Source: Fluviicola sp. (GTDB lineage Bacteria; Bacteroidota; Bacteroidia; Flavobacteriales_D; Crocinitomicaceae). From it: DNA of 64,000 nucleotides. Location of the stretch: assembly GCA_002734065.2 (NCBI GenBank), contig NVXU02000045.1, positions 62,001-126,000 on the forward strand, written 5' to 3'. Each line of letters begins with the position of its first letter. Position 1 is the first letter of the stretch. Of this stretch, positions 1 through 64,000 are shown piece by piece. The notes under the pieces were generated by a model that saw nothing but the letters and a program-made list of their open reading frames with translations, made no database searches and was not told the origin of the DNA. The translations under genes and the position numbers were made by a program.

Positions 1-36
1 TTTGACAAAAAAGAAATCATCGACTATATTCAATAA
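1..36 (+). CDS. 3' end of an upstream gene (partial)
   Basis: The first 36 bases read as an open frame ending FDKKEIIDYIQ and a TAA stop at 34-36. The next gene starts 24 bases later on the same strand, so the two may be co-transcribed. Only 11 residues are visible, so no function can be assigned; the call rests on the open frame and its spacing. Confidence 0.45.
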   Translation, partial: FDKKEIIDYIQ

Positions 37-59
37 AGAATCACTACTTTCGTTCGTAC

Positions 60-1175
60 ATGAAAATTGCCTTGCTTTCTGTTTTTTATCCTTACCGCGG
101 TGGAATCGCACAATTCTCAGCCATGCTTTATCGAGCACTAGAGAATGAGCACGAATTAAAAGCCTTCACGTTCTCTCGGCAATACCCCAACTTTTTGTTT
201 CCAGGTTCTTCACAGTTTGTTACAGAGAACGATAAAGTAGATGAAATTCCAGCAGAAAGGACTTTAGATTCAGTCAATCCGATGTCTTTTCGGAAAACGG
301 CAAGTAAAATCAATGCTTTTGCACCAGATTTATTCATCAGTCAATATTGGATGACTTTTTTTGGTCCTGCAACAGGCGGTGTGCAAAAAAGATTAACGAA
401 AGGAATGAAAAGAATCAGTATTCTGCACAACGTAATTCCGCATGAAAAAAGGTTCTTCGATAACTTTGCTAACCGTTCTTTCATCAAGCACAACGAAGGA
501 TTCATCGTTCTCAGTGATTCTGTTTTACAAGATTTACTGACCATTGCTCCCGATGCCAAATATTTGCGAATTGACCACCCTGTTTACAATCATTTTGGTG
601 AGAAATTGGAAAAAGAAACGGCCATTAAGAAGCTTCATCTTTCTCCAAATAAAAAACAGCTGCTCTTTTTTGGCTTCATTAGAGAGTACAAAGGCTTGGA
701 TATTTTACTTCGTTCTTTGGAGAATTTACCAGAAGAATTTGAACTGATAATTGCTGGAGAAATCTACGGTTCTTTTGACGTTTATCAATCCATCATTGAT
801 GCTGCAGGATTGAAAAACCGAGTTCATTTATTCAACGAATACATCCCTGATGATGAGGTTGCGACTTATTTTTCTGCAGCCGACGTTTGTATTCTGCCCT
901 ACAAAGGAGCCACCCAAAGCGGCATCACAGCGATTGCGCATCATTTTGACTTGCCCATAGTTGCAACCAATGTCGGAGGATTGAAAGAAACAATAGCTCA
1001 CGAAGAAACTGGATTGATTATTCAGCCTGACTCAAAAGAGCTAAGTGATGCCATAAAGCATATTTATTCTGAAGATAGATTGGAAAAATTTAGCGAAAAC
1101 ATTAAAAACTACAAAGCAAAAAACTCTTGGAGCAACTTCGCAAAGAAAGTGATTGAGTTTTCCAGTAAGCTTTGA
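60..1175 (+). CDS. Glycosyltransferase, GT4/GT-B type
   Basis: 371 residues, the usual size for a GT-B glycosyltransferase that moves a sugar from a nucleotide donor to a glycan or lipid acceptor at the cytoplasmic face of the membrane. The N-terminal half has the glycine-rich turn YRGGIAQF (12-19). The C-terminal donor-binding half starts near residue 200 (LLFFGFIREYKGLDIL) and has the GT4 pattern PYKGATQSGITAIA followed by NVGGLKE and HEETGLII (280-321). It starts with ATG at 60, shortly after an upstream stop, so it may belong to a surface-polysaccharide operon that lies mostly outside the window. Sugar donor and acceptor cannot be told from sequence. Confidence 0.88.
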   Translation: MKIALLSVFYPYRGGIAQFSAMLYRALENEHELKAFTFSRQYPNFLFPGSSQFVTENDKVDEIPAERTLDSVNPMSFRKTASKINAFAPDLFISQYWMTFFGPATGGVQKRLTKGMKRISILHNVIPHEKRFFDNFANRSFIKHNEGFIVLSDSVLQDLLTIAPDAKYLRIDHPVYNHFGEKLEKETAIKKLHLSPNKKQLLFFGFIREYKGLDILLRSLENLPEEFELIIAGEIYGSFDVYQSIIDAAGLKNRVHLFNEYIPDDEVATYFSAADVCILPYKGATQSGITAIAHHFDLPIVATNVGGLKETIAHEETGLIIQPDSKELSDAIKHIYSEDRLEKFSENIKNYKAKNSWSNFAKKVIEFSSKL

Positions 1176-1266
1176 TGCAGACGCTTGATTTTTAAGTAAT
1201 TGTTCTAATTTCCAAATTCCAAATTCTGAATTCTGAATTTGATTATCAAAATACCTCTACTTATTA

Positions 1267-1297
1267 TTGTCTTTAAGAAAGCAAAATTCTATATTTG
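1267..1297 (+). promoter_or_regulatory. Bacteroidota-type promoter for secDF
   Basis: TTG at 1267-1269, 20 bases of spacer and TATATTTG at 1290-1297 match the -33/-7 consensus of Bacteroidota primary sigma factor (TTG and TAnnTTTG). The start site would fall near 1303, about 28 bases before the secDF ATG. Confidence 0.65.
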
Positions 1298-1330
1298 CAG
1301 GCTTAATTAATAATAAACTAATTTACGAAA

Positions 1331-4300
1331 ATGCGTAATAAAGGATTTTTTTGGTTTTTAACCATTTTGTTGACAGTAATCTGTGTGTATCAGCTGTCAT
1401 TTACATTTGTTTCTAACGGAGTTGAGAAGAAAGCAGAGAAAGAAGCAACGACTAAAGTTGAGGAGTTAAAAAAGTTAGCTTTCGAAGGGGATACAACTGA
1501 AATTCTACCCAACGGTGTTGTTATCGATTTCAACAATCCAGAAGCGGAAGAAATTGCAAAATCAGCATACATCAATGACATCTTAAAAAACAAAGCAGAA
1601 AAGGCGGTTTACCCTCTTTTTGGTTCTTCGTTTAAAGAAGTTAAGAAAAGAAGTTTAGCCTTTGGTTTGGATCTTGTCGGTGGAATGAGTGTTACGGTAG
1701 AGTTATCTATACCAGAATTGGTAAAAAACTACGCACGAAACAAAAACGAAGCGAAATTTAAGAAAGTACACAAAGCAGCATTGGCTGAATACGGTAAAAA
1801 CGGAGGTGATTTCATTTCAATTTTTGTTGCCAAACATAACGAATTGAATCCAGACATGGACCTAGTTCGTTTATTTGCTATTTCAGACATCGACGAACTT
1901 AAAGTGAAGTCAACGGATGAAGAGGTTGTGGATTTCTTGAAAGGAAAAGAGTCTGTTTCTATGGACGGTGTTTCTGAAATATTGAGTCGTAGAATTAATC
2001 AATTTGGTGTGGCTCAACCAAATATTCAAAAAGACCCAACCAATAATCGATTGTACATTGAATTGCCAGGCGTGCAAGATGAGGTTACGGTTGCTGAAAG
2101 AATTCAAGCTTCTGCAAACCTTGAGTTTTTTGAAAATTTTACCTTCGATGAAATTGGTGGTTATTTGCAAGAAGCAATCGCTCGTTCTGCAGACACGTAT
2201 AATGACATAACAATAGATGAAGAGATTGACACAAATGAGGTGGCAGATGCTGCTGGTGTCGATACAGATGATGTTGATACAAATGGTATCAACGATTTAG
2301 CAAGTTTAGAATCATTGACAGAAGACAATCAATCAGGTTTAGGTAAATACTTAATGGGGTATAGTGCTTACTCGATGGCGGTTAAGTCGGAAGATAAATT
2401 GGCTGTTGTTAGAATTTTAAAAAGAGAAGATATTCAAGCTATTTTTCCTGAGAGCTTAAAATTCATGTGGTCTTCCGATATGGAAATCATTAATAGTGAC
2501 ACAAAAGAATTAGGCTACTTATTGTACGCGATAAGAGTTCCTGCAAACGGAAAAGCGCGTGTTGGTGGAACAGACATTGCAAGTGCAGATGCTGGTTATG
2601 ACCAAGAGGAAGGAGAAATTACCGTTGATATTCAAATGACTTCTGAGGGAGCTGATAAATGGGGTCAAATGACAACAGACAATCAAGGATTAGTCGTTTC
2701 TATTACAATGGACAACCTTGTTTACTCTGCGCCAAGAGTGAATGACCCAATTTTGTCAGGAAGAACTCAAATCTCTGGAAATTTTACAATCAACGAAGCG
2801 AATGACTTGAAAGGTCTTCTTAATGGAGGTTCTCTTCCAGCTCCAATTGTTATTAAAGAACAAACAAAAGTAGGTCCAACAATCGGTGCTGAGAATTCAC
2901 GATCTGGGTTGATGTCTTTTGGTTTTGCACTTTTATTAGTGTTCGTTTACATGGTTTTCTATTACGGAAAAGCAGGAATCATCGCTGATATCGCATTATT
3001 TGCAAATATCCTATTCATTTTCGGTTCATTGGCATCCTTTGGAGCCGTGTTAACCTTAGCGGGTATCGCTGGTATCGTTTTGACAATTGGTATGGCGGTA
3101 GATGCCAACGTACTAATCTTTGAGCGTATTCGTGAAGAGCAAGCCGCAGGGAAAGATGTTAAAGCGGCAGTTGACACAGGATTTAAGAAAGCACTTTCTT
3201 CTATCATTGATGCCAATGTTACAACTCTGTTGACGGCAATCGTGTTGAAATCTTTTGGTTCTGGACCGATCGAATCATTTGCAACGACATTAATCATCGG
3301 TATTTTCACTTCTGTATTTGCAGCGCTTGTGATTACTCGTTTGTTGATGCTTTGGTGGATGAACAAAGGAAAAGGAATCAACTTTGAAACGAAATTAACC
3401 AAAGGAGCATTCAAAAATTTCAACTTCAATTTTGTTGGGAAACGTAAAATGTTCTACCTTATATCTGGAATTTTAGTGGCCGGTTCTTTAGTTGCATTGT
3501 TCTCAAAAGGATTAAATCCAAGTGTAGAATTCTCCGGTGGTCGTTCTTACGGTGTTAAATTCGAAAAGAAAGCAGGAGATCATACAGATGCAATTCGTAA
3601 GAATTTACAAGCATTCATGGTTGATACAGACGGAAAAAAAGCTTCTGTAGAATTAAAAACGAAAGAAAGCAGTTACTATTTAGAAATCACAACCAACTTT
3701 ATGTTGGCAGACGAAAGTGTTGAAACGAGTGAATTGGTTAAGAAAGCGTTGAGAGACGGTTTGAAAAAATCAGAAGTACAGGTTGGGTCTTTTGAAATCA
3801 TGGAATCTAGAAGTGTATCTTCTTCAGTTTCAGAAGAATTGATTTCATCCTCAATGTTGGCAATTATTCTCTCATTGATAATCATTTTCGCATACATTCT
3901 GATGCGTTTCGGAAGATGGCAATATTCTACCGGAGCAATCATTGCGATGATGCACGATGTTATTCTAGTGCTCGGTGCCTTTGCATTGTTCCACGGTATT
4001 CTTCCTTTCAACATGGATGTCGATCAGGCATTTGTCGCAGCAATTCTGACGGTTATTGGTTATTCAATCAATGATACCGTGGTTGTTTTTGATAGAATTC
4101 GTGAAGATTTAACGCTTCATCCAAAAGCAAACGAAGAAGAACAAATCAATAAATCATTGAATTCTACCTTATCAAGAACGATTAATACATCGATGACAAC
4201 TTTTATCGTACTATTGATTGTATTCTTATTCGGTGGCGCAGCAATTAAAGGATTCATCTTCGCATTGATGATTGGTGTAATCGTTGGTACTTATTCTTCA

Positions 4301-4432
4301 TTGTGTATAGCAACTCCAGTATTGATTGACTTCTCAAGAAAGAAATTAATAGAGGATAAGCAAAAAGCAATCGACAGAAAGGAAGAATTAGAAGCTATCG
4401 CAATCGAGAAAGCTTCTTTAGAATCGAAGTAA
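1331..4432 (+). CDS. secDF: Protein translocase SecDF (SecD-SecF fusion)
   Basis: 1033 residues. SecDF sits in the inner membrane and uses the proton gradient to help pull proteins through SecYEG. Membrane segment 1 is at residues 7-23. The SecD hallmark LAFGLDLVGGMSV is near 110-122, then come the large periplasmic domain and the SecD membrane block with DANVLIFERIREE near 593-605. The SecF half begins near residue 700, with SVEFSGGRSYGVKF and the SecF motif SINDTVVVFDRIRED. Fusion of the two proteins is usual in Bacteroidota. An acidic Asp/Thr-rich stretch near 300-330 inside the periplasmic domain is probably a flexible insertion. The gene is monocistronic by its own promoter and a strong terminator. 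Confidence 0.97.
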   Translation: MRNKGFFWFLTILLTVICVYQLSFTFVSNGVEKKAEKEATTKVEELKKLAFEGDTTEILPNGVVIDFNNPEAEEIAKSAYINDILKNKAEKAVYPLFGSSFKEVKKRSLAFGLDLVGGMSVTVELSIPELVKNYARNKNEAKFKKVHKAALAEYGKNGGDFISIFVAKHNELNPDMDLVRLFAISDIDELKVKSTDEEVVDFLKGKESVSMDGVSEILSRRINQFGVAQPNIQKDPTNNRLYIELPGVQDEVTVAERIQASANLEFFENFTFDEIGGYLQEAIARSADTYNDITIDEEIDTNEVADAAGVDTDDVDTNGINDLASLESLTEDNQSGLGKYLMGYSAYSMAVKSEDKLAVVRILKREDIQAIFPESLKFMWSSDMEIINSDTKELGYLLYAIRVPANGKARVGGTDIASADAGYDQEEGEITVDIQMTSEGADKWGQMTTDNQGLVVSITMDNLVYSAPRVNDPILSGRTQISGNFTINEANDLKGLLNGGSLPAPIVIKEQTKVGPTIGAENSRSGLMSFGFALLLVFVYMVFYYGKAGIIADIALFANILFIFGSLASFGAVLTLAGIAGIVLTIGMAVDANVLIFERIREEQAAGKDVKAAVDTGFKKALSSIIDANVTTLLTAIVLKSFGSGPIESFATTLIIGIFTSVFAALVITRLLMLWWMNKGKGINFETKLTKGAFKNFNFNFVGKRKMFYLISGILVAGSLVALFSKGLNPSVEFSGGRSYGVKFEKKAGDHTDAIRKNLQAFMVDTDGKKASVELKTKESSYYLEITTNFMLADESVETSELVKKALRDGLKKSEVQVGSFEIMESRSVSSSVSEELISSSMLAIILSLIIIFAYILMRFGRWQYSTGAIIAMMHDVILVLGAFALFHGILPFNMDVDQAFVAAILTVIGYSINDTVVVFDRIREDLTLHPKANEEEQINKSLNSTLSRTINTSMTTFIVLLIVFLFGGAAIKGFIFALMIGVIVGTYSSLCIATPVLIDFSRKKLIEDKQKAIDRKEELEAIAIEKASLESK

Positions 4433-4471
4433 GCTGCTTATAAAGGCTTTAAAATCTTATTGACACACATT

Positions 4472-4508
4472 TTAGGGTCGTCTAACATAAAAAGTTAGAC
4501 GACCCTAA
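4472..4508 (+). terminator. Intrinsic terminator after secDF
   Basis: A perfect 15-bp stem (4472-4486 with 4494-4508; core GGGTCGTCTAAC) closes a 7-base A-rich loop and is followed by CTTTTT. It lies 40 bases after the secDF stop. Confidence 0.85.
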
Positions 4509-4672
4509 CTTTTTAAGGTAATATGTTTTCTGTCCAAAAAGCTTTCAGTCCGAAAAAAAGGTAGAAATGGATAAAAGCATAATTTTTGTCGGGGATTAAT
4601 GATTTTCCCCGCTATTGGTCACTAAAATAGACCCCTTCATCCCATAAAGTTTATTCTAAACAAGAGTTTTAT

Positions 4673-4680
4673 TACTTTTG
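4673..4680 (+). promoter_or_regulatory. -7 promoter box before the DUF5916 gene
   Basis: TACTTTTG at 4673-4680 fits TAnnTTTG and lies 17 bases before the ATG at 4698. The -33 region is poor (TTTA near 4650), so this is a partial match. Confidence 0.5.
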
Positions 4681-4697
4681 CCTCAACTATTTTTTCC

Positions 4698-7172
4698 ATG
4701 CAAACTAGATTTCTTCTTGGAGCAATTTTATTTATGCTGTTGACTTTTCAACTTCATGGACAAAAAACGTACACCATTGAGAAGAGTGTTAATGCTATTA
4801 AGTTGGATGGACTTCTCAATGAAACGCAATGGCAAAACGCTGACATTGCAACTGATTTCACTACACAGTCTCCCATTTATGGTGAAAAATCGAGATTTAC
4901 TTCCATCGTTAAGATGTATTATGATGATGATGCGATTTACATTGGCGCAGAATTACATGACCCATCGCCGGACTCAGTGAGTTATACTCTTTCGCAAAGA
5001 GATGACTCTGGAAATGCAGATTGGTTTGGAATAACGATTGATCCCTATGCGAATAATGTTACAGGTTTTGGCTTTGCTGTAACTGCGGCAGGCGTAGAAA
5101 TGGATGCATTGGTTTTCGTTTCGGATTTAGACGGCTCTTGGAATGCTGTTTGGAAAAGTGTCGCAAAGAAAAGAGATTTTGGGTGGTCGTTTGAAATGAA
5201 AATACCGTTTTCTGCGCTGCGTTTCCCAAACACAAAGGTGCAAGATTGGAACATCAATTTTGTAAGACAAGTTCGCCGTATGCGTGAGGAGTCCAATTGG
5301 AATCCTGTTGACCCTAACGTTTTTGGAGGGCTTCCACAAGCTGGAAAATTGGTGGGGGTAGAGAATATAAAATCGCCGGTTCGACTTTCATTCACGCCTT
5401 ATGCAACCAGTTATGCAGAAAATTCTTACGATAACGTATTGGCCAGACAAACTTGGAAAACGAGGTTAACGGGAGGTTTAGATTTGAAGTATGGTCTCAA
5501 CGATGCTTTTACATTGGACATGACCGTTATTCCAGATTTTGGTCAAACGAGATCTGACAACGAAATTCTAAACTTAGGTCCTTTTGAAGTTAGATACAAT
5601 GAAAACCGACAGTTCTTCATTGAAGGAACTGATTTGTTTCAGATTGGTGGAATTTTTTATTCTCGGAGAATAGGAAGCAATCCGTTTGATAAATATGCCG
5701 TTTATTCTGACCTGGACGCAAGTATTGGAGAGGAAGTAGTGAGCAATCCGCAAACTGCGCAAATGATTAACGGAACAAAGGTTTCGGGAAGAACGAAAGG
5801 CGGTTTAGGTGTGGGTGTTTTCAACGCTGTCGAAGGACGGTCATTTGCGGTAATAGAAGATTCTTCAGGCAGGCAAAGAGAGTTTAGAACCAACCCTTTG
5901 ACGAATTACAACGTATTTGTTCTTTCGCAGAATTTAAAGAATAACAGCACCATGTCACTGGTTAACACAAATGTAACGCGAGAAGGAAGCGCTCGGGATG
6001 CCAATGTCACCTTAGGGCAAGTGCGGTTGTTTACGAAAGACGGAAATTACCGTTTGAATTCTACCATCACGCTTTCATCCCTGTTTGAGAACAAAGAGAC
6101 CGTATTTGGACATAAAGTAGGCACAAGTATCGATAAAGTTGCTGGAAAATGGCAGTACGGAATGAGTTATAGAGAAGAAAGTGATACCTATGACCCCAAT
6201 GATTTAGGCTTTTTATACAACAATAACTCAAGAACTTATTCTGCAAGAATTTCATGGAACGGTTACACGCCAACCAAGCGTTTTTTTAGGCAAAGTTTCG
6301 GTTTAAATTGGAGGTATTCTGAATTGTACAAACCTCAGTTGTATAACAGTACTCGTTTGTCATTCTTCGCTGGAGGCTTGCATAAAAAGCAATTGTACAT
6401 GCGACTTTCTGGAGGAGTGAACCCGTTTGGTTCTGTCGATCATTTTGAATCAAGAACTTTCGGGAAAATTGTTCGTTTCAAACCCAACGCCAACTTCAAT
6501 TATTTTTTCACATCTGATTACAGCAAGCGTTTTGCTTTAGATGGTTCTATAGGATATTCTCAGTTTTTTAATACGGTACAGAATAACATTAGCATGTATT
6601 TAAGCCCTCGATTACGAATCTCTGACCAAATGAATATGGTTTTAGGTGCTAGGGTAAATTTAACCAAGAATGGATATGGTTATGTATCGGGGCAGGACCC
6701 TGGCTTCTCTGATGAAATCATTTTGGGTATCAGAGATCTTGTAAATGTGGAGAATACGATAACTTCTGAGTTTATTTTCACCAAGAGAATGGGAATTGAC
6801 TTGGTTTTACGTCATTACTGGGCGCAGGTAGAATACAGTCGTTTTGTTGCGTTGGAAGACGATGGAGTGATGAGAACAATAGATTACAACGCAGAGAGTT
6901 CTGAAGGAGAGTCTGTCCACAACACCAATTACAATGCTTTCACGATAGATTTGAACTATCGATGGGTTTTTATTCCGGGCAGTGAATTGAGAATCGTTTA
7001 CAAAAACAATATTTTCAGTTCAAAATCGATGTTAGAATCCAGTTATTTTGAAACATTCAACACGCTGTTTCAGCAACCTCAAATCAATAGTATTTCCTTG
7101 AAATTTTTGATTTATGTAGATGTGCTTTATTTTAAGAGGAAGAATAGGAAGAGGGGAGAGTTAGAAGTGTAA
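4698..7172 (+). CDS. DUF5916 outer-membrane protein with CBM9-like N-terminus
   Basis: 824 residues. A signal peptide (about 1-21, ending LHGQ) is followed by a carbohydrate-binding CBM9-like domain (about 25-210: IKLDGLLNETQWQNA, then YYDDDAIYIGAEL). From about residue 240 comes a long region of alternating aromatic and polar residues, typical of an outer-membrane beta-barrel (DUF5916 family, common in Bacteroidota). The FNTLFQQPQINSISLKF segment near the C-terminus fits a last strand, though a short basic tail (KRKNRKRGE) follows. The substrate is unknown; family members are often near proteases or sugar-uptake genes, but here the gene stands alone between a terminator and an inverted repeat. 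Confidence 0.85.
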   Translation: MQTRFLLGAILFMLLTFQLHGQKTYTIEKSVNAIKLDGLLNETQWQNADIATDFTTQSPIYGEKSRFTSIVKMYYDDDAIYIGAELHDPSPDSVSYTLSQRDDSGNADWFGITIDPYANNVTGFGFAVTAAGVEMDALVFVSDLDGSWNAVWKSVAKKRDFGWSFEMKIPFSALRFPNTKVQDWNINFVRQVRRMREESNWNPVDPNVFGGLPQAGKLVGVENIKSPVRLSFTPYATSYAENSYDNVLARQTWKTRLTGGLDLKYGLNDAFTLDMTVIPDFGQTRSDNEILNLGPFEVRYNENRQFFIEGTDLFQIGGIFYSRRIGSNPFDKYAVYSDLDASIGEEVVSNPQTAQMINGTKVSGRTKGGLGVGVFNAVEGRSFAVIEDSSGRQREFRTNPLTNYNVFVLSQNLKNNSTMSLVNTNVTREGSARDANVTLGQVRLFTKDGNYRLNSTITLSSLFENKETVFGHKVGTSIDKVAGKWQYGMSYREESDTYDPNDLGFLYNNNSRTYSARISWNGYTPTKRFFRQSFGLNWRYSELYKPQLYNSTRLSFFAGGLHKKQLYMRLSGGVNPFGSVDHFESRTFGKIVRFKPNANFNYFFTSDYSKRFALDGSIGYSQFFNTVQNNISMYLSPRLRISDQMNMVLGARVNLTKNGYGYVSGQDPGFSDEIILGIRDLVNVENTITSEFIFTKRMGIDLVLRHYWAQVEYSRFVALEDDGVMRTIDYNAESSEGESVHNTNYNAFTIDLNYRWVFIPGSELRIVYKNNIFSSKSMLESSYFETFNTLFQQPQINSISLKFLIYVDVLYFKRKNRKRGELEV

Positions 7173-7190
7173 TTGCGGGGGTGTTATAGT

Positions 7191-7308
7191 GTCCTCCCCC
7201 TAGCCCCCTCCAAAGGGGGAAACCCAGACTCAAAATAAGAATTAGTACTCCATCGGCGGATTCAATTGTCTACTTCTTCCCCCTTTTGGAGGGGGATTGA
7301 GGGGGAGG
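7191..7308. repeat. TCCTCCCCC-type inverted repeat, copy 1
   Basis: The left arm (7191-7222, TCCTCCCCCTAGCCCCCTCC then AAAGGGGGAAA) and the right arm (7275-7308, CTTCCCCCTTTTGGAGGGGG then ATTGAGGGGGAGG) are near reverse complements separated by about 52 bases. The same arms occur at 38685-38811. It lies between two convergent genes. Each arm also contains a small internal palindrome, CCCCCTCCAAAGGGGG. Confidence 0.85.
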
Positions 7309-7320
7309 ATTGAGGTAAAA

Positions 7321-7809
7321 TTAACTTAGAAGATTTTCATCTATCATAATCTGAATAGCTTTTTCTGTTTCAATGTCTCCATCGTTCATTGAGACAGGTA
7401 ACAGTATCAATCTTTTTTTGAGTTTATCATTGTTGTCCTTAAAAAAAACTTCGAATCTGGAGCGGGTTAATCCGGTATTGCCTTTTTTGAATTTTACTTC
7501 TTCAATGTGCTGCCGGGAAATCATAGATACTGTGGAATTATTTAGGCTAATAAAAATCCCGTAAATTAAAGAAAGTCCAAATAAAGAAAATAAGGAAGGT
7601 TGAATTCTTTTTCCATTTAAAAACCCTTCGTACGCAAAATAAAACAATCCAATTGTAATTACTCCATAGATAAATAAAAGGCGAATGATATTGTTTTTGG
7701 TAGAAACTCCAGAAACATTGTCAATAACTCTAGTTCTAGTCAATATAATTTTGTCTGGCAGAATATGACAGAAACCTGTCTTTGTTTTAAATATATTATT
7801 TGAGTCCAT
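7321..7809 (-). CDS. Small membrane protein of unknown function
   Basis: 162 residues, not recognised. Two hydrophobic segments (about 43-65 NIIRLLFIYGVITIGLFYFA and 74-95 LFSLFGLSLIYGIFISL) flank a short linker, followed by a basic, hydrophilic C-terminal half with the look of a PH-like or YcxB-like cytoplasmic domain (FEVFFKDNNDKLKKRL). It lies just downstream of dnaN on the same strand (21 bases apart) and could be read through from it. The function is open. Confidence 0.7.
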   Translation of the reverse strand: MDSNNIFKTKTGFCHILPDKIILTRTRVIDNVSGVSTKNNIIRLLFIYGVITIGLFYFAYEGFLNGKRIQPSLFSLFGLSLIYGIFISLNNSTVSMISRQHIEEVKFKKGNTGLTRSRFEVFFKDNNDKLKKRLILLPVSMNDGDIETEKAIQIMIDENLLS

Positions 7810-7830
7810 TGAACTTCAAGATAGCTCCTA

Positions 7831-8949
7831 TTACTTCAACATCACCGGCATTACCAACATCAAAATATCTTCATTCTCTTTGGATTCAGAAGGCATTAAC
7901 AATCCGGCTCTACTTGGTTCGCTCATTTCTAAACGAACTTCGTTGGTGTCTAGATTGTTCAGCATTTCCATTAAAAAACGAGAGTTAAATCCTATTTCCA
8001 TGTCATCGCCCGAGTAATTACAGGTAATTCTCTCGTTTGCTTTGTTAGAGAAGTCTAAATCTTCTGCAGAAAGTGAAAGTTCAGAACCTGCTAATTTCAA
8101 CTTGATTTGGTGCGTTGTTTTGTTGGCGAAAATCGAAACACGTTTGACAGAACTTAAAAATTGCAATCTGTCAATCGTCAAAACATTTGGATTCTCTTTG
8201 GGAATTACCGCCTCATAATTCGGGTATTTCCCATCAATTAAACGACAAACGAGGATGATGCTACCAAAAGTGAACACGGCATTTGAATCGTTGTATTCTA
8301 AAAGAACCTCCTCATCATTGGAAACTGTTGCTTTCAATAAATTAAGTGGTTTCTTTGGAAGAATGAACGAAGAACTACCAGTCGCCTGTGAATCTGTTCG
8401 TGTGTATCTTACCAATTTATGTGCGTCTGTTGCCACAAAAGTGATGCTTTCTGGAGAAAACTCGCAAAAAACGCCGCTCATTACAGGTCTTAAATCATCA
8501 ACGCCTGTTGCAAATAAAGTTTTGTTAATCGCAGTCGCTAAAATCGCTCCTGTAATCTTAATTGAACTTGATTTCTCGAGGGTTGGCGTTTTCGGGAAAT
8601 CATCACCGTCAAATCCGACCATTTGCGATTTACCATTGTCATAAGCGATTTCAATGGCAAATTTATCCATATCAACAGAGAAAGTACACGGTTGGTCTGG
8701 AAGATTCTTCAAAACATCTAGTAATAATTTAGCCGGCATGCAGATTTTACCATTCTCTTTGGACTCAACATCCATCGTTGTACGGATGATTGTTTCTGAA
8801 TCGGATGCTTGCACCATCAACTGGTTATCACTGATTTCAAAAAGGAAATTATCTAAGATTGGCAAAGTGTTGCTTGTGCTTAACACGCCTGATATTTCTT
8901 GGAGGTGCTTTAGTAATGTAGCACTGGATATAACAAAGTTCATTTTCAA
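7831..8949 (-). CDS. dnaN: DNA polymerase III beta subunit (sliding clamp)
   Basis: 372 residues, the normal length for the ring-shaped clamp that holds the replicative polymerase on DNA. Characteristic blocks are NTLPILDNFLFEI near 27-39, GDDFPKTP, the ATDAHKLVRY motif near 175-184, IDGKYPNYEAVIP near 240, and the C-terminal LVMPVML, which forms the protein-binding pocket. The gene follows gldF-gldG and the DUF4340-like gene on the same strand after a 90-base gap with its own promoter box, so it need not depend on them. Confidence 0.98.
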   Translation of the reverse strand: MKMNFVISSATLLKHLQEISGVLSTSNTLPILDNFLFEISDNQLMVQASDSETIIRTTMDVESKENGKICMPAKLLLDVLKNLPDQPCTFSVDMDKFAIEIAYDNGKSQMVGFDGDDFPKTPTLEKSSSIKITGAILATAINKTLFATGVDDLRPVMSGVFCEFSPESITFVATDAHKLVRYTRTDSQATGSSSFILPKKPLNLLKATVSNDEEVLLEYNDSNAVFTFGSIILVCRLIDGKYPNYEAVIPKENPNVLTIDRLQFLSSVKRVSIFANKTTHQIKLKLAGSELSLSAEDLDFSNKANERITCNYSGDDMEIGFNSRFLMEMLNNLDTNEVRLEMSEPSRAGLLMPSESKENEDILMLVMPVMLK

Positions 8950-8963
8950 TTATTTTGGACTAC

Positions 8964-8995
8964 CAAAACTATTCAATTCTATCTATAAATAGAAT
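8964..8995 (-). promoter_or_regulatory. dnaN -7 box with adjoining palindrome
   Basis: On the minus strand TAGTTTTG (8964-8971) fits TAnnTTTG, 14 bases before the dnaN ATG. Just upstream, ATTCTAT and ATAGAAT (8976-8982 and 8989-8995) form a 7-bp inverted repeat with a 6-base loop, placed between the -7 and expected -33 positions where a repressor could act. No -33 TTG is evident. Confidence 0.45.
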
Positions 8996-9038
8996 GATTA
9001 ACACGTGATTTTTCTTAGAGTTATCAACAAATTGTTAG

Positions 9039-10097
9039 CTATTTCTCTATTATGCCATCGTGAGTTGTCAATGAAGAGACATCAAGTGGGAAATAAATGT
9101 GTCCAAGCAACAGCGGATTGAAGACAAAGTATTGGCATTTAACAAGTTGTCCGCTTGGTAGAACTGCCCAGAAATGATCAGCATCTGTGTCGTGATAATC
9201 CACAAAACTTTTGTCTTTTCTTACTTCCTTCATTTGTATTCTAAAACATCTGATAGAAGTCGAATTTCCGTTGGTTTCATCAACTGTTAGGACAGCAAAC
9301 GGAGTTGTTTTCTTTAAACTATCAATCTGCATTGGGTTTAAAACGTAATTCGGTTTGTTGTAGTGAATTTTCTTGTAGTTATTCAAATAACGAAAAACCA
9401 TTGCGGTGTCAATGTTATCTAAAACTTGATCTTGTTGTAAGACTTTAAAAGACGAGCCACTGTTTATAACAGTAAAACTACGTGCTGGTTCGTCATTTAC
9501 TTTTACATCTACCTTTGCTATTTCAGAAATATCTAGGCTAAAAATATTGGTACACATCCATTTTCTCGGGTCTGCGAAAAAAGTAGGCGAAACGAAGCCA
9601 TTCATACCCTTTATTTTCATTATCACAGGATATTCAGACCTTCCAGTTCCAGATGCATCGAGTTGCATTATTTGCCCATAATGATCTTGTGTTGCGTCGC
9701 CGATGTACCATGTTTTGGACCATTCTCCATTTTGAAAAATTTCAACCTTCAAATGAAGACTTGCCATTTTTAATTTCGAGGATTCCAGAGCAGTTTCAGG
9801 TAAATATCCTTTAAATTCAATATTCTTAATGGCATCTAGAACGAAAGCAGCACTTTCTTGGCTGATGCAACCTCCGTCTTTGTCTGTCCAAATATCGCCA
9901 TTCTTTTTTAGTTCAAAAACAGCTCCGTTCGGTTCAGAAATGATGACTTTATCAACCGTTTCTATTTCTTTAATGGCAAATTCTATCAGTTGTGTATGTG
10001 CATCCGACTGCCCTTTATTCTGATTCAACTGATAGATATAATAAGAGAGTCCTACTATAACAAGCAATGAAACGACAAGTAGAATTAGTTTTTTCAT
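9039..10097 (-). CDS. DUF4340-like membrane-anchored protein after gldG
   Basis: 352 residues. One N-terminal membrane anchor (about 4-24, ILLVVSLLVIVGLSYYIYQL) is followed by a soluble extracytoplasmic part with DUF4340 features: VDKVIISEPNGAVFELKKNG, then WYIGDAT and SEYPVIMKIKG. It starts one base after the end of gldG, so it is the third gene of the gldF-gldG operon. Such proteins are common beside GldG-type auxiliary proteins of ABC transporters. It probably acts with GldFG at the periplasmic side of the inner membrane; the exact role is unknown. Confidence 0.75.
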   Translation of the reverse strand: MKKLILLVVSLLVIVGLSYYIYQLNQNKGQSDAHTQLIEFAIKEIETVDKVIISEPNGAVFELKKNGDIWTDKDGGCISQESAAFVLDAIKNIEFKGYLPETALESSKLKMASLHLKVEIFQNGEWSKTWYIGDATQDHYGQIMQLDASGTGRSEYPVIMKIKGMNGFVSPTFFADPRKWMCTNIFSLDISEIAKVDVKVNDEPARSFTVINSGSSFKVLQQDQVLDNIDTAMVFRYLNNYKKIHYNKPNYVLNPMQIDSLKKTTPFAVLTVDETNGNSTSIRCFRIQMKEVRKDKSFVDYHDTDADHFWAVLPSGQLVKCQYFVFNPLLLGHIYFPLDVSSLTTHDGIIEK

Positions 10098-10098
10098 A

Positions 10099-11886
10099 TC
10101 AACGAGTGTATTTTTTCTTTCGAATATAAGTAATCAAAAAGGACAATAAGAGAATTAGAAGAATAGGCAGGCCAATATTTAAGATTCTGAAAAAACTTGC
10201 CTTTTTCTTTACTTTCTCTTTATCCATTTCATGAATGTCAATTTGGCGACTTCTAATGTCTAAAACAGAATTGTCTCCCATCATATAGTCGGTCATGTTC
10301 TGAAAAAATTCTTGGTTACCAAAGAAGTGCCTAAATCGGAGATTGATGAGCTCTTGACTGTATTGCAGATCATTGACTTTCTTCGGTCTGTATTGCCAAG
10401 CACCTCCCAATCGAGTTGGCATTGAATCATATTCATTGGCAATCCATCTTCCGTTACCAACAAGCAGTACTTTTCCTTCTAATTGACTTTTTTCGTAGAA
10501 ATGAATGTCCTTATTCTTGGCAAATTCATCGACGATTCTATTTCTAAAGTGAGATTTAAACATTCCTTCTGCCAATCCAGCCAAACATTTTTTATTCGAC
10601 TCACTTTCTGGGTTCGCAACCAATTCAGGAGTCTTCCCATAATTCTTGTAAATACCCAAGTTAAGCAAAGGTGCCATTCCACTGACCGTAGAATTAGTAC
10701 TTGACGTAAGAATTGGCGTCAACGCAATATTTGGGTCGTTTCCAACAAATTGAATCTCGTTTACATACTTCAAAGACACGGGCTCTATGTTTTTAGACAT
10801 CGGATGAGAGGTCGGTGTTGCCAAAACATGATAAAACCACGGAATCAGAGATTGATCAGCCAAAGGAACCTGCATGGGAACACATCGAACATCCATGACT
10901 AAGTTGTCGTTGATTTTTAGGCCGTAATCAAATAACATTTTGTCAATTCTTAAAGCAGGATATCGTGATGTGTGCGTTTCTCCTTTTGCTCTCAGGGAGT
11001 CTTCATTCAAGTACAATTCATCTAAGAAACACATTAAACGACCACCTTTCATTACAAATTGGTCGATTAAATATAAATCTTTGTTGCTAAACGGTGTTCG
11101 TGGACGGGGAATAATCAATCCTTGTAAGTTGTTTAAGGCATCGATAGAATCGTTGAGTGTAATATCGGCAACGGCATAATAGGGCGAAATTAATGCTCGA
11201 ACTCGTTGCGTTTCGGCGTAAGTTAATTCTCCATGCCCGTGCAAAAAGGCAATGCGCGGTTTTTTGTCCTGCGTTGCCCGTCTTAACGAACTCACCAACA
11301 TGTATTCAAGGTTGTTGATTGAATTCTGAATAACAGCAGTCATATTGTTCAACTGATACGGTTGTCCCGTATTCGAACCTGGAAGAAATTGTATGCTTTG
11401 TACAGTAGAGCCGCCATATTCAATAATCGCGCCTGGCCATAACATCATCTGACTTTGCGCTCCGTCTTTCATATAGACCAAATCCATAGGGAGAATTCCC
11501 TTGCCGTTTGCCCAAATGGTTTCATTTAATTCTCGCTGTTCCTCTTCTGTCCCCACTTTTGGATCGATGAATTGGTATTCAATTTTATTTCCAGCAATTT
11601 CCTTGAATTCGAGTAATTTATCTTCTATTGCGTCTCGAAACATTTTTATTTCTGCAGGAAGATTACCAGCAAGATAAATTTTCAAATTTAATCGTGTCGT
11701 AAAACTTTCAGTGTCCTTTAGGTACTCTTTTGTTCCATTCGCAAGAGAATAGCGTTGATCTGCAGTCATGTCATAGCGCTTGTAAACAAAAGAACTGATG
11801 ATATTGACAAGAATAATGGCAACAATGACAATGACTAAGAATGTCCAGTTGTAAAACCCTTTGATGAAATTTTTCTTTTCTGCCAT
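10099..11886 (-). CDS. gldG: Gliding-motility ABC transporter auxiliary protein GldG
   Basis: 595 residues. A membrane segment at about 12-32 and another at the C-terminus (about 570-590, ILNIGLPILLILLLSFLITY) enclose a large periplasmic domain of the GldG/ABC_transp_aux type (DQRYSLANGTKEYL, QSIQFLPGSNTGQPY, RIAFLHGHGELTYAE, GLIIPRPRTPFSNKDLYLID). GldG works with the permease GldF and the ATPase GldA, which is not in the window. The complex is linked to gliding in Flavobacterium, though it is also kept in species not known to glide. It starts 2 bases after the gldF stop. Confidence 0.93.
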   Translation of the reverse strand: MAEKKNFIKGFYNWTFLVIVIVAIILVNIISSFVYKRYDMTADQRYSLANGTKEYLKDTESFTTRLNLKIYLAGNLPAEIKMFRDAIEDKLLEFKEIAGNKIEYQFIDPKVGTEEEQRELNETIWANGKGILPMDLVYMKDGAQSQMMLWPGAIIEYGGSTVQSIQFLPGSNTGQPYQLNNMTAVIQNSINNLEYMLVSSLRRATQDKKPRIAFLHGHGELTYAETQRVRALISPYYAVADITLNDSIDALNNLQGLIIPRPRTPFSNKDLYLIDQFVMKGGRLMCFLDELYLNEDSLRAKGETHTSRYPALRIDKMLFDYGLKINDNLVMDVRCVPMQVPLADQSLIPWFYHVLATPTSHPMSKNIEPVSLKYVNEIQFVGNDPNIALTPILTSSTNSTVSGMAPLLNLGIYKNYGKTPELVANPESESNKKCLAGLAEGMFKSHFRNRIVDEFAKNKDIHFYEKSQLEGKVLLVGNGRWIANEYDSMPTRLGGAWQYRPKKVNDLQYSQELINLRFRHFFGNQEFFQNMTDYMMGDNSVLDIRSRQIDIHEMDKEKVKKKASFFRILNIGLPILLILLLSFLITYIRKKKYTR

Positions 11887-11888
11887 CT

Positions 11889-12629
11889 CTATTTTTTTAA
11901 GGATTTAATCACTGTCAATGCGCTGTATATGAAAAGCACAATCAGAGAAATAAAATAAACGATGTTCTTTGTATCAATGACACCTCTTTGTATAGAATTA
12001 TAGTGATAACTCATACCGAAGTATTGCGCGACCGAATCGAAATCGCCCATGAGGTTGTACGAACCTAGTAAGGCTAAACCTCCGATGTCTGGCATAAACG
12101 TCCAACAGAGAAAGAGTGCTAAAATAAAAGCAACAATCTGGCTGCTGGTGAGTGCAGAAGTAAAAATCCCCATGGCGACAAACGCAGAACCAATCATAAT
12201 CAATCCGAGGTAGGATGTAATTGTTGCCCCGTGATCAAAAGAATCGGGTTCAAGAGCAAGCTGCGTCATGGAATAGTAATAAATCAATGTGGGAAGAATA
12301 GCGATGAGCATCAATGTGACACTTGCAAAATATTTTGCCAATAAGATTTTGAGGTCGGAAATAGGTCGAGTAAAAAGTAATTCCATGGTTCCTGTTCTTC
12401 GTTCTTCGGCAATAGACCGCATGGTAATTGCAGGAATAAGAATTAGAAAAATAATGGGTGAAGAATTGAAGAAAGGAATTAAATCAGCCTCACTTCCTTC
12501 TAAAAGGTTGGCGTCTGTGGATGCAACCCAATGCATAATTCCAGAAGCAATTAAGTATATCAGGATGAAAACATATCCGATAATAGAACTTAAAAAACTA
12601 CGAATTTCTTTAAAATAGAGTGCTCTCAT
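11889..12629 (-). CDS. gldF: Gliding-motility ABC transporter permease GldF
   Basis: 246 residues with about six membrane segments, including FLSSIIGYVFILIYLIASGI (12-31) and IVYFISLIVLFIYSALTVI near the end. The ABC-2 type signature MRSIAEERRTGTMELLFTRP (69-88) is clear and matches GldF. It is the first gene of the operon, before gldG. The ATPase partner GldA would have to be encoded elsewhere. Confidence 0.94.
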   Translation of the reverse strand: MRALYFKEIRSFLSSIIGYVFILIYLIASGIMHWVASTDANLLEGSEADLIPFFNSSPIIFLILIPAITMRSIAEERRTGTMELLFTRPISDLKILLAKYFASVTLMLIAILPTLIYYYSMTQLALEPDSFDHGATITSYLGLIMIGSAFVAMGIFTSALTSSQIVAFILALFLCWTFMPDIGGLALLGSYNLMGDFDSVAQYFGMSYHYNSIQRGVIDTKNIVYFISLIVLFIYSALTVIKSLKK

Positions 12630-12663
12630 TTGTTGCTTTGAAAAATAAATTCATAATATTATT

Positions 12664-12692
12664 CAAAAATAAGATTTCATTTTGATATACAA
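12664..12692 (-). promoter_or_regulatory. Promoter for the gldF operon
   Basis: On the minus strand TTG (12690-12692), 18 bases and TATTTTTG (12664-12671) approximate the TTG/TAnnTTTG consensus, giving a leader of about 30 bases. The spacer is slightly short. Confidence 0.45.
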
Positions 12693-12755
12693 GGTTAAAT
12701 TATGTGAAGTGAGGCAAGCATTTAGTAAAAGAGGATTGTTGATAACGTTAAAAAA

Positions 12756-12811
12756 GGGTGTATAGGTTTGTACGGGTAGGTCGCGACCCACCCGTACAAA
12801 CCTATACACCC
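12756..12811. repeat. GTACGGG-core palindrome, copy 1
   Basis: Arms of 25 bases (12756-12780 and 12787-12811) pair at 24 positions plus one G-T, around the loop TCGCGA. The inner stem GTACGGG/CCCGTAC and the CGCGA loop are shared with 19727-19774, while the outer arms differ. It lies between the upstream region of gldF and the end of the collagen-like gene. Confidence 0.9.
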
Positions 12812-12826
12812 TGTGAGTAAAAAAGC

Positions 12827-15800
12827 CTATTGCTTCATCATTCTCTTTGTCGCAACAATTTTTCCATCAGCAACTAGAGAGTAAGTATAAACTCCAGAGC
12901 TTAGGTCATTTGCATAGACATTGATTTGTCCTTCTCCTCTGTCTTGCACATCAACCGTATTGATTAACTTGCCCATTCCATCGTAGAAGTGAATTTGCGC
13001 TTTCTGCACCGATTCTGGAATAGAAAAAGTAATCACCGTTCTTTCTGCAAAAGGATTCGGTACATTCTGATTCAACACAATGTTGTTTCTGTCAGAAAGT
13101 TCGATATCGATGATTTCGATTAAACGTTCTTGCACTTCTTCAGGTGTATCTTCAACCGATAAAGAATTCATTTGGCAAAGTACGGGAAGGATTGCGCTTA
13201 GGCAATTTTCGAGAAGTGTGAGACGATCGTTGAGGTTTTGAATTAGCGAATCACTTGCGCTCAATTCTGTTTCCAAACTATCGATAGTTGCATTGTTCTC
13301 TTTTACATTAGCAATTAACATCGGTACAAAATCTGTGTAGTCTAATGTTTTGAAAGAGTAAGCTGGGCTTATTAATACTCCCAAAGAGTCTCTTTCAGCA
13401 GGAAGCGTATTTTCATACACGACTTCAGGGATTATTGCCTCAACTTCTTGTGCAATTAAACCATATTTCAATCCAGACGGTAAAGCTAGCCTTGGATTAA
13501 CAGAAGTGTCATAGTTAAACGTAACTGGGTTCAACTGATTGATAATACTTCTTGCACTTGCATCTGGAATGGTCGTGATGTTTGATTTTAAATTAGCATC
13601 TGATGCTTGCGTTAAAATACCATTTACGTAAACATCTCCATTGAACCAACCTGCCCAATTATCGGCAGCTCCACAAGGATTAGAACCATCAACAGCTGCG
13701 TAAATTCCAATATTTGAAGTGGAACTACCCGTTGCTCTTGTGAAAACACCGAAACTTTCACCGCCATAGCACAATCCAGCTGGTGGTTCTGAAACAAATT
13801 GTCCTCCATAGGAAAACGCCCCATCCGTTAACACTGCTTGTCCTCTTACACCAATATTGACGCCTTTTCCAAGTGCTTCACCACGAACACCCTCGACTCT
13901 GGTTGAAGTATATACACTAAACCCTTGCCCTAATAAACCAATTATAGATTTATCTGCATGGAGGCCATAAACGGTTCCTTTTGCTCCAGAATATTGGTCA
14001 GGAGCAAACCCGATGTTGTTTGGATCCATAAATGTTAAAAAATGTGCACCTGTCTGTTCAGTTGTGTTGAAGAGATTCAATTTTGCTGAAGCTCCCAAAA
14101 TATAGTTCTGAGGATTACCTGGGTAAACAGCAGCTCCCGGAGTGAAAGGTTGTGCTCCGATAGAAACTCTCTCTATCCCTTGTGTGTTTGAGTTGTTGTT
14201 TGTAGTTGAAAAAACTAAATCATTCCCATTTAATGGTATTTCAGTATCGTGGAGTAACGCCCCAGGTCCATTAAACGAAACGGTATTTGCAATTATTTCC
14301 TGTCCTAGTTGAACGTTGTCTGCAGGGTTTATGGTTAGACCATTGTCAGCTGTAACAGATGCGCCTTGAGGACCAGTTGCTCCAGTAGCACCTTGAGGAC
14401 CAATAGGGCCAGGGAAACCTATAGCACCTTGAGCACCTGTTAAACCTGTTGGACCTTGTGGTCCCACAGGGCCAGGAAAACCGTTCGGACCAATTGGACC
14501 AGGAAAACCTATAGCACCTTGAGCGCCTGGCAAACCTATTGGACCTTGTGGCCCAACGGGACCAGGAAAACCGTTCGGACCAGTTGGGCCTGGGATACCT
14601 TGAGGACCTAAGCAATCCAACGCATCCCAAACTAAATCTCCATTTACATCTTCACTAGCATCTTGAATACCGTTTCCGTTTAAATCCCAGCAAGCTAGAC
14701 CGATTGTTGGGCTTAACGTCAGTACAACATCTCCATCACCATCAACCGTTAAGACTTTCGTATTGTCAACTCCATTTACACCATTTGCAATGGTTGGAGC
14801 AGAAGAAGGTAGCTTTGTAAAACGCAAACCACTCGCATTTGTATTACCATATTGTGCATTATTCATGTTTGCACTGATTTCTACAGTGTTACTGGTTGTG
14901 CAAAATTGAGAAGGGTTTGGTTGGCCTCCAAATCCAACACCTCCGGTCTCTCCATTAAGCGAAGCGAACCAAAAATGGAAGTTTCTATTGGCAATTACTC
15001 TATCGGTTGTCAATTGATTACCAATAATGCCACCAATATTTGGGAAACCGTTCACAGTACATGGAACGCCTAACTGAATTGTGCCATTGGCATCTACCGA
15101 AACACCATTGTTGGCGTTAGGTGTAAAAGTTGTTGGTAAAGTACCCCAAGTTCCATCTCCTAATAATACTTGTGTATTATCTTGAGGGAATGCTAAACGT
15201 CTAAAACGGATGTCATTTGGATCGCCTCCAGTTGCTTTTCCTAAAATTAAACTTTCTGCAGGGCCTTGTGGTACATATCTAAAACGACCATTGCCGTTTA
15301 CATTTAACCGAACTTGATTAATTGTAGCACCACCACGGTGAACAAAAACAGTTCGTCTTTGACTCCCTTCCATCGGGATAATATTCAAACCAAAATTCCA
15401 TGCATGAAAATCTGTATATGCATTGGTATTTGTACCATTTCCTAAACCTCTTGTTAAACGAAATTGGATGTCATTATCTACAACCTCCAATTGTCTTTGC
15501 CCAGGTATTTCGGCAGGTTCTGCCTGTTGCCCTATTCTCCAAAATCTATTGTTTGGATGCACAAAAGCATGTACGGTATTGGTGGTGGCAAATTTATACA
15601 TGCCATTATTCGTTTCGGCATTAAAATAAAAGCCATTATAATTTGCTCTTTCTTCTAACCTCAACCCTTGTCCACTTATTTGCCCATTTAAACCCCAAAC
15701 TATGTGTGTCTCATTGGCACCGGCAGAGTTGGAGGTAAACATATCTAAGTTGCCAAAATTAGATGGCCCACCTGCGTTAATAATGCGTAACCCGTCTCCA

Positions 15801-16006
15801 GTGTTACCTATCAAGGAGGTTAAAGCACTGCCCGTGGTGAACTGGGCTCGGAAGATACCTTGCGTGTATATGTTGATAGGGGTAGGGGTAAAAGTACCGA
15901 AGTTATTTCCAAGTATTCCATTATTAAGTGTTCCATTCGATAGCCAGTATTGACCATAGGATAGATTTGAACACAGTAAAAGTGCTACTATTATTTTTGT
16001 TTTCAT
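12827..16006 (-). CDS. Secreted collagen-like protein with S74 chaperone and T9SS type A signal
   Basis: 1059 residues. A signal peptide (about 1-18, ending SYGQ) is followed by a repetitive beta-rich region, an Asp/Asn-rich turn ([13 protein letters not shown], near 445) and about 27 Gly-X-Y triplets (465-547). These contain a 30-residue unit repeated twice, also as a 90-base DNA repeat. Then come a receptor-like region and a peptidase S74 intramolecular chaperone (about 800-920, starting SDANLKSNI, with [15 protein letters not shown]). A predicted coiled coil and a T9SS type A sorting domain (about 975-1059, [12 protein letters not shown] to KRMMKQ) end the protein. The collagen part and S74 domain suggest a trimeric surface fibre. 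It is second in an operon after the type B protein, 3 bases away. Confidence 0.85.
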
Positions 16007-16009
16007 AAT

Positions 16010-16963
16010 TCATCGTATTAGATGAACCATTCCATGATATTGTTCTTTTTTTTCTTCTTTGCAGTCCCTTTTTAAAGATACCTTGTAAAAATAGACTCCC
16101 TCACCCATTTTGTTTTGAGCTTTAGATTGTCCATCCCATTCAAAAGGGTAGTCCAATTCTTGTATAATATTTCCCCAACGATTCAGTATGAAAACTTTTT
16201 CGATACTACCTGCGCCATCAATTGGTCCAAATAAATCATTAACGCCATCATTATTAGGTGTAAAAACATTTGGAAAGACAGGAAGCCCTGATTTAACCTC
16301 AACGAGGCTCACATCATCTATATAAAAGTAAGTATCATAACTTTGTGCTACAGTATTTTGATTTACTTCTACATAACTATCTGTGCTATCATTTAAGAAA
16401 TGACCTATTGTAAGATAATTATACTCTTTCTCCGCTTTGAATTGAAATTGTATTTCTACCCAGCCCAACGTGTCATCAATCAAAGTTGAAACATCAGTAT
16501 ATTGTGGTGTAAAAAGATTGTATAAATAATCATTGGTATCAATTTCACTTTCGGAAAAATAAAACCCAATATTTCTCATAGAAAATCGATACAAATTGGA
16601 TAGATTAAAGTATGCCGTAATTAAATATGTTTTGGCACATCCAATTGTCTCAGAAAATTCAAGTTGCACGTATTCTCGATAATGAAAATTGTTGATTCCA
16701 TCAATAGCACCAAAACCGACCATTCCATCACCTGAACGTGGGAATTGCTCCCAATAAGGCATGAAATCGCAATTATTATAATAATCAGAAGTACTAGGCG
16801 TTGTTTCGCATGGGTTGTACACAAATTTACATTTTTCAACTTGGGTCATCCCATCCGGGCACGTCCAATACTCTTCAAAATCTCCATTAAGAATTAAATT
16901 TTCTTGCCCTATCGTATTAAAAGCAAGAAGAAAAAAGAACAATATATTTTTGAAATAGTTCAA
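16010..16963 (-). CDS. Secreted protein with T9SS type B (gliding-associated) C-terminal domain
   Basis: 317 residues. A signal peptide (about 1-19, ending TIGQ) is followed by a galactose-binding-like domain that opens NLILNGDFEEY and contains six or more cysteines, then a C-terminal CHU_C / type B sorting domain (about 228-317: FPNVFTPNNDGVNDLFGP, VFILNRWGNIIQE, GEGVYFYKV). Type B signals send proteins through the outer membrane and, in known cases, retain them at the surface or release them with a partner. It is the first gene of the pair with the collagen-like protein, so the two may form one surface structure; that is inference. Confidence 0.85.
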   Translation of the reverse strand: MNYFKNILFFFLLAFNTIGQENLILNGDFEEYWTCPDGMTQVEKCKFVYNPCETTPSTSDYYNNCDFMPYWEQFPRSGDGMVGFGAIDGINNFHYREYVQLEFSETIGCAKTYLITAYFNLSNLYRFSMRNIGFYFSESEIDTNDYLYNLFTPQYTDVSTLIDDTLGWVEIQFQFKAEKEYNYLTIGHFLNDSTDSYVEVNQNTVAQSYDTYFYIDDVSLVEVKSGLPVFPNVFTPNNDGVNDLFGPIDGAGSIEKVFILNRWGNIIQELDYPFEWDGQSKAQNKMGEGVYFYKVSLKRDCKEEKKEQYHGMVHLIR

Positions 16964-17174
16964 TAATTTATTTTTAAAATTTAATTAATTTTCACCCAAC
17001 AACTAAGCCTTTGAGCGTGGCTTGTAAACATCGCCTATCTAATAGACGAAGATACGGATAAAATGGTTTGCTATTTTTTCATTGGCAGTAGTTTTACTCC
17101 GATTGATATCGGAATTGTTTAGGTAGTTGTAGGGTAAATATAGTGATTTATATTTAACACTCAAAACTTCGTTG

Positions 17175-17206
17175 CTCCTCATCTTTACAAAGTGAAAGAT
17201 GAGGAG
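17175..17206 (+). promoter_or_regulatory. Perfect hairpin covering the Shine-Dalgarno of the XRE gene
   Basis: CTCCTCATCTTT (17175-17186) and AAAGATGAGGAG (17195-17206) form a perfect 12-bp stem with the 8-base loop ACAAAGTG. The right arm contains AGGAG, six bases before GTG at 17213. As RNA it would hide the ribosome site; as DNA it is a palindrome fit for a dimeric repressor. Confidence 0.7.
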
Positions 17207-17212
17207 TGTTTT

Positions 17213-17407
17213 GTGAAATTTGGTGATAGGGTGCGAAAAAGGCGCGTTCATCAAAATATCTCGCAAACGCAACTTGCATTTGAAGCAAAAATTTCTAGAG
17301 AGTATGTTAATCGGATAGAGAATGGAAACGTCAACATTTCATTGGCGAAAATCATTGCTATTTCAGAGGTCTTAGATGTTGAGGTGAAGGATTTGTTTGA
17401 ATTTTAA
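17213..17407 (+). CDS. XRE-family helix-turn-helix regulator
   Basis: 64 residues, nearly all one HTH_3/XRE domain: GDRVRKRRVHQNISQTQLAF, then AKISREYVNRIENG as the recognition part, and SLAKIIAISEVLDVEVKDLF. I chose GTG at 17213 because an AGGAG lies six bases upstream. An upstream GTG at 17192 is in frame but falls in the hairpin loop. The size and layout resemble restriction-modification controller proteins, but no restriction or methylase gene is nearby, so it is an orphan regulator. The hairpin at its start suggests self-control. Confidence 0.85.
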   Translation: MKFGDRVRKRRVHQNISQTQLAFEAKISREYVNRIENGNVNISLAKIIAISEVLDVEVKDLFEF

Positions 17408-17420
17408 AAGAACAGAACGC

Positions 17421-17446
17421 AAAAGATTCGCGTAGCAGCTTTGGGG
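17421..17446. repeat. GAATCTTTCGCG-type dispersed repeat, copy 1
   Basis: AAAAGATTCGCGTAGCAGCT followed by TTGGGG is the reverse complement, with few changes, of two tandem copies at 30095-30146. It sits 14 bases after the XRE stop codon. Confidence 0.7.
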
Positions 17447-17497
17447 TTCACAAATTTCCATCGGGTCAACTCTCTACTCCAAACTCTTGCTAATTAC

Positions 17498-17797
17498 TCA
17501 TGCAAACCCATCAAAATAAGCCTCAACACTCCACGCTTCTGGTTTTTCGGCAAACCAAGGCTTAATTTTAGGCCAAACAGCACCAAAAGTTTCGGAATTT
17601 CGATAATTGTCTAAATCTTTTTGAGATTCCCAGTGAGAATAGGTCATAACAACGGTTGGATGATTAATATCTTGGTACAATTTCATGCCTTTGCATCCAG
17701 GAAATGTATTGACCTTGTGTTTTATCGTGTCGAAGAAAGCCAAAAATTCAGCAATTTTATCTTCCTCAAAAGTCAATTTTACAATGCGTGTAATCAT
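17498..17797 (-). CDS. Antibiotic biosynthesis monooxygenase (ABM) domain protein
   Basis: 99 residues of the dimeric ferredoxin-like ABM fold: an opening strand ITRIVKLTFEEDKIAEFLAFF, then PGCKGMKLYQD, VVMTYSHWESQKDLDNYRNS and a final tryptophan-rich segment (KIKPWFAEKPEAWSVEAY). Despite the name, most members are small enzymes or binding proteins of unknown substrate. It overlaps the SAM hydrolase gene by 4 bases (ATGA), so the two are translationally coupled. Confidence 0.85.
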   Translation of the reverse strand: MITRIVKLTFEEDKIAEFLAFFDTIKHKVNTFPGCKGMKLYQDINHPTVVMTYSHWESQKDLDNYRNSETFGAVWPKIKPWFAEKPEAWSVEAYFDGFA

Positions 17798-18654
17798 GAG
17801 AATAAGTCGTCAATGGTTTGTTTGGAACCTTTCGGTGTGAATTCTATTCTGACAATGTCATTTTTGTGCAAGCCAAACAGTTGCTCTGCCCCTCCATTGG
17901 TTTTCGAAGCACCTCTGTTGATGGCAATTTCGAGCAAGTCGTTCTCGTTAAAGATGGCTACTTTCTCTCCCGGAGGAACCTCGTTATAAGACATAGAAAT
18001 AACGTCAATAAAGTAATCTTTTCTCTTAAAACGAATGATAAATGGAGCATCTTTTCCGTCTCGCTCAAACAAGCTTTTGTGAATATTTGTAATTGCGTTT
18101 CCATAACTGTCGCAATGAATTACATGCCCTTTGATGAGGTTCAATTCTGACACAGCAACAGGAGTAAAAGCATTTTTGAAACCTTCAAACGGAGAAGCGA
18201 TGTCTTTTAATTTCTCCCCTTTGAGAATTCGTGTAGCGGCAGAAAGCAACATGTTTTTCGTCGGAAACTTGAACAGTTTTGGATTGGAAAGAACGTCGTC
18301 AATTCTCCAAAAAGATTGCGGTTTTTCTTCTTTTAGAAAAACACCGAAGAAACCGTTGTCGTTGGAAATGAAATATTGATTATTGTAGAATAAAATAGAG
18401 GGAAAACTACCATCAGAACCGCCGAAATTAACAATTGGTTCACTATCCACCCCAATAACATGAACGGTGCCGTCGGGAAAATCAGCATAACAAGAGGCAA
18501 CATGGTAAGCAGCTTCTGCAACATCGAAAGGTTTAACATCGTGTGTAATATCAATAATGTGGCAATTGTCAACAGATTTTAACAGGGTTCCTTTTAACGA
18601 AGCCACGTAGTGGTCGTTCAGTCCCATATCAGTTGTTAATGTTATTATACCCAT
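17794..18654 (-). CDS. S-adenosyl-L-methionine hydrolase (SAM hydroxide adenosyltransferase)
   Basis: 286 residues of the DUF62/SAM_HAT family, which splits SAM to adenosine and methionine using water. Hallmarks: TLTTDMGLNDHYVASLKGTL (4-23), VIDITHDVKPFDVAEAAYH type segment near 33-52, HVIGVDSEP, and a C-terminal domain with HCDSYGNAITNIHKSLF and SYNEVPPGEKVAIFNENDLLEIAINRG. The start with ATG at 18654 is well placed. The gene leads a two-gene operon with the ABM protein. The physiological role of the enzyme in Bacteroidota is not settled. Confidence 0.9.
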   Translation of the reverse strand: MGIITLTTDMGLNDHYVASLKGTLLKSVDNCHIIDITHDVKPFDVAEAAYHVASCYADFPDGTVHVIGVDSEPIVNFGGSDGSFPSILFYNNQYFISNDNGFFGVFLKEEKPQSFWRIDDVLSNPKLFKFPTKNMLLSAATRILKGEKLKDIASPFEGFKNAFTPVAVSELNLIKGHVIHCDSYGNAITNIHKSLFERDGKDAPFIIRFKRKDYFIDVISMSYNEVPPGEKVAIFNENDLLEIAINRGASKTNGGAEQLFGLHKNDIVRIEFTPKGSKQTIDDLFS

Positions 18655-18692
18655 TGTTGATAAAATCAGCTCGTTTACGCCAAAAAAAGTTC

Positions 18693-18700
18693 TAAATTTG
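18693..18700 (+). promoter_or_regulatory. -7 promoter box for phoH
   Basis: TAAATTTG at 18693-18700 fits TAnnTTTG. The nearest -33 candidate is a TTTA near 18674, so the match is partial. The leader to the TTG start would be about 50 bases. Confidence 0.45.
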
Positions 18701-18755
18701 TATCAAAAATAAGCTTAATTGAGAGATAATTATCTTTCTTAAATAAAAAAAACGA

Positions 18756-19718
18756 TTGTTAGAAAAAAAAATTGAAATTAAAGGTCTGAATCCAGCAGAA
18801 TTGTTCGGAGTTAGAAATAAGAAATTAAAGTACATTAAATCTTTCTTTCCAAAACTGAAAGTTGTTGCTCGAGGAAATATTGTCACGATTGCTGGTGACC
18901 AAGAAGTAATGGATGAGTTTGAGAAGAAGTTCGATTTGATTCTTCGTCATTTTCACAAGTTTAATGCCCTTACGGAGAATAACATCGAGAATTTAATGAT
19001 GGATGACGGCAAAAAACTCGTTGAGTCCGATGCGAAAGAAGGTGTTATCGTTCATGGAAATCACGGCAATAAAATCACTGCGAGAACTATCAATCAAAAG
19101 AAATTAGTCAAACTTGTTGATAAAAACGACATGGTTTTTGCCATAGGTCCTGCGGGAACGGGTAAAACATATACGGCTGTTGCATTGGCTGTTCGCGCGT
19201 TGAAAGCAAAGGAAGTGAAAAGAATCATTCTAACAAGACCAGCCGTGGAGGCAGGCGAGAATCTTGGTTTTTTACCAGGAGATTTAAAAGAAAAATTAGA
19301 TCCTTACATGATGCCTTTGTACGATGCATTGCGCGATATGATTCCTGCGGAGAAGTTAGCCGACATGATCGAATTTGGCATTATTGAGATTGCACCGCTC
19401 GCATTCATGCGTGGGAGAACGCTTGACAAAGCCTTTGTGATTTTGGATGAAGCGCAGAATACAACCACTATGCAAATGAAAATGTTCTTGACAAGGATGG
19501 GAATGACGGCAAAATTTGTTGTTACCGGAGATATGTCACAAGTGGATTTACCTCATCGACAAAAATCAGGATTGGCTTACGCAATTGATGCTTTGGACGG
19601 TGTAGAGGGAATTGGAGTTGTGAGAATGGGCACGGCAGACGTTATTCGACATAGTTTGGTGAAGAAGGTGATTGATGCTTTTGAGAAAGCGGAAGATAAA
19701 ATGAAAAATGAAAAATGA
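18756..19718 (+). CDS. phoH: PhoH-like ATPase
   Basis: 320 residues. An N-terminal KH-like region (FPKLKVVARGNIVTIAGD) precedes the PhoH ATPase core with Walker A GPAGTGKTYTAVA (about 133-145), RPAVEAGENLGFLPGDLKEK, Walker B VILDEAQNTT and the sensor VVTGDMSQVDLP. The start is TTG at 18756; the next ATG is past residue 50 and would cut into the N-terminal domain. The family binds RNA and is thought to act in RNA metabolism, often near ybeY. The last residues and the TGA stop lie in an AAAAATGA tandem repeat. Confidence 0.93.
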   Translation: MLEKKIEIKGLNPAELFGVRNKKLKYIKSFFPKLKVVARGNIVTIAGDQEVMDEFEKKFDLILRHFHKFNALTENNIENLMMDDGKKLVESDAKEGVIVHGNHGNKITARTINQKKLVKLVDKNDMVFAIGPAGTGKTYTAVALAVRALKAKEVKRIILTRPAVEAGENLGFLPGDLKEKLDPYMMPLYDALRDMIPAEKLADMIEFGIIEIAPLAFMRGRTLDKAFVILDEAQNTTTMQMKMFLTRMGMTAKFVVTGDMSQVDLPHRQKSGLAYAIDALDGVEGIGVVRMGTADVIRHSLVKKVIDAFEKAEDKMKNEK

Positions 19719-19774
19719 AAAATGAAAATATAGATAGTACGGGCGAGCCGCGACTCGCCCGTACTATCTATATT
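19700..19774. repeat. AAAAATGA array and GTACGGG-core palindrome, copy 2
   Basis: The phoH stop codon lies in a tandem array of AAAAATGA (19700-19728). It runs into a perfect 21-bp palindrome (19727-19747 with 19754-19774) around the loop CCGCGA. The inner stem GTACGGG/CCCGTAC matches the copy at 12756-12811. The strong stem may end phoH transcription, but no T-run follows. Confidence 0.9.
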
Positions 19775-19796
19775 AAAATCGGATAAAATAAATAAA

Positions 19797-20744
19797 ATGA
19801 ACGAAGCAATAATCGAAAGTAAATTCCATTTCAAAGGGCAAATAAAAGAATACAACGGAAAAGTGCGTGATGTTTACACCTTGGATAACGGTTTGTTAGT
19901 CATGGTGGCATCGGATAGAATTTCTGCCTTTGATCACGTTCTACCAAAAGGCATTCCTTTTAAAGGACAAGTATTGAATCAAGTCGCAACGATGTTTTTA
20001 AAAGCAACGGAAGATATAGTTCCAAATTGGCTGCTTGCAACTCCTGACCCGTCGGTTGCTGTAGGTTATGCTTGTGAGCCGATTCGCGTGGAGATGGTTA
20101 TTAGAGGTTACATGTCCGGTCATGCGGCGAGAGAATATAAACTGGGCAAAAGAGAGTTGTGCGGTGTTCCAATGCCAGAAGGGATGAAAGAAAATGATAA
20201 ATTTCCTGTTCCAATCATCACTCCGGCAACAAAAGCGGAAGAAGGACACGATGAGGACATTTCTCGTGAAGATATCATTGCCAAGAACATTGTTCCAGAA
20301 GAAATTTATGTGCAATTAGAAGAATATACACGCGCATTGTTCCAAAGAGGAACTGAAATGGCGGCTAAGCAAGGTTTGATTCTCGTAGATACAAAATATG
20401 AGTTTGGAATTCGCAACGGAGCAGTGATTCTCATTGATGAAATTCACACACCAGATTCTTCGCGTTATTTTTACAAGGAAGGTTACAAAGAACGTCAAGC
20501 AAACGGAGAAGAGCAAAAACAATTATCCAAAGAATTTGTGCGTCAATGGTTAATTGAAAATAACTTCCAAGGTTTAGATGGACAAACAATGCCGGTGATG
20601 CCAGACGATTTTGTGCAAGTCGTTTCGGATAGGTACATAGAGTTGTACGAGAAAATCACAGGCAATGATTTTGTAAAATCCGATACTTCAGATATTACGA
20701 AGCGTATTCAGCAAAATTTGGATGCTTATTTGGATGCTCTTTAG
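19797..20744 (+). CDS. purC: Phosphoribosylaminoimidazole-succinocarboxamide synthase
   Basis: 315 residues. It joins CAIR and aspartate with ATP in step 8 of purine synthesis, in the cytoplasm. Clear SAICAR synthetase motifs: [20 protein letters not shown] (19-38), [22 protein letters not shown] type block, [45 protein letters not shown] and [12 protein letters not shown]. The length fits the long form common in Bacteroidota. It starts 78 bases after phoH, past the palindrome. Confidence 0.97.
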
Positions 20745-20818
20745 AATAACCTTCTATTTTTCAATGAAACATCACTTATGATTCAACCATAAAATCCAAG
20801 CGGAATAGTTACCGTTTT

Positions 20819-21388
20819 TTATTCTTCGAAGTCTAAATTATTTGGCTGTTCTAAAAGATTATGATTACTTGTGTTGCTTTCTGCTATTCCAACAATTTCA
20901 ATTTTCATGTTGTCAAACCAAACTTTCCCTGTTCCACTAAGAAGAACACCAAAATTCAAAGTACTTGCATTCTCTGGGACAGAAAGAACAATCTCGTATT
21001 GCTTCCAATCTGTTGTCCCTTGAATAGGTCTGTTTTGCATATTATCAAACCCTAAAGCAACATTTGTTGACGGTTGGTCTATTCGCAGCCACATACCTGA
21101 CCATTTTTCTACATTTTCTGATTTGATAAAGCCCGTTAATTTGATTTTTTTACCAAGGTAATTTTTAGCACTACAAGTTTGCATTAGGGTTCCAAAACCT
21201 TTTATTTTCTTTGCTGTTGAAGCAATAAAAGCAGAGCTAGTTCCAGTTTTAAATACTTTTGAATCCGTTCCCATGTCGTAATTCACTGGTTTGCTACCGG
21301 CCTTGAACCATCCTTTTGGAAGGTTAGGGCTAAGTGTGAATGACAATGTAATAAATGCTGTCGCAATGTATAAGATTAATGTTTTCAT
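20819..21388 (-). CDS. Secreted carbohydrate-binding-like protein
   Basis: 189 residues. A signal peptide (about 1-19) is followed by a single beta-sandwich domain of the galactose-binding kind: KKIKLTGFIKSENVEKWSGM, then WLRIDQPS, DWKQYEIVLSVPENASTLNF and KVWFDNMKIEIVG. Similar domains are often fused to regulators or hydrolases; here it stands alone with a short acidic tail (NNLDFEE). No catalytic domain is present. It is convergent with purC. Confidence 0.7.
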   Translation of the reverse strand: MKTLILYIATAFITLSFTLSPNLPKGWFKAGSKPVNYDMGTDSKVFKTGTSSAFIASTAKKIKGFGTLMQTCSAKNYLGKKIKLTGFIKSENVEKWSGMWLRIDQPSTNVALGFDNMQNRPIQGTTDWKQYEIVLSVPENASTLNFGVLLSGTGKVWFDNMKIEIVGIAESNTSNHNLLEQPNNLDFEE

Positions 21389-21400
21389 GAGTTGAGTTTT

Positions 21401-21430
21401 GTGTTATAATGTGTTATAATGTGTTCTAGT
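21401..21430. repeat. Tandem decamer upstream of the secreted protein gene
   Basis: GTGTTATAAT occurs twice head to tail (21401-21410, 21411-21420), followed by the related GTGTTCTAGT (21421-21430). The spacing is one DNA turn, 12-42 bases upstream of the ATG at 21388. It could bind a regulator or be simple slippage. Confidence 0.6.
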
Positions 21431-21450
21431 GTTTTTGGTTACAAGAATCA

Positions 21451-21795
21451 TTAATAAAATGCCAATGCTAATTGAAGAACCTCAGAAATTTTCTCTACTG
21501 GTAAATCTTTCTGAGAGTCAATTCTGAAAATTTTCATTCGCTTTCGGTTTCCCTGTTCTAAAGATGGATGATTTATCTTATTGCCTTCAACGACTCCAAT
21601 ATACGGTTCTCTTGTTTTTTTATCTACCCATAAATAGCAAAACATTTTTTTGTTATAACTGAAGAAAGGCATTCCATATTTTACAGAACTGCTCAGGTTT
21701 TCGTTTTGAGATAGAATAATATCACGCAGCGCCATTAATGTACTTCTCAATGGTTCTTCCGTTTTTGCGTAGAAGTTGTCCAGTGGTGTGAGCAT
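21451..21795 (-). CDS. DUF1801-family protein
   Basis: 114 residues matching the small DUF1801 (YdhG-like) fold: LRDIILSQNENLSSSVKYGM, PFFSYNKKMFCYLWVDKK, and a C-terminal KISEVLQLALAFY. The biochemical role is unknown. Its ATG overlaps the TAA of the upstream SnoaL-like gene by one base, so translation is probably coupled. Confidence 0.75.
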   Translation of the reverse strand: MLTPLDNFYAKTEEPLRSTLMALRDIILSQNENLSSSVKYGMPFFSYNKKMFCYLWVDKKTREPYIGVVEGNKINHPSLEQGNRKRMKIFRIDSQKDLPVEKISEVLQLALAFY

Positions 21796-22262
21796 TATTT
21801 TAGAGAATTCTCAAATCTATCAAGTAAAGAATTTGTTTGCTTCTGTAATTTCTTTTTAAAGAATGAAGTCCTTCCAAAAAGGTAACCTTTAAATCCAAGC
21901 GCTTGTTTTGCCCAAGAGTGCAAATTGAAATCATCAGTATGTTTGATAATCAATCCATCTTTAAACTCGAATTGTGCAATGATTTTATTATGTACTTTTC
22001 TTCCTGTTTTACTGAATTCATATTTGGCTTCCCAATAGGCAGAACCAGTATTGTCATCAGATTGAATGTCAGAAAAGGTGACAATAAAGTTCTTTTCTTT
22101 TTGACTTTCGCAAAGCATTCGCCACATGTTTGAAGCACGTTTTCCTTCTAATTGACCAAATGCAGGATCTTCAAAAACGACATCTTTGTGATAGGACGAG
22201 GTCATTTTTTCAGGATTAAGCTCTGAAAATGCTGTGTAAAATTGAGTAATTATAGCTTTCAT
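21795..22262 (-). CDS. SnoaL/NTF2-like protein
   Basis: About 155 residues. An N-terminal helix (IITQFYTAFSELNPEKMTSS) with YHKDVVFEDPAFGQLEGKR and DGLIIKHTDDFNLHSWAKQALG is typical of the SnoaL_2 / nuclear-transport-factor-2-like family, small proteins that bind or isomerise small molecules. ATG at 22262 overlaps the AsmA TGA by one base (TGATG); a GTG three bases earlier is also possible. It is the middle gene of the AsmA-SnoaL-DUF1801 operon. The substrate is unknown. Confidence 0.8.
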   Translation of the reverse strand: MKAIITQFYTAFSELNPEKMTSSYHKDVVFEDPAFGQLEGKRASNMWRMLCESQKEKNFIVTFSDIQSDDNTGSAYWEAKYEFSKTGRKVHNKIIAQFEFKDGLIIKHTDDFNLHSWAKQALGFKGYLFGRTSFFKKKLQKQTNSLLDRFENSLK

Positions 22263-25132
22263 CACCCAATTTTATCTGCTTGCAACCTCGCATTCGCCAT
22301 TATTTGATCAGATTTTTTTTGTCCTTCGGCTTCTAATTTTTTAGCATTAGTCTCAGCCGTTGCTCGAATTTTTTTTGCTCCTTCTTGCGCCAGACGTTTC
22401 TTGATTGGATTAGAACCTGCATTCTTAATCAAATCTTCTGCTTGTTTGTCTCCTTCTGCTCTTACTTGATCGGCAGCTTTCTTTGCTTCCGCCACAACAT
22501 TATCGGCTTCTTTCTGTGCATCTGCCAGAATTTTCTGCTTCTGTTTCTCTATTTCTTCTTTTGCATTATCGACTTGGTCGCTCACAATACTCGTAATCGA
22601 ATCTTTAACAGTTTCTGTTACACTTTCAATCAAATTATCCTTAAAATCGCCCGTTGCTTTTAAAATTGCTTCTTTAAAATCAGTGGTGATTTTCGGATTC
22701 TTAATGTCGCCAATCATTTTGACTTTCACAGGAATATAATCCGGCAACGCACCGATATTTAAGTTAGGAACCATTGCATTTAACTTGCTCATTGCAGCCT
22801 CGACTTCCTTCACCATTGCTGCAGGAATTTCACTTTTAGGAACATCCATGTTCATGGTGTAATCCATTTTTTGGTCCAAAGTGGTGTATCCAGAAACTTT
22901 AGAGTCAATTTTTCCTAATTTCACGTCAAACGGAGATGTGCTCACCTTCCCATCTTCTACTTTAAACCTTGTTTTGAAATTGTTCAAGGTCTGATTGGAG
23001 AGATTTTTCAACTTAGTTACTGCTTCTAACTTATTTAGAATAGGAACATTCTCTATTGAAAGCTTCGTTGAACGAATATCGCCTAAACTTGTTAAAGAAG
23101 AAAGAATGGGTTCAAAACCTGCTGTTAAATCCGTTGACATGTCAAAAGTAGAAGTTATTTTACCTTTCGCGTACTTCGCAATGGGTGCTAATCGTTCTAC
23201 CGTGAGAAAATTCTTCGTTAATTCACTAATCTCAACACCTTTGAGAGAATAGCCAAAATTCATTTTCGGTTTAGCATGATTTTGTGTATTGTAATCTCCT
23301 CTCATGCCAATTTCACCGCCCATTGCGTTCATGGTCATGTTGTCTAAAGTCGCCACTTCATCTTTTAACGCAATGTTTCCTTTGATGTTTTTTACCGTCA
23401 TTCCGTCGTATTTTACCTCATTGATAGAAGATGCTAAACGAAAATCAATGTTGGCAGGGATGAGTAGTGGTTCTTCTCCATCAGCAGTTGCTACAGGTTC
23501 TGAATTCTCAACGCTTGCTTCCGAAGCGGGCATTAATTCATCCAAATCTAAATAATTGCTGTTAAAATTAAAATCTCCTTTCAGAACTTCATCTCGCAAT
23601 GCATAACCAAGATAATTATCTATGGTGCCATTCATTGCAAAGTCAGATTTACCCATCTTTGCTTTCAATTCGTTCATCTCTAAATTCTTTGGAGAGAATG
23701 TAAATTTCATCGTTTCAATGTTCACATCAGAAGGCATATCTTCCGACTGGTAGAGCATATCAGAAAGGCGTAAATCTCCTTCTGCTTTGAATTTCTCAAA
23801 ATCATTGGCATCCAAATCACTCATTCTTCCTTTAACGGCGACATCTGCATCTAAAATTCCAGAATAAGATTCTCCTTCAGCCATTGGAACGAAATTCTTT
23901 AAAGTAGCCAAGTCAACTTTGGCAAGAAGAGAGGCATCAATATTCGGGTCAGACATGATTTGGCGCATCATCAATTTTGCTTCGATTGTGTTCTTATCAA
24001 GATTGGCTTTAAATTGAGAAATTTCAACCGTCATCTTGTCTAAGTTAGAACCTCCAGGGAACTTAGAACCGGCATCAATTTTTATCTTGCTAATCTTACC
24101 CGGCAAGTCCGGATAGTTAATAGATGCATTGTTTACCTTTAAATTAGCGTCCCAAGCAGGTAAGTTTTCGTCGTCAATTCTCCCTTTTGCGAATGCATTC
24201 ATGGCAATTGTTCCAGAGCCGATCATTTTTTCATAACCTGACTGGTAGAAAGTCGGAATCAATGATAAAAGTGACTTAAATGAAGAGTTAGACGCGTCTA
24301 ACTTCATGTCAATCTCATCATAACCGTCTAATATTTGGTAAAAACCATCGATGGAAAGCTCAACTTCATTCAATTTTATTTTATTTTCTTCCAAGGTGAA
24401 TTTCGAATCATTTTCTTTAAATTCCATCAATAAATTAATGAGCATGTCTGTTTTTACTTCACTGAGGTAAGAAATCCCATCCATTTTATAGGTCAACTCA
24501 TCCATGGTCGTGTTGGTTTTAAAATCAATGACATCTGCCGTCATATCTCCAGAACCGTTGTGATTTAGGTTGACAATTTTCGCGTACATAGCACCAGGTT
24601 CATCATTGTAAGAAATTTGCCCATCAGTGATGCTGTATTCTTGCAAAGACAATTTGAAGTTAGATTCTTCGACAACTTCTGCTTCTTCTAATTTTTCTTC
24701 ATCCGTTTTTACAATGTCATAATTGGCGGTTCCATCTTGTAAAACGCGAATATCAAATTTAGGTTCTATGATATGAATTTCAGCGATTTCTATTTTATCG
24801 CCGCCAACAACACTCCAAAAACCAACATGAGCAGTCAATGTCTTGATTTCTGCCAGTGTTACATCCTTAAATTTGTCAACGCCTTGTAATTTCACACCGT
24901 CTAATTGGACGGTCATGTTCGGAAAAGTGCTGAAGAAAGTCAGATCAAAATCTTCAAGGCTTAATTCTACGTTTAATGATTTATTAGCTTCCGCAATGAC
25001 CATTTCCTTGATGTCATCTTTGAAGAAATAAGTCACGATAAAAATGGCAACAACCAATAGAACGACAAGTATTCCTGTCCATTTTAAAATTTTGAAGGGT
25101 AATTTTTTAGCTACTTTAACGACTTTACTCAT
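22262..25132 (-). CDS. AsmA-family envelope protein with a long charged helical tail
   Basis: 956 residues. One N-terminal membrane segment (about 11-35, FKILKWTGILVVLLVVAIFI) is followed by the AsmA chorein-like N-terminal domain (SLEDFDLTFFSTFPNMTVQL, then VKLQG), a long beta-rich lipid-groove region and the AsmA C-terminal domain (LRSTKLSIENVPIL-like block near 740). Such proteins bridge the periplasm and help move lipids to the outer membrane. The last 120 or so residues are a Lys/Ala/Glu/Gln-rich helix, unusual for the family. I chose ATG at 25132 because the earlier TTG at 25159 is part of the promoter box. Confidence 0.88.
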   Translation of the reverse strand: MSKVVKVAKKLPFKILKWTGILVVLLVVAIFIVTYFFKDDIKEMVIAEANKSLNVELSLEDFDLTFFSTFPNMTVQLDGVKLQGVDKFKDVTLAEIKTLTAHVGFWSVVGGDKIEIAEIHIIEPKFDIRVLQDGTANYDIVKTDEEKLEEAEVVEESNFKLSLQEYSITDGQISYNDEPGAMYAKIVNLNHNGSGDMTADVIDFKTNTTMDELTYKMDGISYLSEVKTDMLINLLMEFKENDSKFTLEENKIKLNEVELSIDGFYQILDGYDEIDMKLDASNSSFKSLLSLIPTFYQSGYEKMIGSGTIAMNAFAKGRIDDENLPAWDANLKVNNASINYPDLPGKISKIKIDAGSKFPGGSNLDKMTVEISQFKANLDKNTIEAKLMMRQIMSDPNIDASLLAKVDLATLKNFVPMAEGESYSGILDADVAVKGRMSDLDANDFEKFKAEGDLRLSDMLYQSEDMPSDVNIETMKFTFSPKNLEMNELKAKMGKSDFAMNGTIDNYLGYALRDEVLKGDFNFNSNYLDLDELMPASEASVENSEPVATADGEEPLLIPANIDFRLASSINEVKYDGMTVKNIKGNIALKDEVATLDNMTMNAMGGEIGMRGDYNTQNHAKPKMNFGYSLKGVEISELTKNFLTVERLAPIAKYAKGKITSTFDMSTDLTAGFEPILSSLTSLGDIRSTKLSIENVPILNKLEAVTKLKNLSNQTLNNFKTRFKVEDGKVSTSPFDVKLGKIDSKVSGYTTLDQKMDYTMNMDVPKSEIPAAMVKEVEAAMSKLNAMVPNLNIGALPDYIPVKVKMIGDIKNPKITTDFKEAILKATGDFKDNLIESVTETVKDSITSIVSDQVDNAKEEIEKQKQKILADAQKEADNVVAEAKKAADQVRAEGDKQAEDLIKNAGSNPIKKRLAQEGAKKIRATAETNAKKLEAEGQKKSDQIMANARLQADKIG

Positions 25133-25156
25133 AATACCTGTGTTTAGTTTGGTAGC

Positions 25157-25164
25157 CAAAGATA
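25157..25164 (-). promoter_or_regulatory. -7 promoter box for the AsmA operon
   Basis: On the minus strand TATCTTTG (25157-25164) fits TAnnTTTG and lies 24 bases before the ATG at 25132. No -33 TTG is evident. Confidence 0.5.
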
Positions 25165-25258
25165 CAAAATCAAGTAAATAAAAGAGGATGAATTCTTTTG
25201 TTTATGTGTTTTTAACAGAATATGTTTCTTTGACTACTATATTCAGAGTTATACTAAC

Positions 25259-25266
25259 TATCTTTG
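25259..25266 (+). promoter_or_regulatory. -7 promoter box for the cytochrome c synthase gene
   Basis: TATCTTTG (25259-25266) fits TAnnTTTG, 20 bases before the ATG at 25287. A TTTG at 25229-25232 is too far upstream for an ideal -33. The same octamer serves the divergent AsmA gene. Confidence 0.5.
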
Positions 25267-25286
25267 TGCCAACTTTATTTTAAATT

Positions 25287-28200
25287 ATGGAAAAATTTGC
25301 ACGTTCTTTTTTCTCAATGAAGATGATGACATTTTGTTTATTCATCTTTTTAGTAGCCATTGGGACGGCTACCTTTGTTGAATCGGCATATGATATTGAT
25401 ACGGCAAAAGGGTTGATTTACAATGCATGGTGGTTCAATTTGCTTTTGTTTTATCTATGCATGAATCTAATTGCAAATATCATTCGTTACAGAATGTGGC
25501 AGAAAGAGAAAATCGCCATGCTCATGTTTCATATTTCGTTCATTGTTATTCTAATCGGAGCAGCAATCACTCGTTTTTACAGTTTTGAAGGCTTAATGCT
25601 CGTTCGAGAAGGAGAAACGGTTGATTTTATCTATTCTTCGGATGTGAAACTATGGTACAAAATCAACGATGGAAAATTGCAGTACACTAATTTTCATGAT
25701 TTGAGAATGTCCAATCATCGATGGTTGAGCAACGATTTTTCGTATGATTTTGAATTTCCGAATCACAAAACACCTATTGCGATTGATTTTGTAGATTATC
25801 AAACAGGTTTGGTTGATTCTCTCGTTGTGAATGACTCCATAAAAGCATCTTCTATTGAAATAGTAACGGGTGGAATGTCTTCTAATTTCATCTCGCAAGG
25901 AGATTTCTTGATGCTCGGTGATATCGCAATGTCCTTTGACAAGTCTGATGCGATGCCTGGGATAGAATTGTTTCAAAGTGGTTCTAAAGTTCTGATGAAG
26001 ACGCAATTTCCAATGCGTTATTTGCCAATGGCAGAAATGAGAGCCGCAAGACAGAGTGGGGAAGAAGTTGCTGATTCTTTGTATGAATTGGTTCCTACGG
26101 ATACTTTAATTCCTCTGCAATCTGCGACACTTTATCAGGTGGCAGACGAGCAATTCGTGTACAAAGGATTGAAAAAACATTCGCAAAAAATGAAAGTTCC
26201 TTCTAATGTGAAAGGTGAAGGAGTAACGATTCTCACAATGAAAGTATCTGACGGAAATCAATCCAAAATTATTGAATTAGAAGGCGGCGCGGGAAAAATT
26301 CCGAACCATGTTGTGTTTGAATTGGCAGGCCTTTCCTATGAAATGGAGTTTGGACCGATGCAAATAAAATTGCCCTTCGCCATTCGATGCAATGATTTTA
26401 TTCTCGATAAATACCCAGGTTCTGACATGGCATCTTCTTTTGCAAGTGAAGTTACCTTGATAGATACGAAAAATAAGTACGAAAGAAATCAGCGAATTTT
26501 CATGAATAATGTACTTGATTATGGAGGTTATCGCTTTTTTCAATCCAGTTATGACCCTGATGAGAAAGGAACACGATTGAGTGTAAATCATGACTTTTGG
26601 GGAACAAATATCACTTATTTGGGCTATCTTTTGATGTCAATTGGAATGATTTTCTCTCTTTTCTCCAAAGGGGGACGATTTAGACTTCTTTCTGATAAAT
26701 TAAAGAAATCTCGCGAAAAAAGAACCCAATTAATGTCCATTTTTGTCGGCTTACTGCTTTCAACTTCTCTTGGATTTAGTCAAGATTCTACCGATGCTCA
26801 CGCAGGTCATAATCACGGTTCTTCTGAAGATAGAGTCATGAGAATGATGTCGGAAGAACATTCTGAAGAACTTTCTTCATTGTTGGCACAGAACTTTCAA
26901 CAAAGAATTTCTCCTATCCACACTTTGTGCGATCAATTGCTTCGTAAAATTCATAAAAAGGACCATTTTGGAGAATTCAATGCTGTGCAAACCATTTTTA
27001 GCATGCACATGGACCCTGAATTTTGGATGAATGAGAAAATTATTTACGTTTCTTCCAAATCGAATCTTCGCAAGAATCTAAAAATGGATGGCAAATACAT
27101 TGCTTTCATTGATTTAGTGGACAATACAGGTGCTTTCAAGTTAATGGAGGACTATCAAGAGGCGCATCAACGATTGGAAATGAATCGCGATGAATACGAC
27201 AAGAAGTTGATTAAACTCGGAGAACGTTTTCAAGTTTTTGAATCGGTTTTAGGTTGGCGATACATGAAAGTTGTTCCGCTGAGAAATGATGAAACGCATA
27301 CTTGGCTTATTCCGATGGACATGGAAATAGGACTGAAAGACTCAGTCGCATTTAACTATGTGAAAAATTATTTTGTCAGCTTAGGCAAGGCAGTTGGCGA
27401 TAGTTCTTATGTTGAAGCCAGCAAAGAATTAGCGGCATTCAAAAACTACCAAAAAGAGGTGAGTGGAGACATTCTACCGTCAGAAAGTCTAATTGCGCAA
27501 GAGATCAGTTACAACAAGATGCATATTTTTAGCAATAGCTATAAATCGTACTTGTTACTTGGGTTTTTGATGCTAATAATCTTCTTCATTCGCATTTTTA
27601 TCAGACCATCGACGGGAGCAAGTCGAGTTTTTGCAATGATTACCAAAGTATTGATTGGTTTAGTAGCCATCGTTTTCCTTTACCATGGTTATGGTATTTA
27701 TTTGCGGGCAATGATTGCGGGACATGCACCGTGGAGTAATGGTTACGAAGCCGTTATCTTCATCGCGTGGATTTCTGTTCTTTTTGGCTTTATTTTCTCT
27801 CCAAAAAATGCTGTAATTCTTGCAGGAGCAGTAATTCTCGCCTCGTTAATGATTTTTGTGACAGAATTAGAATTAATGGACCCAGAAATCACGAATTTAC
27901 AACCTGTTTTAAAGTCTTATTGGTTGAAAATTCACGTTGCAGTAATCACAGGTAGTTACGCTCCCTTAGGTTTGGCATTTATTCTCGGTCTGCTGAATCT
28001 ATTCTTGTACATTTTTAGAACGAAGAAAAACAGTGCGATCGTGAACCTAAACATCAATGAGTTGACATGGGTTTCGGAGATGACGATGACAATTGGATTG
28101 TTTATGTTAGCCATCGGTACATTCCTTGGCGGTGTTTGGGCAAATGAATCGTGGGGAAGATACTGGGGTTGGGATCCAAAAGAAACCTGGGCATTGGTCG

Positions 28201-28472
28201 CAGTGTTGGTTTATGCAGTTATTCTCCACTTACGATTTATTCCAGCGCTAAGAAGTAAGTTTTTATTCAACGTTGTTTCCATGTGGGGTTATACTTCTAT
28301 TCTTTTCACGTTTTTCGGGGTCAATTTCTACCTTTCTGGCTTACACTCGTACGCACAAGGCGAAGGTTTGGCAAGAATACCATTTTGGGTGTTTATTACC
28401 TTTGGAATATTTATTTTGCTTACCTTGTTGGCAATTATTAGGAATGAGGTGTTTAAAAAAAGTGATGAGTGA
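25287..28472 (+). CDS. ccsBA: Fused cytochrome c biogenesis protein CcsB-CcsA (System II)
   Basis: 1061 residues. It moves heme across the inner membrane and attaches it to CXXCH motifs of c-type cytochromes. The N-terminal ResB/CcsB part has membrane segments at about 14-32 and 48-66 and 78-96, a large periplasmic region and a fourth segment near 445. A His-rich stretch (AHAGHNHG, about 506-513) starts a linker domain of about 240 residues. The CcsA part (about 740-1061) has eight or so membrane segments, conserved histidines, and the heme-handling WWD-type motif WGRYWGWDPKETWAL. A substrate is encoded nearby (pentaheme cytochrome at 41.7 kb). The final SDE and TGA stop lie in a repeat array. 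Confidence 0.93.
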   Translation: MEKFARSFFSMKMMTFCLFIFLVAIGTATFVESAYDIDTAKGLIYNAWWFNLLLFYLCMNLIANIIRYRMWQKEKIAMLMFHISFIVILIGAAITRFYSFEGLMLVREGETVDFIYSSDVKLWYKINDGKLQYTNFHDLRMSNHRWLSNDFSYDFEFPNHKTPIAIDFVDYQTGLVDSLVVNDSIKASSIEIVTGGMSSNFISQGDFLMLGDIAMSFDKSDAMPGIELFQSGSKVLMKTQFPMRYLPMAEMRAARQSGEEVADSLYELVPTDTLIPLQSATLYQVADEQFVYKGLKKHSQKMKVPSNVKGEGVTILTMKVSDGNQSKIIELEGGAGKIPNHVVFELAGLSYEMEFGPMQIKLPFAIRCNDFILDKYPGSDMASSFASEVTLIDTKNKYERNQRIFMNNVLDYGGYRFFQSSYDPDEKGTRLSVNHDFWGTNITYLGYLLMSIGMIFSLFSKGGRFRLLSDKLKKSREKRTQLMSIFVGLLLSTSLGFSQDSTDAHAGHNHGSSEDRVMRMMSEEHSEELSSLLAQNFQQRISPIHTLCDQLLRKIHKKDHFGEFNAVQTIFSMHMDPEFWMNEKIIYVSSKSNLRKNLKMDGKYIAFIDLVDNTGAFKLMEDYQEAHQRLEMNRDEYDKKLIKLGERFQVFESVLGWRYMKVVPLRNDETHTWLIPMDMEIGLKDSVAFNYVKNYFVSLGKAVGDSSYVEASKELAAFKNYQKEVSGDILPSESLIAQEISYNKMHIFSNSYKSYLLLGFLMLIIFFIRIFIRPSTGASRVFAMITKVLIGLVAIVFLYHGYGIYLRAMIAGHAPWSNGYEAVIFIAWISVLFGFIFSPKNAVILAGAVILASLMIFVTELELMDPEITNLQPVLKSYWLKIHVAVITGSYAPLGLAFILGLLNLFLYIFRTKKNSAIVNLNINELTWVSEMTMTIGLFMLAIGTFLGGVWANESWGRYWGWDPKETWALVAVLVYAVILHLRFIPALRSKFLFNVVSMWGYTSILFTFFGVNFYLSGLHSYAQGEGLARIPFWVFITFGIFILLTLLAIIRNEVFKKSDE

Positions 28473-28625
28473 TGAGTTAGGAGTGATGAGTGATGAGTGA
28501 TGAGTGATGAGTGCACCTCGGCTGACGCTCGGCAACCAGTGATGAGTTAGGAGTTAGGAGTTAGGAGTGAGAGTCTCGAGCAAGAGTAAATCTAAAACTC
28601 GAAGGCTCCAAAGCTCGAAAGCTCC
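28461..28625. repeat. Stop-anchored word array D (ccsBA to bshB1)
   Basis: Starting inside the ccsBA stop, GTGATGAGT and GAGTTAGGAGT words repeat to 28512. A module GCACCT...AACCA follows (28513-28538), then more GAGTTAGGAGTTAGGAG words, and finally the opposite-sense words CTCGAAGGCTCC and AAAGCTCGAAAGCTCC just before the bshB1 ATG. A 25-base block (28468-28492) is identical to 61148-61172. Confidence 0.9.
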
Positions 28626-28637
28626 AAATCAAAACCA

Positions 28638-29360
28638 ATGAACGAAAAAATCGACATATTAGTTTTCGCAGCGCATCCAGATGATGCTGAATTGTCTTGT
28701 TCTGGCACTTTAATGAAGCACATTGCCAATGGAGCAAAGGTTGCGATTGTTGATTTAACCCAAGGCGAATTAGGTTCTCGAGGAACGATTGAAACTCGTT
28801 ATGCAGAAGCGAAGGATGCTTCCAAAATAATGGGTATTTCTCACCGTGAGAATCTGAAAATGCAAGACGGTTGGTTTGAAATCAATGAAGAAAACAAACG
28901 ACTAGTCATTGAGCAAATTCGACGTTTTCAACCGAAGATAGTTTTGGCAAATGCCTTAACCGATCGACATCCTGACCACGGAAGAGGAGGAAAATTGGTT
29001 TCCGAAGCTTGTTTTTTGGCAGGCTTAAGAAAAGTAGAGACAACTTGGAAGGGAGAAGCTCAAAATCACTACCGACCGAATGCCGTTTATCATTACATCC
29101 AAGATTATTACATAAAACCAGACTTCGTAGTCGATGTGACTGACTTTGTAGAACGAAAAACAGAAGTAATTAAGGCCTACAAAACGCAATTTTTCGATGC
29201 CAACTCCGCAGAACCTGAAACACCAATTTCTGGAGAAGATTTCTTTGATTTTATCCTTTCTCGTATGCGCGAAATGGGAAGACCCGCCGGAATGAAGTAT
29301 GCCGAAGGGTTTACGGTAGAGCGGTTTTTGGGCGTGGAGGATATGTTGGGGTTGGGGTAG
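28638..29360 (+). CDS. bshB1: Bacillithiol biosynthesis deacetylase BshB1
   Basis: 240 residues of the LmbE/PIG-L zinc deacetylase fold. It removes the acetyl group from N-acetylglucosaminyl-malate in making bacillithiol, the main low-molecular-weight thiol of many Bacteroidota. The metal motif AHPDDAE (12-18) and the second motif DRHPDHGRGG (near 115) are intact, with TQGELGSRGT, DKKTEVIKAYKTQF-like and GRPAGMKYAEGF segments matching BshB1. The other genes of the pathway (bshA, bshC) are not in the window. Confidence 0.93.
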   Translation: MNEKIDILVFAAHPDDAELSCSGTLMKHIANGAKVAIVDLTQGELGSRGTIETRYAEAKDASKIMGISHRENLKMQDGWFEINEENKRLVIEQIRRFQPKIVLANALTDRHPDHGRGGKLVSEACFLAGLRKVETTWKGEAQNHYRPNAVYHYIQDYYIKPDFVVDVTDFVERKTEVIKAYKTQFFDANSAEPETPISGEDFFDFILSRMREMGRPAGMKYAEGFTVERFLGVEDMLGLG

Positions 29361-29382
29361 GTTTGTTTTTGTGCTATATTTG
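29352..29382 (+). promoter_or_regulatory. Promoter for the HEPN-like gene, inside the end of bshB1
   Basis: TTG at 29352-29354, 20 bases and TATATTTG at 29375-29382 match the consensus well. The box ends 9 bases before the ATG at 29392, so the mRNA leader would be only a few bases. This also rules against a GTG start at 29371. Confidence 0.6.
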
Positions 29383-29391
29383 TTAGGAACT

Positions 29392-30069
29392 ATGTTGAGT
29401 AAAGTAAATAATAGGTATTTAGTATCGGCGAATACAAAAGCGTTGTTCAATGAAAAGCTAAATTATATTCAAGACATTCTTAATCAAATTGAACCTGAAC
29501 CAGATCCAAGTCAAATTGAAAATAAGCACAACGAGCGAAATAATATTGATTTAGTAGATTTATCTCCAGAGGACTTTGATTATCATAACTCGGAAGTAGA
29601 AATGATAAAGACTGCTGCCAAGCAATTTCCAAGGATACTTCATTCTTCTATTTTTGTTAGCGCTCATTCAATATTTGAAGCTACATTCTCAGATATTCGA
29701 AAGGATGTAGAAAATCTAGATGAAAATAGAATTAAATTAAAACATCTTAAAGGGATTGGATCTGAAATATCTAATGTGCTTAATTATTTTGACTTAGTTC
29801 ATAATTTGAATTTTTCGATGCTTGATGAGAAACTTGAAACAATGAAGGGTTACTCATTGGTGCGCAATACTATTGTACATCAAAATGGAAATATGTCAAA
29901 GCTAGACGATTCAAGAAAGAACCGTTTAATAAAATTTATCAAGAGTCAAGTATGTATTGAAATTGAAGGTGAGAACATTATTATTGATAAAAAATTCGTC
30001 AATGATTACGTTAATTCTGTTCTTGATTTTGGTCTAGAATTATTCGAAAGAATTCAAATAACAAAATAA
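29392..30069 (+). CDS. HEPN-like protein, candidate RNase
   Basis: 225 residues, all predicted helical. The segment GYSLVRNTIVHQNGN contains the RxxxxH motif (R158, H163 from this start), here RN...H, which is the catalytic signature of HEPN RNases. An upstream helix (RILHSSIFVSAHSIFEATF) matches the HEPN pattern of RiboL-PSP/MAE_28990-type proteins. The start is ATG at 29392, fixed by the promoter. No nucleotidyltransferase partner (MNT) or other defence gene is next to it, so toxin, antiphage or housekeeping roles are all open. Base composition is more AT-rich than its neighbours, which hints at transfer. Confidence 0.65.
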   Translation: MLSKVNNRYLVSANTKALFNEKLNYIQDILNQIEPEPDPSQIENKHNERNNIDLVDLSPEDFDYHNSEVEMIKTAAKQFPRILHSSIFVSAHSIFEATFSDIRKDVENLDENRIKLKHLKGIGSEISNVLNYFDLVHNLNFSMLDEKLETMKGYSLVRNTIVHQNGNMSKLDDSRKNRLIKFIKSQVCIEIEGENIIIDKKFVNDYVNSVLDFGLELFERIQITK

Positions 30070-30094
30070 TTTATTTCTGTTATTAGGAAGTTAT

Positions 30095-30146
30095 CCCCAA
30101 GCCATCGCGCGAATCTTTCCCCAAGCTACCTCGCGAATCTTTCGCG
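30095..30146. repeat. GAATCTTTCGCG-type dispersed repeat, copies 2 and 3
   Basis: Two tandem copies of CCCCAAGC-YAYCKCGCGAATCTTTC (about 30095-30119 and 30119-30143). The second ends in a small perfect hairpin CGCGAATCTTTCGCG (30132-30146). A reverse-complement copy is at 17421-17446. They lie between two convergent genes. Confidence 0.75.
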
Positions 30147-30171
30147 TGGGTCTAGAAAGCTAAAATATTTA

Positions 30172-30618
30172 CTACCCAACCCCCAAAACCTCAATCTTCC
30201 CATTAAACTCCACCACATCCCCAACTTTCTTCCCTTCCAAGACTCTCCCCAATGGAGTCGTCACCGTCAAGCAAAAAACAGACTCATTACCAACTTCAAT
30301 CTTGCCTAAACCAACAGAGAAAAAGAAAAGTCCTTTGTTTGTTTTGACCAAGCTTCCAAATTGGATGGTAGAATGAACTTCATCCACGTTGATTTGGGCA
30401 AAAGCTTCCCTCAAAATTTTTACTTGCTCCAATTGCAGAGCTAATTTTTCTTGCTCTAAATGAATCATTGCTCGACCTGTTTCGTGCTTATCGCCAGCAG
30501 TGCTTTTGGAGTCGTTGGCAACGGCAGAGTTGAGGTCGTCAAAAGCGTCTGAAATTCGCGCCTCTTTTTGCGAAATTTCTTTGAAAACTGCCTGGTAAAC
30601 TGTTGCTTTATTGAGCAT
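30172..30618 (-). CDS. GreA/GreB C-terminal-like protein
   Basis: 148 residues. An N-terminal helical hairpin (SQKEARISDAFDDLNSAVAN, then HLEQEKLALQLEQVKILREAF) precedes a compact domain with VKTNKGLFFFSVGLGK, TVTTPLGRVLEGKKVGDVVEF, close to the FKBP-like C-terminal domain of transcript-cleavage factor GreA. Homologues in flavobacteria have been labelled 3-oxoacyl-ACP synthase, which the sequence does not support. I chose ATG at 30618 over TTG at 30627. It overlaps the GT4 gene by 11 bases and is likely co-transcribed with it. Confidence 0.75.
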   Translation of the reverse strand: MLNKATVYQAVFKEISQKEARISDAFDDLNSAVANDSKSTAGDKHETGRAMIHLEQEKLALQLEQVKILREAFAQINVDEVHSTIQFGSLVKTNKGLFFFSVGLGKIEVGNESVFCLTVTTPLGRVLEGKKVGDVVEFNGKIEVLGVG

Positions 30619-31732
30619 GTTTCTCAATTAATTGTTGCCACTTTTGCAGAATAGAATCGGAAGAATATTTCTTTGCAAACTCACGAATCACATTGCTATC
30701 AAGGCTTTCCGAATGGGCTGTGATTCTTGCCATTGCGTTTTTTAAAGATGCTGCATTGTTGTTTTCGACAGCAATTCCCAAATCTTTGTTTTCTGCAAAC
30801 GCAATGCCAACGGGCGTGGAAATAGTCGGCGTTCCAGTCATCCAAGATTCTGCCAAAACAATGGAAAATGTCTCGTAATAGGAGAACAATATAAAAGCAT
30901 CCGCTTTGTGGTAATAAGCAACGGTTTCTTCCCATTTTAAAGGACCAACAAATGTTATTCTGTCGAAGACATCCTCCCTTTTTGCATATTCTTGCATTTT
31001 TGTAGAATCTTCGTCAGAAACAATGGTTAAGTGAAAAGAATGACCCTCTTTTTTGAGCAAAGAACAAGCGATAATAATTCCCTTTGGATTTTTTGTTTGC
31101 TCGTCCAAAGTCGAAATGTGTAGAAATTCTGTGGTGCTATTTTTTTGTTCTGGAGAAAGCGAAAACAACTCTTCATCGACGTGATTGCCAATAACCTTGA
31201 TGTCAGAATTGCTAAAAATAAGCTCCATGTCCTTCTTTAGAAAGTCTGAAACAGCAATGATCTCATCTGCACGTTTTTTTAATTGTTTTAAAAGGTATTT
31301 TTCAATAAAATTAAAGTCATTTCTTTTTTCTGCCCTAAAATAAGAGCCGTGCTCAATGTAAAATAGGGGACAGTTAAATCTCTTTTTGGCTTCGATAAAT
31401 TGCCAAGATTTAGGCAGTGCAACATGACCAATAATAAGGTTGACATGGTCAATTAAATTCATTCCATTAGCAAACGCCGCGACTTGCTCCCTTCGCTTTC
31501 TCAATATAGACTTACCTTTCGGGTGGCGCACTGTTATTTCGCAAAGATTGCCATTCTGCGTTTTCTCTACGGAAATTTTCTTCAGAGAATCATCTGCAAC
31601 CGTGTTTAAAACAGTGATTTTGTATTCTCTAGCAAGCAATTCTGCCTGACGCTGCACAAAATTACCCAAAAAGGGCTGCTCGTTGGTTGGATACCAAGAA
31701 CTGATGATGAGTATGTGTGTTATTTTTGACAT
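30608..31732 (-). CDS. Glycosyltransferase, GT4 type
   Basis: 374 residues of GT-B fold. The N-terminal half starts HILIISSWYPTNEQPFLGNF with FVQRQAELLA (about 5-34). The C-terminal donor half has SYYETFSIVLAESWMTGTPT (about 295), which holds the E-x7-E pattern of retaining GT4 enzymes, then ISTPVGIAFAENKDLGIAVE. It probably builds a cell-surface glycan at the cytoplasmic face. Substrates are not predictable. Downstream it overlaps the GreA-like gene. Confidence 0.88.
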   Translation of the reverse strand: MSKITHILIISSWYPTNEQPFLGNFVQRQAELLAREYKITVLNTVADDSLKKISVEKTQNGNLCEITVRHPKGKSILRKRREQVAAFANGMNLIDHVNLIIGHVALPKSWQFIEAKKRFNCPLFYIEHGSYFRAEKRNDFNFIEKYLLKQLKKRADEIIAVSDFLKKDMELIFSNSDIKVIGNHVDEELFSLSPEQKNSTTEFLHISTLDEQTKNPKGIIIACSLLKKEGHSFHLTIVSDEDSTKMQEYAKREDVFDRITFVGPLKWEETVAYYHKADAFILFSYYETFSIVLAESWMTGTPTISTPVGIAFAENKDLGIAVENNNAASLKNAMARITAHSESLDSNVIREFAKKYSSDSILQKWQQLIEKHAQ

Positions 31733-31734
31733 TT

Positions 31735-31936
31735 TTTGTTTTAGAAACGCTGACGCTTTTAGGTAATTAGAAACGCTTAGCTTTTAGAAACATTGCGCTT
31801 CGCTTCATTTTTAGAAACGGTCGTTCCTCCCTTTTAGATTATATTCACTTCTATTATACATTATCCGCTATACACTATACATTCTAACAACATCTACTTA
31901 AAAACTCATCACTCCACACTCCACACTCCTCACTCA
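31735..31936. repeat. Stop-anchored word array E (cysteine desulfurase to GT4)
   Basis: Read on the minus strand from the cysteine desulfurase TGA: GAGTGAGGAGTGTGGAGTG words, then GTATAGTGTATAG-like words, then CTAAAAGGG, TTTCTAAAAATGAAGCGAAG and TTTCTAAAAGC words up to the GT4 start. The 22 bases at 31796-31817 recur inverted at 35095-35116, and 17 bases at 31920-31936 recur at 33795-33811. Confidence 0.85.
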
Positions 31937-33073
31937 AACCAACGTCTTCTCATAAACTTCCTTCACCACCTTTAATGCCATTTCTATTTCTTCTTTCGTT
32001 GTGTATCTAGAGAATGAAAAACGAGCATTAGGTCGTGTCATATCAGCGTTAATTCCTGTTAAAACGTGAGAACCAACACTTGCTCCAGAAGTACAAGCAC
32101 TACCTCCTGAAACAGCAATTCCTTTTAAGTCCAGGGTGAATAATAACATGCTTGATTTATCTGTTTTCGGAAAGCAAACGTTTAATACTGTATAAAGCGA
32201 ACGGTTAGGATCTGTTTCTCCATGAAAATGAATGTCACTAAAGATATTTTTAAGTTCATTCAAGAGGTATGTTTTCAATTCTTGCACATGTTTTTGATGA
32301 CTTGTTACATCTTCATAAGCCAAATCCATCGCTTTTGAAAGACCAACTATGCCGTAGACGTTTTCAGTTCCTCCACGAAATCCTCTTTCTTGAGAACCTC
32401 CGTGAATCAATGAAGAAACTTGCACTTTCTTATTCACATACAAGAAACCAATGCCTTTTGGTCCGTGAAATTTATGCGCTGCCCCGGTTATAAAATCGAT
32501 GTCTAACTCTTTGAGGTCAAAGGTATAATGTCCCATCGTCTGAACAGTGTCAGAATGAAAAAGAGCATTGTGTTTTCGGCAAAGTTCACTCACTTTTTGT
32601 ATAGGCAGTAAGGTTGCGATTTCGTTGTTCGCGTGCATGAGGGAAACCATTGCTTTTCCATTCTCTTGCAGTAATTCTTCAAGATGCGTTAAGTCAACAT
32701 GTCCGTTCTCATCGACATTCACCAAAGAAACTTTTACTCCGTAAGCTTTTGCAATTGCATCTGCGGTATGACCAACTGCGTGATGTTCTAACGCAGAAGT
32801 AATGATATGTGTCACGCCCATTTTGGTGACTGCAGAAGTCAGCGCAAGGTTGTCGGCTTCCGTTCCTCCAGAAGTAAAAATAATCTCAGAAGCTTCACAA
32901 TTAAGATGCTTTGCAATAGAACGTCTTGACGTTTCGAGCAATCCTTTTGTACTCCTGCCAAAAGAATGTGTCGATGAAGGATTGCCAAAAGAATCTTTGA
33001 GAATAGGTAACATTGCTTCTACAACCTCGGGTGCGATTGGAGTCGTTGCAGCATTGTCTAAATATATAGCCAT
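31934..33073 (-). CDS. Cysteine desulfurase (NifS/IscS type)
   Basis: 379 residues, a PLP enzyme that takes sulfur from cysteine for Fe-S clusters and thio-modified tRNA. It has YLDNAATTPIAPEV (4-17), the PLP histidine region (SALEHHA), the PLP lysine in TGAAHKFHGPKGIGFLY (about 200-216) and the active cysteine in GGSACTSGASVGSHV (about 325-339), as in IscS/NifS. It stands alone without iscU, so the sulfur acceptor is unclear. The TGA stop is the first base triplet of a repeat array. Confidence 0.93.
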   Translation of the reverse strand: MAIYLDNAATTPIAPEVVEAMLPILKDSFGNPSSTHSFGRSTKGLLETSRRSIAKHLNCEASEIIFTSGGTEADNLALTSAVTKMGVTHIITSALEHHAVGHTADAIAKAYGVKVSLVNVDENGHVDLTHLEELLQENGKAMVSLMHANNEIATLLPIQKVSELCRKHNALFHSDTVQTMGHYTFDLKELDIDFITGAAHKFHGPKGIGFLYVNKKVQVSSLIHGGSQERGFRGGTENVYGIVGLSKAMDLAYEDVTSHQKHVQELKTYLLNELKNIFSDIHFHGETDPNRSLYTVLNVCFPKTDKSSMLLFTLDLKGIAVSGGSACTSGASVGSHVLTGINADMTRPNARFSFSRYTTKEEIEMALKVVKEVYEKTLV

Positions 33074-33096
33074 AATTTCTGAAATTCAATTATGCA

Positions 33097-33104
33097 CAAA
33101 TTTA
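33097..33104 (-). promoter_or_regulatory. -7 promoter box for the cysteine desulfurase gene
   Basis: On the minus strand TAAATTTG (33097-33104) fits TAnnTTTG, 23 bases before the ATG. No clear -33 element. Confidence 0.45.
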
Positions 33105-33131
33105 GAAAGAAAAGTAAGAATCACGACCCTT

Positions 33132-33653
33132 CTAATCAAGGTCTTTCCCCAGAATGTGCCTCATTGTTATATTCCCAACGGGCGCGCGTTTTAAATTCTC
33201 CATGATGGATAAGCTTTTTTCTATTTTTTTAGTGCTTGACTTTACCTGCAGAATTAGATAAATAGTCGCTCTTCTTTTTCCCATAGTTAAGGACTCAAAA
33301 CGACTTTTTGCCTCGTTATCTTGCTCCAGGACCTCAGAAAATTCTTCTGGAACATCAAAACCATATTCTGAAGTGTCTCTGGTGAGAATAACGTCCACTT
33401 CATCGTTGGGTTGCACATTAATCTCCTTCATTCGAGCTTTGGAGAAGGCGATGTATGCACTGTCATTCCCTAAGGCGGTAGTACCACCTTTCCATTTTAT
33501 CTTGTCATTAATGGTCACCTCAAACCGCTGATTGAAAACCGAACCCTTGTCCTCAGAAGTTTGAGTTTTTTCTAAAAGTTCTCTCTGCACAACAATGTGA
33601 TGCATTTTTAACTTGGGCAAAAAATCAATTTTCGATTTAAACTTCAAAACCAT
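33132..33653 (-). CDS. DUF1905 / YdeI (OmpD-associated) family protein
   Basis: 173 residues. An N-terminal DUF1905 beta-barrel-like domain (VTINDKIKWKGGTTALGNDS, then DEVDVILTRDTSEYGF) is followed by a YdeI/OmpD-associated helical region (VPEEFSEVLEQDNEAKSRFE, YLILQVKSSTKKIEKSLSIM, ENLKRAP). The family has been linked to resistance to a bacteriocin-like protein in other bacteria; the function here is unproved. It lies between the VWA array and the cysteine desulfurase. Confidence 0.8.
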   Translation of the reverse strand: MVLKFKSKIDFLPKLKMHHIVVQRELLEKTQTSEDKGSVFNQRFEVTINDKIKWKGGTTALGNDSAYIAFSKARMKEINVQPNDEVDVILTRDTSEYGFDVPEEFSEVLEQDNEAKSRFESLTMGKRRATIYLILQVKSSTKKIEKSLSIMENLKRAPVGNITMRHILGKDLD

Positions 33654-33834
33654 GTTGAAAGATAAGAATAAATTGGAGCATTAGAGCATTAGAGCATTAG
33701 AGCATTGGAGTATTGGAGCACCTGCCTGTAGGCGGACAAGTTCGATTGCCCTTTATCACTCCGCGTTCATCACTCCTCACTCCACACTCCACATTCCACA
33801 CTCCTCACTCATCGCTCCACACTCAAATCACTCC
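33654..33834. repeat. Stop-anchored word array F (VWA gene to YdeI-like gene)
   Basis: On the minus strand from the VWA stop: GAGTGTGGAGCGATGAGTGA and GGAGTGTGG words, a module whose plus-strand form starts GCACCT at 33718 and contains CTGCCTGTAGGCGG, then CTCCAATGCTCTAATGCTC words to the start of the next gene. It has the same order of parts as array D. Confidence 0.88.
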
Positions 33835-34946
33835 GTCTCAAACCCAATTTCTTTCGCACGTGTTTGAATACTTTTATTCACTGAAGTTCCAAAATCATCC
33901 ACTTTATCTACTCCAGCCAATTTTTTCATCTCAACATCGATAAACGCTTGTCTATCTTTCGCTAATTCTGCAATTCTCTTCTGATAAATTTGACGTTCTA
34001 CTTTTTTCTGCTCAATGAGTACTTTTTTCTCAGCAGTTGTTTTTCCTTTAAATTCTTCAGGTAATTCTTCTTCTTTGACCTCAGATATTTTGAAATTTTC
34101 ATCATCAGATGCATCCAATAAATCCCAAGAAGAATTTTTATAAACCCCTGATCTTGATTTAGCAACAGTTCTTTCTGCAGCCACATTAATAGACTCTGAC
34201 ATTGCATTGCCATCTTGTGCAGATTGCATTGCTTTTTTCTCCATTCCTAAAGAACCATAGCCGTAATAAGTCCCATTGAGAGAATCATTGTACTGCATGA
34301 TATCTTTGTCGTAAGGCGTATCTATTTGTACAACTTGTCTGTCAGAATCGATGTTAAAATAGTCGCCTTCGCTGCAAGTTGCTCCATCTTTCCAGAATAA
34401 TTGTACTCCTGTGTCATAATTTCCACAGAAAATAGTGTTGATGAAAATGCCTTTTGCTGCTGCTTTCTTACATTCTTTTTTGTAGTCAACAGGTCCTTGG
34501 GAAAAGCTTTCGTTGCCTGCGATGTAAATCATTTTTAAATCAAGCGGAGAATTTGACCATTTCAGATCACTCAATGATTTTCCAATCACTGCACCACAAA
34601 ATTCTGATCCTCCATTGGTTCTTAGACCGAATAATTTTTGCGAAATATCGTCTAAATCGCTGGTTAATGGAACAACTTGTTGAATGTAGTTTTGTGACAT
34701 TTCCAAACCATCGTTTCCGTATTGATAAATGGCAATTTCTATGCTTGGAGTTCTTCCGTTGTAGGTCAAAGTGCTGACTTCATTTACGATGCTCCATATT
34801 CTGGATTTCGCTTGGTCAATAAGTCCATCCATACTGTTTGAAGTATCAAATAAAATGGCTAATTGTACTTTTCTGTTGCTTTGCTGTGCTCTGGACACCA
34901 TTACTGTCGTGGTAATCAGAAGAGCCGTTAAGATTAATTTTCTCAT
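33828..34946 (-). CDS. Secreted von Willebrand factor A domain protein
   Basis: 372 residues. A signal peptide (about 1-20, ending SRAQ) is followed by a VWA domain whose metal site DTSNS (34-38) is intact, with SLTY-type helix and GGSEFCGAVIGKSL (about 118). The rest is a helical region rich in Lys and Glu (KTTAEKKVLIEQKKVERQIY) with an acidic stretch. VWA domains bind proteins through a divalent ion; the partner here is unknown. The stop TGA lies in the repeat array that follows. Confidence 0.85.
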   Translation of the reverse strand: MRKLILTALLITTTVMVSRAQQSNRKVQLAILFDTSNSMDGLIDQAKSRIWSIVNEVSTLTYNGRTPSIEIAIYQYGNDGLEMSQNYIQQVVPLTSDLDDISQKLFGLRTNGGSEFCGAVIGKSLSDLKWSNSPLDLKMIYIAGNESFSQGPVDYKKECKKAAAKGIFINTIFCGNYDTGVQLFWKDGATCSEGDYFNIDSDRQVVQIDTPYDKDIMQYNDSLNGTYYGYGSLGMEKKAMQSAQDGNAMSESINVAAERTVAKSRSGVYKNSSWDLLDASDDENFKISEVKEEELPEEFKGKTTAEKKVLIEQKKVERQIYQKRIAELAKDRQAFIDVEMKKLAGVDKVDDFGTSVNKSIQTRAKEIGFETE

Positions 34947-34979
34947 GTCGTTGTGTTTTTTTTATTCTGTACAACGAAG

Positions 34980-35160
34980 ATGAAGTTTGGTTCAAAGTGA
35001 GGAAAGAGCGTTAGAGTTTTGGAGTATTAGAGCATTGGATAGTCTTGAGTAAGAGTAATGAGTCTAACAATCTAAAAACGAGCGAAGCGAAGTATTTCTA
35101 AAAATGAAGCGAAGCGAAATGTCTCTAACAGCGAAGCGACTCTAACACTCTAACTCTCCA
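34980..35160. repeat. Stop-anchored word array G (35.1-kb gene to VWA gene)
   Basis: On the minus strand: GAGAGTTAGAGTGTTAGAG starting in the stop of the 180-residue gene, then CGCTTCGCTTCATTTTTAG words, then CTCTAATACTCC and AAAACTCTAACGCTC words. The first and last parts pair with each other. The 22 bases at 35095-35116 are the inverse of 31796-31817. Confidence 0.88.
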
Positions 35161-35692
35161 ACTTATACTTCTTAAAAAACGCATCCCAGTCCCACACGAA
35201 ATTAGAGACCATGTCATCCATTCTTTTTAAGAACAATGGATTTGGTGATTGCATTCTTTTGAAATACTCATCTTGAAAATTGTACAAGCCATATTTATCA
35301 AAAACAGCTTTCGACATTCCGTAAATCATATTTTTAGATGGGCTATTCAAACGAGAAATGAATGTTCTGTAGTCTTTTAGCATAGCTTTAAAGTCAATCG
35401 ATTTCATTTCATAAACTTTCGCCAACTTCTCATAAACCAAAGACTCTACTCTATCAGCTTGTTCTGGGTCGAAGGCACTTTCTAAAAATGACAGGTTGCC
35501 AATAATCACAATCAATGAGAAATCATAACTATCGTTGCTTTTGATTTCTGGAGAATTAACAAAACTAGGATCTTCGTTTATGAATTCAGCAACTATCGGA
35601 AATCCATTATCAATGGAATTGAATAAACCGTTAATGAATACATTAGCCAACTTATCGTCGCTGACTTTCTTCTTTAATATTGTTCCAAACAT
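35150..35692 (-). CDS. Hypothetical protein
   Basis: 180 residues, no family recognised. It has no signal peptide or membrane segment, so it is probably cytoplasmic, and is mostly helical with many Phe, Asp and Lys residues (VFINGLFNSIDNGFPIVAEF; SPNPLFLKRMDDMVSNFVWD). It has its own good promoter. The last residues, LES, and the TAG stop are made by the repeat array that follows. Confidence 0.7.
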   Translation of the reverse strand: MFGTILKKKVSDDKLANVFINGLFNSIDNGFPIVAEFINEDPSFVNSPEIKSNDSYDFSLIVIIGNLSFLESAFDPEQADRVESLVYEKLAKVYEMKSIDFKAMLKDYRTFISRLNSPSKNMIYGMSKAVFDKYGLYNFQDEYFKRMQSPNPLFLKRMDDMVSNFVWDWDAFFKKYKLES

Positions 35693-35722
35693 TTCTTAGA
35701 GGTTGGTTGAAATTGTTCATTA

Positions 35723-35755
35723 CAAAGATATGTAGAAGCTAAAGGTGTTTATCAA
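35723..35755 (-). promoter_or_regulatory. Promoter for the 180-residue hypothetical gene
   Basis: On the minus strand TTG (35753-35755), 22 bases and TATCTTTG (35723-35730) fit the consensus with a slightly long spacer. The leader to the ATG is about 25 bases. Confidence 0.5.
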
Positions 35756-35843
35756 CAGTCATTTTTAGGTTATCAACATTTTTTTCAACAGTTGGTAGTT
35801 AATCCTTTTGGAAATTAAATTGAAAAGATAGATAAGTTAGACG

Positions 35844-35928
35844 AAAGACTGAGAGACAAAAGATGAAAGACAAATGCTCCAAAGTAATCTAAGTCTTTCA
35901 TCTTTTGTCTCTCAGTCTCTCAGTCTTT
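35844..35928. repeat. GACTGAGAGAC hairpin array H at the acyltransferase stop
   Basis: AAAGACTGAGAGACAAAAGA followed by TGAAAGAC (35844-35871) pairs with 35893-35918 over 26 bases without mismatch, around a 21-base loop. The right arm then repeats CTCAGTCT. The acyltransferase stop TGA and its last two residues are inside the right arm, so the stem would form at the end of that mRNA. Confidence 0.9.
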
Positions 35929-37245
35929 AACATCAAATATCATCTCTTTCAACCGAACCTTATCCTTTCTAATTGTCTTCACTTTCTCTTTGTCATTCTT
36001 CATTAAGAACATGAAATGAGCTTTTAAAGAAACGTGTTTTATATAGTGATAGAAGTAGTAAGCAAAAAGTCCGGATACTGGCATTGAAACGAAATACACA
36101 ACTTTTATCCAGAAAGTCATAGAAAAAAAATAGTCTGTAAGATACAGAAAGCCAACGTAGTTTAAAGGATAAATAACTAGGCCCATCAAAACCGCAACGG
36201 GCGCATAATATTCAATTTCTTTGACAATTTTAGGAATGAGATTATCTGCAATTTGAAACGGGAGGATGTTGTGTAACAATCCAAAAAGAAAAAAGGGAAA
36301 TCCAACTAAAATGTATAAAGTGGAGAAGAATAACTGTCGAAAGAACACCAAAGGGCGATAATTTCTGTCCAAAAACTCGGGTTTTATATTTGATTGATGC
36401 AATTGCATTTTAATATCGGAGTAAAGATGCTTGATTTCTGTTATTCTATGTGGATTAGAAACAAGAATTGTGTTGATTCTCTGATAAACCTCTTTGGTAA
36501 GGACAACATCTTTTTTTACGCCTTTTTCTTCCGACTTGGTGTATTTAGAATTGAGCAACTTAATAATTCCATCAACCAATTCTTCATATTCTACGGCATT
36601 GGAACCGACTAAAAGACTTTCCATTTCAACTCGGAAATCATCGGTTAATTTTTTTGATGCAGAACGAGGTTCTTTAGTATATTCTTGCAAATATTGAAGA
36701 ATGTCAATCGGCTCGCCGACATTAGCAATAATTGAACTCCTAAATTTTGCTGCATTGGTATAAACCAAGCCAATTGGTATTACTTTTAAGTTCAACTTCC
36801 CATTATTTCTATTCTCTGTTTCCAATGCGATTCTTGCTGTACCAGTTTTTAATTCTCTCAAAATACGCTCAGCATGACTGTTGCCTTCAGGGAAAATAAC
36901 CAAGGTTTTACCAGACTCTAACAATTGATAACACGCTTCAAACGAGCTGTTGTTATCTACTCCCGATGTCTTCGATTCAGTTGCTCTATTGATTGGAATC
37001 ATGCCTAAACTTCTTAAAAAGAGAGATTTGATAGGAGAACTAAAAAAAGTTCCCTTCGTCATAAAATGAATGGGTTTTTTGCAAACTTGGCCTAAAATCC
37101 AACCGTCCATTAATGTATTTGGGTGATTGGCTATAAGGATTCTAGGTCCATCATGCTGCAAACCTTTAAAATTCTTAATGTGAATCTCTTTGTAGTACAA
37201 CTTGATGCCAAGTCCAATGAGTATTTTGAGTAAACGATAAATCAT
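35920..37245 (-). CDS. PlsC-type acyltransferase with C-terminal membrane region
   Basis: 441 residues. The acyltransferase domain has the catalytic NHPNTLMDG (H41, D47, an H-x5-D form), the acyl-acceptor block IPINRATESK, FPEGNSHAERILRELKTGTA (motif III) and IPIGLVY (motif IV). It probably adds an acyl chain to a glycerophosphate-like acceptor at the inner membrane. From about residue 310 there are three or four membrane segments (FFSTLYILVGFPFFLFGLLH and later). I chose ATG at 37245: the 30 residues upstream would be encoded by repeat words. The stop lies in hairpin array H. Confidence 0.85.
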   Translation of the reverse strand: MIYRLLKILIGLGIKLYYKEIHIKNFKGLQHDGPRILIANHPNTLMDGWILGQVCKKPIHFMTKGTFFSSPIKSLFLRSLGMIPINRATESKTSGVDNNSSFEACYQLLESGKTLVIFPEGNSHAERILRELKTGTARIALETENRNNGKLNLKVIPIGLVYTNAAKFRSSIIANVGEPIDILQYLQEYTKEPRSASKKLTDDFRVEMESLLVGSNAVEYEELVDGIIKLLNSKYTKSEEKGVKKDVVLTKEVYQRINTILVSNPHRITEIKHLYSDIKMQLHQSNIKPEFLDRNYRPLVFFRQLFFSTLYILVGFPFFLFGLLHNILPFQIADNLIPKIVKEIEYYAPVAVLMGLVIYPLNYVGFLYLTDYFFSMTFWIKVVYFVSMPVSGLFAYYFYHYIKHVSLKAHFMFLMKNDKEKVKTIRKDKVRLKEMIFDVKD

Positions 37246-37445
37246 GCGAGAGGAAAGATAGGAAATATTTGGAGATTGAAGGGGATTTCTGTTAGAATTA
37301 TGATGCTCATTGGGTGTTAGGATTATGATGCCCATTGTTTGTTAGAATTATGAATTATTGACATGTATATAATTATATTTACGGTCTATTTAAATAATTT
37401 ATAATTCTAACACGCATCAACGTCATAATCCATAATCTCCAAACC
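37246..37445. repeat. ATTATGATGC word array I (acyltransferase to pabB)
   Basis: GTTAGAATTATGATGCTCAT, GTTAGGATTATGATGCCCAT and GTTAGAATTATGAATTATTG (37290-37365) are three related units. After an AT-rich spacer the opposite sense follows: ATAATTCTAACACGCATCAA and CATAATCCATAATC (37400-37437). The region lies between divergent genes, so it holds their promoters, though I see no clear TAnnTTTG. Confidence 0.8.
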
Positions 37446-37450
37446 CTAAA

Positions 37451-38644
37451 ATGCCCCAACCAATAGCATATCTCAATTCTAACAACGGCTCTTCCATTCT
37501 CGCTTTTGGAGTAGGTCCAAGTTTGCGATTGGAGAATGGTGGACTTACAGAATTGCAAGAATTCATAGATGCCAATAAGGGAGAATATATCTTCTTGGCG
37601 TTGAGTTATGATTTAAAGAATGACATCGAGAAATTGTCTTCAAAAAACACCGATAATGTTGAATTTCCGAAGGCTATTTTGTGGGTTCCAGAGAATGTCG
37701 TAAGAATCAATGAGAATCACTGGTCGTTTTTGAAGGGAGAGCAATCAATTGATAATAAGATAGTTATATCTAATTTTTTGTCCGAGCAAAGAAATATTTC
37801 TAGCAATTTAGAAATTGAATTCAGAGCAAGAACGTCAGTCACTGACTATTTGAAACATGTCAATCAGTTAAAGGAAGAAATTCAGCAAGGGAATATTTAT
37901 GAGGTCAATTATTGCCAAGAATATTTTGCGGAGAATGTTGAATTAGAACATCCTTTGAGCGCTTATTGGAAGCTGAACGGAATCACAAAAGCTCCTTACT
38001 CTTGCTATTTTTCTTTTGAAGAATTTATGATTCTCAGTGGTAGTCCTGAGAGTTTTATTCACAGAAAAGGAAGTAAAATCACGTCTTCTCCGATCAAAGG
38101 GACACGTAAACGAGGAGAGAATAAGCAAGAGGATGCGCGATTGAAAAATGAGCTTCTCAATGACGAAAAAGAACGTTCAGAGAATGTAATGATTGTTGAT
38201 TTGGTCAGAAATGATTTGTCTAAAATTGCCAAGAAAAAAAGCGTAAAAGTCGAAGAATTGATGAAAATTTATTCTTTCGAAACCGTGCACCAGATGATTT
38301 CTACAATCAGTTGTGAAGTAGAAAATGACCTTAAATTCTCCGAAATTCTCCGAGCAACTTTCCCGATGGGATCAATGACGGGTGCGCCAAAAATCAGTGC
38401 CATGCAACTCATTGAGCAACACGAAGACTTTCAAAGAGGTATTTATTCTGGGTCAATTGGTTACATTTCTCCAAACGGTGACTTTGATTTGAATGTGATT
38501 ATCAGAACCTTGGTTTACAATCAGAAAAAGAAGTATCTTTCTTGTGCAGTTGGCGGTGCGATTACGATTCAGTCTGATGCAGAAAGTGAATACGAAGAAT
38601 GTCAGGTGAAAGTGAAGAAGATATTGTCAATTAGTAATGAATAA
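37451..38644 (+). CDS. pabB: Aminodeoxychorismate synthase component I
   Basis: 397 residues of the chorismate-binding family. PabB makes 4-amino-4-deoxychorismate for folate. The conserved blocks are NIYEVNYCQEYF, GSPESFI, SSPIKGTRKRG (about 220), ENVMIVDLVRNDLSKIA, FPMGSMTGAPKISAM and CAVGGAITIQSDAESEYEEC. It is shorter than anthranilate synthase (about 470) and lacks the long N-terminal part, which supports PabB. There is no fused PabC lyase. Partner pabA (glutaminase) is not here. Confidence 0.87.
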   Translation: MPQPIAYLNSNNGSSILAFGVGPSLRLENGGLTELQEFIDANKGEYIFLALSYDLKNDIEKLSSKNTDNVEFPKAILWVPENVVRINENHWSFLKGEQSIDNKIVISNFLSEQRNISSNLEIEFRARTSVTDYLKHVNQLKEEIQQGNIYEVNYCQEYFAENVELEHPLSAYWKLNGITKAPYSCYFSFEEFMILSGSPESFIHRKGSKITSSPIKGTRKRGENKQEDARLKNELLNDEKERSENVMIVDLVRNDLSKIAKKKSVKVEELMKIYSFETVHQMISTISCEVENDLKFSEILRATFPMGSMTGAPKISAMQLIEQHEDFQRGIYSGSIGYISPNGDFDLNVIIRTLVYNQKKKYLSCAVGGAITIQSDAESEYEECQVKVKKILSISNE

Positions 38645-38684
38645 TTAAAAATTAAAAAGGTTTGTCGTTAGAAACTTCAAGATA

Positions 38685-38811
38685 TCCTCCCCCTAAGCCA
38701 TCAAAAGCTTTCGCTTTTTCTCCTCCAAAGGGGGAAGTGCTCCTCGAAAATAGTTTCACGGGGAATACACGCATCTACGTCTTCCCCCTTTGGAGGGGGT
38801 TAGGGGGAGGA
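38685..38811. repeat. TCCTCCCCC-type inverted repeat, copy 2
   Basis: The left arm (38685-38736) is TCCTCCCCCTAAGCC, then a foreign 22-base insert (ATCAAAAGCTTTCGCTTTTT CT), then CCTCCAAAGGGGGAA. The right arm (38781-38811) is CTTCCCCCTTTGGAGGGGGT then TAGGGGGAGGA. The arms match those at 7191-7308; the spacers between the arms differ. Confidence 0.85.
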
Positions 38812-38860
38812 CCAAAAACCACATTATAAACAACAGATCATTAACTTTGATAGAAAACAG

Positions 38861-40189
38861 TTGCACTTTTTAGAATCACATATCGCAAAAACATGGAAGG
38901 ATATCCATTCTTCAACCATCTTTATTGGTGCAAGTGGAGGTCTAGATTCTACGTGCTTGGCTTTTCTGCTGAAGAAGTTGAATTTCAAAGTGGAGGTACT
39001 CCATGTCAACTACCAATTGCGAGGTGACGATTCTGAAAAAGATGCTCAATTCATCGAAGAATTTTGCGCTGAACAATCCATTCCTTTTCACAAAAATAAA
39101 ATCACTCTGTCTTCGCAACTCCAGTATGGTGGTAACTTACAAGAGTTAGCAAGAAATTTTCGTTACGATTGGTTCAATGAGTTTTTGGCAAAAAATGAAG
39201 GTTCTTTTCTCGCTTTGGCACATCACAAAAATGACCAAGTGGAGACCTTTTTTCTCAATCTTTCACGTAAGTCTGGAGCGATGGGTTTGGCAGCGATGCT
39301 TGAGAAAAACGGACAATTTATCCGCCCATTTTTGCCTTTCTCCAAAGAAGAAATTGAAGAATACGCAAGAGCTAATGAGTTGACTTGGCGAGAAGATGCG
39401 TCCAATGCTTCCAATAAATACCGACGAAATTTTTTAAGAAATTCCATTCTGCCAATTTTAAAGTCACAGATTCCGTCGTTAGAAGAAAGTGTTTTGTTAT
39501 TGGTTGATCAATTTCAAAAAAAGCAAAAAGAATTAGAAACGAAAGTTGAACCTCTTGCAAGAATGGTTGAGCAAAATCAAACCTTGAACATCGATGATTT
39601 TCTCCAGTTAGACACTTTAGAGCAAGTTGAATTATTACGACAGTTGGACTTGCCAGCAAGTAAAGTTGATGACCTAAAAAAACTCTCAGAATTAGAGAAT
39701 GGAAAAAAATTGGCGCTGTCCAACAGTCGATTTTCGTCAATTGTAAAAAAGGATGATACTTTTTATTTTCTTCGAAATCAAACTACTCCTTCATCTGCGG
39801 GAGTCTGCGAAGTCAGCGCGCCAAACTTCTCTGGTAACAACTGTGAAGAAATAAAACTCATCATAGAAAAAGTATCTTCCTTACCGAAAACGTTCTCAAA
39901 AAACGAAATTTACCTCGATGCTTCCAAGGTAAAAGGCGAATTAATTCTCCGAAAATGGCAAATTGGTGACCGTATCAAACCTATTGGAATGAAAGGTTCT
40001 AAATTAATCTCTGATGTGATAAAAGATGCAGGCGTTTCACCTTTGCAAAAGGCTGACGTGCTTGTTGTGGTTGATACTTCGGCAAGCTCAGCTACCGTTG
40101 CGGAGGTTCATTGGTGCGTGGGCTTGTGTGTTGGGAGAGTTGCGTTGGCCTCAGATAGAGGTCAACGAATTAAATTAGTAATAGTATAA
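38861..40189 (+). CDS. tilS: tRNA(Ile) lysidine synthase
   Basis: 442 residues. It converts the wobble cytidine of the minor tRNA-Ile(CAU) to lysidine so that AUA is read as isoleucine. PP-loop motif GASGGLDST (23-31) and LALAHHKNDQVETFFLNL are clear, with a TilS C-terminal domain at LRKWQIGDRIKPIGMKGSKL (about 361-380). Only TTG at 38861 is a normal start in the frame; upstream of it 19 codons are open but contain no ATG, GTG or other TTG. An ATT start near 38840 cannot be excluded. Confidence 0.93.
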   Translation: MHFLESHIAKTWKDIHSSTIFIGASGGLDSTCLAFLLKKLNFKVEVLHVNYQLRGDDSEKDAQFIEEFCAEQSIPFHKNKITLSSQLQYGGNLQELARNFRYDWFNEFLAKNEGSFLALAHHKNDQVETFFLNLSRKSGAMGLAAMLEKNGQFIRPFLPFSKEEIEEYARANELTWREDASNASNKYRRNFLRNSILPILKSQIPSLEESVLLLVDQFQKKQKELETKVEPLARMVEQNQTLNIDDFLQLDTLEQVELLRQLDLPASKVDDLKKLSELENGKKLALSNSRFSSIVKKDDTFYFLRNQTTPSSAGVCEVSAPNFSGNNCEEIKLIIEKVSSLPKTFSKNEIYLDASKVKGELILRKWQIGDRIKPIGMKGSKLISDVIKDAGVSPLQKADVLVVVDTSASSATVAEVHWCVGLCVGRVALASDRGQRIKLVIV

Positions 40190-40243
40190 ATTCTTTTTTT
40201 GCGTTTTATTAACTACTTTTAAATGTAAATAAAAAAAATAAAG

Positions 40244-40852
40244 ATGTGTATAAAATACAATAAGTGGTTATTTAGTTTAATTTTTGTTGCTCTTTTTAGA
40301 GTTTTGAATGCACAATTTTCGGTTCAACCTCATTTAGTATTTCCGACGGGGTATCTTGGTATGGTCTTAAAAAAGGCACCTGGTTTAATGTTTGGAAAAA
40401 TCTCTGAATTTAAGGGATCTTGGAGGTCTAGAGCTATTGGAGATATTGTTTATTTCAAACCTAGAGAAGACGTTTTTAGAACGTATGCAGTTCAGATTGA
40501 AGGTTCGAATACAACTGTTTTTCCTGGTGAACAAATAATTAAATTATATCTTAATGTTTCATTTTCGTTTGGCGCTGACTTTAAACTTTATGATTTTAAA
40601 AAAGGTTCATTCTATATCGGTGCTGATTTAGTTGTTGGGTCAACATTAAGAAAGCTTGAAATAAATGTTCCGAGTATCACTACTGGTTCAGAATTCAATG
40701 CTTTAATATTTATTGGTGTCAATGGTCGAGCTGGAGTAGAATTTTATTTAGGTGAAAAAACCTTATTCATTGATGTAAGTAGAAGATACTTTTTGAATAC
40801 AGATCCTGCGTTCTTGAACTACAATGATATTGGTCTTGGTCTCATTTTTTAA
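40244..40852 (+). CDS. Secreted or outer-membrane hypothetical protein
   Basis: 202 residues. A signal peptide (about 1-26, ending VLNAQF) is followed by alternating hydrophobic and polar strands rich in aromatic residues, with a final segment NYNDIGLGLIF typical of outer-membrane barrels ending in Phe. No family recognised. It is 22 bases before the lipoprotein gene and likely forms an operon with it. AT-rich compared with its neighbours. Confidence 0.75.
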   Translation: MCIKYNKWLFSLIFVALFRVLNAQFSVQPHLVFPTGYLGMVLKKAPGLMFGKISEFKGSWRSRAIGDIVYFKPREDVFRTYAVQIEGSNTTVFPGEQIIKLYLNVSFSFGADFKLYDFKKGSFYIGADLVVGSTLRKLEINVPSITTGSEFNALIFIGVNGRAGVEFYLGEKTLFIDVSRRYFLNTDPAFLNYNDIGLGLIF

Positions 40853-40874
40853 TAATTATTGAAATATTCGTTAT

Positions 40875-41639
40875 ATGAAATTATTCTATTTGATATTGAT
40901 TTTAGTGAGTGTAATCGGGTGTAGAAAACCTGAGAAAAATTTTGAAGATTATTTTCCTGAATTGAAAGTGACGGCGGTTGCCCAAAATAATGGTACAGTT
41001 ATAGTTACCGGTACAATTGTAAAAGAAGGTGCAATTGCATATGAGTTGATTGGATTTTCTTTTGGAGAATCACCTGATACACCAATCAATGAGAATCAAA
41101 TAATTGTTAGTCAAATAAATGGTAATACATTCACCGCTACTTTTCCACCTTTATTTGATATGACTAAAACATATTATTTCAAAGCTTGGGTAACAAATAA
41201 CCTTGGATATAAAACAAGTGAAGTTGTATCTTTGTCAAATATTATTGCAGACCCTGTTGATGGACCGTGCACATATACGATGGATTATTTAGTTGCGAAC
41301 GCCGTTGTAGAGACTGTGGGAACACCTTCTTCTTGGCAAGAAAACACGGATTTTGATCAATTCTTCACGGCATCAGGGTCTTATACCAATATGACTTTTA
41401 CATTTGACAATATTCCATCTACGGGGGGTTACACTACAACCCAAGGAAATCCAGGGCCAGGAGAAGTGAAAGTTGCATTTACAAATACTCTCTCTGTTTT
41501 TATTAATACCTCACTACTCCCCGGTGATTCGGTTTATGTGAATAGGCCAACTGCTAACAGTTGGACGTTTGAGATTTGTTCAGGAAAATATGTCTACAAT
41601 TCATTTACATATAATTTTGTAACTTATTTTGATAAGTAG
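40875..41639 (+). CDS. Lipoprotein of unknown function
   Basis: 254 residues. A lipobox at SVIGCRKPE (cysteine 16) marks lipid attachment. The following region (KVTAVAQNNGTVIVTGTIVK, FSFGESPDTPINENQ, YYFKAWVTNNLGYKTSEVVSL) has the fibronectin-III-like or Ig-like pattern seen in many Bacteroidota surface lipoproteins. The C-terminal half is unrecognised. Second gene after the barrel-like protein. Confidence 0.75.
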   Translation: MKLFYLILILVSVIGCRKPEKNFEDYFPELKVTAVAQNNGTVIVTGTIVKEGAIAYELIGFSFGESPDTPINENQIIVSQINGNTFTATFPPLFDMTKTYYFKAWVTNNLGYKTSEVVSLSNIIADPVDGPCTYTMDYLVANAVVETVGTPSSWQENTDFDQFFTASGSYTNMTFTFDNIPSTGGYTTTQGNPGPGEVKVAFTNTLSVFINTSLLPGDSVYVNRPTANSWTFEICSGKYVYNSFTYNFVTYFDK

Positions 41640-41665
41640 CATCTGTGTATTAGAACAATTAGTCT

Positions 41666-42874
41666 TCACTTCACAAGAACAGAATACCTCTCCTCAAATA
41701 TCACAATAAACGTTGGATAATTACTCCCCAACCCATTGTATTCTGCCGTTTTCTTCGTCATTCTGTGTTTAGTAACTTTAACAGACAATTGATATTTGCC
41801 TCTCTCCATTGATTTATGGGAGAAGGAGAAAACACGCTCTTCGTTGGGGTCTAAATTGTTGTCAGACAGCTTCTTAACAGAAGGGTGCCATTGCCATTTT
41901 TCACCAATTCTTTCGGTTGCTGAAGCGACAACCTCTCCTTTTCCGTTTTTTAACTCGAAGATAATTAAGAAAAAGCGTTCTGGGTCTCCCGTTGGAACCT
42001 TGTGCCCCGCATGTTCGTTTTTGACCTTGAATGAGAACGAAATGCTGTCGTATAACGTAATAATATTCTTGGCTAATTTTGGGTAGAATTCCAGTCCATT
42101 TTTGATATTGGTCGTAACCGTGTCAAATTTCGGAATTCCTGAACCTGCAAAATTGTGAATGCGACTTGGGCGTTCTCCCATTCCTTTCATAACTTCTCTG
42201 TGCGTTGCTTCCATGTGGCAGTCAATGCAATTCTCTTTGCCAAAATAAGGTCCTGCTTTCCACTCATCTCCTGTTTCAAAAGAACAGGCGAGGGTAGGGG
42301 TGATTACGGCAACAGCATTGTGGCAAGAAATGCATAAACTTTCTGATAAGAATTTCGTGTCCTTGACTGTTTTGTGCGGTGCTTTTTTAGTTCCCGTTGG
42401 ACCAATGATTGCTCCATCACGAACATGGCAACTCGCACAATTAATTCCTTCTTGTTGCAAGGTTTTGTCAAATTTGGGATTCTTTCTCTTAACAGGTTGG
42501 TAAATATCACCGTCAATCAAGCCTTCAATAATGTATTCTTGCTGATTTTGCAATGGAATATGGCAATTGATGCACATAAAAGGACTGGATTCTTTTTTCA
42601 GTTCTGCCTGAAATTGCAAATCCGTCCAAGCGTGTGCATGTGTTGATTGCTGCCATTCTTTGTAATGATCTTGGTGACAAACACCACATTGTTTCGCGCT
42701 CAAAGAACTTAAACCTTCGGGCAATTCTTGATGTGGAATGACCTTCTCCCAACTTTCTGTCAAAGCTTGAATATTGGGCTTGTTTTCTATTGAGTTAGAA
42801 TCAGAACAGAATGTAAAAGTGAAGAGAATTATCCCTAAAAAGAAGCTTACTAATATTGAATTTGTGTTTTTCAA
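41666..42874 (-). CDS. Pentaheme c-type cytochrome lipoprotein
   Basis: 402 residues. The signal ends FTFTFCSD, so a lipoprotein with Cys23 is likely. Five heme motifs are present: CGVCH, CINCH, CASCH, CISCH and CIDCH, all in the first 230 or so residues. A beta-rich C-terminal domain (HKVPTGDPERFFLIIFEL) follows. The pattern fits the cytochrome c554 family of electron carriers in the periplasm. The start is TTG, two bases after the stop of the zinc-ribbon gene. It is the last gene of a three-gene operon. Heme attachment would need CcsBA (25.3 kb). Confidence 0.88.
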   Translation of the reverse strand: MKNTNSILVSFFLGIILFTFTFCSDSNSIENKPNIQALTESWEKVIPHQELPEGLSSLSAKQCGVCHQDHYKEWQQSTHAHAWTDLQFQAELKKESSPFMCINCHIPLQNQQEYIIEGLIDGDIYQPVKRKNPKFDKTLQQEGINCASCHVRDGAIIGPTGTKKAPHKTVKDTKFLSESLCISCHNAVAVITPTLACSFETGDEWKAGPYFGKENCIDCHMEATHREVMKGMGERPSRIHNFAGSGIPKFDTVTTNIKNGLEFYPKLAKNIITLYDSISFSFKVKNEHAGHKVPTGDPERFFLIIFELKNGKGEVVASATERIGEKWQWHPSVKKLSDNNLDPNEERVFSFSHKSMERGKYQLSVKVTKHRMTKKTAEYNGLGSNYPTFIVIFEERYSVLVK

Positions 42875-42876
42875 AG

Positions 42877-43116
42877 CTATTTTTCTTCTAATTTGTTAAT
42901 AGTTTGCAACCTCTTAACCTTGCATTTTGGACAAGCGAATTGCATTATAGGATTACCCGTTGCTTTGTACCGTACTCCACCGATGTCCCAAAATGAAGTT
43001 CTTTCTTTGCATTCTTCGCAAGTAAATCCCCATTGTATAGATTCTTTCTTAATCTCTGCGAACCTTTCTTTTGAAGTGAAAAAACGCATGATTTTTTGTG
43101 ATTTACTTAGTTTCAT
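42877..43116 (-). CDS. Small zinc-ribbon protein
   Basis: 79 residues, basic, with two CxxC pairs (CEECKE near 32-37 and CPKCK near 63-67) that would bind one zinc ion. No family name is certain. It begins in the ATGA overlap with the end of the T9SS gene and ends 2 bases before the cytochrome, so all three are coupled. A role in making or regulating the cytochrome is possible but inferred only from position. Confidence 0.75.
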   Translation of the reverse strand: MKLSKSQKIMRFFTSKERFAEIKKESIQWGFTCEECKERTSFWDIGGVRYKATGNPIMQFACPKCKVKRLQTINKLEEK

Positions 43117-44297
43117 TGCTTAATTAATTTTCCTTTTCCAATGAATACATTCTCCAATTTTACTTCATAGAAATATACACCAGAATTAATTTTGTCTAAG
43201 TTGATTGTCACTTCACCTGTAGAAATAAGTTCTTTCTCAATTACTTTCTCACCAGTTAAATTCACAATAGAAATAATATACACTCCTTTCTCCAGAATGA
43301 AAGAAACTTCATCATTCGCAGGATTTGGATACACTTCTATTGTTTGCACTGATTCTTCGTTCAATCCAGCTAAACAAGGATTGTAATTAGCTTTGATAAG
43401 TTGACCAATTTCGATGTTCTTATCAATCACATTTTGGGGCAAATTTCTGACGCCCAAATGTCCAGGGTCATCGAGACCTCCAGGCCAAACATATCCAAGT
43501 AAACCAATGATGGAGGTGTCTGCAACCGCTAAATTATAATAATTCTGTACCATAAAAGCTACGGAATCAGGAGCGAACCCTGCAGTACCATAATAGGGCA
43601 ACCATTGATCATCAATTGTTAAGAAAATTTCTTGAGTTGACGTACTTCTCTTGGATTTAAGCAAAGCAATATTTGCTAAGTATCCTGGGTCAGTGTGAGG
43701 ACTCGGAATGCCATATTGATCCATTGATAACCAGTCTACAGATGTGGGAATTTGCATCAATGAAATGACAGGTGAAGCCTCAATTATCATAATTGGAATA
43801 GTTGGAAAATCTGCCTTAACAATCGCACAAATAGTATCTAATTCTGCAAATGTAACTCCGTTCCAAAATGGTTCGTCCATGATGTAAAAACCGGCAATTT
43901 TTGAATTATTTAGAGAAGAGGCATTGATTGTTTTGAAGGTATTCCATCGACTTGAAAAATTGGCAATGAGATCGTAATTATCACCACTTAAACCATTTGC
44001 ATCTACTCTTTCATAAAAAACACTTTGTATATGAACCAGAGGTTGAACACAGTAAGAATTCATTAAGTTGACGCGAGTAGTGATGTTATCTAGATAATCA
44101 TAGATACACATGTGAGCAATGTTTGAAAAGCTATCAACTTCTGCAATGTAATTGGTTGTATTGCCGGCATCTTGAGGGTCATCCCAAAGGCAATCTATTA
44201 AAGCGAATCCAAAATATTTAAGATGAGCAGGTGCTGTTTGTGCATGTGACAAATTTGAAAGTAAAACTGCGGCAAGAAGGATTTTGAATTGTTTCAT
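43113..44297 (-). CDS. Secreted TIM-barrel-like protein with T9SS type A signal
   Basis: 394 residues. Signal peptide about 1-19 (ending SHAQ). The main domain (20-300) looks like a glycoside-hydrolase-type barrel: KIAGFYIMDEPFWNGVTFAE (E as a possible acid/base), PTIPIMIIEASPV, WLSMDQYG, LLGYVWPGG. The C-terminal sorting domain (about 310-394) has VYPNPANDEVSF and ISIVNLTGEKV and ends GKGKLIKQ. It should cross the outer membrane by T9SS. The substrate is unknown. It leads the operon with the zinc-ribbon and cytochrome genes. Confidence 0.82.
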   Translation of the reverse strand: MKQFKILLAAVLLSNLSHAQTAPAHLKYFGFALIDCLWDDPQDAGNTTNYIAEVDSFSNIAHMCIYDYLDNITTRVNLMNSYCVQPLVHIQSVFYERVDANGLSGDNYDLIANFSSRWNTFKTINASSLNNSKIAGFYIMDEPFWNGVTFAELDTICAIVKADFPTIPIMIIEASPVISLMQIPTSVDWLSMDQYGIPSPHTDPGYLANIALLKSKRSTSTQEIFLTIDDQWLPYYGTAGFAPDSVAFMVQNYYNLAVADTSIIGLLGYVWPGGLDDPGHLGVRNLPQNVIDKNIEIGQLIKANYNPCLAGLNEESVQTIEVYPNPANDEVSFILEKGVYIISIVNLTGEKVIEKELISTGEVTINLDKINSGVYFYEVKLENVFIGKGKLIKQ

Positions 44298-44341
44298 GGT
44301 ACAATTTACATAATTATCATTTATATGATAAAAAGGAGTTA

Positions 44342-44373
44342 CAAATGTATAGTCTTAGAATGAAAATGACCAA
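44342..44373 (-). promoter_or_regulatory. Promoter for the T9SS/cytochrome operon
   Basis: On the minus strand TTG (44371-44373), 21 bases and TACATTTG (44342-44349) fit the consensus. The leader to the ATG at 44297 is about 40 bases and contains the inverted repeat TCATATAAATGA. Confidence 0.6.
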
Positions 44374-44395
44374 TAAGTGCGATATTTGTTGAAAA

Positions 44396-45175
44396 CTATT
44401 TAAAGTTATCAATTATTGGCGTTACATTCTCGATTTCCCTCCAGTCAGTAGGACGTTCAAAGTCTTGGCCTGACTTTAATATTTTTGCAGCAGGGTATGA
44501 TTTTTTGATTTCCCCCCAGGTTGTGTCTTTCCACTGATTTCTGTCTAATTCTTGTAATTTCACTTCTTTTAAAGGCCCCGAAAAAGACTTTCCAATCAAT
44601 GGCCACCACAAACTTTCTGTTTCTCTGTCCCAAAGAACGAAGCCATCCAGCCCATTCCAAACATCTTTGTCAAAATAGGTGTAACCGCTTAAGGCAAATG
44701 TAAGAACTTCAGCGCCATATTGTCTGTCGTAAACAGCTCCTAAATCAGCTAAAATACAATATGCTGCCATGATAGGATGCCCATTTAGTTCATCATTCAC
44801 AACTTCATGTCGCGTTAGGTCTTTGACGGAATAAGCTTTGATATCATCTCCAGAATACGCGAGTAAAAAACGTGCTGAATCGGGCCAAATAGCGTCTGCT
44901 TCAGAAACTGTAATAAACTCAGGTTTCAGAAGCGCAGGAAATGCTTCTCTTCCTATTCCATAGTGAAATTGCTCGTTGATTAATGATGAATTTCCAATGT
45001 TAAAATGCTGGGTAGAATCTTTCCCTCCGTACATCATTTTTTTACCATCTTGGACGAAGAATTTTCCGCCTAAATGAGCCAGAGGGCGTTGTTTTTTAGT
45101 CGATTCACTCGTGTTTTTTACTGTAGAACAAGCAAAAAACAGTACTGAAATGAGTCCAACGAATAGAGTTTTCAT
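44396..45175 (-). CDS. Lipoprotein of unknown function
   Basis: 259 residues. The lipobox is SVLFFACSTV (Cys16). The rest is a compact domain with no recognised family: GLDGFVLWDRETESLWWPLI, KSFSGPLKEVKLQELDRNQW and TTWGEIKKSYPAAKILKSG, resembling DUF3179-type secreted proteins (a conserved W-rich segment before a SGP motif). DUF3179 is my best guess, not a firm call. Confidence 0.65.
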   Translation of the reverse strand: MKTLFVGLISVLFFACSTVKNTSESTKKQRPLAHLGGKFFVQDGKKMMYGGKDSTQHFNIGNSSLINEQFHYGIGREAFPALLKPEFITVSEADAIWPDSARFLLAYSGDDIKAYSVKDLTRHEVVNDELNGHPIMAAYCILADLGAVYDRQYGAEVLTFALSGYTYFDKDVWNGLDGFVLWDRETESLWWPLIGKSFSGPLKEVKLQELDRNQWKDTTWGEIKKSYPAAKILKSGQDFERPTDWREIENVTPIIDNFK

Positions 45176-45245
45176 AAGCTTAATGTTTACTAATTAGATG
45201 AAGAATTAGTGCAATTCTTACATTTTTTCAGTTTAAATCTACGAT

Positions 45246-47381
45246 TTATTCCACAAGCATCAACTTTTCCAATTTCACTTTCATTCTCGCAAAGCCAAAA
45301 GAGACAATCAAATTATCGCCTTTCATTTCTTCGACAACACCAATCTGCTTGGTAGCCAAAAGTTTTACCCGAGAACCGACTTTTATTTTATTTCGTCCGT
45401 GAATTTCTTCCTTTTTGGTCGAAGAAAGCTTCTTTTTAGATGCAGACTTTTTTGATGATACAACACCTGATTTTTTCTCCTTTGCTTTTTGCTTTGCAGC
45501 AACTATTTTTGACTTCTCAACGGCTAAATACTTCCTTACTTCTTCCAAAAGGCTATCATTAATTGCCCTTTTCTTCGTGTTGGTGTTGTACTTGTCGATG
45601 TAGGAAATCAATTTTTTTCCAGCGTTAATATACTTCTGATTTTCTTCAGAATTAGAACGCATTGTGTGCAATTTATTTTCGTATTGTTCCTTCTTCGATT
45701 GGTAACTGTTCAATGCTTCCAATGCAATATCTTGCGCTTCAATATGCTCCTTATTGAGCTTATTTAGATAGGACTTTTCTTTTTGCAAATCACTGAGAAG
45801 CTTGTCCATCTTAACTTTGCTTGTGCTCAGTTTGTTTTTTGCTTCGGCAATTAGCTCATCTGGGATACCATTGATTTTTGCTACTTCAAAGGTAAATGAA
45901 CTGCCTGGTTGTCCCATGGAGAATTCATAACGGGGTTCTAAAGTTTCGGTATTGAAAAGCATACTCCCGTTCACTGCATTGCGCAATTGATTCGCCTTTA
46001 ATTTGATGTTGTTATAATGCGTAGTAATCACTGCATAGCTTTTCTTATTGTACAATGCTTCAAAAATAACCTCCGCCAATGCACCGCCTAAATCAGGATC
46101 AGAGCCAGTGCCAAATTCATCCAATAAGAACAAAGTTTTCTTGTTGGCAACCTGCAAAAAATGATTCATTCTTTTGAGTCGGTAAGAATAGGTGCTCAAT
46201 TCATTCTCAATGGATTGATTATCGCCAATATCGCTCAAAATATTCTGGAATAAGCACATTTTACTGTTCGGATGCACAGGAACCAATAGTCCAGATTGTA
46301 ACATCAGTTGAAGAATGCCAATTGATTTTAACGTGATGCTTTTTCCACCGGCATTTGGACCAGAAATGACCAACATTCGAGCAAACTTGTTCATTTCTAT
46401 CTGTTGCGGCAATGTTTTCTTCTTCTGCGCTTTGTTATTCTTCAGAAGAATAGGATGATAGGCATTTTTAATTTCAATTTCCAATTCTTCTGAAATGGCT
46501 GGCAAACAACAGTCCAATTCAATGGCCAATTTTGTTTTAGCATTGATAAAATCGAATTCTACTAAGATTTTTTGGTAGTCTTTTATCAACTCTATGTGAA
46601 TTAATAATTCTGCTTTAAGAACCTGCAAAATTTTGAAAATTTCCTTGCGTTCATCATCAAGTAGTAGTTCAAATTCGTTGTTTAACGCTACATTGATTTG
46701 CGGTTCAATGTAAGTGTAATTTCCAGATTTGCTGGAACCGACAACCGCCCCTGAAATTTTGCGTTTGTGATTGGCAAGAACCGTTAAAACGCGTCTTTCA
46801 TTGATGAAAGTTTCAGAAGTATCGCCCAAAACATTGTCCTTTCGCAAACGTCTGACTTCTTTGTCAAAATTGCGATTAATTTGCTTTTTAACGGACTTTA
46901 ATTGTGTCCGAATTGTTAGCAATGCTTCCGAAGCATCGTCTTTTACATTTCCGCTCTTGTCGAAAACCAACTGAATGGCATCGATGATTTCTTTGGTGTA
47001 ATAAGCCGAAGAAATAAGTTGCTTGAGCAAAGGATATTCTTTTTCTCGCTTGTCAAAAAAATAGAGCAAACTATTGACTAGTAAAGATGCGCTGTAAATT
47101 CGCATGAATCCTTCCAACTGAATGGCGGAATTCTTAATAGGAAGTAACTTTATTTCTTCTGATAGTTCTTCAAAATCAATGTGTGGAAAGGTTTCGCCTT
47201 CTGTTCGTATGCTGAGCAATTCGTTGACTTTATTTAATTCTCCAAGAATTTTTTGTCTGTCAGAATTGGGGGCTAAATTTTGTAATTTTTCTTTTGCAGA
47301 ATCTGAAATAGCATAATTCATCAACCATTGTTGGATAGTTGTGAATTCTAAATCATCTAATGTCTGCTTATCGATTTTCAT
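45246..47381 (-). CDS. mutS2: MutS2-type ATPase without Smr domain
   Basis: 711 residues. MutS2 binds unusual DNA structures, suppresses recombination and, in some bacteria, rescues stalled ribosomes. The core helices and clamp (about 1-310) precede the ATPase: Walker A GPNAGGKSITLKS (about 337), Walker B LFLLDEFGTGSDPDLGGAL. A long coiled coil (about 520-600) and a basic, Lys/Ser-rich linker end in a KOW-like segment KVGSRVKLLATKQIGVVEEM. The Smr nuclease domain of many MutS2 proteins is absent. ATG at 47381 is preferred over TTG at 47390 because the latter lies in the promoter box. Confidence 0.88.
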   Translation of the reverse strand: MKIDKQTLDDLEFTTIQQWLMNYAISDSAKEKLQNLAPNSDRQKILGELNKVNELLSIRTEGETFPHIDFEELSEEIKLLPIKNSAIQLEGFMRIYSASLLVNSLLYFFDKREKEYPLLKQLISSAYYTKEIIDAIQLVFDKSGNVKDDASEALLTIRTQLKSVKKQINRNFDKEVRRLRKDNVLGDTSETFINERRVLTVLANHKRKISGAVVGSSKSGNYTYIEPQINVALNNEFELLLDDERKEIFKILQVLKAELLIHIELIKDYQKILVEFDFINAKTKLAIELDCCLPAISEELEIEIKNAYHPILLKNNKAQKKKTLPQQIEMNKFARMLVISGPNAGGKSITLKSIGILQLMLQSGLLVPVHPNSKMCLFQNILSDIGDNQSIENELSTYSYRLKRMNHFLQVANKKTLFLLDEFGTGSDPDLGGALAEVIFEALYNKKSYAVITTHYNNIKLKANQLRNAVNGSMLFNTETLEPRYEFSMGQPGSSFTFEVAKINGIPDELIAEAKNKLSTSKVKMDKLLSDLQKEKSYLNKLNKEHIEAQDIALEALNSYQSKKEQYENKLHTMRSNSEENQKYINAGKKLISYIDKYNTNTKKRAINDSLLEEVRKYLAVEKSKIVAAKQKAKEKKSGVVSSKKSASKKKLSSTKKEEIHGRNKIKVGSRVKLLATKQIGVVEEMKGDNLIVSFGFARMKVKLEKLMLVE

Positions 47382-47387
47382 ACGGGG

Positions 47388-47395
47388 CAAAGGTA
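47388..47395 (-). promoter_or_regulatory. -7 promoter box for mutS2 (leaderless)
   Basis: On the minus strand TACCTTTG (47388-47395) fits TAnnTTTG and ends only 6 bases before the ATG, so the mRNA would start at or within a base or two of the start codon. Confidence 0.5.
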
Positions 47396-47404
47396 GTGAA
47401 TGTT

Positions 47405-48253
47405 TTATCGAGAAATAATTACACTACTCAATATCGGATTATGGTCAGAAAGTCGAGAAAGTTGCCCATTAATCTTGCGTTTTGGTTCTTCGATTCTACT
47501 ATTTTTCAGTTTCACTTTTCTGTTTTTTCTTAAGAGAATAAAATCAATCCACCTTGCTTTTTCCGTGGTTGGATACAACTCATTGTCGGAGAAATTAGAC
47601 GTTTTTTTCTTGTCTCCGGAAGGGGAAATGTTTTCTAAATCGAGGAACTTCATCATTTGAGAATAGGATTCAGTTTCATTGGCAATGTTAAAATCACCGA
47701 CATAAAATGAGGCAATAGCAGAAGTGTCTTCAATCGTTTTTAATTTTTTAAGTTGCCTCCGTCGAATTCTATTTCTCTTTTCTCCTCGACCTGCTTGAAG
47801 ATGCGTTCCAATAACTTGAATTTTAGCACCGAAAAAGTCGATAATAGCAGAAACTCCTCCTTTGCAAGCCATTTTATCGCTTCCTTTTGCGGCTTTAAAA
47901 TTGACGTGCCTCTCTTTCACTATTTTATGTTTGGAAAGAATTACCACGCCCGATGGAACTCCCCAAAAACTCCTTTTCCCTGGTTGCGTGGAGAATTTAT
48001 AGGCAGAACGTAGCTGGTTCATTAACCTGCGTTTAGCTTTCTTGTGAAAAACTTCTTGGAGGACTAAAACATCTGCGTTTGTCGCGGCAAGATAGTTGGC
48101 AATGCTATCTACTCGGTCTAATTGATTGTCGTTCAAAATAGCAGGTCGCAAAAATACGTTCCAAGAAAGAATGGTTAATTCTGACTTTTCTTGCGCAAGA
48201 ACTTCATTCTGACTGAACAAGAAAAAAATTGAAACGACTATAATTCTTAGCAT
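47405..48253 (-). CDS. Secreted endonuclease/exonuclease/phosphatase-family hydrolase
   Basis: 282 residues. A signal peptide (about 1-20) is followed by an EEP fold: ILSWNVFLRP (N at the metal site), ADVLVLQEVF (catalytic Glu), VIGTHLQAGRG, FYVGDFNIA and LSDHNPILS at the end. The pattern NVFLRP with QEVFH is near that of neutral sphingomyelinase, so a phosphodiesterase on lipids or nucleic acids outside the cytoplasm is likely. It is divergent from xth, a second EEP gene, 70 bases away. Confidence 0.82.
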   Translation of the reverse strand: MLRIIVVSIFFLFSQNEVLAQEKSELTILSWNVFLRPAILNDNQLDRVDSIANYLAATNADVLVLQEVFHKKAKRRLMNQLRSAYKFSTQPGKRSFWGVPSGVVILSKHKIVKERHVNFKAAKGSDKMACKGGVSAIIDFFGAKIQVIGTHLQAGRGEKRNRIRRRQLKKLKTIEDTSAIASFYVGDFNIANETESYSQMMKFLDLENISPSGDKKKTSNFSDNELYPTTEKARWIDFILLRKNRKVKLKNSRIEEPKRKINGQLSRLSDHNPILSSVIISR

Positions 48254-48299
48254 AGAGAATAAATGTACGAATTTTCATTCTAAATCCGACTGTTTTTTC

Positions 48300-48307
48300 T
48301 ATGTTTG
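48300..48307 (+). promoter_or_regulatory. -7 promoter box for xth
   Basis: TATGTTTG (48300-48307) fits TAnnTTTG, 16 bases before the ATG at 48324. The -33 region has TTTC only. Confidence 0.45.
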
Positions 48308-48323
48308 AATCAAACAAGAAAAG

Positions 48324-49088
48324 ATGAAAATAATTTCCTTTAATGTGAACGGGATTCGTGCCATTTCCAAGAAGAATTTTTTTGAAGATATGGCAAGTGT
48401 AGATGCCGATGTTATCTGCTTGCAAGAAACAAAAGCGTCTGTTGAGCAAGTCAATGAGGCAGTTCAAGAATCAATGGGCAAATACCAAGTATTTGCAAAT
48501 CAGGCAGTTAAGAAGGGTTATTCGGGAACCTCCATTTTAGCAAAGGTAAAACCGATTGCGGTGATCTGTGACATGGGCATTGAAGAACACGATCAAGAAG
48601 GACGTGTAATTTGCGCAGAATTTGAAGAATATTTTGTGATTTCTGTTTATGTTCCCAATTCTAAAAATGATTTATCTCGCTTGGATTATCGCCAAAAATG
48701 GGATGCTGATTTTTTGTCTTACTTGAAAAATTTAGAGAAGAAAAAACCAGTCATCGTTTGTGGCGATTTCAACGTGGCGCATAGAGACATTGATTTGGCA
48801 CGACCAAAAGCAAATTATAACAAGTCAGCCGGATATACGCAGAAAGAAATTGATGGAATGGATAATTACACTTCTAATGGTTTGATTGACACTTTTAGAA
48901 ATTTACATCCTGACGAAGTGAAATATTCTTGGTGGAGCTACCGTGGCGGAGCAAGAGATAGAAATGTGGGCTGGAGGATCGATTATTTATTGACTTCTGA
49001 ATCTTTAAAAGATAGAATTACAGATGCTTTTATTTTAAACGATGTTCACGGTTCTGATCATTGCCCTTTGGGAATAGAGATAATATGA
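48324..49088 (+). CDS. xth: Exodeoxyribonuclease III
   Basis: 254 residues, the standard size of the AP endonuclease/3'-5' exonuclease of base-excision repair, in the cytoplasm. The EEP motifs are complete: ISFNVNGIRA (3-12), CLQETKAS (Glu35 region), GYSGTSILAK, VCGDFNVAHRDIDLARP, the RIDYLLTS segment and the final SDHCPLGIEI with the catalytic histidine. It ends at a strong bidirectional terminator. Confidence 0.95.
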   Translation: MKIISFNVNGIRAISKKNFFEDMASVDADVICLQETKASVEQVNEAVQESMGKYQVFANQAVKKGYSGTSILAKVKPIAVICDMGIEEHDQEGRVICAEFEEYFVISVYVPNSKNDLSRLDYRQKWDADFLSYLKNLEKKKPVIVCGDFNVAHRDIDLARPKANYNKSAGYTQKEIDGMDNYTSNGLIDTFRNLHPDEVKYSWWSYRGGARDRNVGWRIDYLLTSESLKDRITDAFILNDVHGSDHCPLGIEII

Positions 49089-49096
49089 AAGCAATA

Positions 49097-49148
49097 AAAA
49101 AGCCGTTTTGGCATCTCGACTTCGCTCGATGACCAAAAACGGCTTTTT
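49097..49148. terminator. Bidirectional terminator between xth and a minus-strand gene
   Basis: AAAAAGCCGTTTTGG (49097-49111) pairs with CCAAAAACGGCTTTTT (49133-49148), one T bulged, with A and T runs on each side. It serves both xth (plus) and the 79-residue gene (minus). The loop holds CTCGACTTCGCTCGA-type sequence. Confidence 0.85.
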
Positions 49149-49187
49149 AATGTTTTATGCCTAGATATACTTCGGCAACCAGAAGAA

Positions 49188-49427
49188 TTACTTCTTCTTA
49201 GAGCAGCAAGATTTTTTTGCTGTTGATCCAGTTTTAGAAGAACAAGAACCTTCTTTTGCACTGGACTTATCCATACTGCAACTTTTCTTGTTTTTCTTTT
49301 TCTTTTTCTTCTTTTTGTCGTCGTCTTTCTTGATTTCAGTTGAAGTATCAGAAGTTGCAGCATAAACTGAAGTTCCAACAGTTCCAACAAACATCATCAA
49401 AGAAAGTGCTAAAAATACTTTTTTCAT
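49188..49427 (-). CDS. Small exported Lys- and Cys-rich protein
   Basis: 79 residues, not recognised. A signal peptide (about 1-23, ending VYAA) is followed by TSTEIKKDDDKKKKKKKKNK, a run of eight lysines, then five cysteines in SCSMDKSSAKEGSCSS and KKSCCSKKK. The mature protein is very basic and disordered. The cysteines could bind metal or form crosslinks; the lysines could bind polyanions. These are inferences. Ends near the bidirectional terminator. Confidence 0.7.
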   Translation of the reverse strand: MKKVFLALSLMMFVGTVGTSVYAATSDTSTEIKKDDDKKKKKKKKNKKSCSMDKSSAKEGSCSSKTGSTAKKSCCSKKK

Positions 49428-49525
49428 AGTCTCGTTTTTAAATTAATTTTCACTAAAGTACGAAAAAAAGTGAGTTAAGTATAATGTTGATTGAAGGATT
49501 GTGCTTTTTTAACAGAACAATAACA

Positions 49526-50008
49526 TTAGAAACTATAACCAAAATGTACACCGATACTCAAATGATTATCATTGGGGTCATAAGCGTATTCTGCGGCAGG
49601 ACCAATGTGAAAGTTGCCTATCTCAAATTCATAAGCGGCTTCTAAATGAAGAGAAAAAAAAGTACCTGGGTTTGCGTCTTCAAAAGTGATGCCTGGAGAG
49701 ACTGATAAATTCAAGCCATTAAATAGTTTATACGCCAAAACAAGACCAAAAGTACTGTGTTTTGGGTCGAAAGCAATGCGTTCAAAACTTGCCCCCAAAC
49801 CAAATTTGGTGTGAGCAATTGTTCTTACATAATGCAAGTGCATGGACAAGGTGACAGCCTCTTCGTTCACAAAATAAGCAGGGGCGATGGCCAAAGCTAT
49901 TTCATTTTTGCCGTGTTGGTGTGAATGTTTAGGACTATCCTTATCTGTTTGCGCAAAAGAACTAAGCGAAGAAAATAAAAGAGACAGAATAACAAACGAA
50001 ACTTTCAT
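49526..50008 (-). CDS. Small outer-membrane beta-barrel protein
   Basis: 160 residues. The signal peptide (about 1-19, ending SFAQ) is followed by a His-rich start of the mature part (KHSHQHGKNE) and alternating strands with a C-terminal Phe (HLSIGVHFGYSF), as in eight-stranded outer-membrane barrels. The His cluster could bind a metal ion. It lies just after cdsA on the same strand (11 bases), so it may be the last gene of that operon. Confidence 0.7.
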   Translation of the reverse strand: MKVSFVILSLLFSSLSSFAQTDKDSPKHSHQHGKNEIALAIAPAYFVNEEAVTLSMHLHYVRTIAHTKFGLGASFERIAFDPKHSTFGLVLAYKLFNGLNLSVSPGITFEDANPGTFFSLHLEAAYEFEIGNFHIGPAAEYAYDPNDNHLSIGVHFGYSF

Positions 50009-50019
50009 AGATTATTTTT

Positions 50020-50838
50020 TTAACAAAAGAATTTATAAACGACAACCCAAGCAAAGAAAATAGGCATGGCAAGAAGTGTTGCATCAAAACGATCTAAAAT
50101 TCCGCCATGACCGGGCATAATAGAGCCAGAATCTTTTACCTCTGCATTTCTTTTAAAAAGAGATTCTAGAAGGTCACCAACAACAGCGCAGGGAGCAATA
50201 ATTGTTGCTGAAATGATCCAAAAAACGAGGTTATCAGTATCGAAAAGCAATCCAATCGCAACGCCAGCTAAAAGAGTAAAAAGAACCCCTCCAATTGTTC
50301 CTTCCCATGTTTTGTTGGGTGAAATTCGTTCTATGAGTTTCTTTTTCCCGAAGAATTTTCCCGAAAGAAAAGCAAAAGTGTCATTCATCCAAATCAAAAT
50401 AAACATTCCTGCCAAGAGAGGGAAGGAGCTATCGTCATTTTTGATGAGGTAAATAATCAATAAAAATGGGAGAATAACATAGATATGTCCCATTCCTAGA
50501 ACGGCAACATTGAGCAAAGGATTCTTCTTTTTTCTCCAAATTTCTCCTGTAAACAATAGAAAAACGAGGGGAAGAATAAAGACGAGTAGTAAGGGCATTA
50601 AGAGGTCGAAAATTACTCCTGCAATCAGTGCAAAGATGAAAAAACCAATGGCACTTGCTACTTTCCAGTTGATGGCGATGGTTTCACTCTTGTCAAAAAG
50701 GCGGTAAAATTCAATCAATCCCAAGAGCATGAAAACAGAAAAGACTCCTGCCGCAAGTTCTTGCGAAAACCAAAGTGAAATTAGAATCAATGAGACAAAA
50801 ACGGCTCCTGATAATGTTCTAACAATGATATTATTCAT
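50020..50838 (-). CDS. cdsA: Phosphatidate cytidylyltransferase
   Basis: 272 residues, about eight membrane segments. It makes CDP-diacylglycerol from phosphatidate and CTP at the inner membrane, the branch point for phospholipids. The family signature is complete: SLFKRNAEVKDSGSIMPGHG then GILDRFDATL (about 230-262). It overlaps the DUF2007 gene by 8 bases and so is coupled to it within the rsfS-ftsH operon. Confidence 0.95.
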   Translation of the reverse strand: MNNIIVRTLSGAVFVSLILISLWFSQELAAGVFSVFMLLGLIEFYRLFDKSETIAINWKVASAIGFFIFALIAGVIFDLLMPLLLVFILPLVFLLFTGEIWRKKKNPLLNVAVLGMGHIYVILPFLLIIYLIKNDDSSFPLLAGMFILIWMNDTFAFLSGKFFGKKKLIERISPNKTWEGTIGGVLFTLLAGVAIGLLFDTDNLVFWIISATIIAPCAVVGDLLESLFKRNAEVKDSGSIMPGHGGILDRFDATLLAMPIFFAWVVVYKFFC

Positions 50839-51094
50839 TTTTTGCTTCGATTAGTTGTTTTGCCAGCGCTTCATTCTCTCGGTGAACTTTTAAATAAACG
50901 TAACCAAAAGCATTGTAAGAAGAATCTCGCTCATCGACAAAAACGACCTTAATTCCCTCGTCTTCTAGCTTCAATTTAAAAATACGAGCGCTGTATTCGT
51001 CGGTGCCTTGATAAACTGTTACAACATTACTCTCCGGGACTAACTTCGTCCGTAGTGCTGTCCACTTTGCTTTTATTTTCTGTATCAGTCCCAT
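50831..51094 (-). CDS. DUF2007-type small protein
   Basis: 87 residues. The core VVTVYQGTDEYSARIFKLKL then EDEGIKVVFVDERDSSYNAF and EALAKQLIEAKNE fit the DUF2007 signal-transducing-like fold. The only ATG is at 51094, which makes the start overlap the 3' end of ftsH by 68 bases in another frame. No ATG, GTG or TTG is near the ftsH stop. It overlaps cdsA by 8 bases. Role unknown. Confidence 0.75.
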   Translation of the reverse strand: MGLIQKIKAKWTALRTKLVPESNVVTVYQGTDEYSARIFKLKLEDEGIKVVFVDERDSSYNAFGYVYLKVHRENEALAKQLIEAKNE

Positions 51095-53165
51095 TTGTCT
51101 CTACATTTTCAGTTGCTTCTGCATCAACGCTTTCTTTTCCCTCCGATTCTTTCGTTTTTTCAGCTTTAACAGTTTCTTCAACGATTGGTTCTTTGTCCCA
51201 AATTCGTTTTCCAAATACAGCCACTAAATCTTCTTTAAAAATAACCTCTTTGTCTAATAATTTTTCAGCAAGCAAACCTAATTTCTCTTGATTTTCTCTC
51301 AAAATACTCAAAGCTCGCTGGTATTGTTCTTCAATTAGCTTACTGACTTCTTGGTCAATTATTTTTGCCGTTTCTTCAGAATAAGGCTTCATAAATTGGT
51401 TACCGTTCGGGTCGTAGTAAGAAATGTTTCCTACTTTTTCGTTCAATCCATAAATAGTCACCATTGCATAAGCTTGCTTGGTGATTTTTTCCAAGTCACT
51501 CAATGCTCCTGTACTGATTCTCCCAAAAGTTATTTCTTCAGCTGCCCTACCACCTAAAGCACTGCAAATATCATCGAGTATTTGCTCGGTGGTCGTAATC
51601 ATTCTCTCTTCAGGCAAATACCAAGCAGCACCCAAAGATCTTCCTCTTGGAACAATGGTTACTTTAACCAATGGATTTGCATGTTCGAGCATCCAAGAAA
51701 TGGTTGCATGCCCCGCTTCGTGAAACGCAATGGCTTTTTTCTCTTCTGGAGTGATTATTTTGTTCTTCTTCTCCAATCCTCCGATGATTCTATCCACGGC
51801 ATCTAAAAAGTCTTGCTTTTCGACTTGTTTCTTGCCTTTTCTCGCTGCAATTAGAGCGGCTTCATTACAAAGGTTGGCAATATCAGCACCCGAGAATCCT
51901 GGAGTTTGACGAGACAAAAATTCGACATCAATGCCTTCTTCTAATTTGATTGGTTTTAAGTGAACGGCAAAGATTTCTCTACGCTCATTCAAGTCGGGCA
52001 TATCGACATAAATTTGTCTATCAAAACGACCTGCTCTTGTTAGGGCGCTATCTAAAACGTCAGCTCTGTTGGTTGCTGCTAGAATAATAACGCCAGAATT
52101 GGTGCCGAAACCATCCATTTCTGTTAGCAATTGATTCAGCGTGTTTTCTCGCTCATCATTAGAACCTAAACCATTGTTTTTGCCTCTAGCACGACCGATG
52201 GCATCAATTTCATCAATAAAAATGATAGAAGGTGCTTTTTCTTTGGCTTGCTTGAATAAATCTCGAACACGTGATGCTCCAACACCGACAAACATCTCGA
52301 CAAAGTCAGAACCTGAAAGCGAGAAGAAAGGAACCTTTGCCTCTCCAGCAACTGCTCTTGCGAGCAAAGTTTTACCAGTTCCTGGAGGTCCTACCAATAA
52401 TGCTCCTTTTGGAATTTTTGCTCCTAAATCTGTGTATTTTTTAGAATTTTTCAAGAATTCCACAATTTCTTGCACTTCTTCTTTTGCACCTTCTAAACCG
52501 GCAACATCATCGAAGGTAGTGTTCGTTGTTTTACCATTGTCATAGAGCTTTGCTTTCGATTTTCCGATGTTGAATATTTGACCACCACCGCCGCCAGCTC
52601 CGCCACCCATTCTGCGCATCACAAACATGAAAATAGCGAGTAAAATAACAATTGGAAGTAAAAAACTAATAAGATTGCCAATGTAATCGATTTCTTGAAC
52701 AGGAATCATTTGAACCGGTCGTTTACCTGCCTCTTTTAGTTCTTTGTTCAAGTTGTCCACCTTTGTCGAGAAAGAACCTGCGTCAAAAATTTCAACAGAA
52801 AATTTTGGTCTTCCACTTAATCCTCTGCCTCCGTTCAACATTTCTTTCATTCCAGAGAATTGCCCGTCTTCAGAATTCTTAACGAATTTTGCCCCTTCAG
52901 AATTTAGCCTGAAGTCAACTTTCACTCGATTAACCATTTTCACATCCTCCACAAAGCCTTTCTCAGCTAATTCTATAAAAGTACTTTCGTATTTTACAGG
53001 TGCACTTGCTGAGTTGTTGTTAAACAACGAAAAACCAATGATTGCTAAACCAATGAAACCGTAAATCCAATAGATAGAAAAGGGATTGTTGCTTTTCTTA
53101 TTACTGTTTCTGTTCTTATTTTTATTATCTTTTTCTGCCATTGTATCTTTTTTATCTCCTTTCAT
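51027..53165 (-). CDS. ftsH: ATP-dependent zinc metalloprotease FtsH
   Basis: 712 residues. FtsH unfolds and degrades membrane and some soluble proteins at the inner membrane as a hexamer. It has two membrane segments (about 29-48 and 167-188), a periplasmic part between them, Walker [14 protein letters not shown], Walker [12 protein letters not shown], the SRH region ([18 protein letters not shown]) and the zinc site HEAGH (about 483-487). The C-terminus is a long acidic disordered tail (from about residue 660). A second ATG at 53141 (MAEKDNK) is a plausible alternative start. The last 22 codons overlap the DUF2007 gene. Confidence 0.97.
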
Positions 53166-53188
53166 ACCAGAGCAATGATTTTTTTAAC

Positions 53189-53566
53189 TTAAGCTAAATT
53201 GGGGATATCTGTTCTTTTACCATCTGCCCAAAGGTCTTCAATATCGAAGAAAGCACGCGTTTCTTTGTAGAAAACATGCGCAACAACGTCGATGTAGTCC
53301 ATTAGAATCCATTCACTGTTGTTTTTTCCTTCGATTCTGTATGGTTTTTCACCAATAGTTTCTCTTGCGTGTTTTTCAACAGATGCACTTATTCCATCCA
53401 CTTGTGTTGAAGAATCTCCAGCACAAATCACGAAAAAATCGCAAACTGCACTTTCAATTTCTCTCAAATCTAAAACGACAATATCATTCGCTTTGTTTTC
53501 TTGCATTCCCTCTACAATTGTATCACATAAAATTTGTGACTCACTGCTATTCGTTCCTTTCTTCAT
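53189..53566 (-). CDS. rsfS: Ribosome silencing factor RsfS
   Basis: 125 residues, the normal length of the Iojap/RsfS family, which binds ribosomal protein L14 and blocks subunit joining when nutrients are low. The sequence has IVVLDLREIESAVCDFFVIC (about 30-49), HARETIGEKPYRIEGKNNSE and WILMDYIDVVAHVFYKETRA. It is the first gene of the operon with ftsH, 24 bases upstream, divergent from birA. Confidence 0.95.
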   Translation of the reverse strand: MKKGTNSSESQILCDTIVEGMQENKANDIVVLDLREIESAVCDFFVICAGDSSTQVDGISASVEKHARETIGEKPYRIEGKNNSEWILMDYIDVVAHVFYKETRAFFDIEDLWADGKRTDIPNLA

Positions 53567-53586
53567 GTCGTTTTTTTCGCCTTTTA

Positions 53587-53594
53587 CAAAGCTA
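53587..53594 (-). promoter_or_regulatory. -7 promoter box for rsfS-ftsH
   Basis: On the minus strand TAGCTTTG (53587-53594) fits TAnnTTTG, 20 bases before the rsfS ATG. It is 22 bases from the birA box on the other strand. Confidence 0.5.
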
Positions 53595-53616
53595 CGCTTT
53601 AATTTAAAATAAACTG

Positions 53617-53624
53617 TAATTTTG
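53617..53624 (+). promoter_or_regulatory. -7 promoter box for birA
   Basis: TAATTTTG (53617-53624) fits TAnnTTTG, 26 bases before the birA ATG. No clear -33. Confidence 0.5.
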
Positions 53625-53650
53625 CATGTACCAACTGTTAAAAATAACCA

Positions 53651-54379
53651 ATGAAAATAGGCGCAAAAATTATCCGTTTAGAATCTATAGATTCAACGAA
53701 CAATTATGTTGCCAATCTTGCAAAACAAGGTAAAATTGATTCGGGCACTGTTGTTTTGGCAGACGAACAATTTGCTGGTAAAGGCCAAAGAGGTTCTCAA
53801 TGGTCTGCAAACGCTGGTGAAAACCTCACTTTCTCTGTATATTTGGAGAACGTCAATCTGTCAGTGAAGCATCAGTTCGTTTTAACGCAGTTAATCTCCC
53901 TCAGTTTAGTAGATTTATTGCAGAAATTTAAAATTAAGGCGAAAATTAAATGGCCCAATGATATTTTCGTTGGTGAGAAAAAAATAGCAGGTGTTTTAAT
54001 CGAGAATCAATTGGCAGGTGCCCAAATAAGAAGTTCAATTATTGGAGTGGGATTAAATGTGAATCAAGAGCTTTTCTCAGAATTCTCGGCTACAAGTTTG
54101 CTTTTAGAAAACGAAACCCGACGAATACCCTTTGATGTTCTGCTAAGTTGTATTGATTCATTCAACGAGTTTTCAGCAGAATTTTCAACTCTTTCTGTGG
54201 GAAAAATCAAAGAAAAGTATTTGAATCAACTTTATCTTTTTGAAGAATTGGCAAATTACGAAGATGCGAAAGGCAAGTTCAAGGGGAGAATAATTGATGT
54301 TCTGGATTCTGGGAGAATTGTGCTAAATGTGGAGAATGAAAGGCGAGAGTATGATTTGAAAGAGATTATTTTTGGCTGA
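53651..54379 (+). CDS. birA: Biotin--[acetyl-CoA-carboxylase] ligase
   Basis: 242 residues, without the DNA-binding domain of the two-domain BirA, so it is an enzyme only. It attaches biotin to carboxylase carrier protein. The motifs are LESIDSTNNYVANLAKQGK, DEQFAGKGQRGSQWSA (about 36-51, the biotinyl-AMP loop), GENLTFSVY and KIKWPNDIFVGEKKIAGVLI. The small C-terminal domain is present. Divergent from the rsfS-ftsH operon. Confidence 0.94.
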   Translation: MKIGAKIIRLESIDSTNNYVANLAKQGKIDSGTVVLADEQFAGKGQRGSQWSANAGENLTFSVYLENVNLSVKHQFVLTQLISLSLVDLLQKFKIKAKIKWPNDIFVGEKKIAGVLIENQLAGAQIRSSIIGVGLNVNQELFSEFSATSLLLENETRRIPFDVLLSCIDSFNEFSAEFSTLSVGKIKEKYLNQLYLFEELANYEDAKGKFKGRIIDVLDSGRIVLNVENERREYDLKEIIFG

Positions 54380-54513
54380 AAAAGAGCCGTTAGCTATTGG
54401 CTTTTGGCGGTTAGCCAGACTGTTTTTAACAAATTTAATCTTTTTTTTTACTAAAAATGACAAGTAGATTCGGTCAATAGCTAACGGCTAAAAGCCAATC
54501 GCTAAAAGCCACC
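54380..54513. repeat. GCCGTTAGCTATTGGC word array K between birA and the SRPBCC gene
   Basis: AGCCGTTAGCTATTG (54386-54400) pairs exactly with CAATAGCTAACGGCT (54474-54488). GGCTTTTGGCGGTTAGCC on one side and GGCTAAAAGCC words on the other extend the match. An AT-rich spacer separates them. Both flanking genes are convergent, and the words start within 10 bases of each stop. Confidence 0.8.
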
Positions 54514-54915
54514 CTACTCTTCGTAATACTCCATCAACTTATTCGACATGTAATTAAACAAGTTCGTTAAGGGTTTTTCGACCATCATTTTTAAGAACAT
54601 ATTGACTTCTCCATCAAAATGAATGTATCCTTCTGTTGTTCCGTCTTGTGGAGTTAACTGAACGGTCAAACGGAATGGGAAAGGTGATTTTTCTCCTGAT
54701 TTCAAGAACAATTTATCGTTTCCTTCGGTGCCATCTTCGATTAATGAGATAGTGATTCCACCTTGAACTTTAAACGAACATTCTTCTTCAGAAGACTTAA
54801 AATCAGAGATATTATCTTGCGGAAGAAGGTGAGTTAAATTGTTTGCGTCCTTCAGAAACTCAATGATAACGGAAGGTTCGGCGTTTACTGTTACTTTGTT
54901 GCTATCGATAGTCAT
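54514..54915 (-). CDS. SRPBCC-type (START-like) protein
   Basis: 133 residues. A small helix-grip fold: VTVNAEPSVIIEFLKDANNL, then GGITISLIEDGTEGNDKLFL and TTEGYIHFDGEVNMFLKMMV and a final helix KPLTNLFNYMSNKLMEYYEE. Such proteins bind a hydrophobic ligand. ATG at 54915 is chosen because the longer start at 54975 would overlap pyrE by 52 bases. It lies 7 bases after the pyrE stop and is probably co-transcribed with it. Confidence 0.8.
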   Translation of the reverse strand: MTIDSNKVTVNAEPSVIIEFLKDANNLTHLLPQDNISDFKSSEEECSFKVQGGITISLIEDGTEGNDKLFLKSGEKSPFPFRLTVQLTPQDGTTEGYIHFDGEVNMFLKMMVEKPLTNLFNYMSNKLMEYYEE

Positions 54916-54922
54916 AGTTGCG

Positions 54923-55561
54923 TTATTTCCAGTCTTTCGGGTTTCTTCTCCACTCTTGCAAAGAAGAAAGGTCATCTTCAGAGATTAAATTATTGTCCAA
55001 TGCTTTGGTCAACATCGTTTCATAATCCGTTAATGTAACATAAGGACATTCTGCATCGGCAAAAGCACTGTGTGCTATGTCAAAACCATACGTGAAGATG
55101 GCAATCAACCCTTTGACGTCTAATTTTGCTTCACGAAGTGCTTCAATGGCTTTCAAGCTGCTTCCGCCTGTAGAAATTAAATCTTCAATGACTACGACCT
55201 TTTGTCCTTCTTCATAATAACCTTCAATTTGGTTACCCATTCCATGCGCTTTTGCTTCACTTCTGATATAAATAAAGGGCAAGCCTAATTCTTGTGCCAC
55301 CAAAGCTCCTTGTGCAATTCCGCCTGTTGCTACTCCTGCAATAACATCTGGTTTTCCAAAGTAATCGAGAACGCTTTCTGCATATCCTTGGCGAATGTAC
55401 GTTCTTATTTGAGGATAAGACAACGTCACTCTGTTGTCGCAATAAATAGGAGACTTAATACCAGAAGCCCACGTAAACGGGTCGTTTGGTTTTAGTTTAA
55501 TTGCTTTTATTTGGAGCAAAAATTCGGCAACTTTTAAGGCTTTGTCTTCGTTTAAAATCAT
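54923..55561 (-). CDS. pyrE: Orotate phosphoribosyltransferase
   Basis: 212 residues, the usual length. It joins orotate and PRPP to make OMP in pyrimidine synthesis. It has KLKPNDPFTWASGIKSPIYC (about 21-40), DVIAGVATGGIAQGALVAQE and the PRPP motif VVVIEDLISTGGSS (about 121-134). Followed closely by the SRPBCC gene, a pairing seen in other flavobacteria. Confidence 0.96.
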   Translation of the reverse strand: MILNEDKALKVAEFLLQIKAIKLKPNDPFTWASGIKSPIYCDNRVTLSYPQIRTYIRQGYAESVLDYFGKPDVIAGVATGGIAQGALVAQELGLPFIYIRSEAKAHGMGNQIEGYYEEGQKVVVIEDLISTGGSSLKAIEALREAKLDVKGLIAIFTYGFDIAHSAFADAECPYVTLTDYETMLTKALDNNLISEDDLSSLQEWRRNPKDWK

Positions 55562-55566
55562 GGATG

Positions 55567-55574
55567 CAAATGTA
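55567..55574 (-). promoter_or_regulatory. -7 promoter box for pyrE (leaderless)
   Basis: On the minus strand TACATTTG (55567-55574) fits TAnnTTTG and ends 5 bases before the ATG, which places the expected start site at the ATG itself. Confidence 0.5.
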
Positions 55575-55642
55575 CAAAGTTTTTATTGACCTCGAAGGAA
55601 TTTTTTTCGTGAAATTGAGTGGTTTCGAGAAGCTAATTGAAA

Positions 55643-56215
55643 TTACGGTATAATAAATCCGTTAAGACAAAAAGATCCACTGATATTAAAGGTGTCAATG
55701 GGAGCTTGTCCATTGGTCCAAGGGTAAGAATGTGCGAAACCTGTAAAAGTAGCGGATACAGGTCTGTAAATCCCGTCTAAAGTGTTTAAATTACTTGACG
55801 CGACGGTGAAAGTTACATTCGAAACGTAAAGCGAAAGGGTATCTACGGAAATATCAAAATAGTCAAAGTCTAATGAACTGTAGGTTGTTGAACCAACACT
55901 AAATTCATTGGGTAATACCAGGTTTGCTGCCATAAAATTGCCATTTTGGTCATTGGAAGCCATTAAAAAATTCGTTTCTTGTAAGCCGTACCAATTGTGA
56001 ATGATGGTGAAGTTGGTCGTAGCATCAGTTACCATTGTATGATTAACTCCATTAACATCAATGCTGAATTTTCCTTGATTTGTATAACAATAATTGGAAG
56101 TTCCAGATGCACTTGAAGAAACCGAAGGGTCTGTTTTGTTTTCTTCTTTTTTACAAGATGTTGCTATTACTAGCAAGGAAAAACAAAGAGTTAAAATGTA
56201 GAGTGTATTTTTCAT
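55643..56215 (-). CDS. Lipoprotein of unknown function
   Basis: 190 residues. Lipobox LLVIATSCKKE with Cys21. A Ser- and Asn-rich stretch (SVSSSASGTSNYCYTNQGKF) precedes a beta-rich domain with no recognised family (YSSLDFDYFDISVDTLSLYV; YSWT-type end). Its gene follows a broken lipoprotein on the same strand after 11 bases. Role unknown. Confidence 0.7.
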   Translation of the reverse strand: MKNTLYILTLCFSLLVIATSCKKEENKTDPSVSSSASGTSNYCYTNQGKFSIDVNGVNHTMVTDATTNFTIIHNWYGLQETNFLMASNDQNGNFMAANLVLPNEFSVGSTTYSSLDFDYFDISVDTLSLYVSNVTFTVASSNLNTLDGIYRPVSATFTGFAHSYPWTNGQAPIDTFNISGSFCLNGFIIP

Positions 56216-56226
56216 TATTTTTTAAT

Positions 56227-56418
56227 TTAGTAAGTTGTGGCGTGTTTGCCCTGAGCAAAGGTTGTAGAAGTTTTGAGTAGCTTAACCTCTATATCAGGTA
56301 TGCCTTTATTGGTAACAGGGTTTATTACTCTGCCCGAAACACGAATGTTTTTACCAAATTTGGTGCAAGAGAGCGAGAATAATAGAATGATTGATACGAT
56401 GTATAGTATGACTTTCAT
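56227..56418 (-). pseudogene. Truncated lipoprotein with carboxypeptidase-regulatory-like domain start
   Basis: 63 residues. The N-terminus has a good lipobox (LLFSLSCTKF) and the start of a CarboxypepD_reg-like domain (VSGRVINPVTNKGIPDIEVK then LLKT), which normally runs for 80 or more residues. Here it ends abruptly at STTFAQGKHATTY. It looks like the 5' fragment of a larger lipoprotein. Its ATG overlaps the stop of the T9SS fragment in an ATGA. It could also be a short functional protein. Confidence 0.5.
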
Positions 56419-56663
56419 GGGACTATTAATTTTTGTTGTTTCAATGTTCCATCTAAATAAACACGTATAATATAGACACCTTTGGGTAAACATTGTTTAC
56501 AATGATACCTTGCCCTGTTTATGTTTTCTTGTTTTAGGAGCAAGTTACCACTTAAATCGTAGATTTCAAAATAATCTATGGGTACATCTTGCATGTTGGC
56601 AATGGTAAAGGTACCGTTAGAAGGGTTGGGGAAGATGCGGATTTCTGACATTGGAGCATTCAT
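56415..56663 (-). pseudogene. T9SS type A sorting domain without a passenger
   Basis: 82 residues that are just a T9SS C-terminal domain: IRIFPNPSNGTFTIANMQ, YFEIYDLSGNLLLKQE and KGVYIIRVYLDGTLKQQKLI to the end. It has no signal peptide and no upstream domain in frame; an in-frame TAA lies a few codons upstream of the ATG. It is most likely the 3' remnant of a secreted protein that lost its body. The start shown is the first ATG and is arbitrary. Confidence 0.65.
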
Positions 56664-56721
56664 TACGGTCTTCTCTTAAATCAGTCGAAATACTTTCGGA
56701 ATGTGAAATAAACACACCGAA

Positions 56722-58194
56722 TTAACGAAGGTCTCGTTTTTCCTCTTCTCCGTCATTAATAACAAGCACCGCCATCACCAAAATCCCCAAATAAGCAGGA
56801 ATTCTGTACCTGACAATTGCTCCCAACACAGGAGTTACCCATCCGATGAGCAATGATAGGGTAAGAATAGAAAGAACGATGCCTATGATTAAAGCTTTCT
56901 GATTCTCAGATAATTTTCTTCTTTTCCGAATGGCATAGAATAAGAATACAAAAAGGAGCAAAGTCTCTATGATGGCTGGATATTTTAGCCAGCCACCCGG
57001 GTCATTGATAAAAGGCCGCAAAAGACTATTGATGAGTGCTTCTGGAATGTTTTTGAGCAGTTGCCCGAAAGAATCATCGATGAGCGTAACCTCGATAAAG
57101 CCGTCGCTTTGTAGGTTTTGAAAATAAATAAACCATTTTTCTTCCGACGGTTGCAAGGTGATAGGAATGGGTTTTTTCATGCCGCCATGTTGCAAAACCA
57201 ACGCATTTATTTCCTTGGAAACAGAAACAGAATCCCCATCAATTAATAAGTCCCCAATTTGGTCTTGACGAAAGAAATAGAAGTTAGAATCTGCCATTGC
57301 ATGAACTCCTCCCTTGCCTACATTTTTAAAATCAAACTGTTTTCTAGACAGAATGTGAACAATTTTACCTCTTTGTTCTGAAAAGATGAAAAGCGACGCA
57401 ATTCCGAGAGAAAATAGGATCAATAACGAGGCAATGATTCTCTTTTTTGTGAAATATTGGTACACTATATAAAAGACCAACGCGGGAAGCATTGCAAATA
57501 GGACATAAGGCTTGAATCCTATCAAAAGGCAGATGCCAAGCAAAGAGAAAATCCATTTTTGTTTGTAAGAAATAGCTTTGTCAAACAATCCTCTTAGGAG
57601 CAAACTCAATCCTAAGAACATGAATGGTTCTTTCAAAATACCAGAGGACCAAAAGAGTAAACTTGGGAAAAGTAAGAGCAATAGAAAAAGAACTCGATTG
57701 CTCAAAAGCGTCCATTCTTTTATGGTGAGAAACAATTGTTTGAGTGCTATTGTAGAGAAAAAACACATGGCTATAATGTGATTGGCCGTGTTTCCAAAGC
57801 TGAAAAAATGAAACAGACTGTGCACCCGGACAATATTTCTGTTATCGTTGATTAGTGTTTGAGCTCCAGCATCCCAGTGAGAGGTCTCTTGAAGATAGGT
57901 GAACATCAATTCTTGCTGATTGCCCAATCCTGTCAGTAATTTGAGATAATCGAGGGGGGAAGTGTAAAAAACGGCGTTCAAAATTTCACTTTCTGCCATA
58001 AAAACACCAGCGTCAGCACTTAAAGTTCCTTTTCCATAGATGTCTGTGTAGATGTATAGAAAGACGAAGCCCACTATTACTTTTAATAAGAAAGCGAAGG
58101 GTAAAGTCCAACTATTAAGAGAAGGAATGCCCAATTTCTTGACATACTTAAATGCAAAAAACAAAAGTGCAAAAAGAAAAAAGGTGTAAAACAT
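56722..58194 (-). CDS. Polytopic membrane protein of unknown function
   Basis: 490 residues with about ten membrane segments and one periplasmic loop of about 130 residues (near 270-390). The pattern of long hydrophobic segments with conserved LLFWSSGILKEPFMFLGLSL (about 185) is like that of wzy-type or GT39-like envelope enzymes, but no signature is clear enough to assign. ATG at 58194 is preferred over a TTG at 58221. It is followed by the T9SS remnant. Possibly made for a surface glycan; not shown. Confidence 0.75.
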   Translation of the reverse strand: MFYTFFLFALLFFAFKYVKKLGIPSLNSWTLPFAFLLKVIVGFVFLYIYTDIYGKGTLSADAGVFMAESEILNAVFYTSPLDYLKLLTGLGNQQELMFTYLQETSHWDAGAQTLINDNRNIVRVHSLFHFFSFGNTANHIIAMCFFSTIALKQLFLTIKEWTLLSNRVLFLLLLLFPSLLFWSSGILKEPFMFLGLSLLLRGLFDKAISYKQKWIFSLLGICLLIGFKPYVLFAMLPALVFYIVYQYFTKKRIIASLLILFSLGIASLFIFSEQRGKIVHILSRKQFDFKNVGKGGVHAMADSNFYFFRQDQIGDLLIDGDSVSVSKEINALVLQHGGMKKPIPITLQPSEEKWFIYFQNLQSDGFIEVTLIDDSFGQLLKNIPEALINSLLRPFINDPGGWLKYPAIIETLLLFVFLFYAIRKRRKLSENQKALIIGIVLSILTLSLLIGWVTPVLGAIVRYRIPAYLGILVMAVLVINDGEEEKRDLR

Positions 58195-58238
58195 TCCTAT
58201 TTTTTTCGTAAAAATAAACAATATTCGATTCTAAGTGT

Positions 58239-58297
58239 CAGTTTGTCCAATTTCTAGGACAGTTTGTCATAAAAATGTTGATGGCACAGTGATTGAC
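58239..58297 (+). promoter_or_regulatory. Sigma-54-like promoter with two upstream repeats before htpG
   Basis: TGGCAC (58282-58287), 5 bases, then TTGAC (58293-58297) match the -24/-12 layout of sigma-54 promoters; the last C of TTGC is an A. Upstream, CAGTTTGTC occurs twice (58239-58247, 58260-58268), 21 bases apart (two DNA turns), as activator sites often are. TSS near 58308, 20 bases before the ATG. No TAnnTTTG box is present. Confidence 0.5.
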
Positions 58298-58328
58298 TAT
58301 GTAAAATCAAATAATTAAAATTAATAAA

Positions 58329-60218
58329 ATGAAAACAGGTAAAATAAATGTACAAACGGAAAACATCTTTCCCATCATTAAAAAGTTCTTGTATTCTGAC
58401 CACGAAATATTTTTACGAGAATTAGTGTCAAATGCAGTAGATGCATCTCAAAAATTAAGATTTCTTTCTACAAATGGTGAATTTAAAGGGAAATTAGGTG
58501 AACTAAAGGTAGAAGTTATCCTTGATTCTGAGAATAAAACATTAACGATTAGAGATCACGGTATTGGAATGACGGAAGATGAGATTGATAAATACATCAA
58601 TCAAATTGCTTTTTCTGGTGCGGAAGAATTTGTGGAGAAATACAAAGGAAAAGAAGGAGCAGAGCAAATAATTGGTCATTTCGGATTGGGCTTTTATTCT
58701 TCATTCATGGTGGCAGATAAAGTTCAGATTAGAACTCTTTCTCACAAAAAAGGAGCAAAAGCTGTGCAATGGGAAAGCAATGGCTCGCCAGAATTTACCA
58801 TAGAAGACATTGAAAAAACAGAGATTGGTACGGATATTGTCCTATATATCTCAGAGGAATCAAAAGAATTTACGGAGAAAGGTAGAATTCAAGGGATTCT
58901 TGATAAATATTGCAAATTCTTGTCAGTGGCTGTGTTTTTTGGCACAAAAACGGAGTACATTGATGATCCGAAGGGAGAAAAAGATGAGAACGGGAAAGTA
59001 AAACGCGTTGCGAATGAAATTCCCAATCAAGTAAATAATATTGCACCGGCTTGGACTAAAAAACCGGCTGATTTATCAACGGAAGAGTACAATTCTTTCT
59101 ACAGAGAATTGTATCCTACTACGATGGAATCACCCTTGTTTCACATTCATATGAATGTTGATTATCCGTTCAACTTGACGGGGATTCTTTACTTTCCAAA
59201 AATTCAAGAGAATATCGAAGTGCAACGAAATAAGATCAATTTGTACTCAAATCAGGTGTTTATAACGGATAATGTAGAGCAAATTGTACCCGAATTCTTG
59301 ACTTTGTTGCACGGCGTCATTGATTCTCCAGATATTCCGCTCAATGTTTCTCGTTCTTACTTGCAAAGTGATAGCAATGTGAAGAAAATTTCTTCTCACA
59401 TCACCAAAAAAGTAGCCGATAAATTGGCTTCCATGTATAAGAATGATCGAAAGGATTTTGAGTCTAAATGGGAAGATTTGAAAATTTTCGTGCAATATGG
59501 AACGCTTTCTGATGATAAATTCAGTGAAAAAGCAAAATCATTTTCTTTGCTAAAAAACACGGAAGGAACTTACTTTTCTATCGAGGAATACAAAGAGAAA
59601 GTGGAAACTTTACAGAAAGATAAAGACGACAAAGTAGTGATGCTTTACACCAACGATCCAGTTGAACAATTTGGATTTGTGAAAAAAGCGAAAGACAGAG
59701 GTTACGATGTTTTGCACATTGATGGACCGATTGCTCCGCATTGGATTGCAAAATTGGAGCAAACTTATGAGAATATCACTTTTTCTCGCGTTGATGCTGA
59801 CACTTTGGATAAATTGATTCAAAAAGACGAAGAAATCCCTTCTAAATTGTCAAAAGAAGACGAAGAAGCATTAAAACCGTTGTTTGAAGGTGTTGTGAGT
59901 AAAGATAAGTTCACCATTCAGTTTGAGAGCATGAATGCTGATGATGCACCAATTATTATTACGCAACCAGAATTTATTCGCAGAATGATGGAGCAACAGA
60001 AAATGGGAGGCGGTGGCTTTATGGGTGCGTTTCCGGACATGCACAACCTTATGATTAATGGAAACCATGCAAAAATTCAAGAGATTTTAGATACGAAGAC
60101 TGATAAGTCTAAGAAATCTAAGATCAAACAATTGACGGACATTGCATTGCTTTCACAAGGATTGTTAAAAGGAGAGGCTTTGAATCAATTCATAGAGCGT
60201 AGCATCGAGAAAGTTTAA
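58329..60218 (+). CDS. htpG: Chaperone HtpG (Hsp90)
   Basis: 629 residues, full length. An ATP-driven homodimeric chaperone of the cytoplasm. The N-terminal GHKL ATPase holds FLRELVSNAVDASQKLRFL (about 28-46, with the catalytic Glu and the Asn), TIRDHGIGMTEDEI and GHFGLGFYSSFMVADKV. The middle domain has LYFPKIQENIEVQRNKINLY and PLNVSRSYLQSD, and the C-terminal domain ends GLLKGEALNQFIERSIEKV. Its own sigma-54-like promoter suggests stress control. Ends at a strong terminator. Confidence 0.97.
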   Translation: MKTGKINVQTENIFPIIKKFLYSDHEIFLRELVSNAVDASQKLRFLSTNGEFKGKLGELKVEVILDSENKTLTIRDHGIGMTEDEIDKYINQIAFSGAEEFVEKYKGKEGAEQIIGHFGLGFYSSFMVADKVQIRTLSHKKGAKAVQWESNGSPEFTIEDIEKTEIGTDIVLYISEESKEFTEKGRIQGILDKYCKFLSVAVFFGTKTEYIDDPKGEKDENGKVKRVANEIPNQVNNIAPAWTKKPADLSTEEYNSFYRELYPTTMESPLFHIHMNVDYPFNLTGILYFPKIQENIEVQRNKINLYSNQVFITDNVEQIVPEFLTLLHGVIDSPDIPLNVSRSYLQSDSNVKKISSHITKKVADKLASMYKNDRKDFESKWEDLKIFVQYGTLSDDKFSEKAKSFSLLKNTEGTYFSIEEYKEKVETLQKDKDDKVVMLYTNDPVEQFGFVKKAKDRGYDVLHIDGPIAPHWIAKLEQTYENITFSRVDADTLDKLIQKDEEIPSKLSKEDEEALKPLFEGVVSKDKFTIQFESMNADDAPIIITQPEFIRRMMEQQKMGGGGFMGAFPDMHNLMINGNHAKIQEILDTKTDKSKKSKIKQLTDIALLSQGLLKGEALNQFIERSIEKV

Positions 60219-60233
60219 TAAATTTGTAGTAAC

Positions 60234-60267
60234 AAAATGTCGTTCTGATTTACAGAGCGACATTTTT
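60234..60267 (+). terminator. Intrinsic terminator after htpG
   Basis: AAAATGTCGTTCTG (60234-60247) pairs with CAGAGCGACATTTT (60253-60266), 14 bp with one T-G, around a 5-base loop and followed by T. It is 15 bases after the stop. Confidence 0.8.
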
Positions 60268-60281
60268 AAATAAATAAGGTA

Positions 60282-61061
60282 TTGATTAAGTGGATTTTTG
60301 CAGCAGCAGGTTTTTTTCTTCTGAATAGAAGCTTCATGGGCGGAATTTTAGGCTTTATGTTGGGTTCTTTTGTGGAGAATTATCAACGCGTTTTGGGCAG
60401 AGCAAAAGCCAATGCGCACAGTCAAGGAAGAAAATTTTCTACGGAAGATGTTTTTCAATATTATCAGCAACGTTCATCTTCCAGTGATTTTCCAACAATG
60501 TTGATGGCGCTTTCGGCTGCTGTTATGAAAGCCGATGGTAAAATTCTAAAATCGGAGTTGAATTACGTTAAAACCTTCTTTAATCAGCAATTTGGACCAC
60601 AATTTTCGGGCAGTCATTTGCAAACCTTGAAACAATTTTTAGATTCTGACAATATTCCTTTGCAGCGGATTTGCCAAGATATTCAAATGAGAATGCAACC
60701 TGCAGTAAGAACGCAATTGTTGCACTATCTTTTTGGTATTGCGAAAGCTGACGGCGATGTTTCTCCTCCAGAAATTCGAGTAATTGAACAAATAGCCAAC
60801 TTAATGGGCGTTTCTTCGGTTGATTTTGAAAGTGTGAAGAATATGTTCTACCGAAATGTTGATTCTGACTACACAATTTTAGGCATTGATTCTTCTGCAA
60901 GTGACGATGAGGTCAAAAAAGCCTATCGAAAAATGGCGATTAAATTCCATCCAGACAAAACGGCGCAAATGGGAGAGCAATATCAGAAAGGAGCAAAAGA
61001 GAAATTCCAGCAAATTCAAGATTCTTACGAAGCGATTAAGAAGCGGAGAGGGATGAAATAG
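60282..61061 (+). CDS. TerB- and DnaJ-domain protein (DjlA-like)
   Basis: 259 residues. One N-terminal membrane segment (about 2-22, IKWIFAAAGFFLL then GGILGFMLGSFVENY) is followed by a TerB-like helical domain (about 70-185) and a C-terminal J domain (about 198-259: DYTILGIDSSASDDEVKKAY, IKFHPDKTA with HPD intact). It would recruit DnaK at the membrane. The order matches DjlA of enterobacteria. The start is TTG at 60282, the only normal start after the in-frame stop at 60267-60269. The TAG stop is the first word of the array that follows. Confidence 0.88.
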   Translation: MIKWIFAAAGFFLLNRSFMGGILGFMLGSFVENYQRVLGRAKANAHSQGRKFSTEDVFQYYQQRSSSSDFPTMLMALSAAVMKADGKILKSELNYVKTFFNQQFGPQFSGSHLQTLKQFLDSDNIPLQRICQDIQMRMQPAVRTQLLHYLFGIAKADGDVSPPEIRVIEQIANLMGVSSVDFESVKNMFYRNVDSDYTILGIDSSASDDEVKKAYRKMAIKFHPDKTAQMGEQYQKGAKEKFQQIQDSYEAIKKRRGMK

Positions 61062-61237
61062 AGCGTTAGAGCGTTAGAGCTTTCGAGTGTTAGAGCTTTG
61101 GATAGGGTCTTGCACCTCGCTTCGACATACATCGGTAACCAACGAGGAGTGATGAGTTAGGAGTGATGAGTGTGAAAAGCGAAACTCAGTCTAACACTCC
61201 AATGCTCTAAAACTCCAAAGCTCCAATACTCCATCCT
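61059..61237. repeat. Stop-anchored word array L (DjlA-like and RsmI-like, convergent)
   Basis: TAGAGCGTTAGAGCGTTAGAGC words begin in the DjlA-like stop. A module GCACCT...AACCA follows (61112-61141), then GAGGAGTGATGAGTTAGGAG words. CTAACACTCCAATGCTC and AAAGCTCCAATACTCC words (the opposite sense) end at the RsmI-like TAG. The outer parts pair as a long imperfect hairpin. 61148-61172 is identical to 28468-28492. Confidence 0.88.
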
Positions 61238-61949
61238 AAACCACCGTTCCAATCGCGAACATCGCTGGTCTCTTCGATAAATCATAGGCTTTTGTTCTCC
61301 ATTCTTTAATCGTCATAGAGCGAATATCTTGACTTGGAAGCGTTAAATTGCTCGCAATGCACAACATTGTCGGGTCGGCGAGTACGTTGAGTAAGTCATC
61401 CAAGACGTTCATATTTCGATAAGGAGTATCCATGAAAAGATGCGTCATTCTTGTTTTTCGTGTATCCGATTCAAAACGTTTGAGAGCACTGATTCTGCTT
61501 TTTCGTTCTTTGGGAAGATAGCCATGAAAGATGAAATTCTGACCGGAAAAACCACTGCCCATCAAAGTCATAAGAATAGAAGAAGGTCCCACAAAAGGAT
61601 GAATTTTTAATCCTTTGCTATGCGCAAGACTGATAATTGCTCCTCCAGGATCTGCAACCCCGGGGCATCCTGCGTCAGACATTAGTCCAATATCATTTCC
61701 CTTCATTGCAGGTTGCAAGAAAGAATACAATTCGCCAACATCTGTTCTGTGATTGAGTATAAAAAACTCACAATCATCAATTGGGAATGTTCGGTCAACT
61801 TTACGAAGAAAGCGTCGAGCCGATTTAATATTTTCAACGATAAAACAGCGTAATTCTGTCACTTTCGTTTGTACTTCTGCTGGAATTATGTCGTTGACAG
61901 TCTCTCCACCAAGCGTGGTTGGAATTAAATATAAGGTTCCAGTTTTCAT
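61236..61949 (-). CDS. RsmI-like tetrapyrrole methylase family protein
   Basis: 237 residues. The TP-methylase fold shows GTLYLIPTTLGGETVNDIIP (start), GLMSDAGCPGVADPGGAIIS (SAM-binding block), HPFVGPSSILMTLMGSGFSG and YLPKERKSRISALKRFESD. This family includes RsmI, which methylates C1402 of 16S rRNA. The N-terminal form (no GNLxDI motif at the start) differs from classical RsmI and is the paralogue common in Bacteroidota. It begins in the ATGA overlap with the phosphatase gene. A separate true RsmI may exist elsewhere. Confidence 0.85.
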   Translation of the reverse strand: MKTGTLYLIPTTLGGETVNDIIPAEVQTKVTELRCFIVENIKSARRFLRKVDRTFPIDDCEFFILNHRTDVGELYSFLQPAMKGNDIGLMSDAGCPGVADPGGAIISLAHSKGLKIHPFVGPSSILMTLMGSGFSGQNFIFHGYLPKERKSRISALKRFESDTRKTRMTHLFMDTPYRNMNVLDDLLNVLADPTMLCIASNLTLPSQDIRSMTIKEWRTKAYDLSKRPAMFAIGTVV

Positions 61950-62407
61950 TCTTTAATTAATTTATTCATGATACAATCCGTTGCATTATCGAGCAAATTA
62001 TAAACCTCAATGAATCCTCTTTCTCCACCAAAATAAGGGTCAGGAACTTCAAGTTGCATTTTGGGATGCGATTCATCGAGAATCATTTTGACTTTGCGTT
62101 CATCTTCTTCATTTCTTGCGAGAGAAAGGATGTTTTGGAAGTTACTATTATCCATCGCATAAATAAGGTCGAAATTATCAAAATCACTCACTTCAAATTG
62201 TCTTGCTCGAAGATGATTGATAGACAGATCAAAGGATTCAGCAGTTGCTGTCATTCTTGAGTCAGGAGATTGTCCGATGTGATTATCGCAAGTTCCGGCA
62301 GAATCAACGATGTGATTTAAACCTCTTTTATTTACTTTCTCTTGAAGCAATGCATCTGCCAAAGGAGAACGGCAAATATTGCCCAAGCATACCATTAGTA
62401 TTTTCAT
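61946..62407 (-). CDS. Low-molecular-weight protein-tyrosine phosphatase
   Basis: 153 residues. The P-loop is CLGNICRS (C7-x5-R13), the family signature, and the general acid is the Asp in VPDPYFGGE (about 122). It removes phosphate from tyrosine residues and often works on surface-polysaccharide kinases. ATG at 62407 is chosen over a longer start. It is first in a two-gene operon with the RsmI-like methylase. Confidence 0.93.
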   Translation of the reverse strand: MKILMVCLGNICRSPLADALLQEKVNKRGLNHIVDSAGTCDNHIGQSPDSRMTATAESFDLSINHLRARQFEVSDFDNFDLIYAMDNSNFQNILSLARNEEDERKVKMILDESHPKMQLEVPDPYFGGERGFIEVYNLLDNATDCIMNKLIKE

Positions 62408-62411
62408 GGTG

Positions 62412-62419
62412 CAAAAGTA
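62412..62419 (-). promoter_or_regulatory. -7 promoter box for the phosphatase gene (leaderless)
   Basis: On the minus strand TACTTTTG (62412-62419) fits TAnnTTTG and ends 4 bases before the ATG at 62407, so the mRNA would begin at the ATG. Confidence 0.5.
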
Positions 62420-62610
62420 GCAAAACAACGCTTCTTAAACATGATTTTTTGATTTACACAACAAAAAGGACTTAAAATTCTCCCGAATATTCATTCATAA
62501 TAGCAGATTACACCTTGAATACTACATTTTGAACATTTACAAGATATTTTCACCAACCAAACAAGGATGAGCAGCGTTATATAAGTACACAGACGTAATA
62601 TTTAATAACT

Positions 62611-63480
62611 ATGAGACAACTAAAAATCACAAAGCAGGTTACCAATCGCGAAACAGCTTCATTGGATAAATATCTTTTGGAGATTGGTCGTGTTGATTTA
62701 ATCACTGCAGAAGAAGAGGTTGAGTTGGCTCAGAAAATTAAAGCAGGAGACAAGAAAGCTTTGGAGAAATTAACCAAGGCAAACCTCCGATTTGTAGTGT
62801 CTGTAGCAAAGCAATATCAGAATCAAGGATTAGCCTTGCCAGATCTTATTAATGAAGGAAACGTTGGGTTAATCAAGGCCGCAAAACGATTTGACGAAAG
62901 TCGTGGATTTAAGTTTATTTCCTATGCTGTTTGGTGGATTCGTCAATCAATATTGCAAGCATTGGCAGAACAAGCAAGAGTAGTTCGTTTGCCTTTGAAT
63001 AAGATAGGGACAATAAGCAAAATCAATAAGGCTTTTTCAGAATTAGAGCAAAAATTCGAACGACCACCGTCTGCAGATGAATTGGCTGAATTTTTAGATT
63101 GCACAATCGATGATATTCATCAATCAATACAGAACACAGGTCGTCACGTTTCAATGGATGCACCTCTTATTGAAGGGGATGCTAGTTCATCGAGCATGTA
63201 TGATATTCTCCCGAATGATTCTCTTCCAGGACCCGAAAAGAAGTTGCTTTTGGATTCGTTGAGAACAGAAATAGAACGTTCTTTAACGACCTTAACAGCA
63301 CGAGAAGGAGAAGTAGTGAGAATGTTTTTTGGACTCAATGAAAAACCACCAATGACTTTAGAAGAAATTGGAGAACGTTTTGAATTGACAAGAGAAAGAG
63401 TAAGACAAATAAAGGAAAAAGCAATTCGTAGGTTACGACTTACGACCCGAAGCCGGATGTTAAAAACATACCTAGGTTAA
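62611..63480 (+). CDS. rpoD: Primary sigma factor RpoD (SigA-type)
   Basis: 289 residues, the short primary sigma typical of Bacteroidota, without the large 1.1 and non-conserved regions. Region 1.2 and 2 are clear ([69 protein letters not shown]), region 3 (VRLPLNKI), and region 4 with the helix-turn-helix [20 protein letters not shown]. It would read the TAnnTTTG promoters seen through the window. Promoter for the gene itself is not clear. Confidence 0.96.
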
Positions 63481-64000
63481 GCGGGATCAACGTCAATGAC
63501 GATACGAATTGATTTATGAGAAGGAACGCTATAAAATTCATCAATAATATGATGAATGCGTTCCTTTACTTTTTTGTCTCCAGCATCTTTTTCTATTTTC
63601 AAAGTGATTTTTTTGAGAAATAAATTATGAATTCTCTTCACAACGGGAAATTCTGGGCCTAAAACACGTTCTTTGAAGGAGATTTTTAATTTATCTGCCA
63701 ATTCACTTGCTCCTTTGATAACAAGGTTCTCATCTCTATGCTTTAGTGTAATTTCTATGATTTTGAAAAATGGAGGGTAGAAGAAATTTTTTCTCTCAAC
63801 GATTTCACTCTCGTAAAACTCAACATAAGCGTGGTCAATTACCTTTTTTATGACCCAATGATCAGGATCTCCTGTTTGAATAACGACTTTCCCTCTTTTC
63901 TTTCTTCTACCCGCTCTTCCTGCAACTTGCGTCATGAGTTGAAAAGAACGTTCGAAAGCTCTAAAATTTGCTCTATTGAGAAGCATATCTGCGTCTAAAA
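63477..64000 (-). CDS. priA: Primosomal protein N' (PriA), C-terminal part
   Basis: About 174 residues of the C-terminus; the frame is open through the window edge ([20 protein letters not shown]). Helicase motif VI is [10 protein letters not shown] (about 19-28 from the visible ATG). The rest is the C-terminal domain ([34 protein letters not shown]). PriA restarts stalled replication forks. The end overlaps the rpoD stop by 4 bases, so the two are convergent with no spacer. Confidence 0.93.

Follow-up and report, generated by a model that had tools for sequence, protein, structure and literature searches.

The window, i.e., the whole stretch of 64,000 nucleotides of Fluviicola sp. that was analysed (contig NVXU02000045.1, positions 62,001 to 126,000), harbors seven genes the stop codon of which was reported by the initial annotation to be part of a short repeated word, and all seven were confirmed to end within or at the edge of a word array (Table 1). 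For ccsBA, comparison of the C-terminus with relatives documented that the last residues (SDE) and the stop codon are encoded by heptamers of the first array, and for phoH the single relative that was compared stops six residues sooner. No match to Rfam families at gathering score was obtained in the whole window.

Table 1. Word arrays and modules identified in the window, with the stop codons of the genes they adjoin
Feature	Position	Strand	Stop codon	Remark
G-type heptamers GAGTGAT/GAGTTAG at the end of ccsBA	28461..28513	+	TGA 28472	TRF score 92
23-nt dispersed module CCTCGGCTGACGCTCGGCAACCA separating two arrays	28516..28538	+		degenerate-module search
G-type heptamers GAGTTAG, second array after ccsBA	28544..28568	+		
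Octamers, C type on + (CTCGAAAGCTCCAAAG); final arm ahead of PIG-L gene	28594..28628	-		
G-type heptamers starting at cysteine desulfurase stop	31910..31935	-	TGA 31934	
G-type heptamers following VWA-like gene	33757..33826	-	TGA 33828	
Facing octamers ATTAGAGC, other word length than VWA-side heptamers	33672..33720	+		complementarity 0.14
Words and TTAGA...CGCTTCGCT modules following 180-aa gene	35071..35147	-	TAG 35150	
GACTGAGA-type words over acyltransferase stop; facing arm near-perfect	35839..35926	-	TGA 35920	strong hairpin, z -8.7
G-type octamers TTAGAGCG beginning in stop of TerB/DnaJ (DjlA-like) gene	61059..61099	+	TAG 61061	
G-type heptamers mid-gap, downstream of a module	61144..61172	+		
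Facing octamers; end 2 bp short of convergent gene's stop	61190..61233	-		
AAAATGA heptamers including phoH stop	19698..19728	+	TGA 19718	TRF 62

The words were found to combine a fixed core with variable slots, following the scheme GAGT+3 (7 nt) or GAG+2+TT+1 (8 nt). Among the heptamers, i.e., GAGT plus a variable triplet, seven words make up 127 of 152, with GAGTGTG being the commonest (36 of 152), and the dominant words GAGTGTG, GAGTGAT and GAGCTTTG are devoid of GGG. Both homogeneous runs (GAGTGTT x11) and 14-nt alternations occur; adjacent identical words numbered 28 as compared to 28.9±2.7 expected, an order test in which the 14-nt alternation hides signal. Words and modules are common to unrelated gaps, whereby the degenerate 23-nt module gave seven matches in about 1.5 Mb, none of them inside called ORFs, and its reversed control none. 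Directional growth toward the ORF was considered and rejected, as the underlying gradient in unit homogeneity is weak: the gene-proximal end was the more homogeneous one in a ratio of 24:19 in this genome (p 0.27) and, among the matches listed, of 33:16 in cyanobacteria (p 0.03) and 27:16 in others (p 0.15).

The distance of arrays to stop codons was determined in a blind sample of 1,417,060 of the genome's 3,491,160 bases (41%), taken without regard to arrays and excluding the window, which yielded 113 array clusters in 605 gaps (another five, in which G and C were balanced, being omitted from the orientation counts). Stop-side arrays, defined by a stop codon on the 5' side of the array's G strand (64 blind clusters), lie within 3 nt of the stop or overlap it in 27 of 64 cases, the null being 9.3±2.7 and 27 being reached in 0 of 5000 placements; 15 of the 64 contain the stop codon itself. 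This bears out the proximity to stops claimed earlier. On the start side 7 of 44 blind arrays lie within 3 nt of the start (null 5.8±2.2), and the stop preference fades with strictness, as at a TRF score of 55 the counts are 9/30 (stop side) versus 6/16 (start side). TAA terminates 572 of the 986 ORFs of at least 150 aa in the blind sample, as compared to 17 of 59 array-followed genes and none of the seven named genes (0/7); this depletion holds for arrays farther from the stop (7/33, p 4e-5), those at the stop not being significant alone (10/26, p 0.07). The idea that the words carry stops in several frames fails as a general rule, since GAGTGTG possesses no stop trinucleotide in any frame, and for the same reason backup stops in all frames were rejected as a general role. 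The stop overlap is best explained by selection together with stops supplied by the inserted sequence, as outlined below.

Words were initially described as oriented with the gene. After stops the G-strand rule is real, and of 108 blind arrays 86 have as their closer neighbor the ORF lying 5' of their G strand (p 4e-10), but an inward G rule applies at starts, too: G-type words run inward from either gap edge, start-codon edges included, and do the same at cyanobacterial loci. Orientation by gene strand was hence given up for a rule relative to the gap edge. In tandem gaps of samples 1 and 2, the G:C ratio on the sense strand was 25:4 in stop halves, and start halves held 0 G versus 15 C. Sample 1 comprises contig starts, which are possibly repeat-rich, and the later interior samples agree in direction with fewer arrays (sample 2 alone, 6:2 and 0:2); in the window, stop halves gave 4:1 and four start-half clusters split 2:2. 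Further loci, 80 of at least 119 stretches found by a GAGT pattern, were assigned to cyanobacteria (35), Bacteroidota (20) or other groups (25) according to their record titles; here the vocabulary is ascertained by the search, the gene orientation is not. Among the matches listed, tandem gaps gave 7:4 and 1:5 in other Bacteroidota (p 0.13) and 8:6 and 2:6 in other phyla (p 0.2), and arrays lie nearer the 5'-side ORF in 82 of 102 cyanobacterial cases and in 52 of 74 cases from other Bacteroidota and other phyla. Divergent gaps follow the inward rule in four cases and contradict it in three (own samples 1 and 2), the cyanobacterial ones among the matches listed in 13 and six. In such small sets (tandem gaps of the window, of sample 2, of other Bacteroidota and of other phyla, and divergent gaps) the rule is weak or even missing. 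In tandem gaps free of arrays, G is not in excess behind stops (81 G versus 99 C) and start halves are likewise enriched in C (68 G versus 109 C), so that the skew on the start side may partly be a general one. Arrays swallowed by ORFs obey the rule as well (5' ends 9 C/3 G, 3' ends 6 G/1 C), and the polarity is therefore no artefact of ORF calling. Since it applies at starts and in cyanobacterial gaps, the inward rule seems to belong to the block rather than to the mRNA.

The same polarity governs neighboring arrays on opposite strands, for which the order G-first/C-last outnumbers C-first/G-last by 83 to 7 in the gaps of all sets (own gaps and the matches listed), i.e., 25:2 in the own gaps, window included, and, among the matches listed, 35:2 in cyanobacteria, 7:1 in other Bacteroidota and 16:2 in others. 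Facing pairs in own coding DNA comprise three G-first and two C-first cases, both of the latter being ordinary coding low-complexity sequence. That such gaps can fold on themselves, as suggested by the initial annotation, did not prove to be general: in eight stretches taken from six named sites, five fold close to their shuffles (z -1.9 to +0.8), 28540-28637 folds with z -3.1, a strong hairpin made of words is found at 35820-35925 (z -8.7), and the value of the phoH gap (z -9.4) is due to another palindrome and not to words. Complementarity is at most 0.25 in 14 of 28 own G-C pairs and, among the matches listed, in 19 of 38 cyanobacterial ones; with half of the pairs showing little complementarity, folding is no general cause. 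A hairpin-driven plan was likewise rejected, as inverted complementarity within gaps barely exceeds that between gaps (own p 0.046; cyanobacteria, among the matches listed, 0.1). A comparable excess is seen in gaps without arrays; strong inverted matches were counted in 19 of 260 of these, as compared to 13 of 66 gaps with arrays. The likeness of arms within a pair exceeds that of random pairs in this genome (0.35 versus 0.23, 0/500 permutations) and, among the matches listed, in cyanobacteria (0.32 versus 0.27, P 0.03), thus some arms may be copies of each other.

Comparison with relatives revealed the arrays to be parts of inserted blocks, which measure about 80-200 bp where an empty or short site was comparable. 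Twenty stretches were taken from mostly distant relatives (ccsBA 50-65% aa identity), in 12 of which both ccsBA and the PIG-L gene were found; the gap between the two is 165 bp here versus -14 to +1 bp in 12/12. Behind the cysteine desulfurase gene, where the gap measures 201 bp here, 19 of 20 relatives have 4-41 bp, and the twentieth (G041) possesses 310 bp filled with other words. Two array-free junctions in the vicinity are close to the usual length: w10-w11 amounts to -20 here and to -11 to -32 in 18/20 relatives, and w12-w13, with 58, is slightly longer than the 3-41 found in 11/13. Blocks occur in all gap types and at least once within a gene: a P-type ATPase gene holds an in-frame G-first/C-last block of 78 bp (26 aa), which is missing from 15/15 orthologs aligned and has no stop or gap edge at its site. 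This is the one clean intragenic insertion found, a second array being located in a linker whose length varies naturally. The P-type ATPase block, together with blocks residing where the relatives' genes overlap, speaks against slippage beginning at stop codons, as had been proposed. With the blocks being insertions, and with stops, starts, the intragenic case and other phyla all showing a like polarity, the latter is likely a property of the block itself.

A role of the arrays at the 3' end of the mRNA, be it in termination, in protecting the end or as backup stops, for which selection would keep them, was considered rather unlikely. Consistent with it, the arrays adjoin stops and array-bearing gaps are rarer among divergent (14/130) than among convergent gaps (22/111; blind sample, p 0.07); further, there is the strong hairpin at 35839-35926, in the VWA gap several relatives possess, as read by eye, a hairpin and T-run in the arrays' place, and in Xanthomonas transcript starts and stops were reported to be commoner in G4-forming than in control repeats (PMC4692102). 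However, start codons and one intragenic block display the same polarity, ccsBA and the PIG-L gene overlap or abut in the relatives that were compared, five of the eight folded stretches are close to shuffles, and GAGTGTG arrays lack stops. Moreover, terminator-like sites between 25000 and 40000 number 10 versus 9.9 expected, and none coincides with any of the five named arrays of this range, in which the GC-rich hairpin with T run that marks intrinsic terminators was thus not found. Arrays for loading Rho, with C-rich words spaced 7-8 nt apart, were set aside in view of the like polarity in cyanobacteria, which to our knowledge have no Rho; a literature search on YC-dimer spacing found no paper. 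Plain replication slippage, by which units of 7-8 nt would grow from seeds in the gap and the vocabulary would be convergent, may explain the homogeneous runs (GAGTGTT x11) and the 14-nt alternations, and DNA polymerase contact length is cited as a proposed reason for heptamers (Rehm et al., PMC4692102). As it accounts neither for words and modules common to unrelated gaps, nor for G-first/C-last pairing between unlike words, nor for the two-armed 78-bp insert, it is quite unlikely to suffice; slippage likely acts as a secondary process, with insertions and shared modules speaking against it as sole origin.

Dispersal by an enzyme was assessed as well. REP/REPIN elements are dispersed, intergenic and convergent fixed-sequence hairpins next to a RAYT gene, and the Fluviicola arrays resemble them in the first three respects but possess variable, often non-pairing arms, and neither a fixed hairpin nor word arrays next to the Y1_Tnp gene of G000 were found. 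A RAYT-type Y1 transposase was thus considered very unlikely to be the cause, even though the array-rich genomes G000 (this one), G014 and G041 contain one Y1_Tnp match each and the convergent GGAG...CTCC arms are reminiscent of REPINs. Y1_Tnp is present in ten further genus members, seven of which hold 0, 0, 0, 0, 0, 1 and 2 intergenic arrays in the stretch examined, the remaining three being without a match to the heptamer pattern, and the gap ahead of the G000 Y1_Tnp gene contains a palindrome and no word array. Addition of words by a telomerase-like reverse transcriptase would suit the G-strand polarity, which runs outward from each edge as in capped ends, and DRT10 is reported to produce 9-nt tandem-repeat DNA from an ncRNA template (PMC12632851). 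This reading is highly improbable: RVT_1 was not found in G000 (99.98% complete; E 0.001), G014 and G041, and of the 8/34 genus genomes possessing it the seven compared (all but G047) are either without array in the stretch examined (five) or without heptamer-pattern match (two).

As a whole, the findings are best explained by inserted polar blocks, made during DNA end repair and filtered by selection, to which we assign a probability of roughly 55%. At a DNA end under repair, the 3' end may pair over a few bases with an array already present in the genome and would then copy G-type words off the C-rich strand of that array, with both ends becoming extended, often from different arrays, prior to being joined; these events, which we infer, form the weakest step of the model. 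The outcome would be a head-to-head G...C block with the genome's shared vocabulary and modules. Blocks would persist chiefly where they are least harmful. A G-first left end at a stop codon would often give TGA or TAG immediately, so that insertion into the last codons would cost few residues, and as a consequence arrays would appear to start in stop codons. Speaking against the end-repair step, Ku was found in 0/34 genus genomes, this one included, RVT_1 had no match in this genome, and no target-site signature emerged. A more far-reaching reading, which is unlikely, holds that the heptamer and octamer arrays of Bacteroidota, Cyanobacteria and further bacteria were left as scars where broken DNA ends had been capped in telomere style; the 3' ends would have been extended with outward-reading G-strand words and fused head to head by an end-extension activity requiring neither Ku nor a recognizable reverse transcriptase. 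Should blocks supply stop codons, a repeat process rewrites gene ends in such genomes.

Tandem, gap-dispersed STRR heptamers occur in heterocystous cyanobacteria with words differing from those of Fluviicola, and we know of no polarity rule for them. Three Calothrix heptanucleotides were mentioned by Rehm et al. (PMC4692102). Altogether, heptamer arrays are known from cyanobacteria, Xanthomonas, Beggiatoaceae and Bacteroidetes, with no agreed mechanism and functions guessed from their nearness to genes. The view that no named element has this form was superseded by the work of Rehm et al. (2015, PMC4692102), which gave a strand and position rule including stop overlap: the G-quadruplex-forming heptamers GGGAATC and GGGGA(C/T)T of Xanthomonas and Nostoc PCC 7120 are intergenic, combine fixed with variable positions and have their closer ORF 5' of the G strand, residing in the sense strand up to 50 bp from stops, overlap included, and antisense before starts, whereby convergent pairs occur in Xanthomonas and arrays between divergent ORFs are rare. 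Tandem heptamers with fixed core, the G-strand position rule and convergent pairs occur here, too, but the Fluviicola words lack G-tracts (no G4), comprise 7- and 8-mers and are accompanied by extra modules. New here is that the known strand rule applies in words unable to form G-quadruplexes, between unlike arms and inside a gene; the insertions documented inside a gene and at the junction of overlapping genes go beyond the earlier report. The polarity findings point to a rule at the level of origin, i.e., block making, rather than to a regulatory one. TAACTGA arrays of Beggiatoaceae, Cyanobacteria and some Bacteroidetes (MacGregor 2015, PMC4679880) are likewise intergenic heptamers, patchy across species, but a single word was studied, as compared to the vocabulary found here, and in the main genome it resides mostly on the sense strand before starts. 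In three Bacteroidetes sets of that study, the gaps of close relatives are shorter and without obvious repeats (PMC4679880), and the present findings provide concrete empty-site comparisons.

The initial annotation had placed word arrays at the stop codons of seven genes (ccsBA, cysteine desulfurase, VWA-like, 180-aa, acyltransferase, phoH and DjlA-like), and in all seven the sequence shows the stop codon lying within an array or at its edge; Tandem Repeats Finder (TRF) lists an array at every named place. Pfam identified ResB and cytochrome c assembly (ccsBA), PIG-L, aminotransferase class V, acyltransferase, PhoH and TerB plus DnaJ among the window genes, and the VWA-like and 180-aa proteins yielded no Pfam match at 0.001. 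Array placement was analysed in an array-blind sample of 1,417,060 bases, i.e., 40.6% of the draft genome (3.49 Mb, 62 contigs) with the window (G000:C32:62001-126000) excluded, whereby the longest non-overlapping ORFs of at least 80 aa served as gene calls and the counts cover gaps of at least 40 bp and arrays whose period is 7 or 8 or close to a multiple of these. Arrays were present in 90 of 605 gaps (22/111 convergent, 54/364 tandem, 14/130 divergent). In the window and sample 1, the commonest periods among TRF rows in gaps are 7 (43/147) and 8 (32); period 6 is absent and period 9 accounts for five rows, and coding TRF rows favour periods 9, 12 and 15. Of the arrays with unequal G and C, 86/108 are closer to the ORF 5' of their G-rich strand (p 4e-10; five arrays with equal G and C dropped), a nearness that holds for 72-80% of arrays across TRF scores of 36-55 and ORF lengths of 80-150 aa (p 0.003 to 4e-10). 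Stop-edge arrays overlap the stop codon or begin at most 3 nt from it in 27/64 cases (null 9.3±2.7) and contain it in 15/64, the corresponding start-edge count being 7/44 (null 5.8±2.2). The arrays are hence neither randomly distant from stop codons nor free of strand bias; at TRF score 55 the stop-versus-start difference fades (9/30 vs 6/16), meaning that the stop preference is carried mainly by shorter or more degenerate arrays. Long perfect heptamer arrays were found at the ends of three contigs (Table), and the longest arrays may therefore break the assembly and be under-counted.

The words had been proposed to be oriented with the gene; instead, G-type words (G-rich on the strand read) read inward from either gap edge regardless of gene directions. 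Samples 1 and 2 contain 38 array-bearing tandem gaps, whose stop halves have 25 G vs 4 C and whose start halves have 0 G vs 15 C on the sense strand. Counted separately, sample 1 is strong (22:3 and 0:13), sample 2 is small (6:2 and 0:2), and the window's own clusters give 4:1 and 2:2. Array-free tandem gaps of both samples are without G excess in their stop halves (81 G vs 99 C), and C exceeds G in their start halves (68 vs 109). Read on the plus strand, own gaps carry G in the left and C in the right half for any gene direction, apart from the seven divergent clusters, which are divided (four with and three against this rule), and arrays inside over-long ORFs obey the inward rule too. Orientation thus follows one gap-edge rule rather than a gene rule. 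Facing pairs, defined as neighbouring opposite-strand arrays at most 150 bp apart, are G-first/C-last in 25 cases vs 2 in own gaps, window included, and among the loci listed in 35:2 for cyanobacteria (35 loci, obtained by pattern scan), 7:1 for other Bacteroidota and 16:2 for other phyla. In coding DNA the counts are 3:2 (own), 3:0, 2:0 and 3:0, respectively (non-own among the loci listed), some of these pairs being ordinary coding low-complexity or lying in doubtful ORFs. Among the same listed loci, 82 cyanobacterial arrays are nearer to the 5' ORF vs 20, and 13/16 cyanobacterial tandem gaps with both arms are G-first/C-last and 0/16 the reverse; the tandem halves of other Bacteroidota (7:4, 1:5) and other phyla (8:6, 2:6) show a non-significant lean in like direction, and both groups pooled have 52/74 arrays nearer to the 5' ORF (p 0.0006). 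Folding of the gap on itself, suggested earlier as a shared plan, does not hold in general, as the arm complementarity score is at most 0.25 for 14/28 own and, among the loci listed, 19/38 cyanobacterial G-C pairs; arm base pairing is therefore not, in general, the source of the polarity. On average, arms of one pair are somewhat more alike than random pairs.

The cleanest case of insertion is intragenic: a P-type ATPase gene elsewhere in the genome carries a 78-bp in-frame insert of the same build and polarity, without gap, stop or start. In this insert, G-type octamer words covering about 36 bases extend a native look-alike TTGGAACG, and beyond a loop of about 5 bases come C-type words over about 34 bases; the insert edges are ambiguous by a few bases. 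Its 26 encoded residues are missing in 15/15 aligned orthologs; two further matches, G009 and G017, are partial. A second intragenic array resides in the linker of a TPR protein, and the length of this linker varies among relatives. At gene junctions, gene order around window 25-35 kb is conserved in genus relatives. The ccsBA and PIG-L genes overlap or touch (-14 to +1) in 12/12 relatives with both orthologs (20 stretches taken), vs 165 bp in the window. This gap is filled by words and facing octamers together with a 23-nt module, and the last three ccsBA residues (SDE) are encoded by the array. The cysteine desulfurase gap is 201 bp vs 4-41 bp in 19/20 relatives; in G041, the closest relative judged by this gene, it is 310 bp (C42, L099) with different octamers (GTCAAATA), so either words turn over or the gap was hit repeatedly. 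The gap 3' of the 180-aa gene is 203 bp vs 33 bp in the sole relative with both genes adjacent, the VWA gap holds words vs, by eye, a hairpin and T-run in several relatives, and two nearby array-free junctions are of near-ordinary length. TAA stops are used by 17/59 genes followed by arrays vs 572/986 overall, with 7/33 (p 4e-5) where the array is farther off and 10/26 (p 0.07) where it is at the stop; this avoidance is consistent with, rather than proof of, stops coming from the block or its linker modules.

In the heptamers, the triplets that follow GAGT are GTG (36), GAT (33), GTT (24), GAG (19), TAT (6), TAG (5) and GCG (4), these seven words accounting for 127/152 GAG heptamers, and octamers are mostly built as GAG + CT/CA/CG/TG/TT/TA/AT + TT + G/A/C. 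The three-octamer pattern has 241 matches genome-wide vs 29 for its reversed control; the heptamer pattern has 190 in the own genome vs 75, a control count raised by words that look the same when read in another phase. It was found in 4/24 genus relatives, with 38/44 of their matches from one genome (G014), so that array load is lineage-specific. The fixed core with free slots points to copying from a shared pool, and homogeneous runs point to later slippage too.

Coordinates of modules and further features (L plus number, sequence stretch)
Feature	Position	Remark
23-nt module CCTCG.CT.ACGCTCGGCAACCA	window 28516; L025 5112; L038 3275; L046 9569; L328 9273, 11127; L335 6319	reversed control 0; within called ORFs 0; copies read in context inside word blocks
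Linker AAGTAGAT(N)TGTTAGA	L013 14741; L025 11002; window 31883; L248 12118	4 matches adjoining arrays, reversed control 0; at L013 source of the preceding gene's TAG stop
CTTCGACA(A/G)GCTCAG	include L014 468; L020 16071; L025 5229; L048 15262	14 matches over about 1.5 Mb, of which 8 fall in called ORFs, reversed control 0; some inside word blocks
Perfect heptamer arrays, contig ends	L011 1-99; L034 1-98; L027 4210-4314	
Palindrome 3' of phoH	window about 19727-19774	perfect, 21-bp stem (TAGTACGGGC...GCCCGTACTA), z -9.4
Palindromes like that of phoH	L248 7711; L039 8-39	the former upstream of the sole Y1_Tnp match of the window's own genome
Collagen-like G-X-Y repeats	window 12827-16006 (-)	1059-aa protein
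232-aa ORF	window 29371-30069	adjoins PIG-L gene; no homologue found among the 20 stretches of relatives

The kind of repeat is already known and the arrays described here are a variant of it. Excerpts of Rehm et al. 2015 (PMC4692102) describe G4-forming heptamers that follow the same position and strand rule, form convergent pairs and overlap stop codons; the rule is common to both, whereas the words here are non-G4, which weakens readings of the arrays as G-quadruplexes or as mRNA 3'-end elements. TAACTGA arrays in Bacteroidetes and others appear in excerpts of MacGregor 2015 (PMC4679880), and related work, likewise in excerpt, comprises Holder et al. 2015 (PMC4666352) and a DRT10 preprint (PMC12632851). 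In literature searches, the listed titles and abstract openings, with subscription journals mostly outside, showed neither non-G4 words with this rule nor octamers nor intrinsically polar block insertion. The blocks are best read as polar insertions tolerated chiefly in gaps, whose G-first edge may often bring a stop codon at gene ends. Such blocks might arise during repair of DNA ends, if each end is extended with G-type words copied from arrays already present and the two are then joined. Searches gave no Ku match among 34 genus genomes and no RVT_1 match in the window's own genome, which holds one Y1 transposase gene without a word array beside it. The phoH-type palindromes are possibly a REP-type element.
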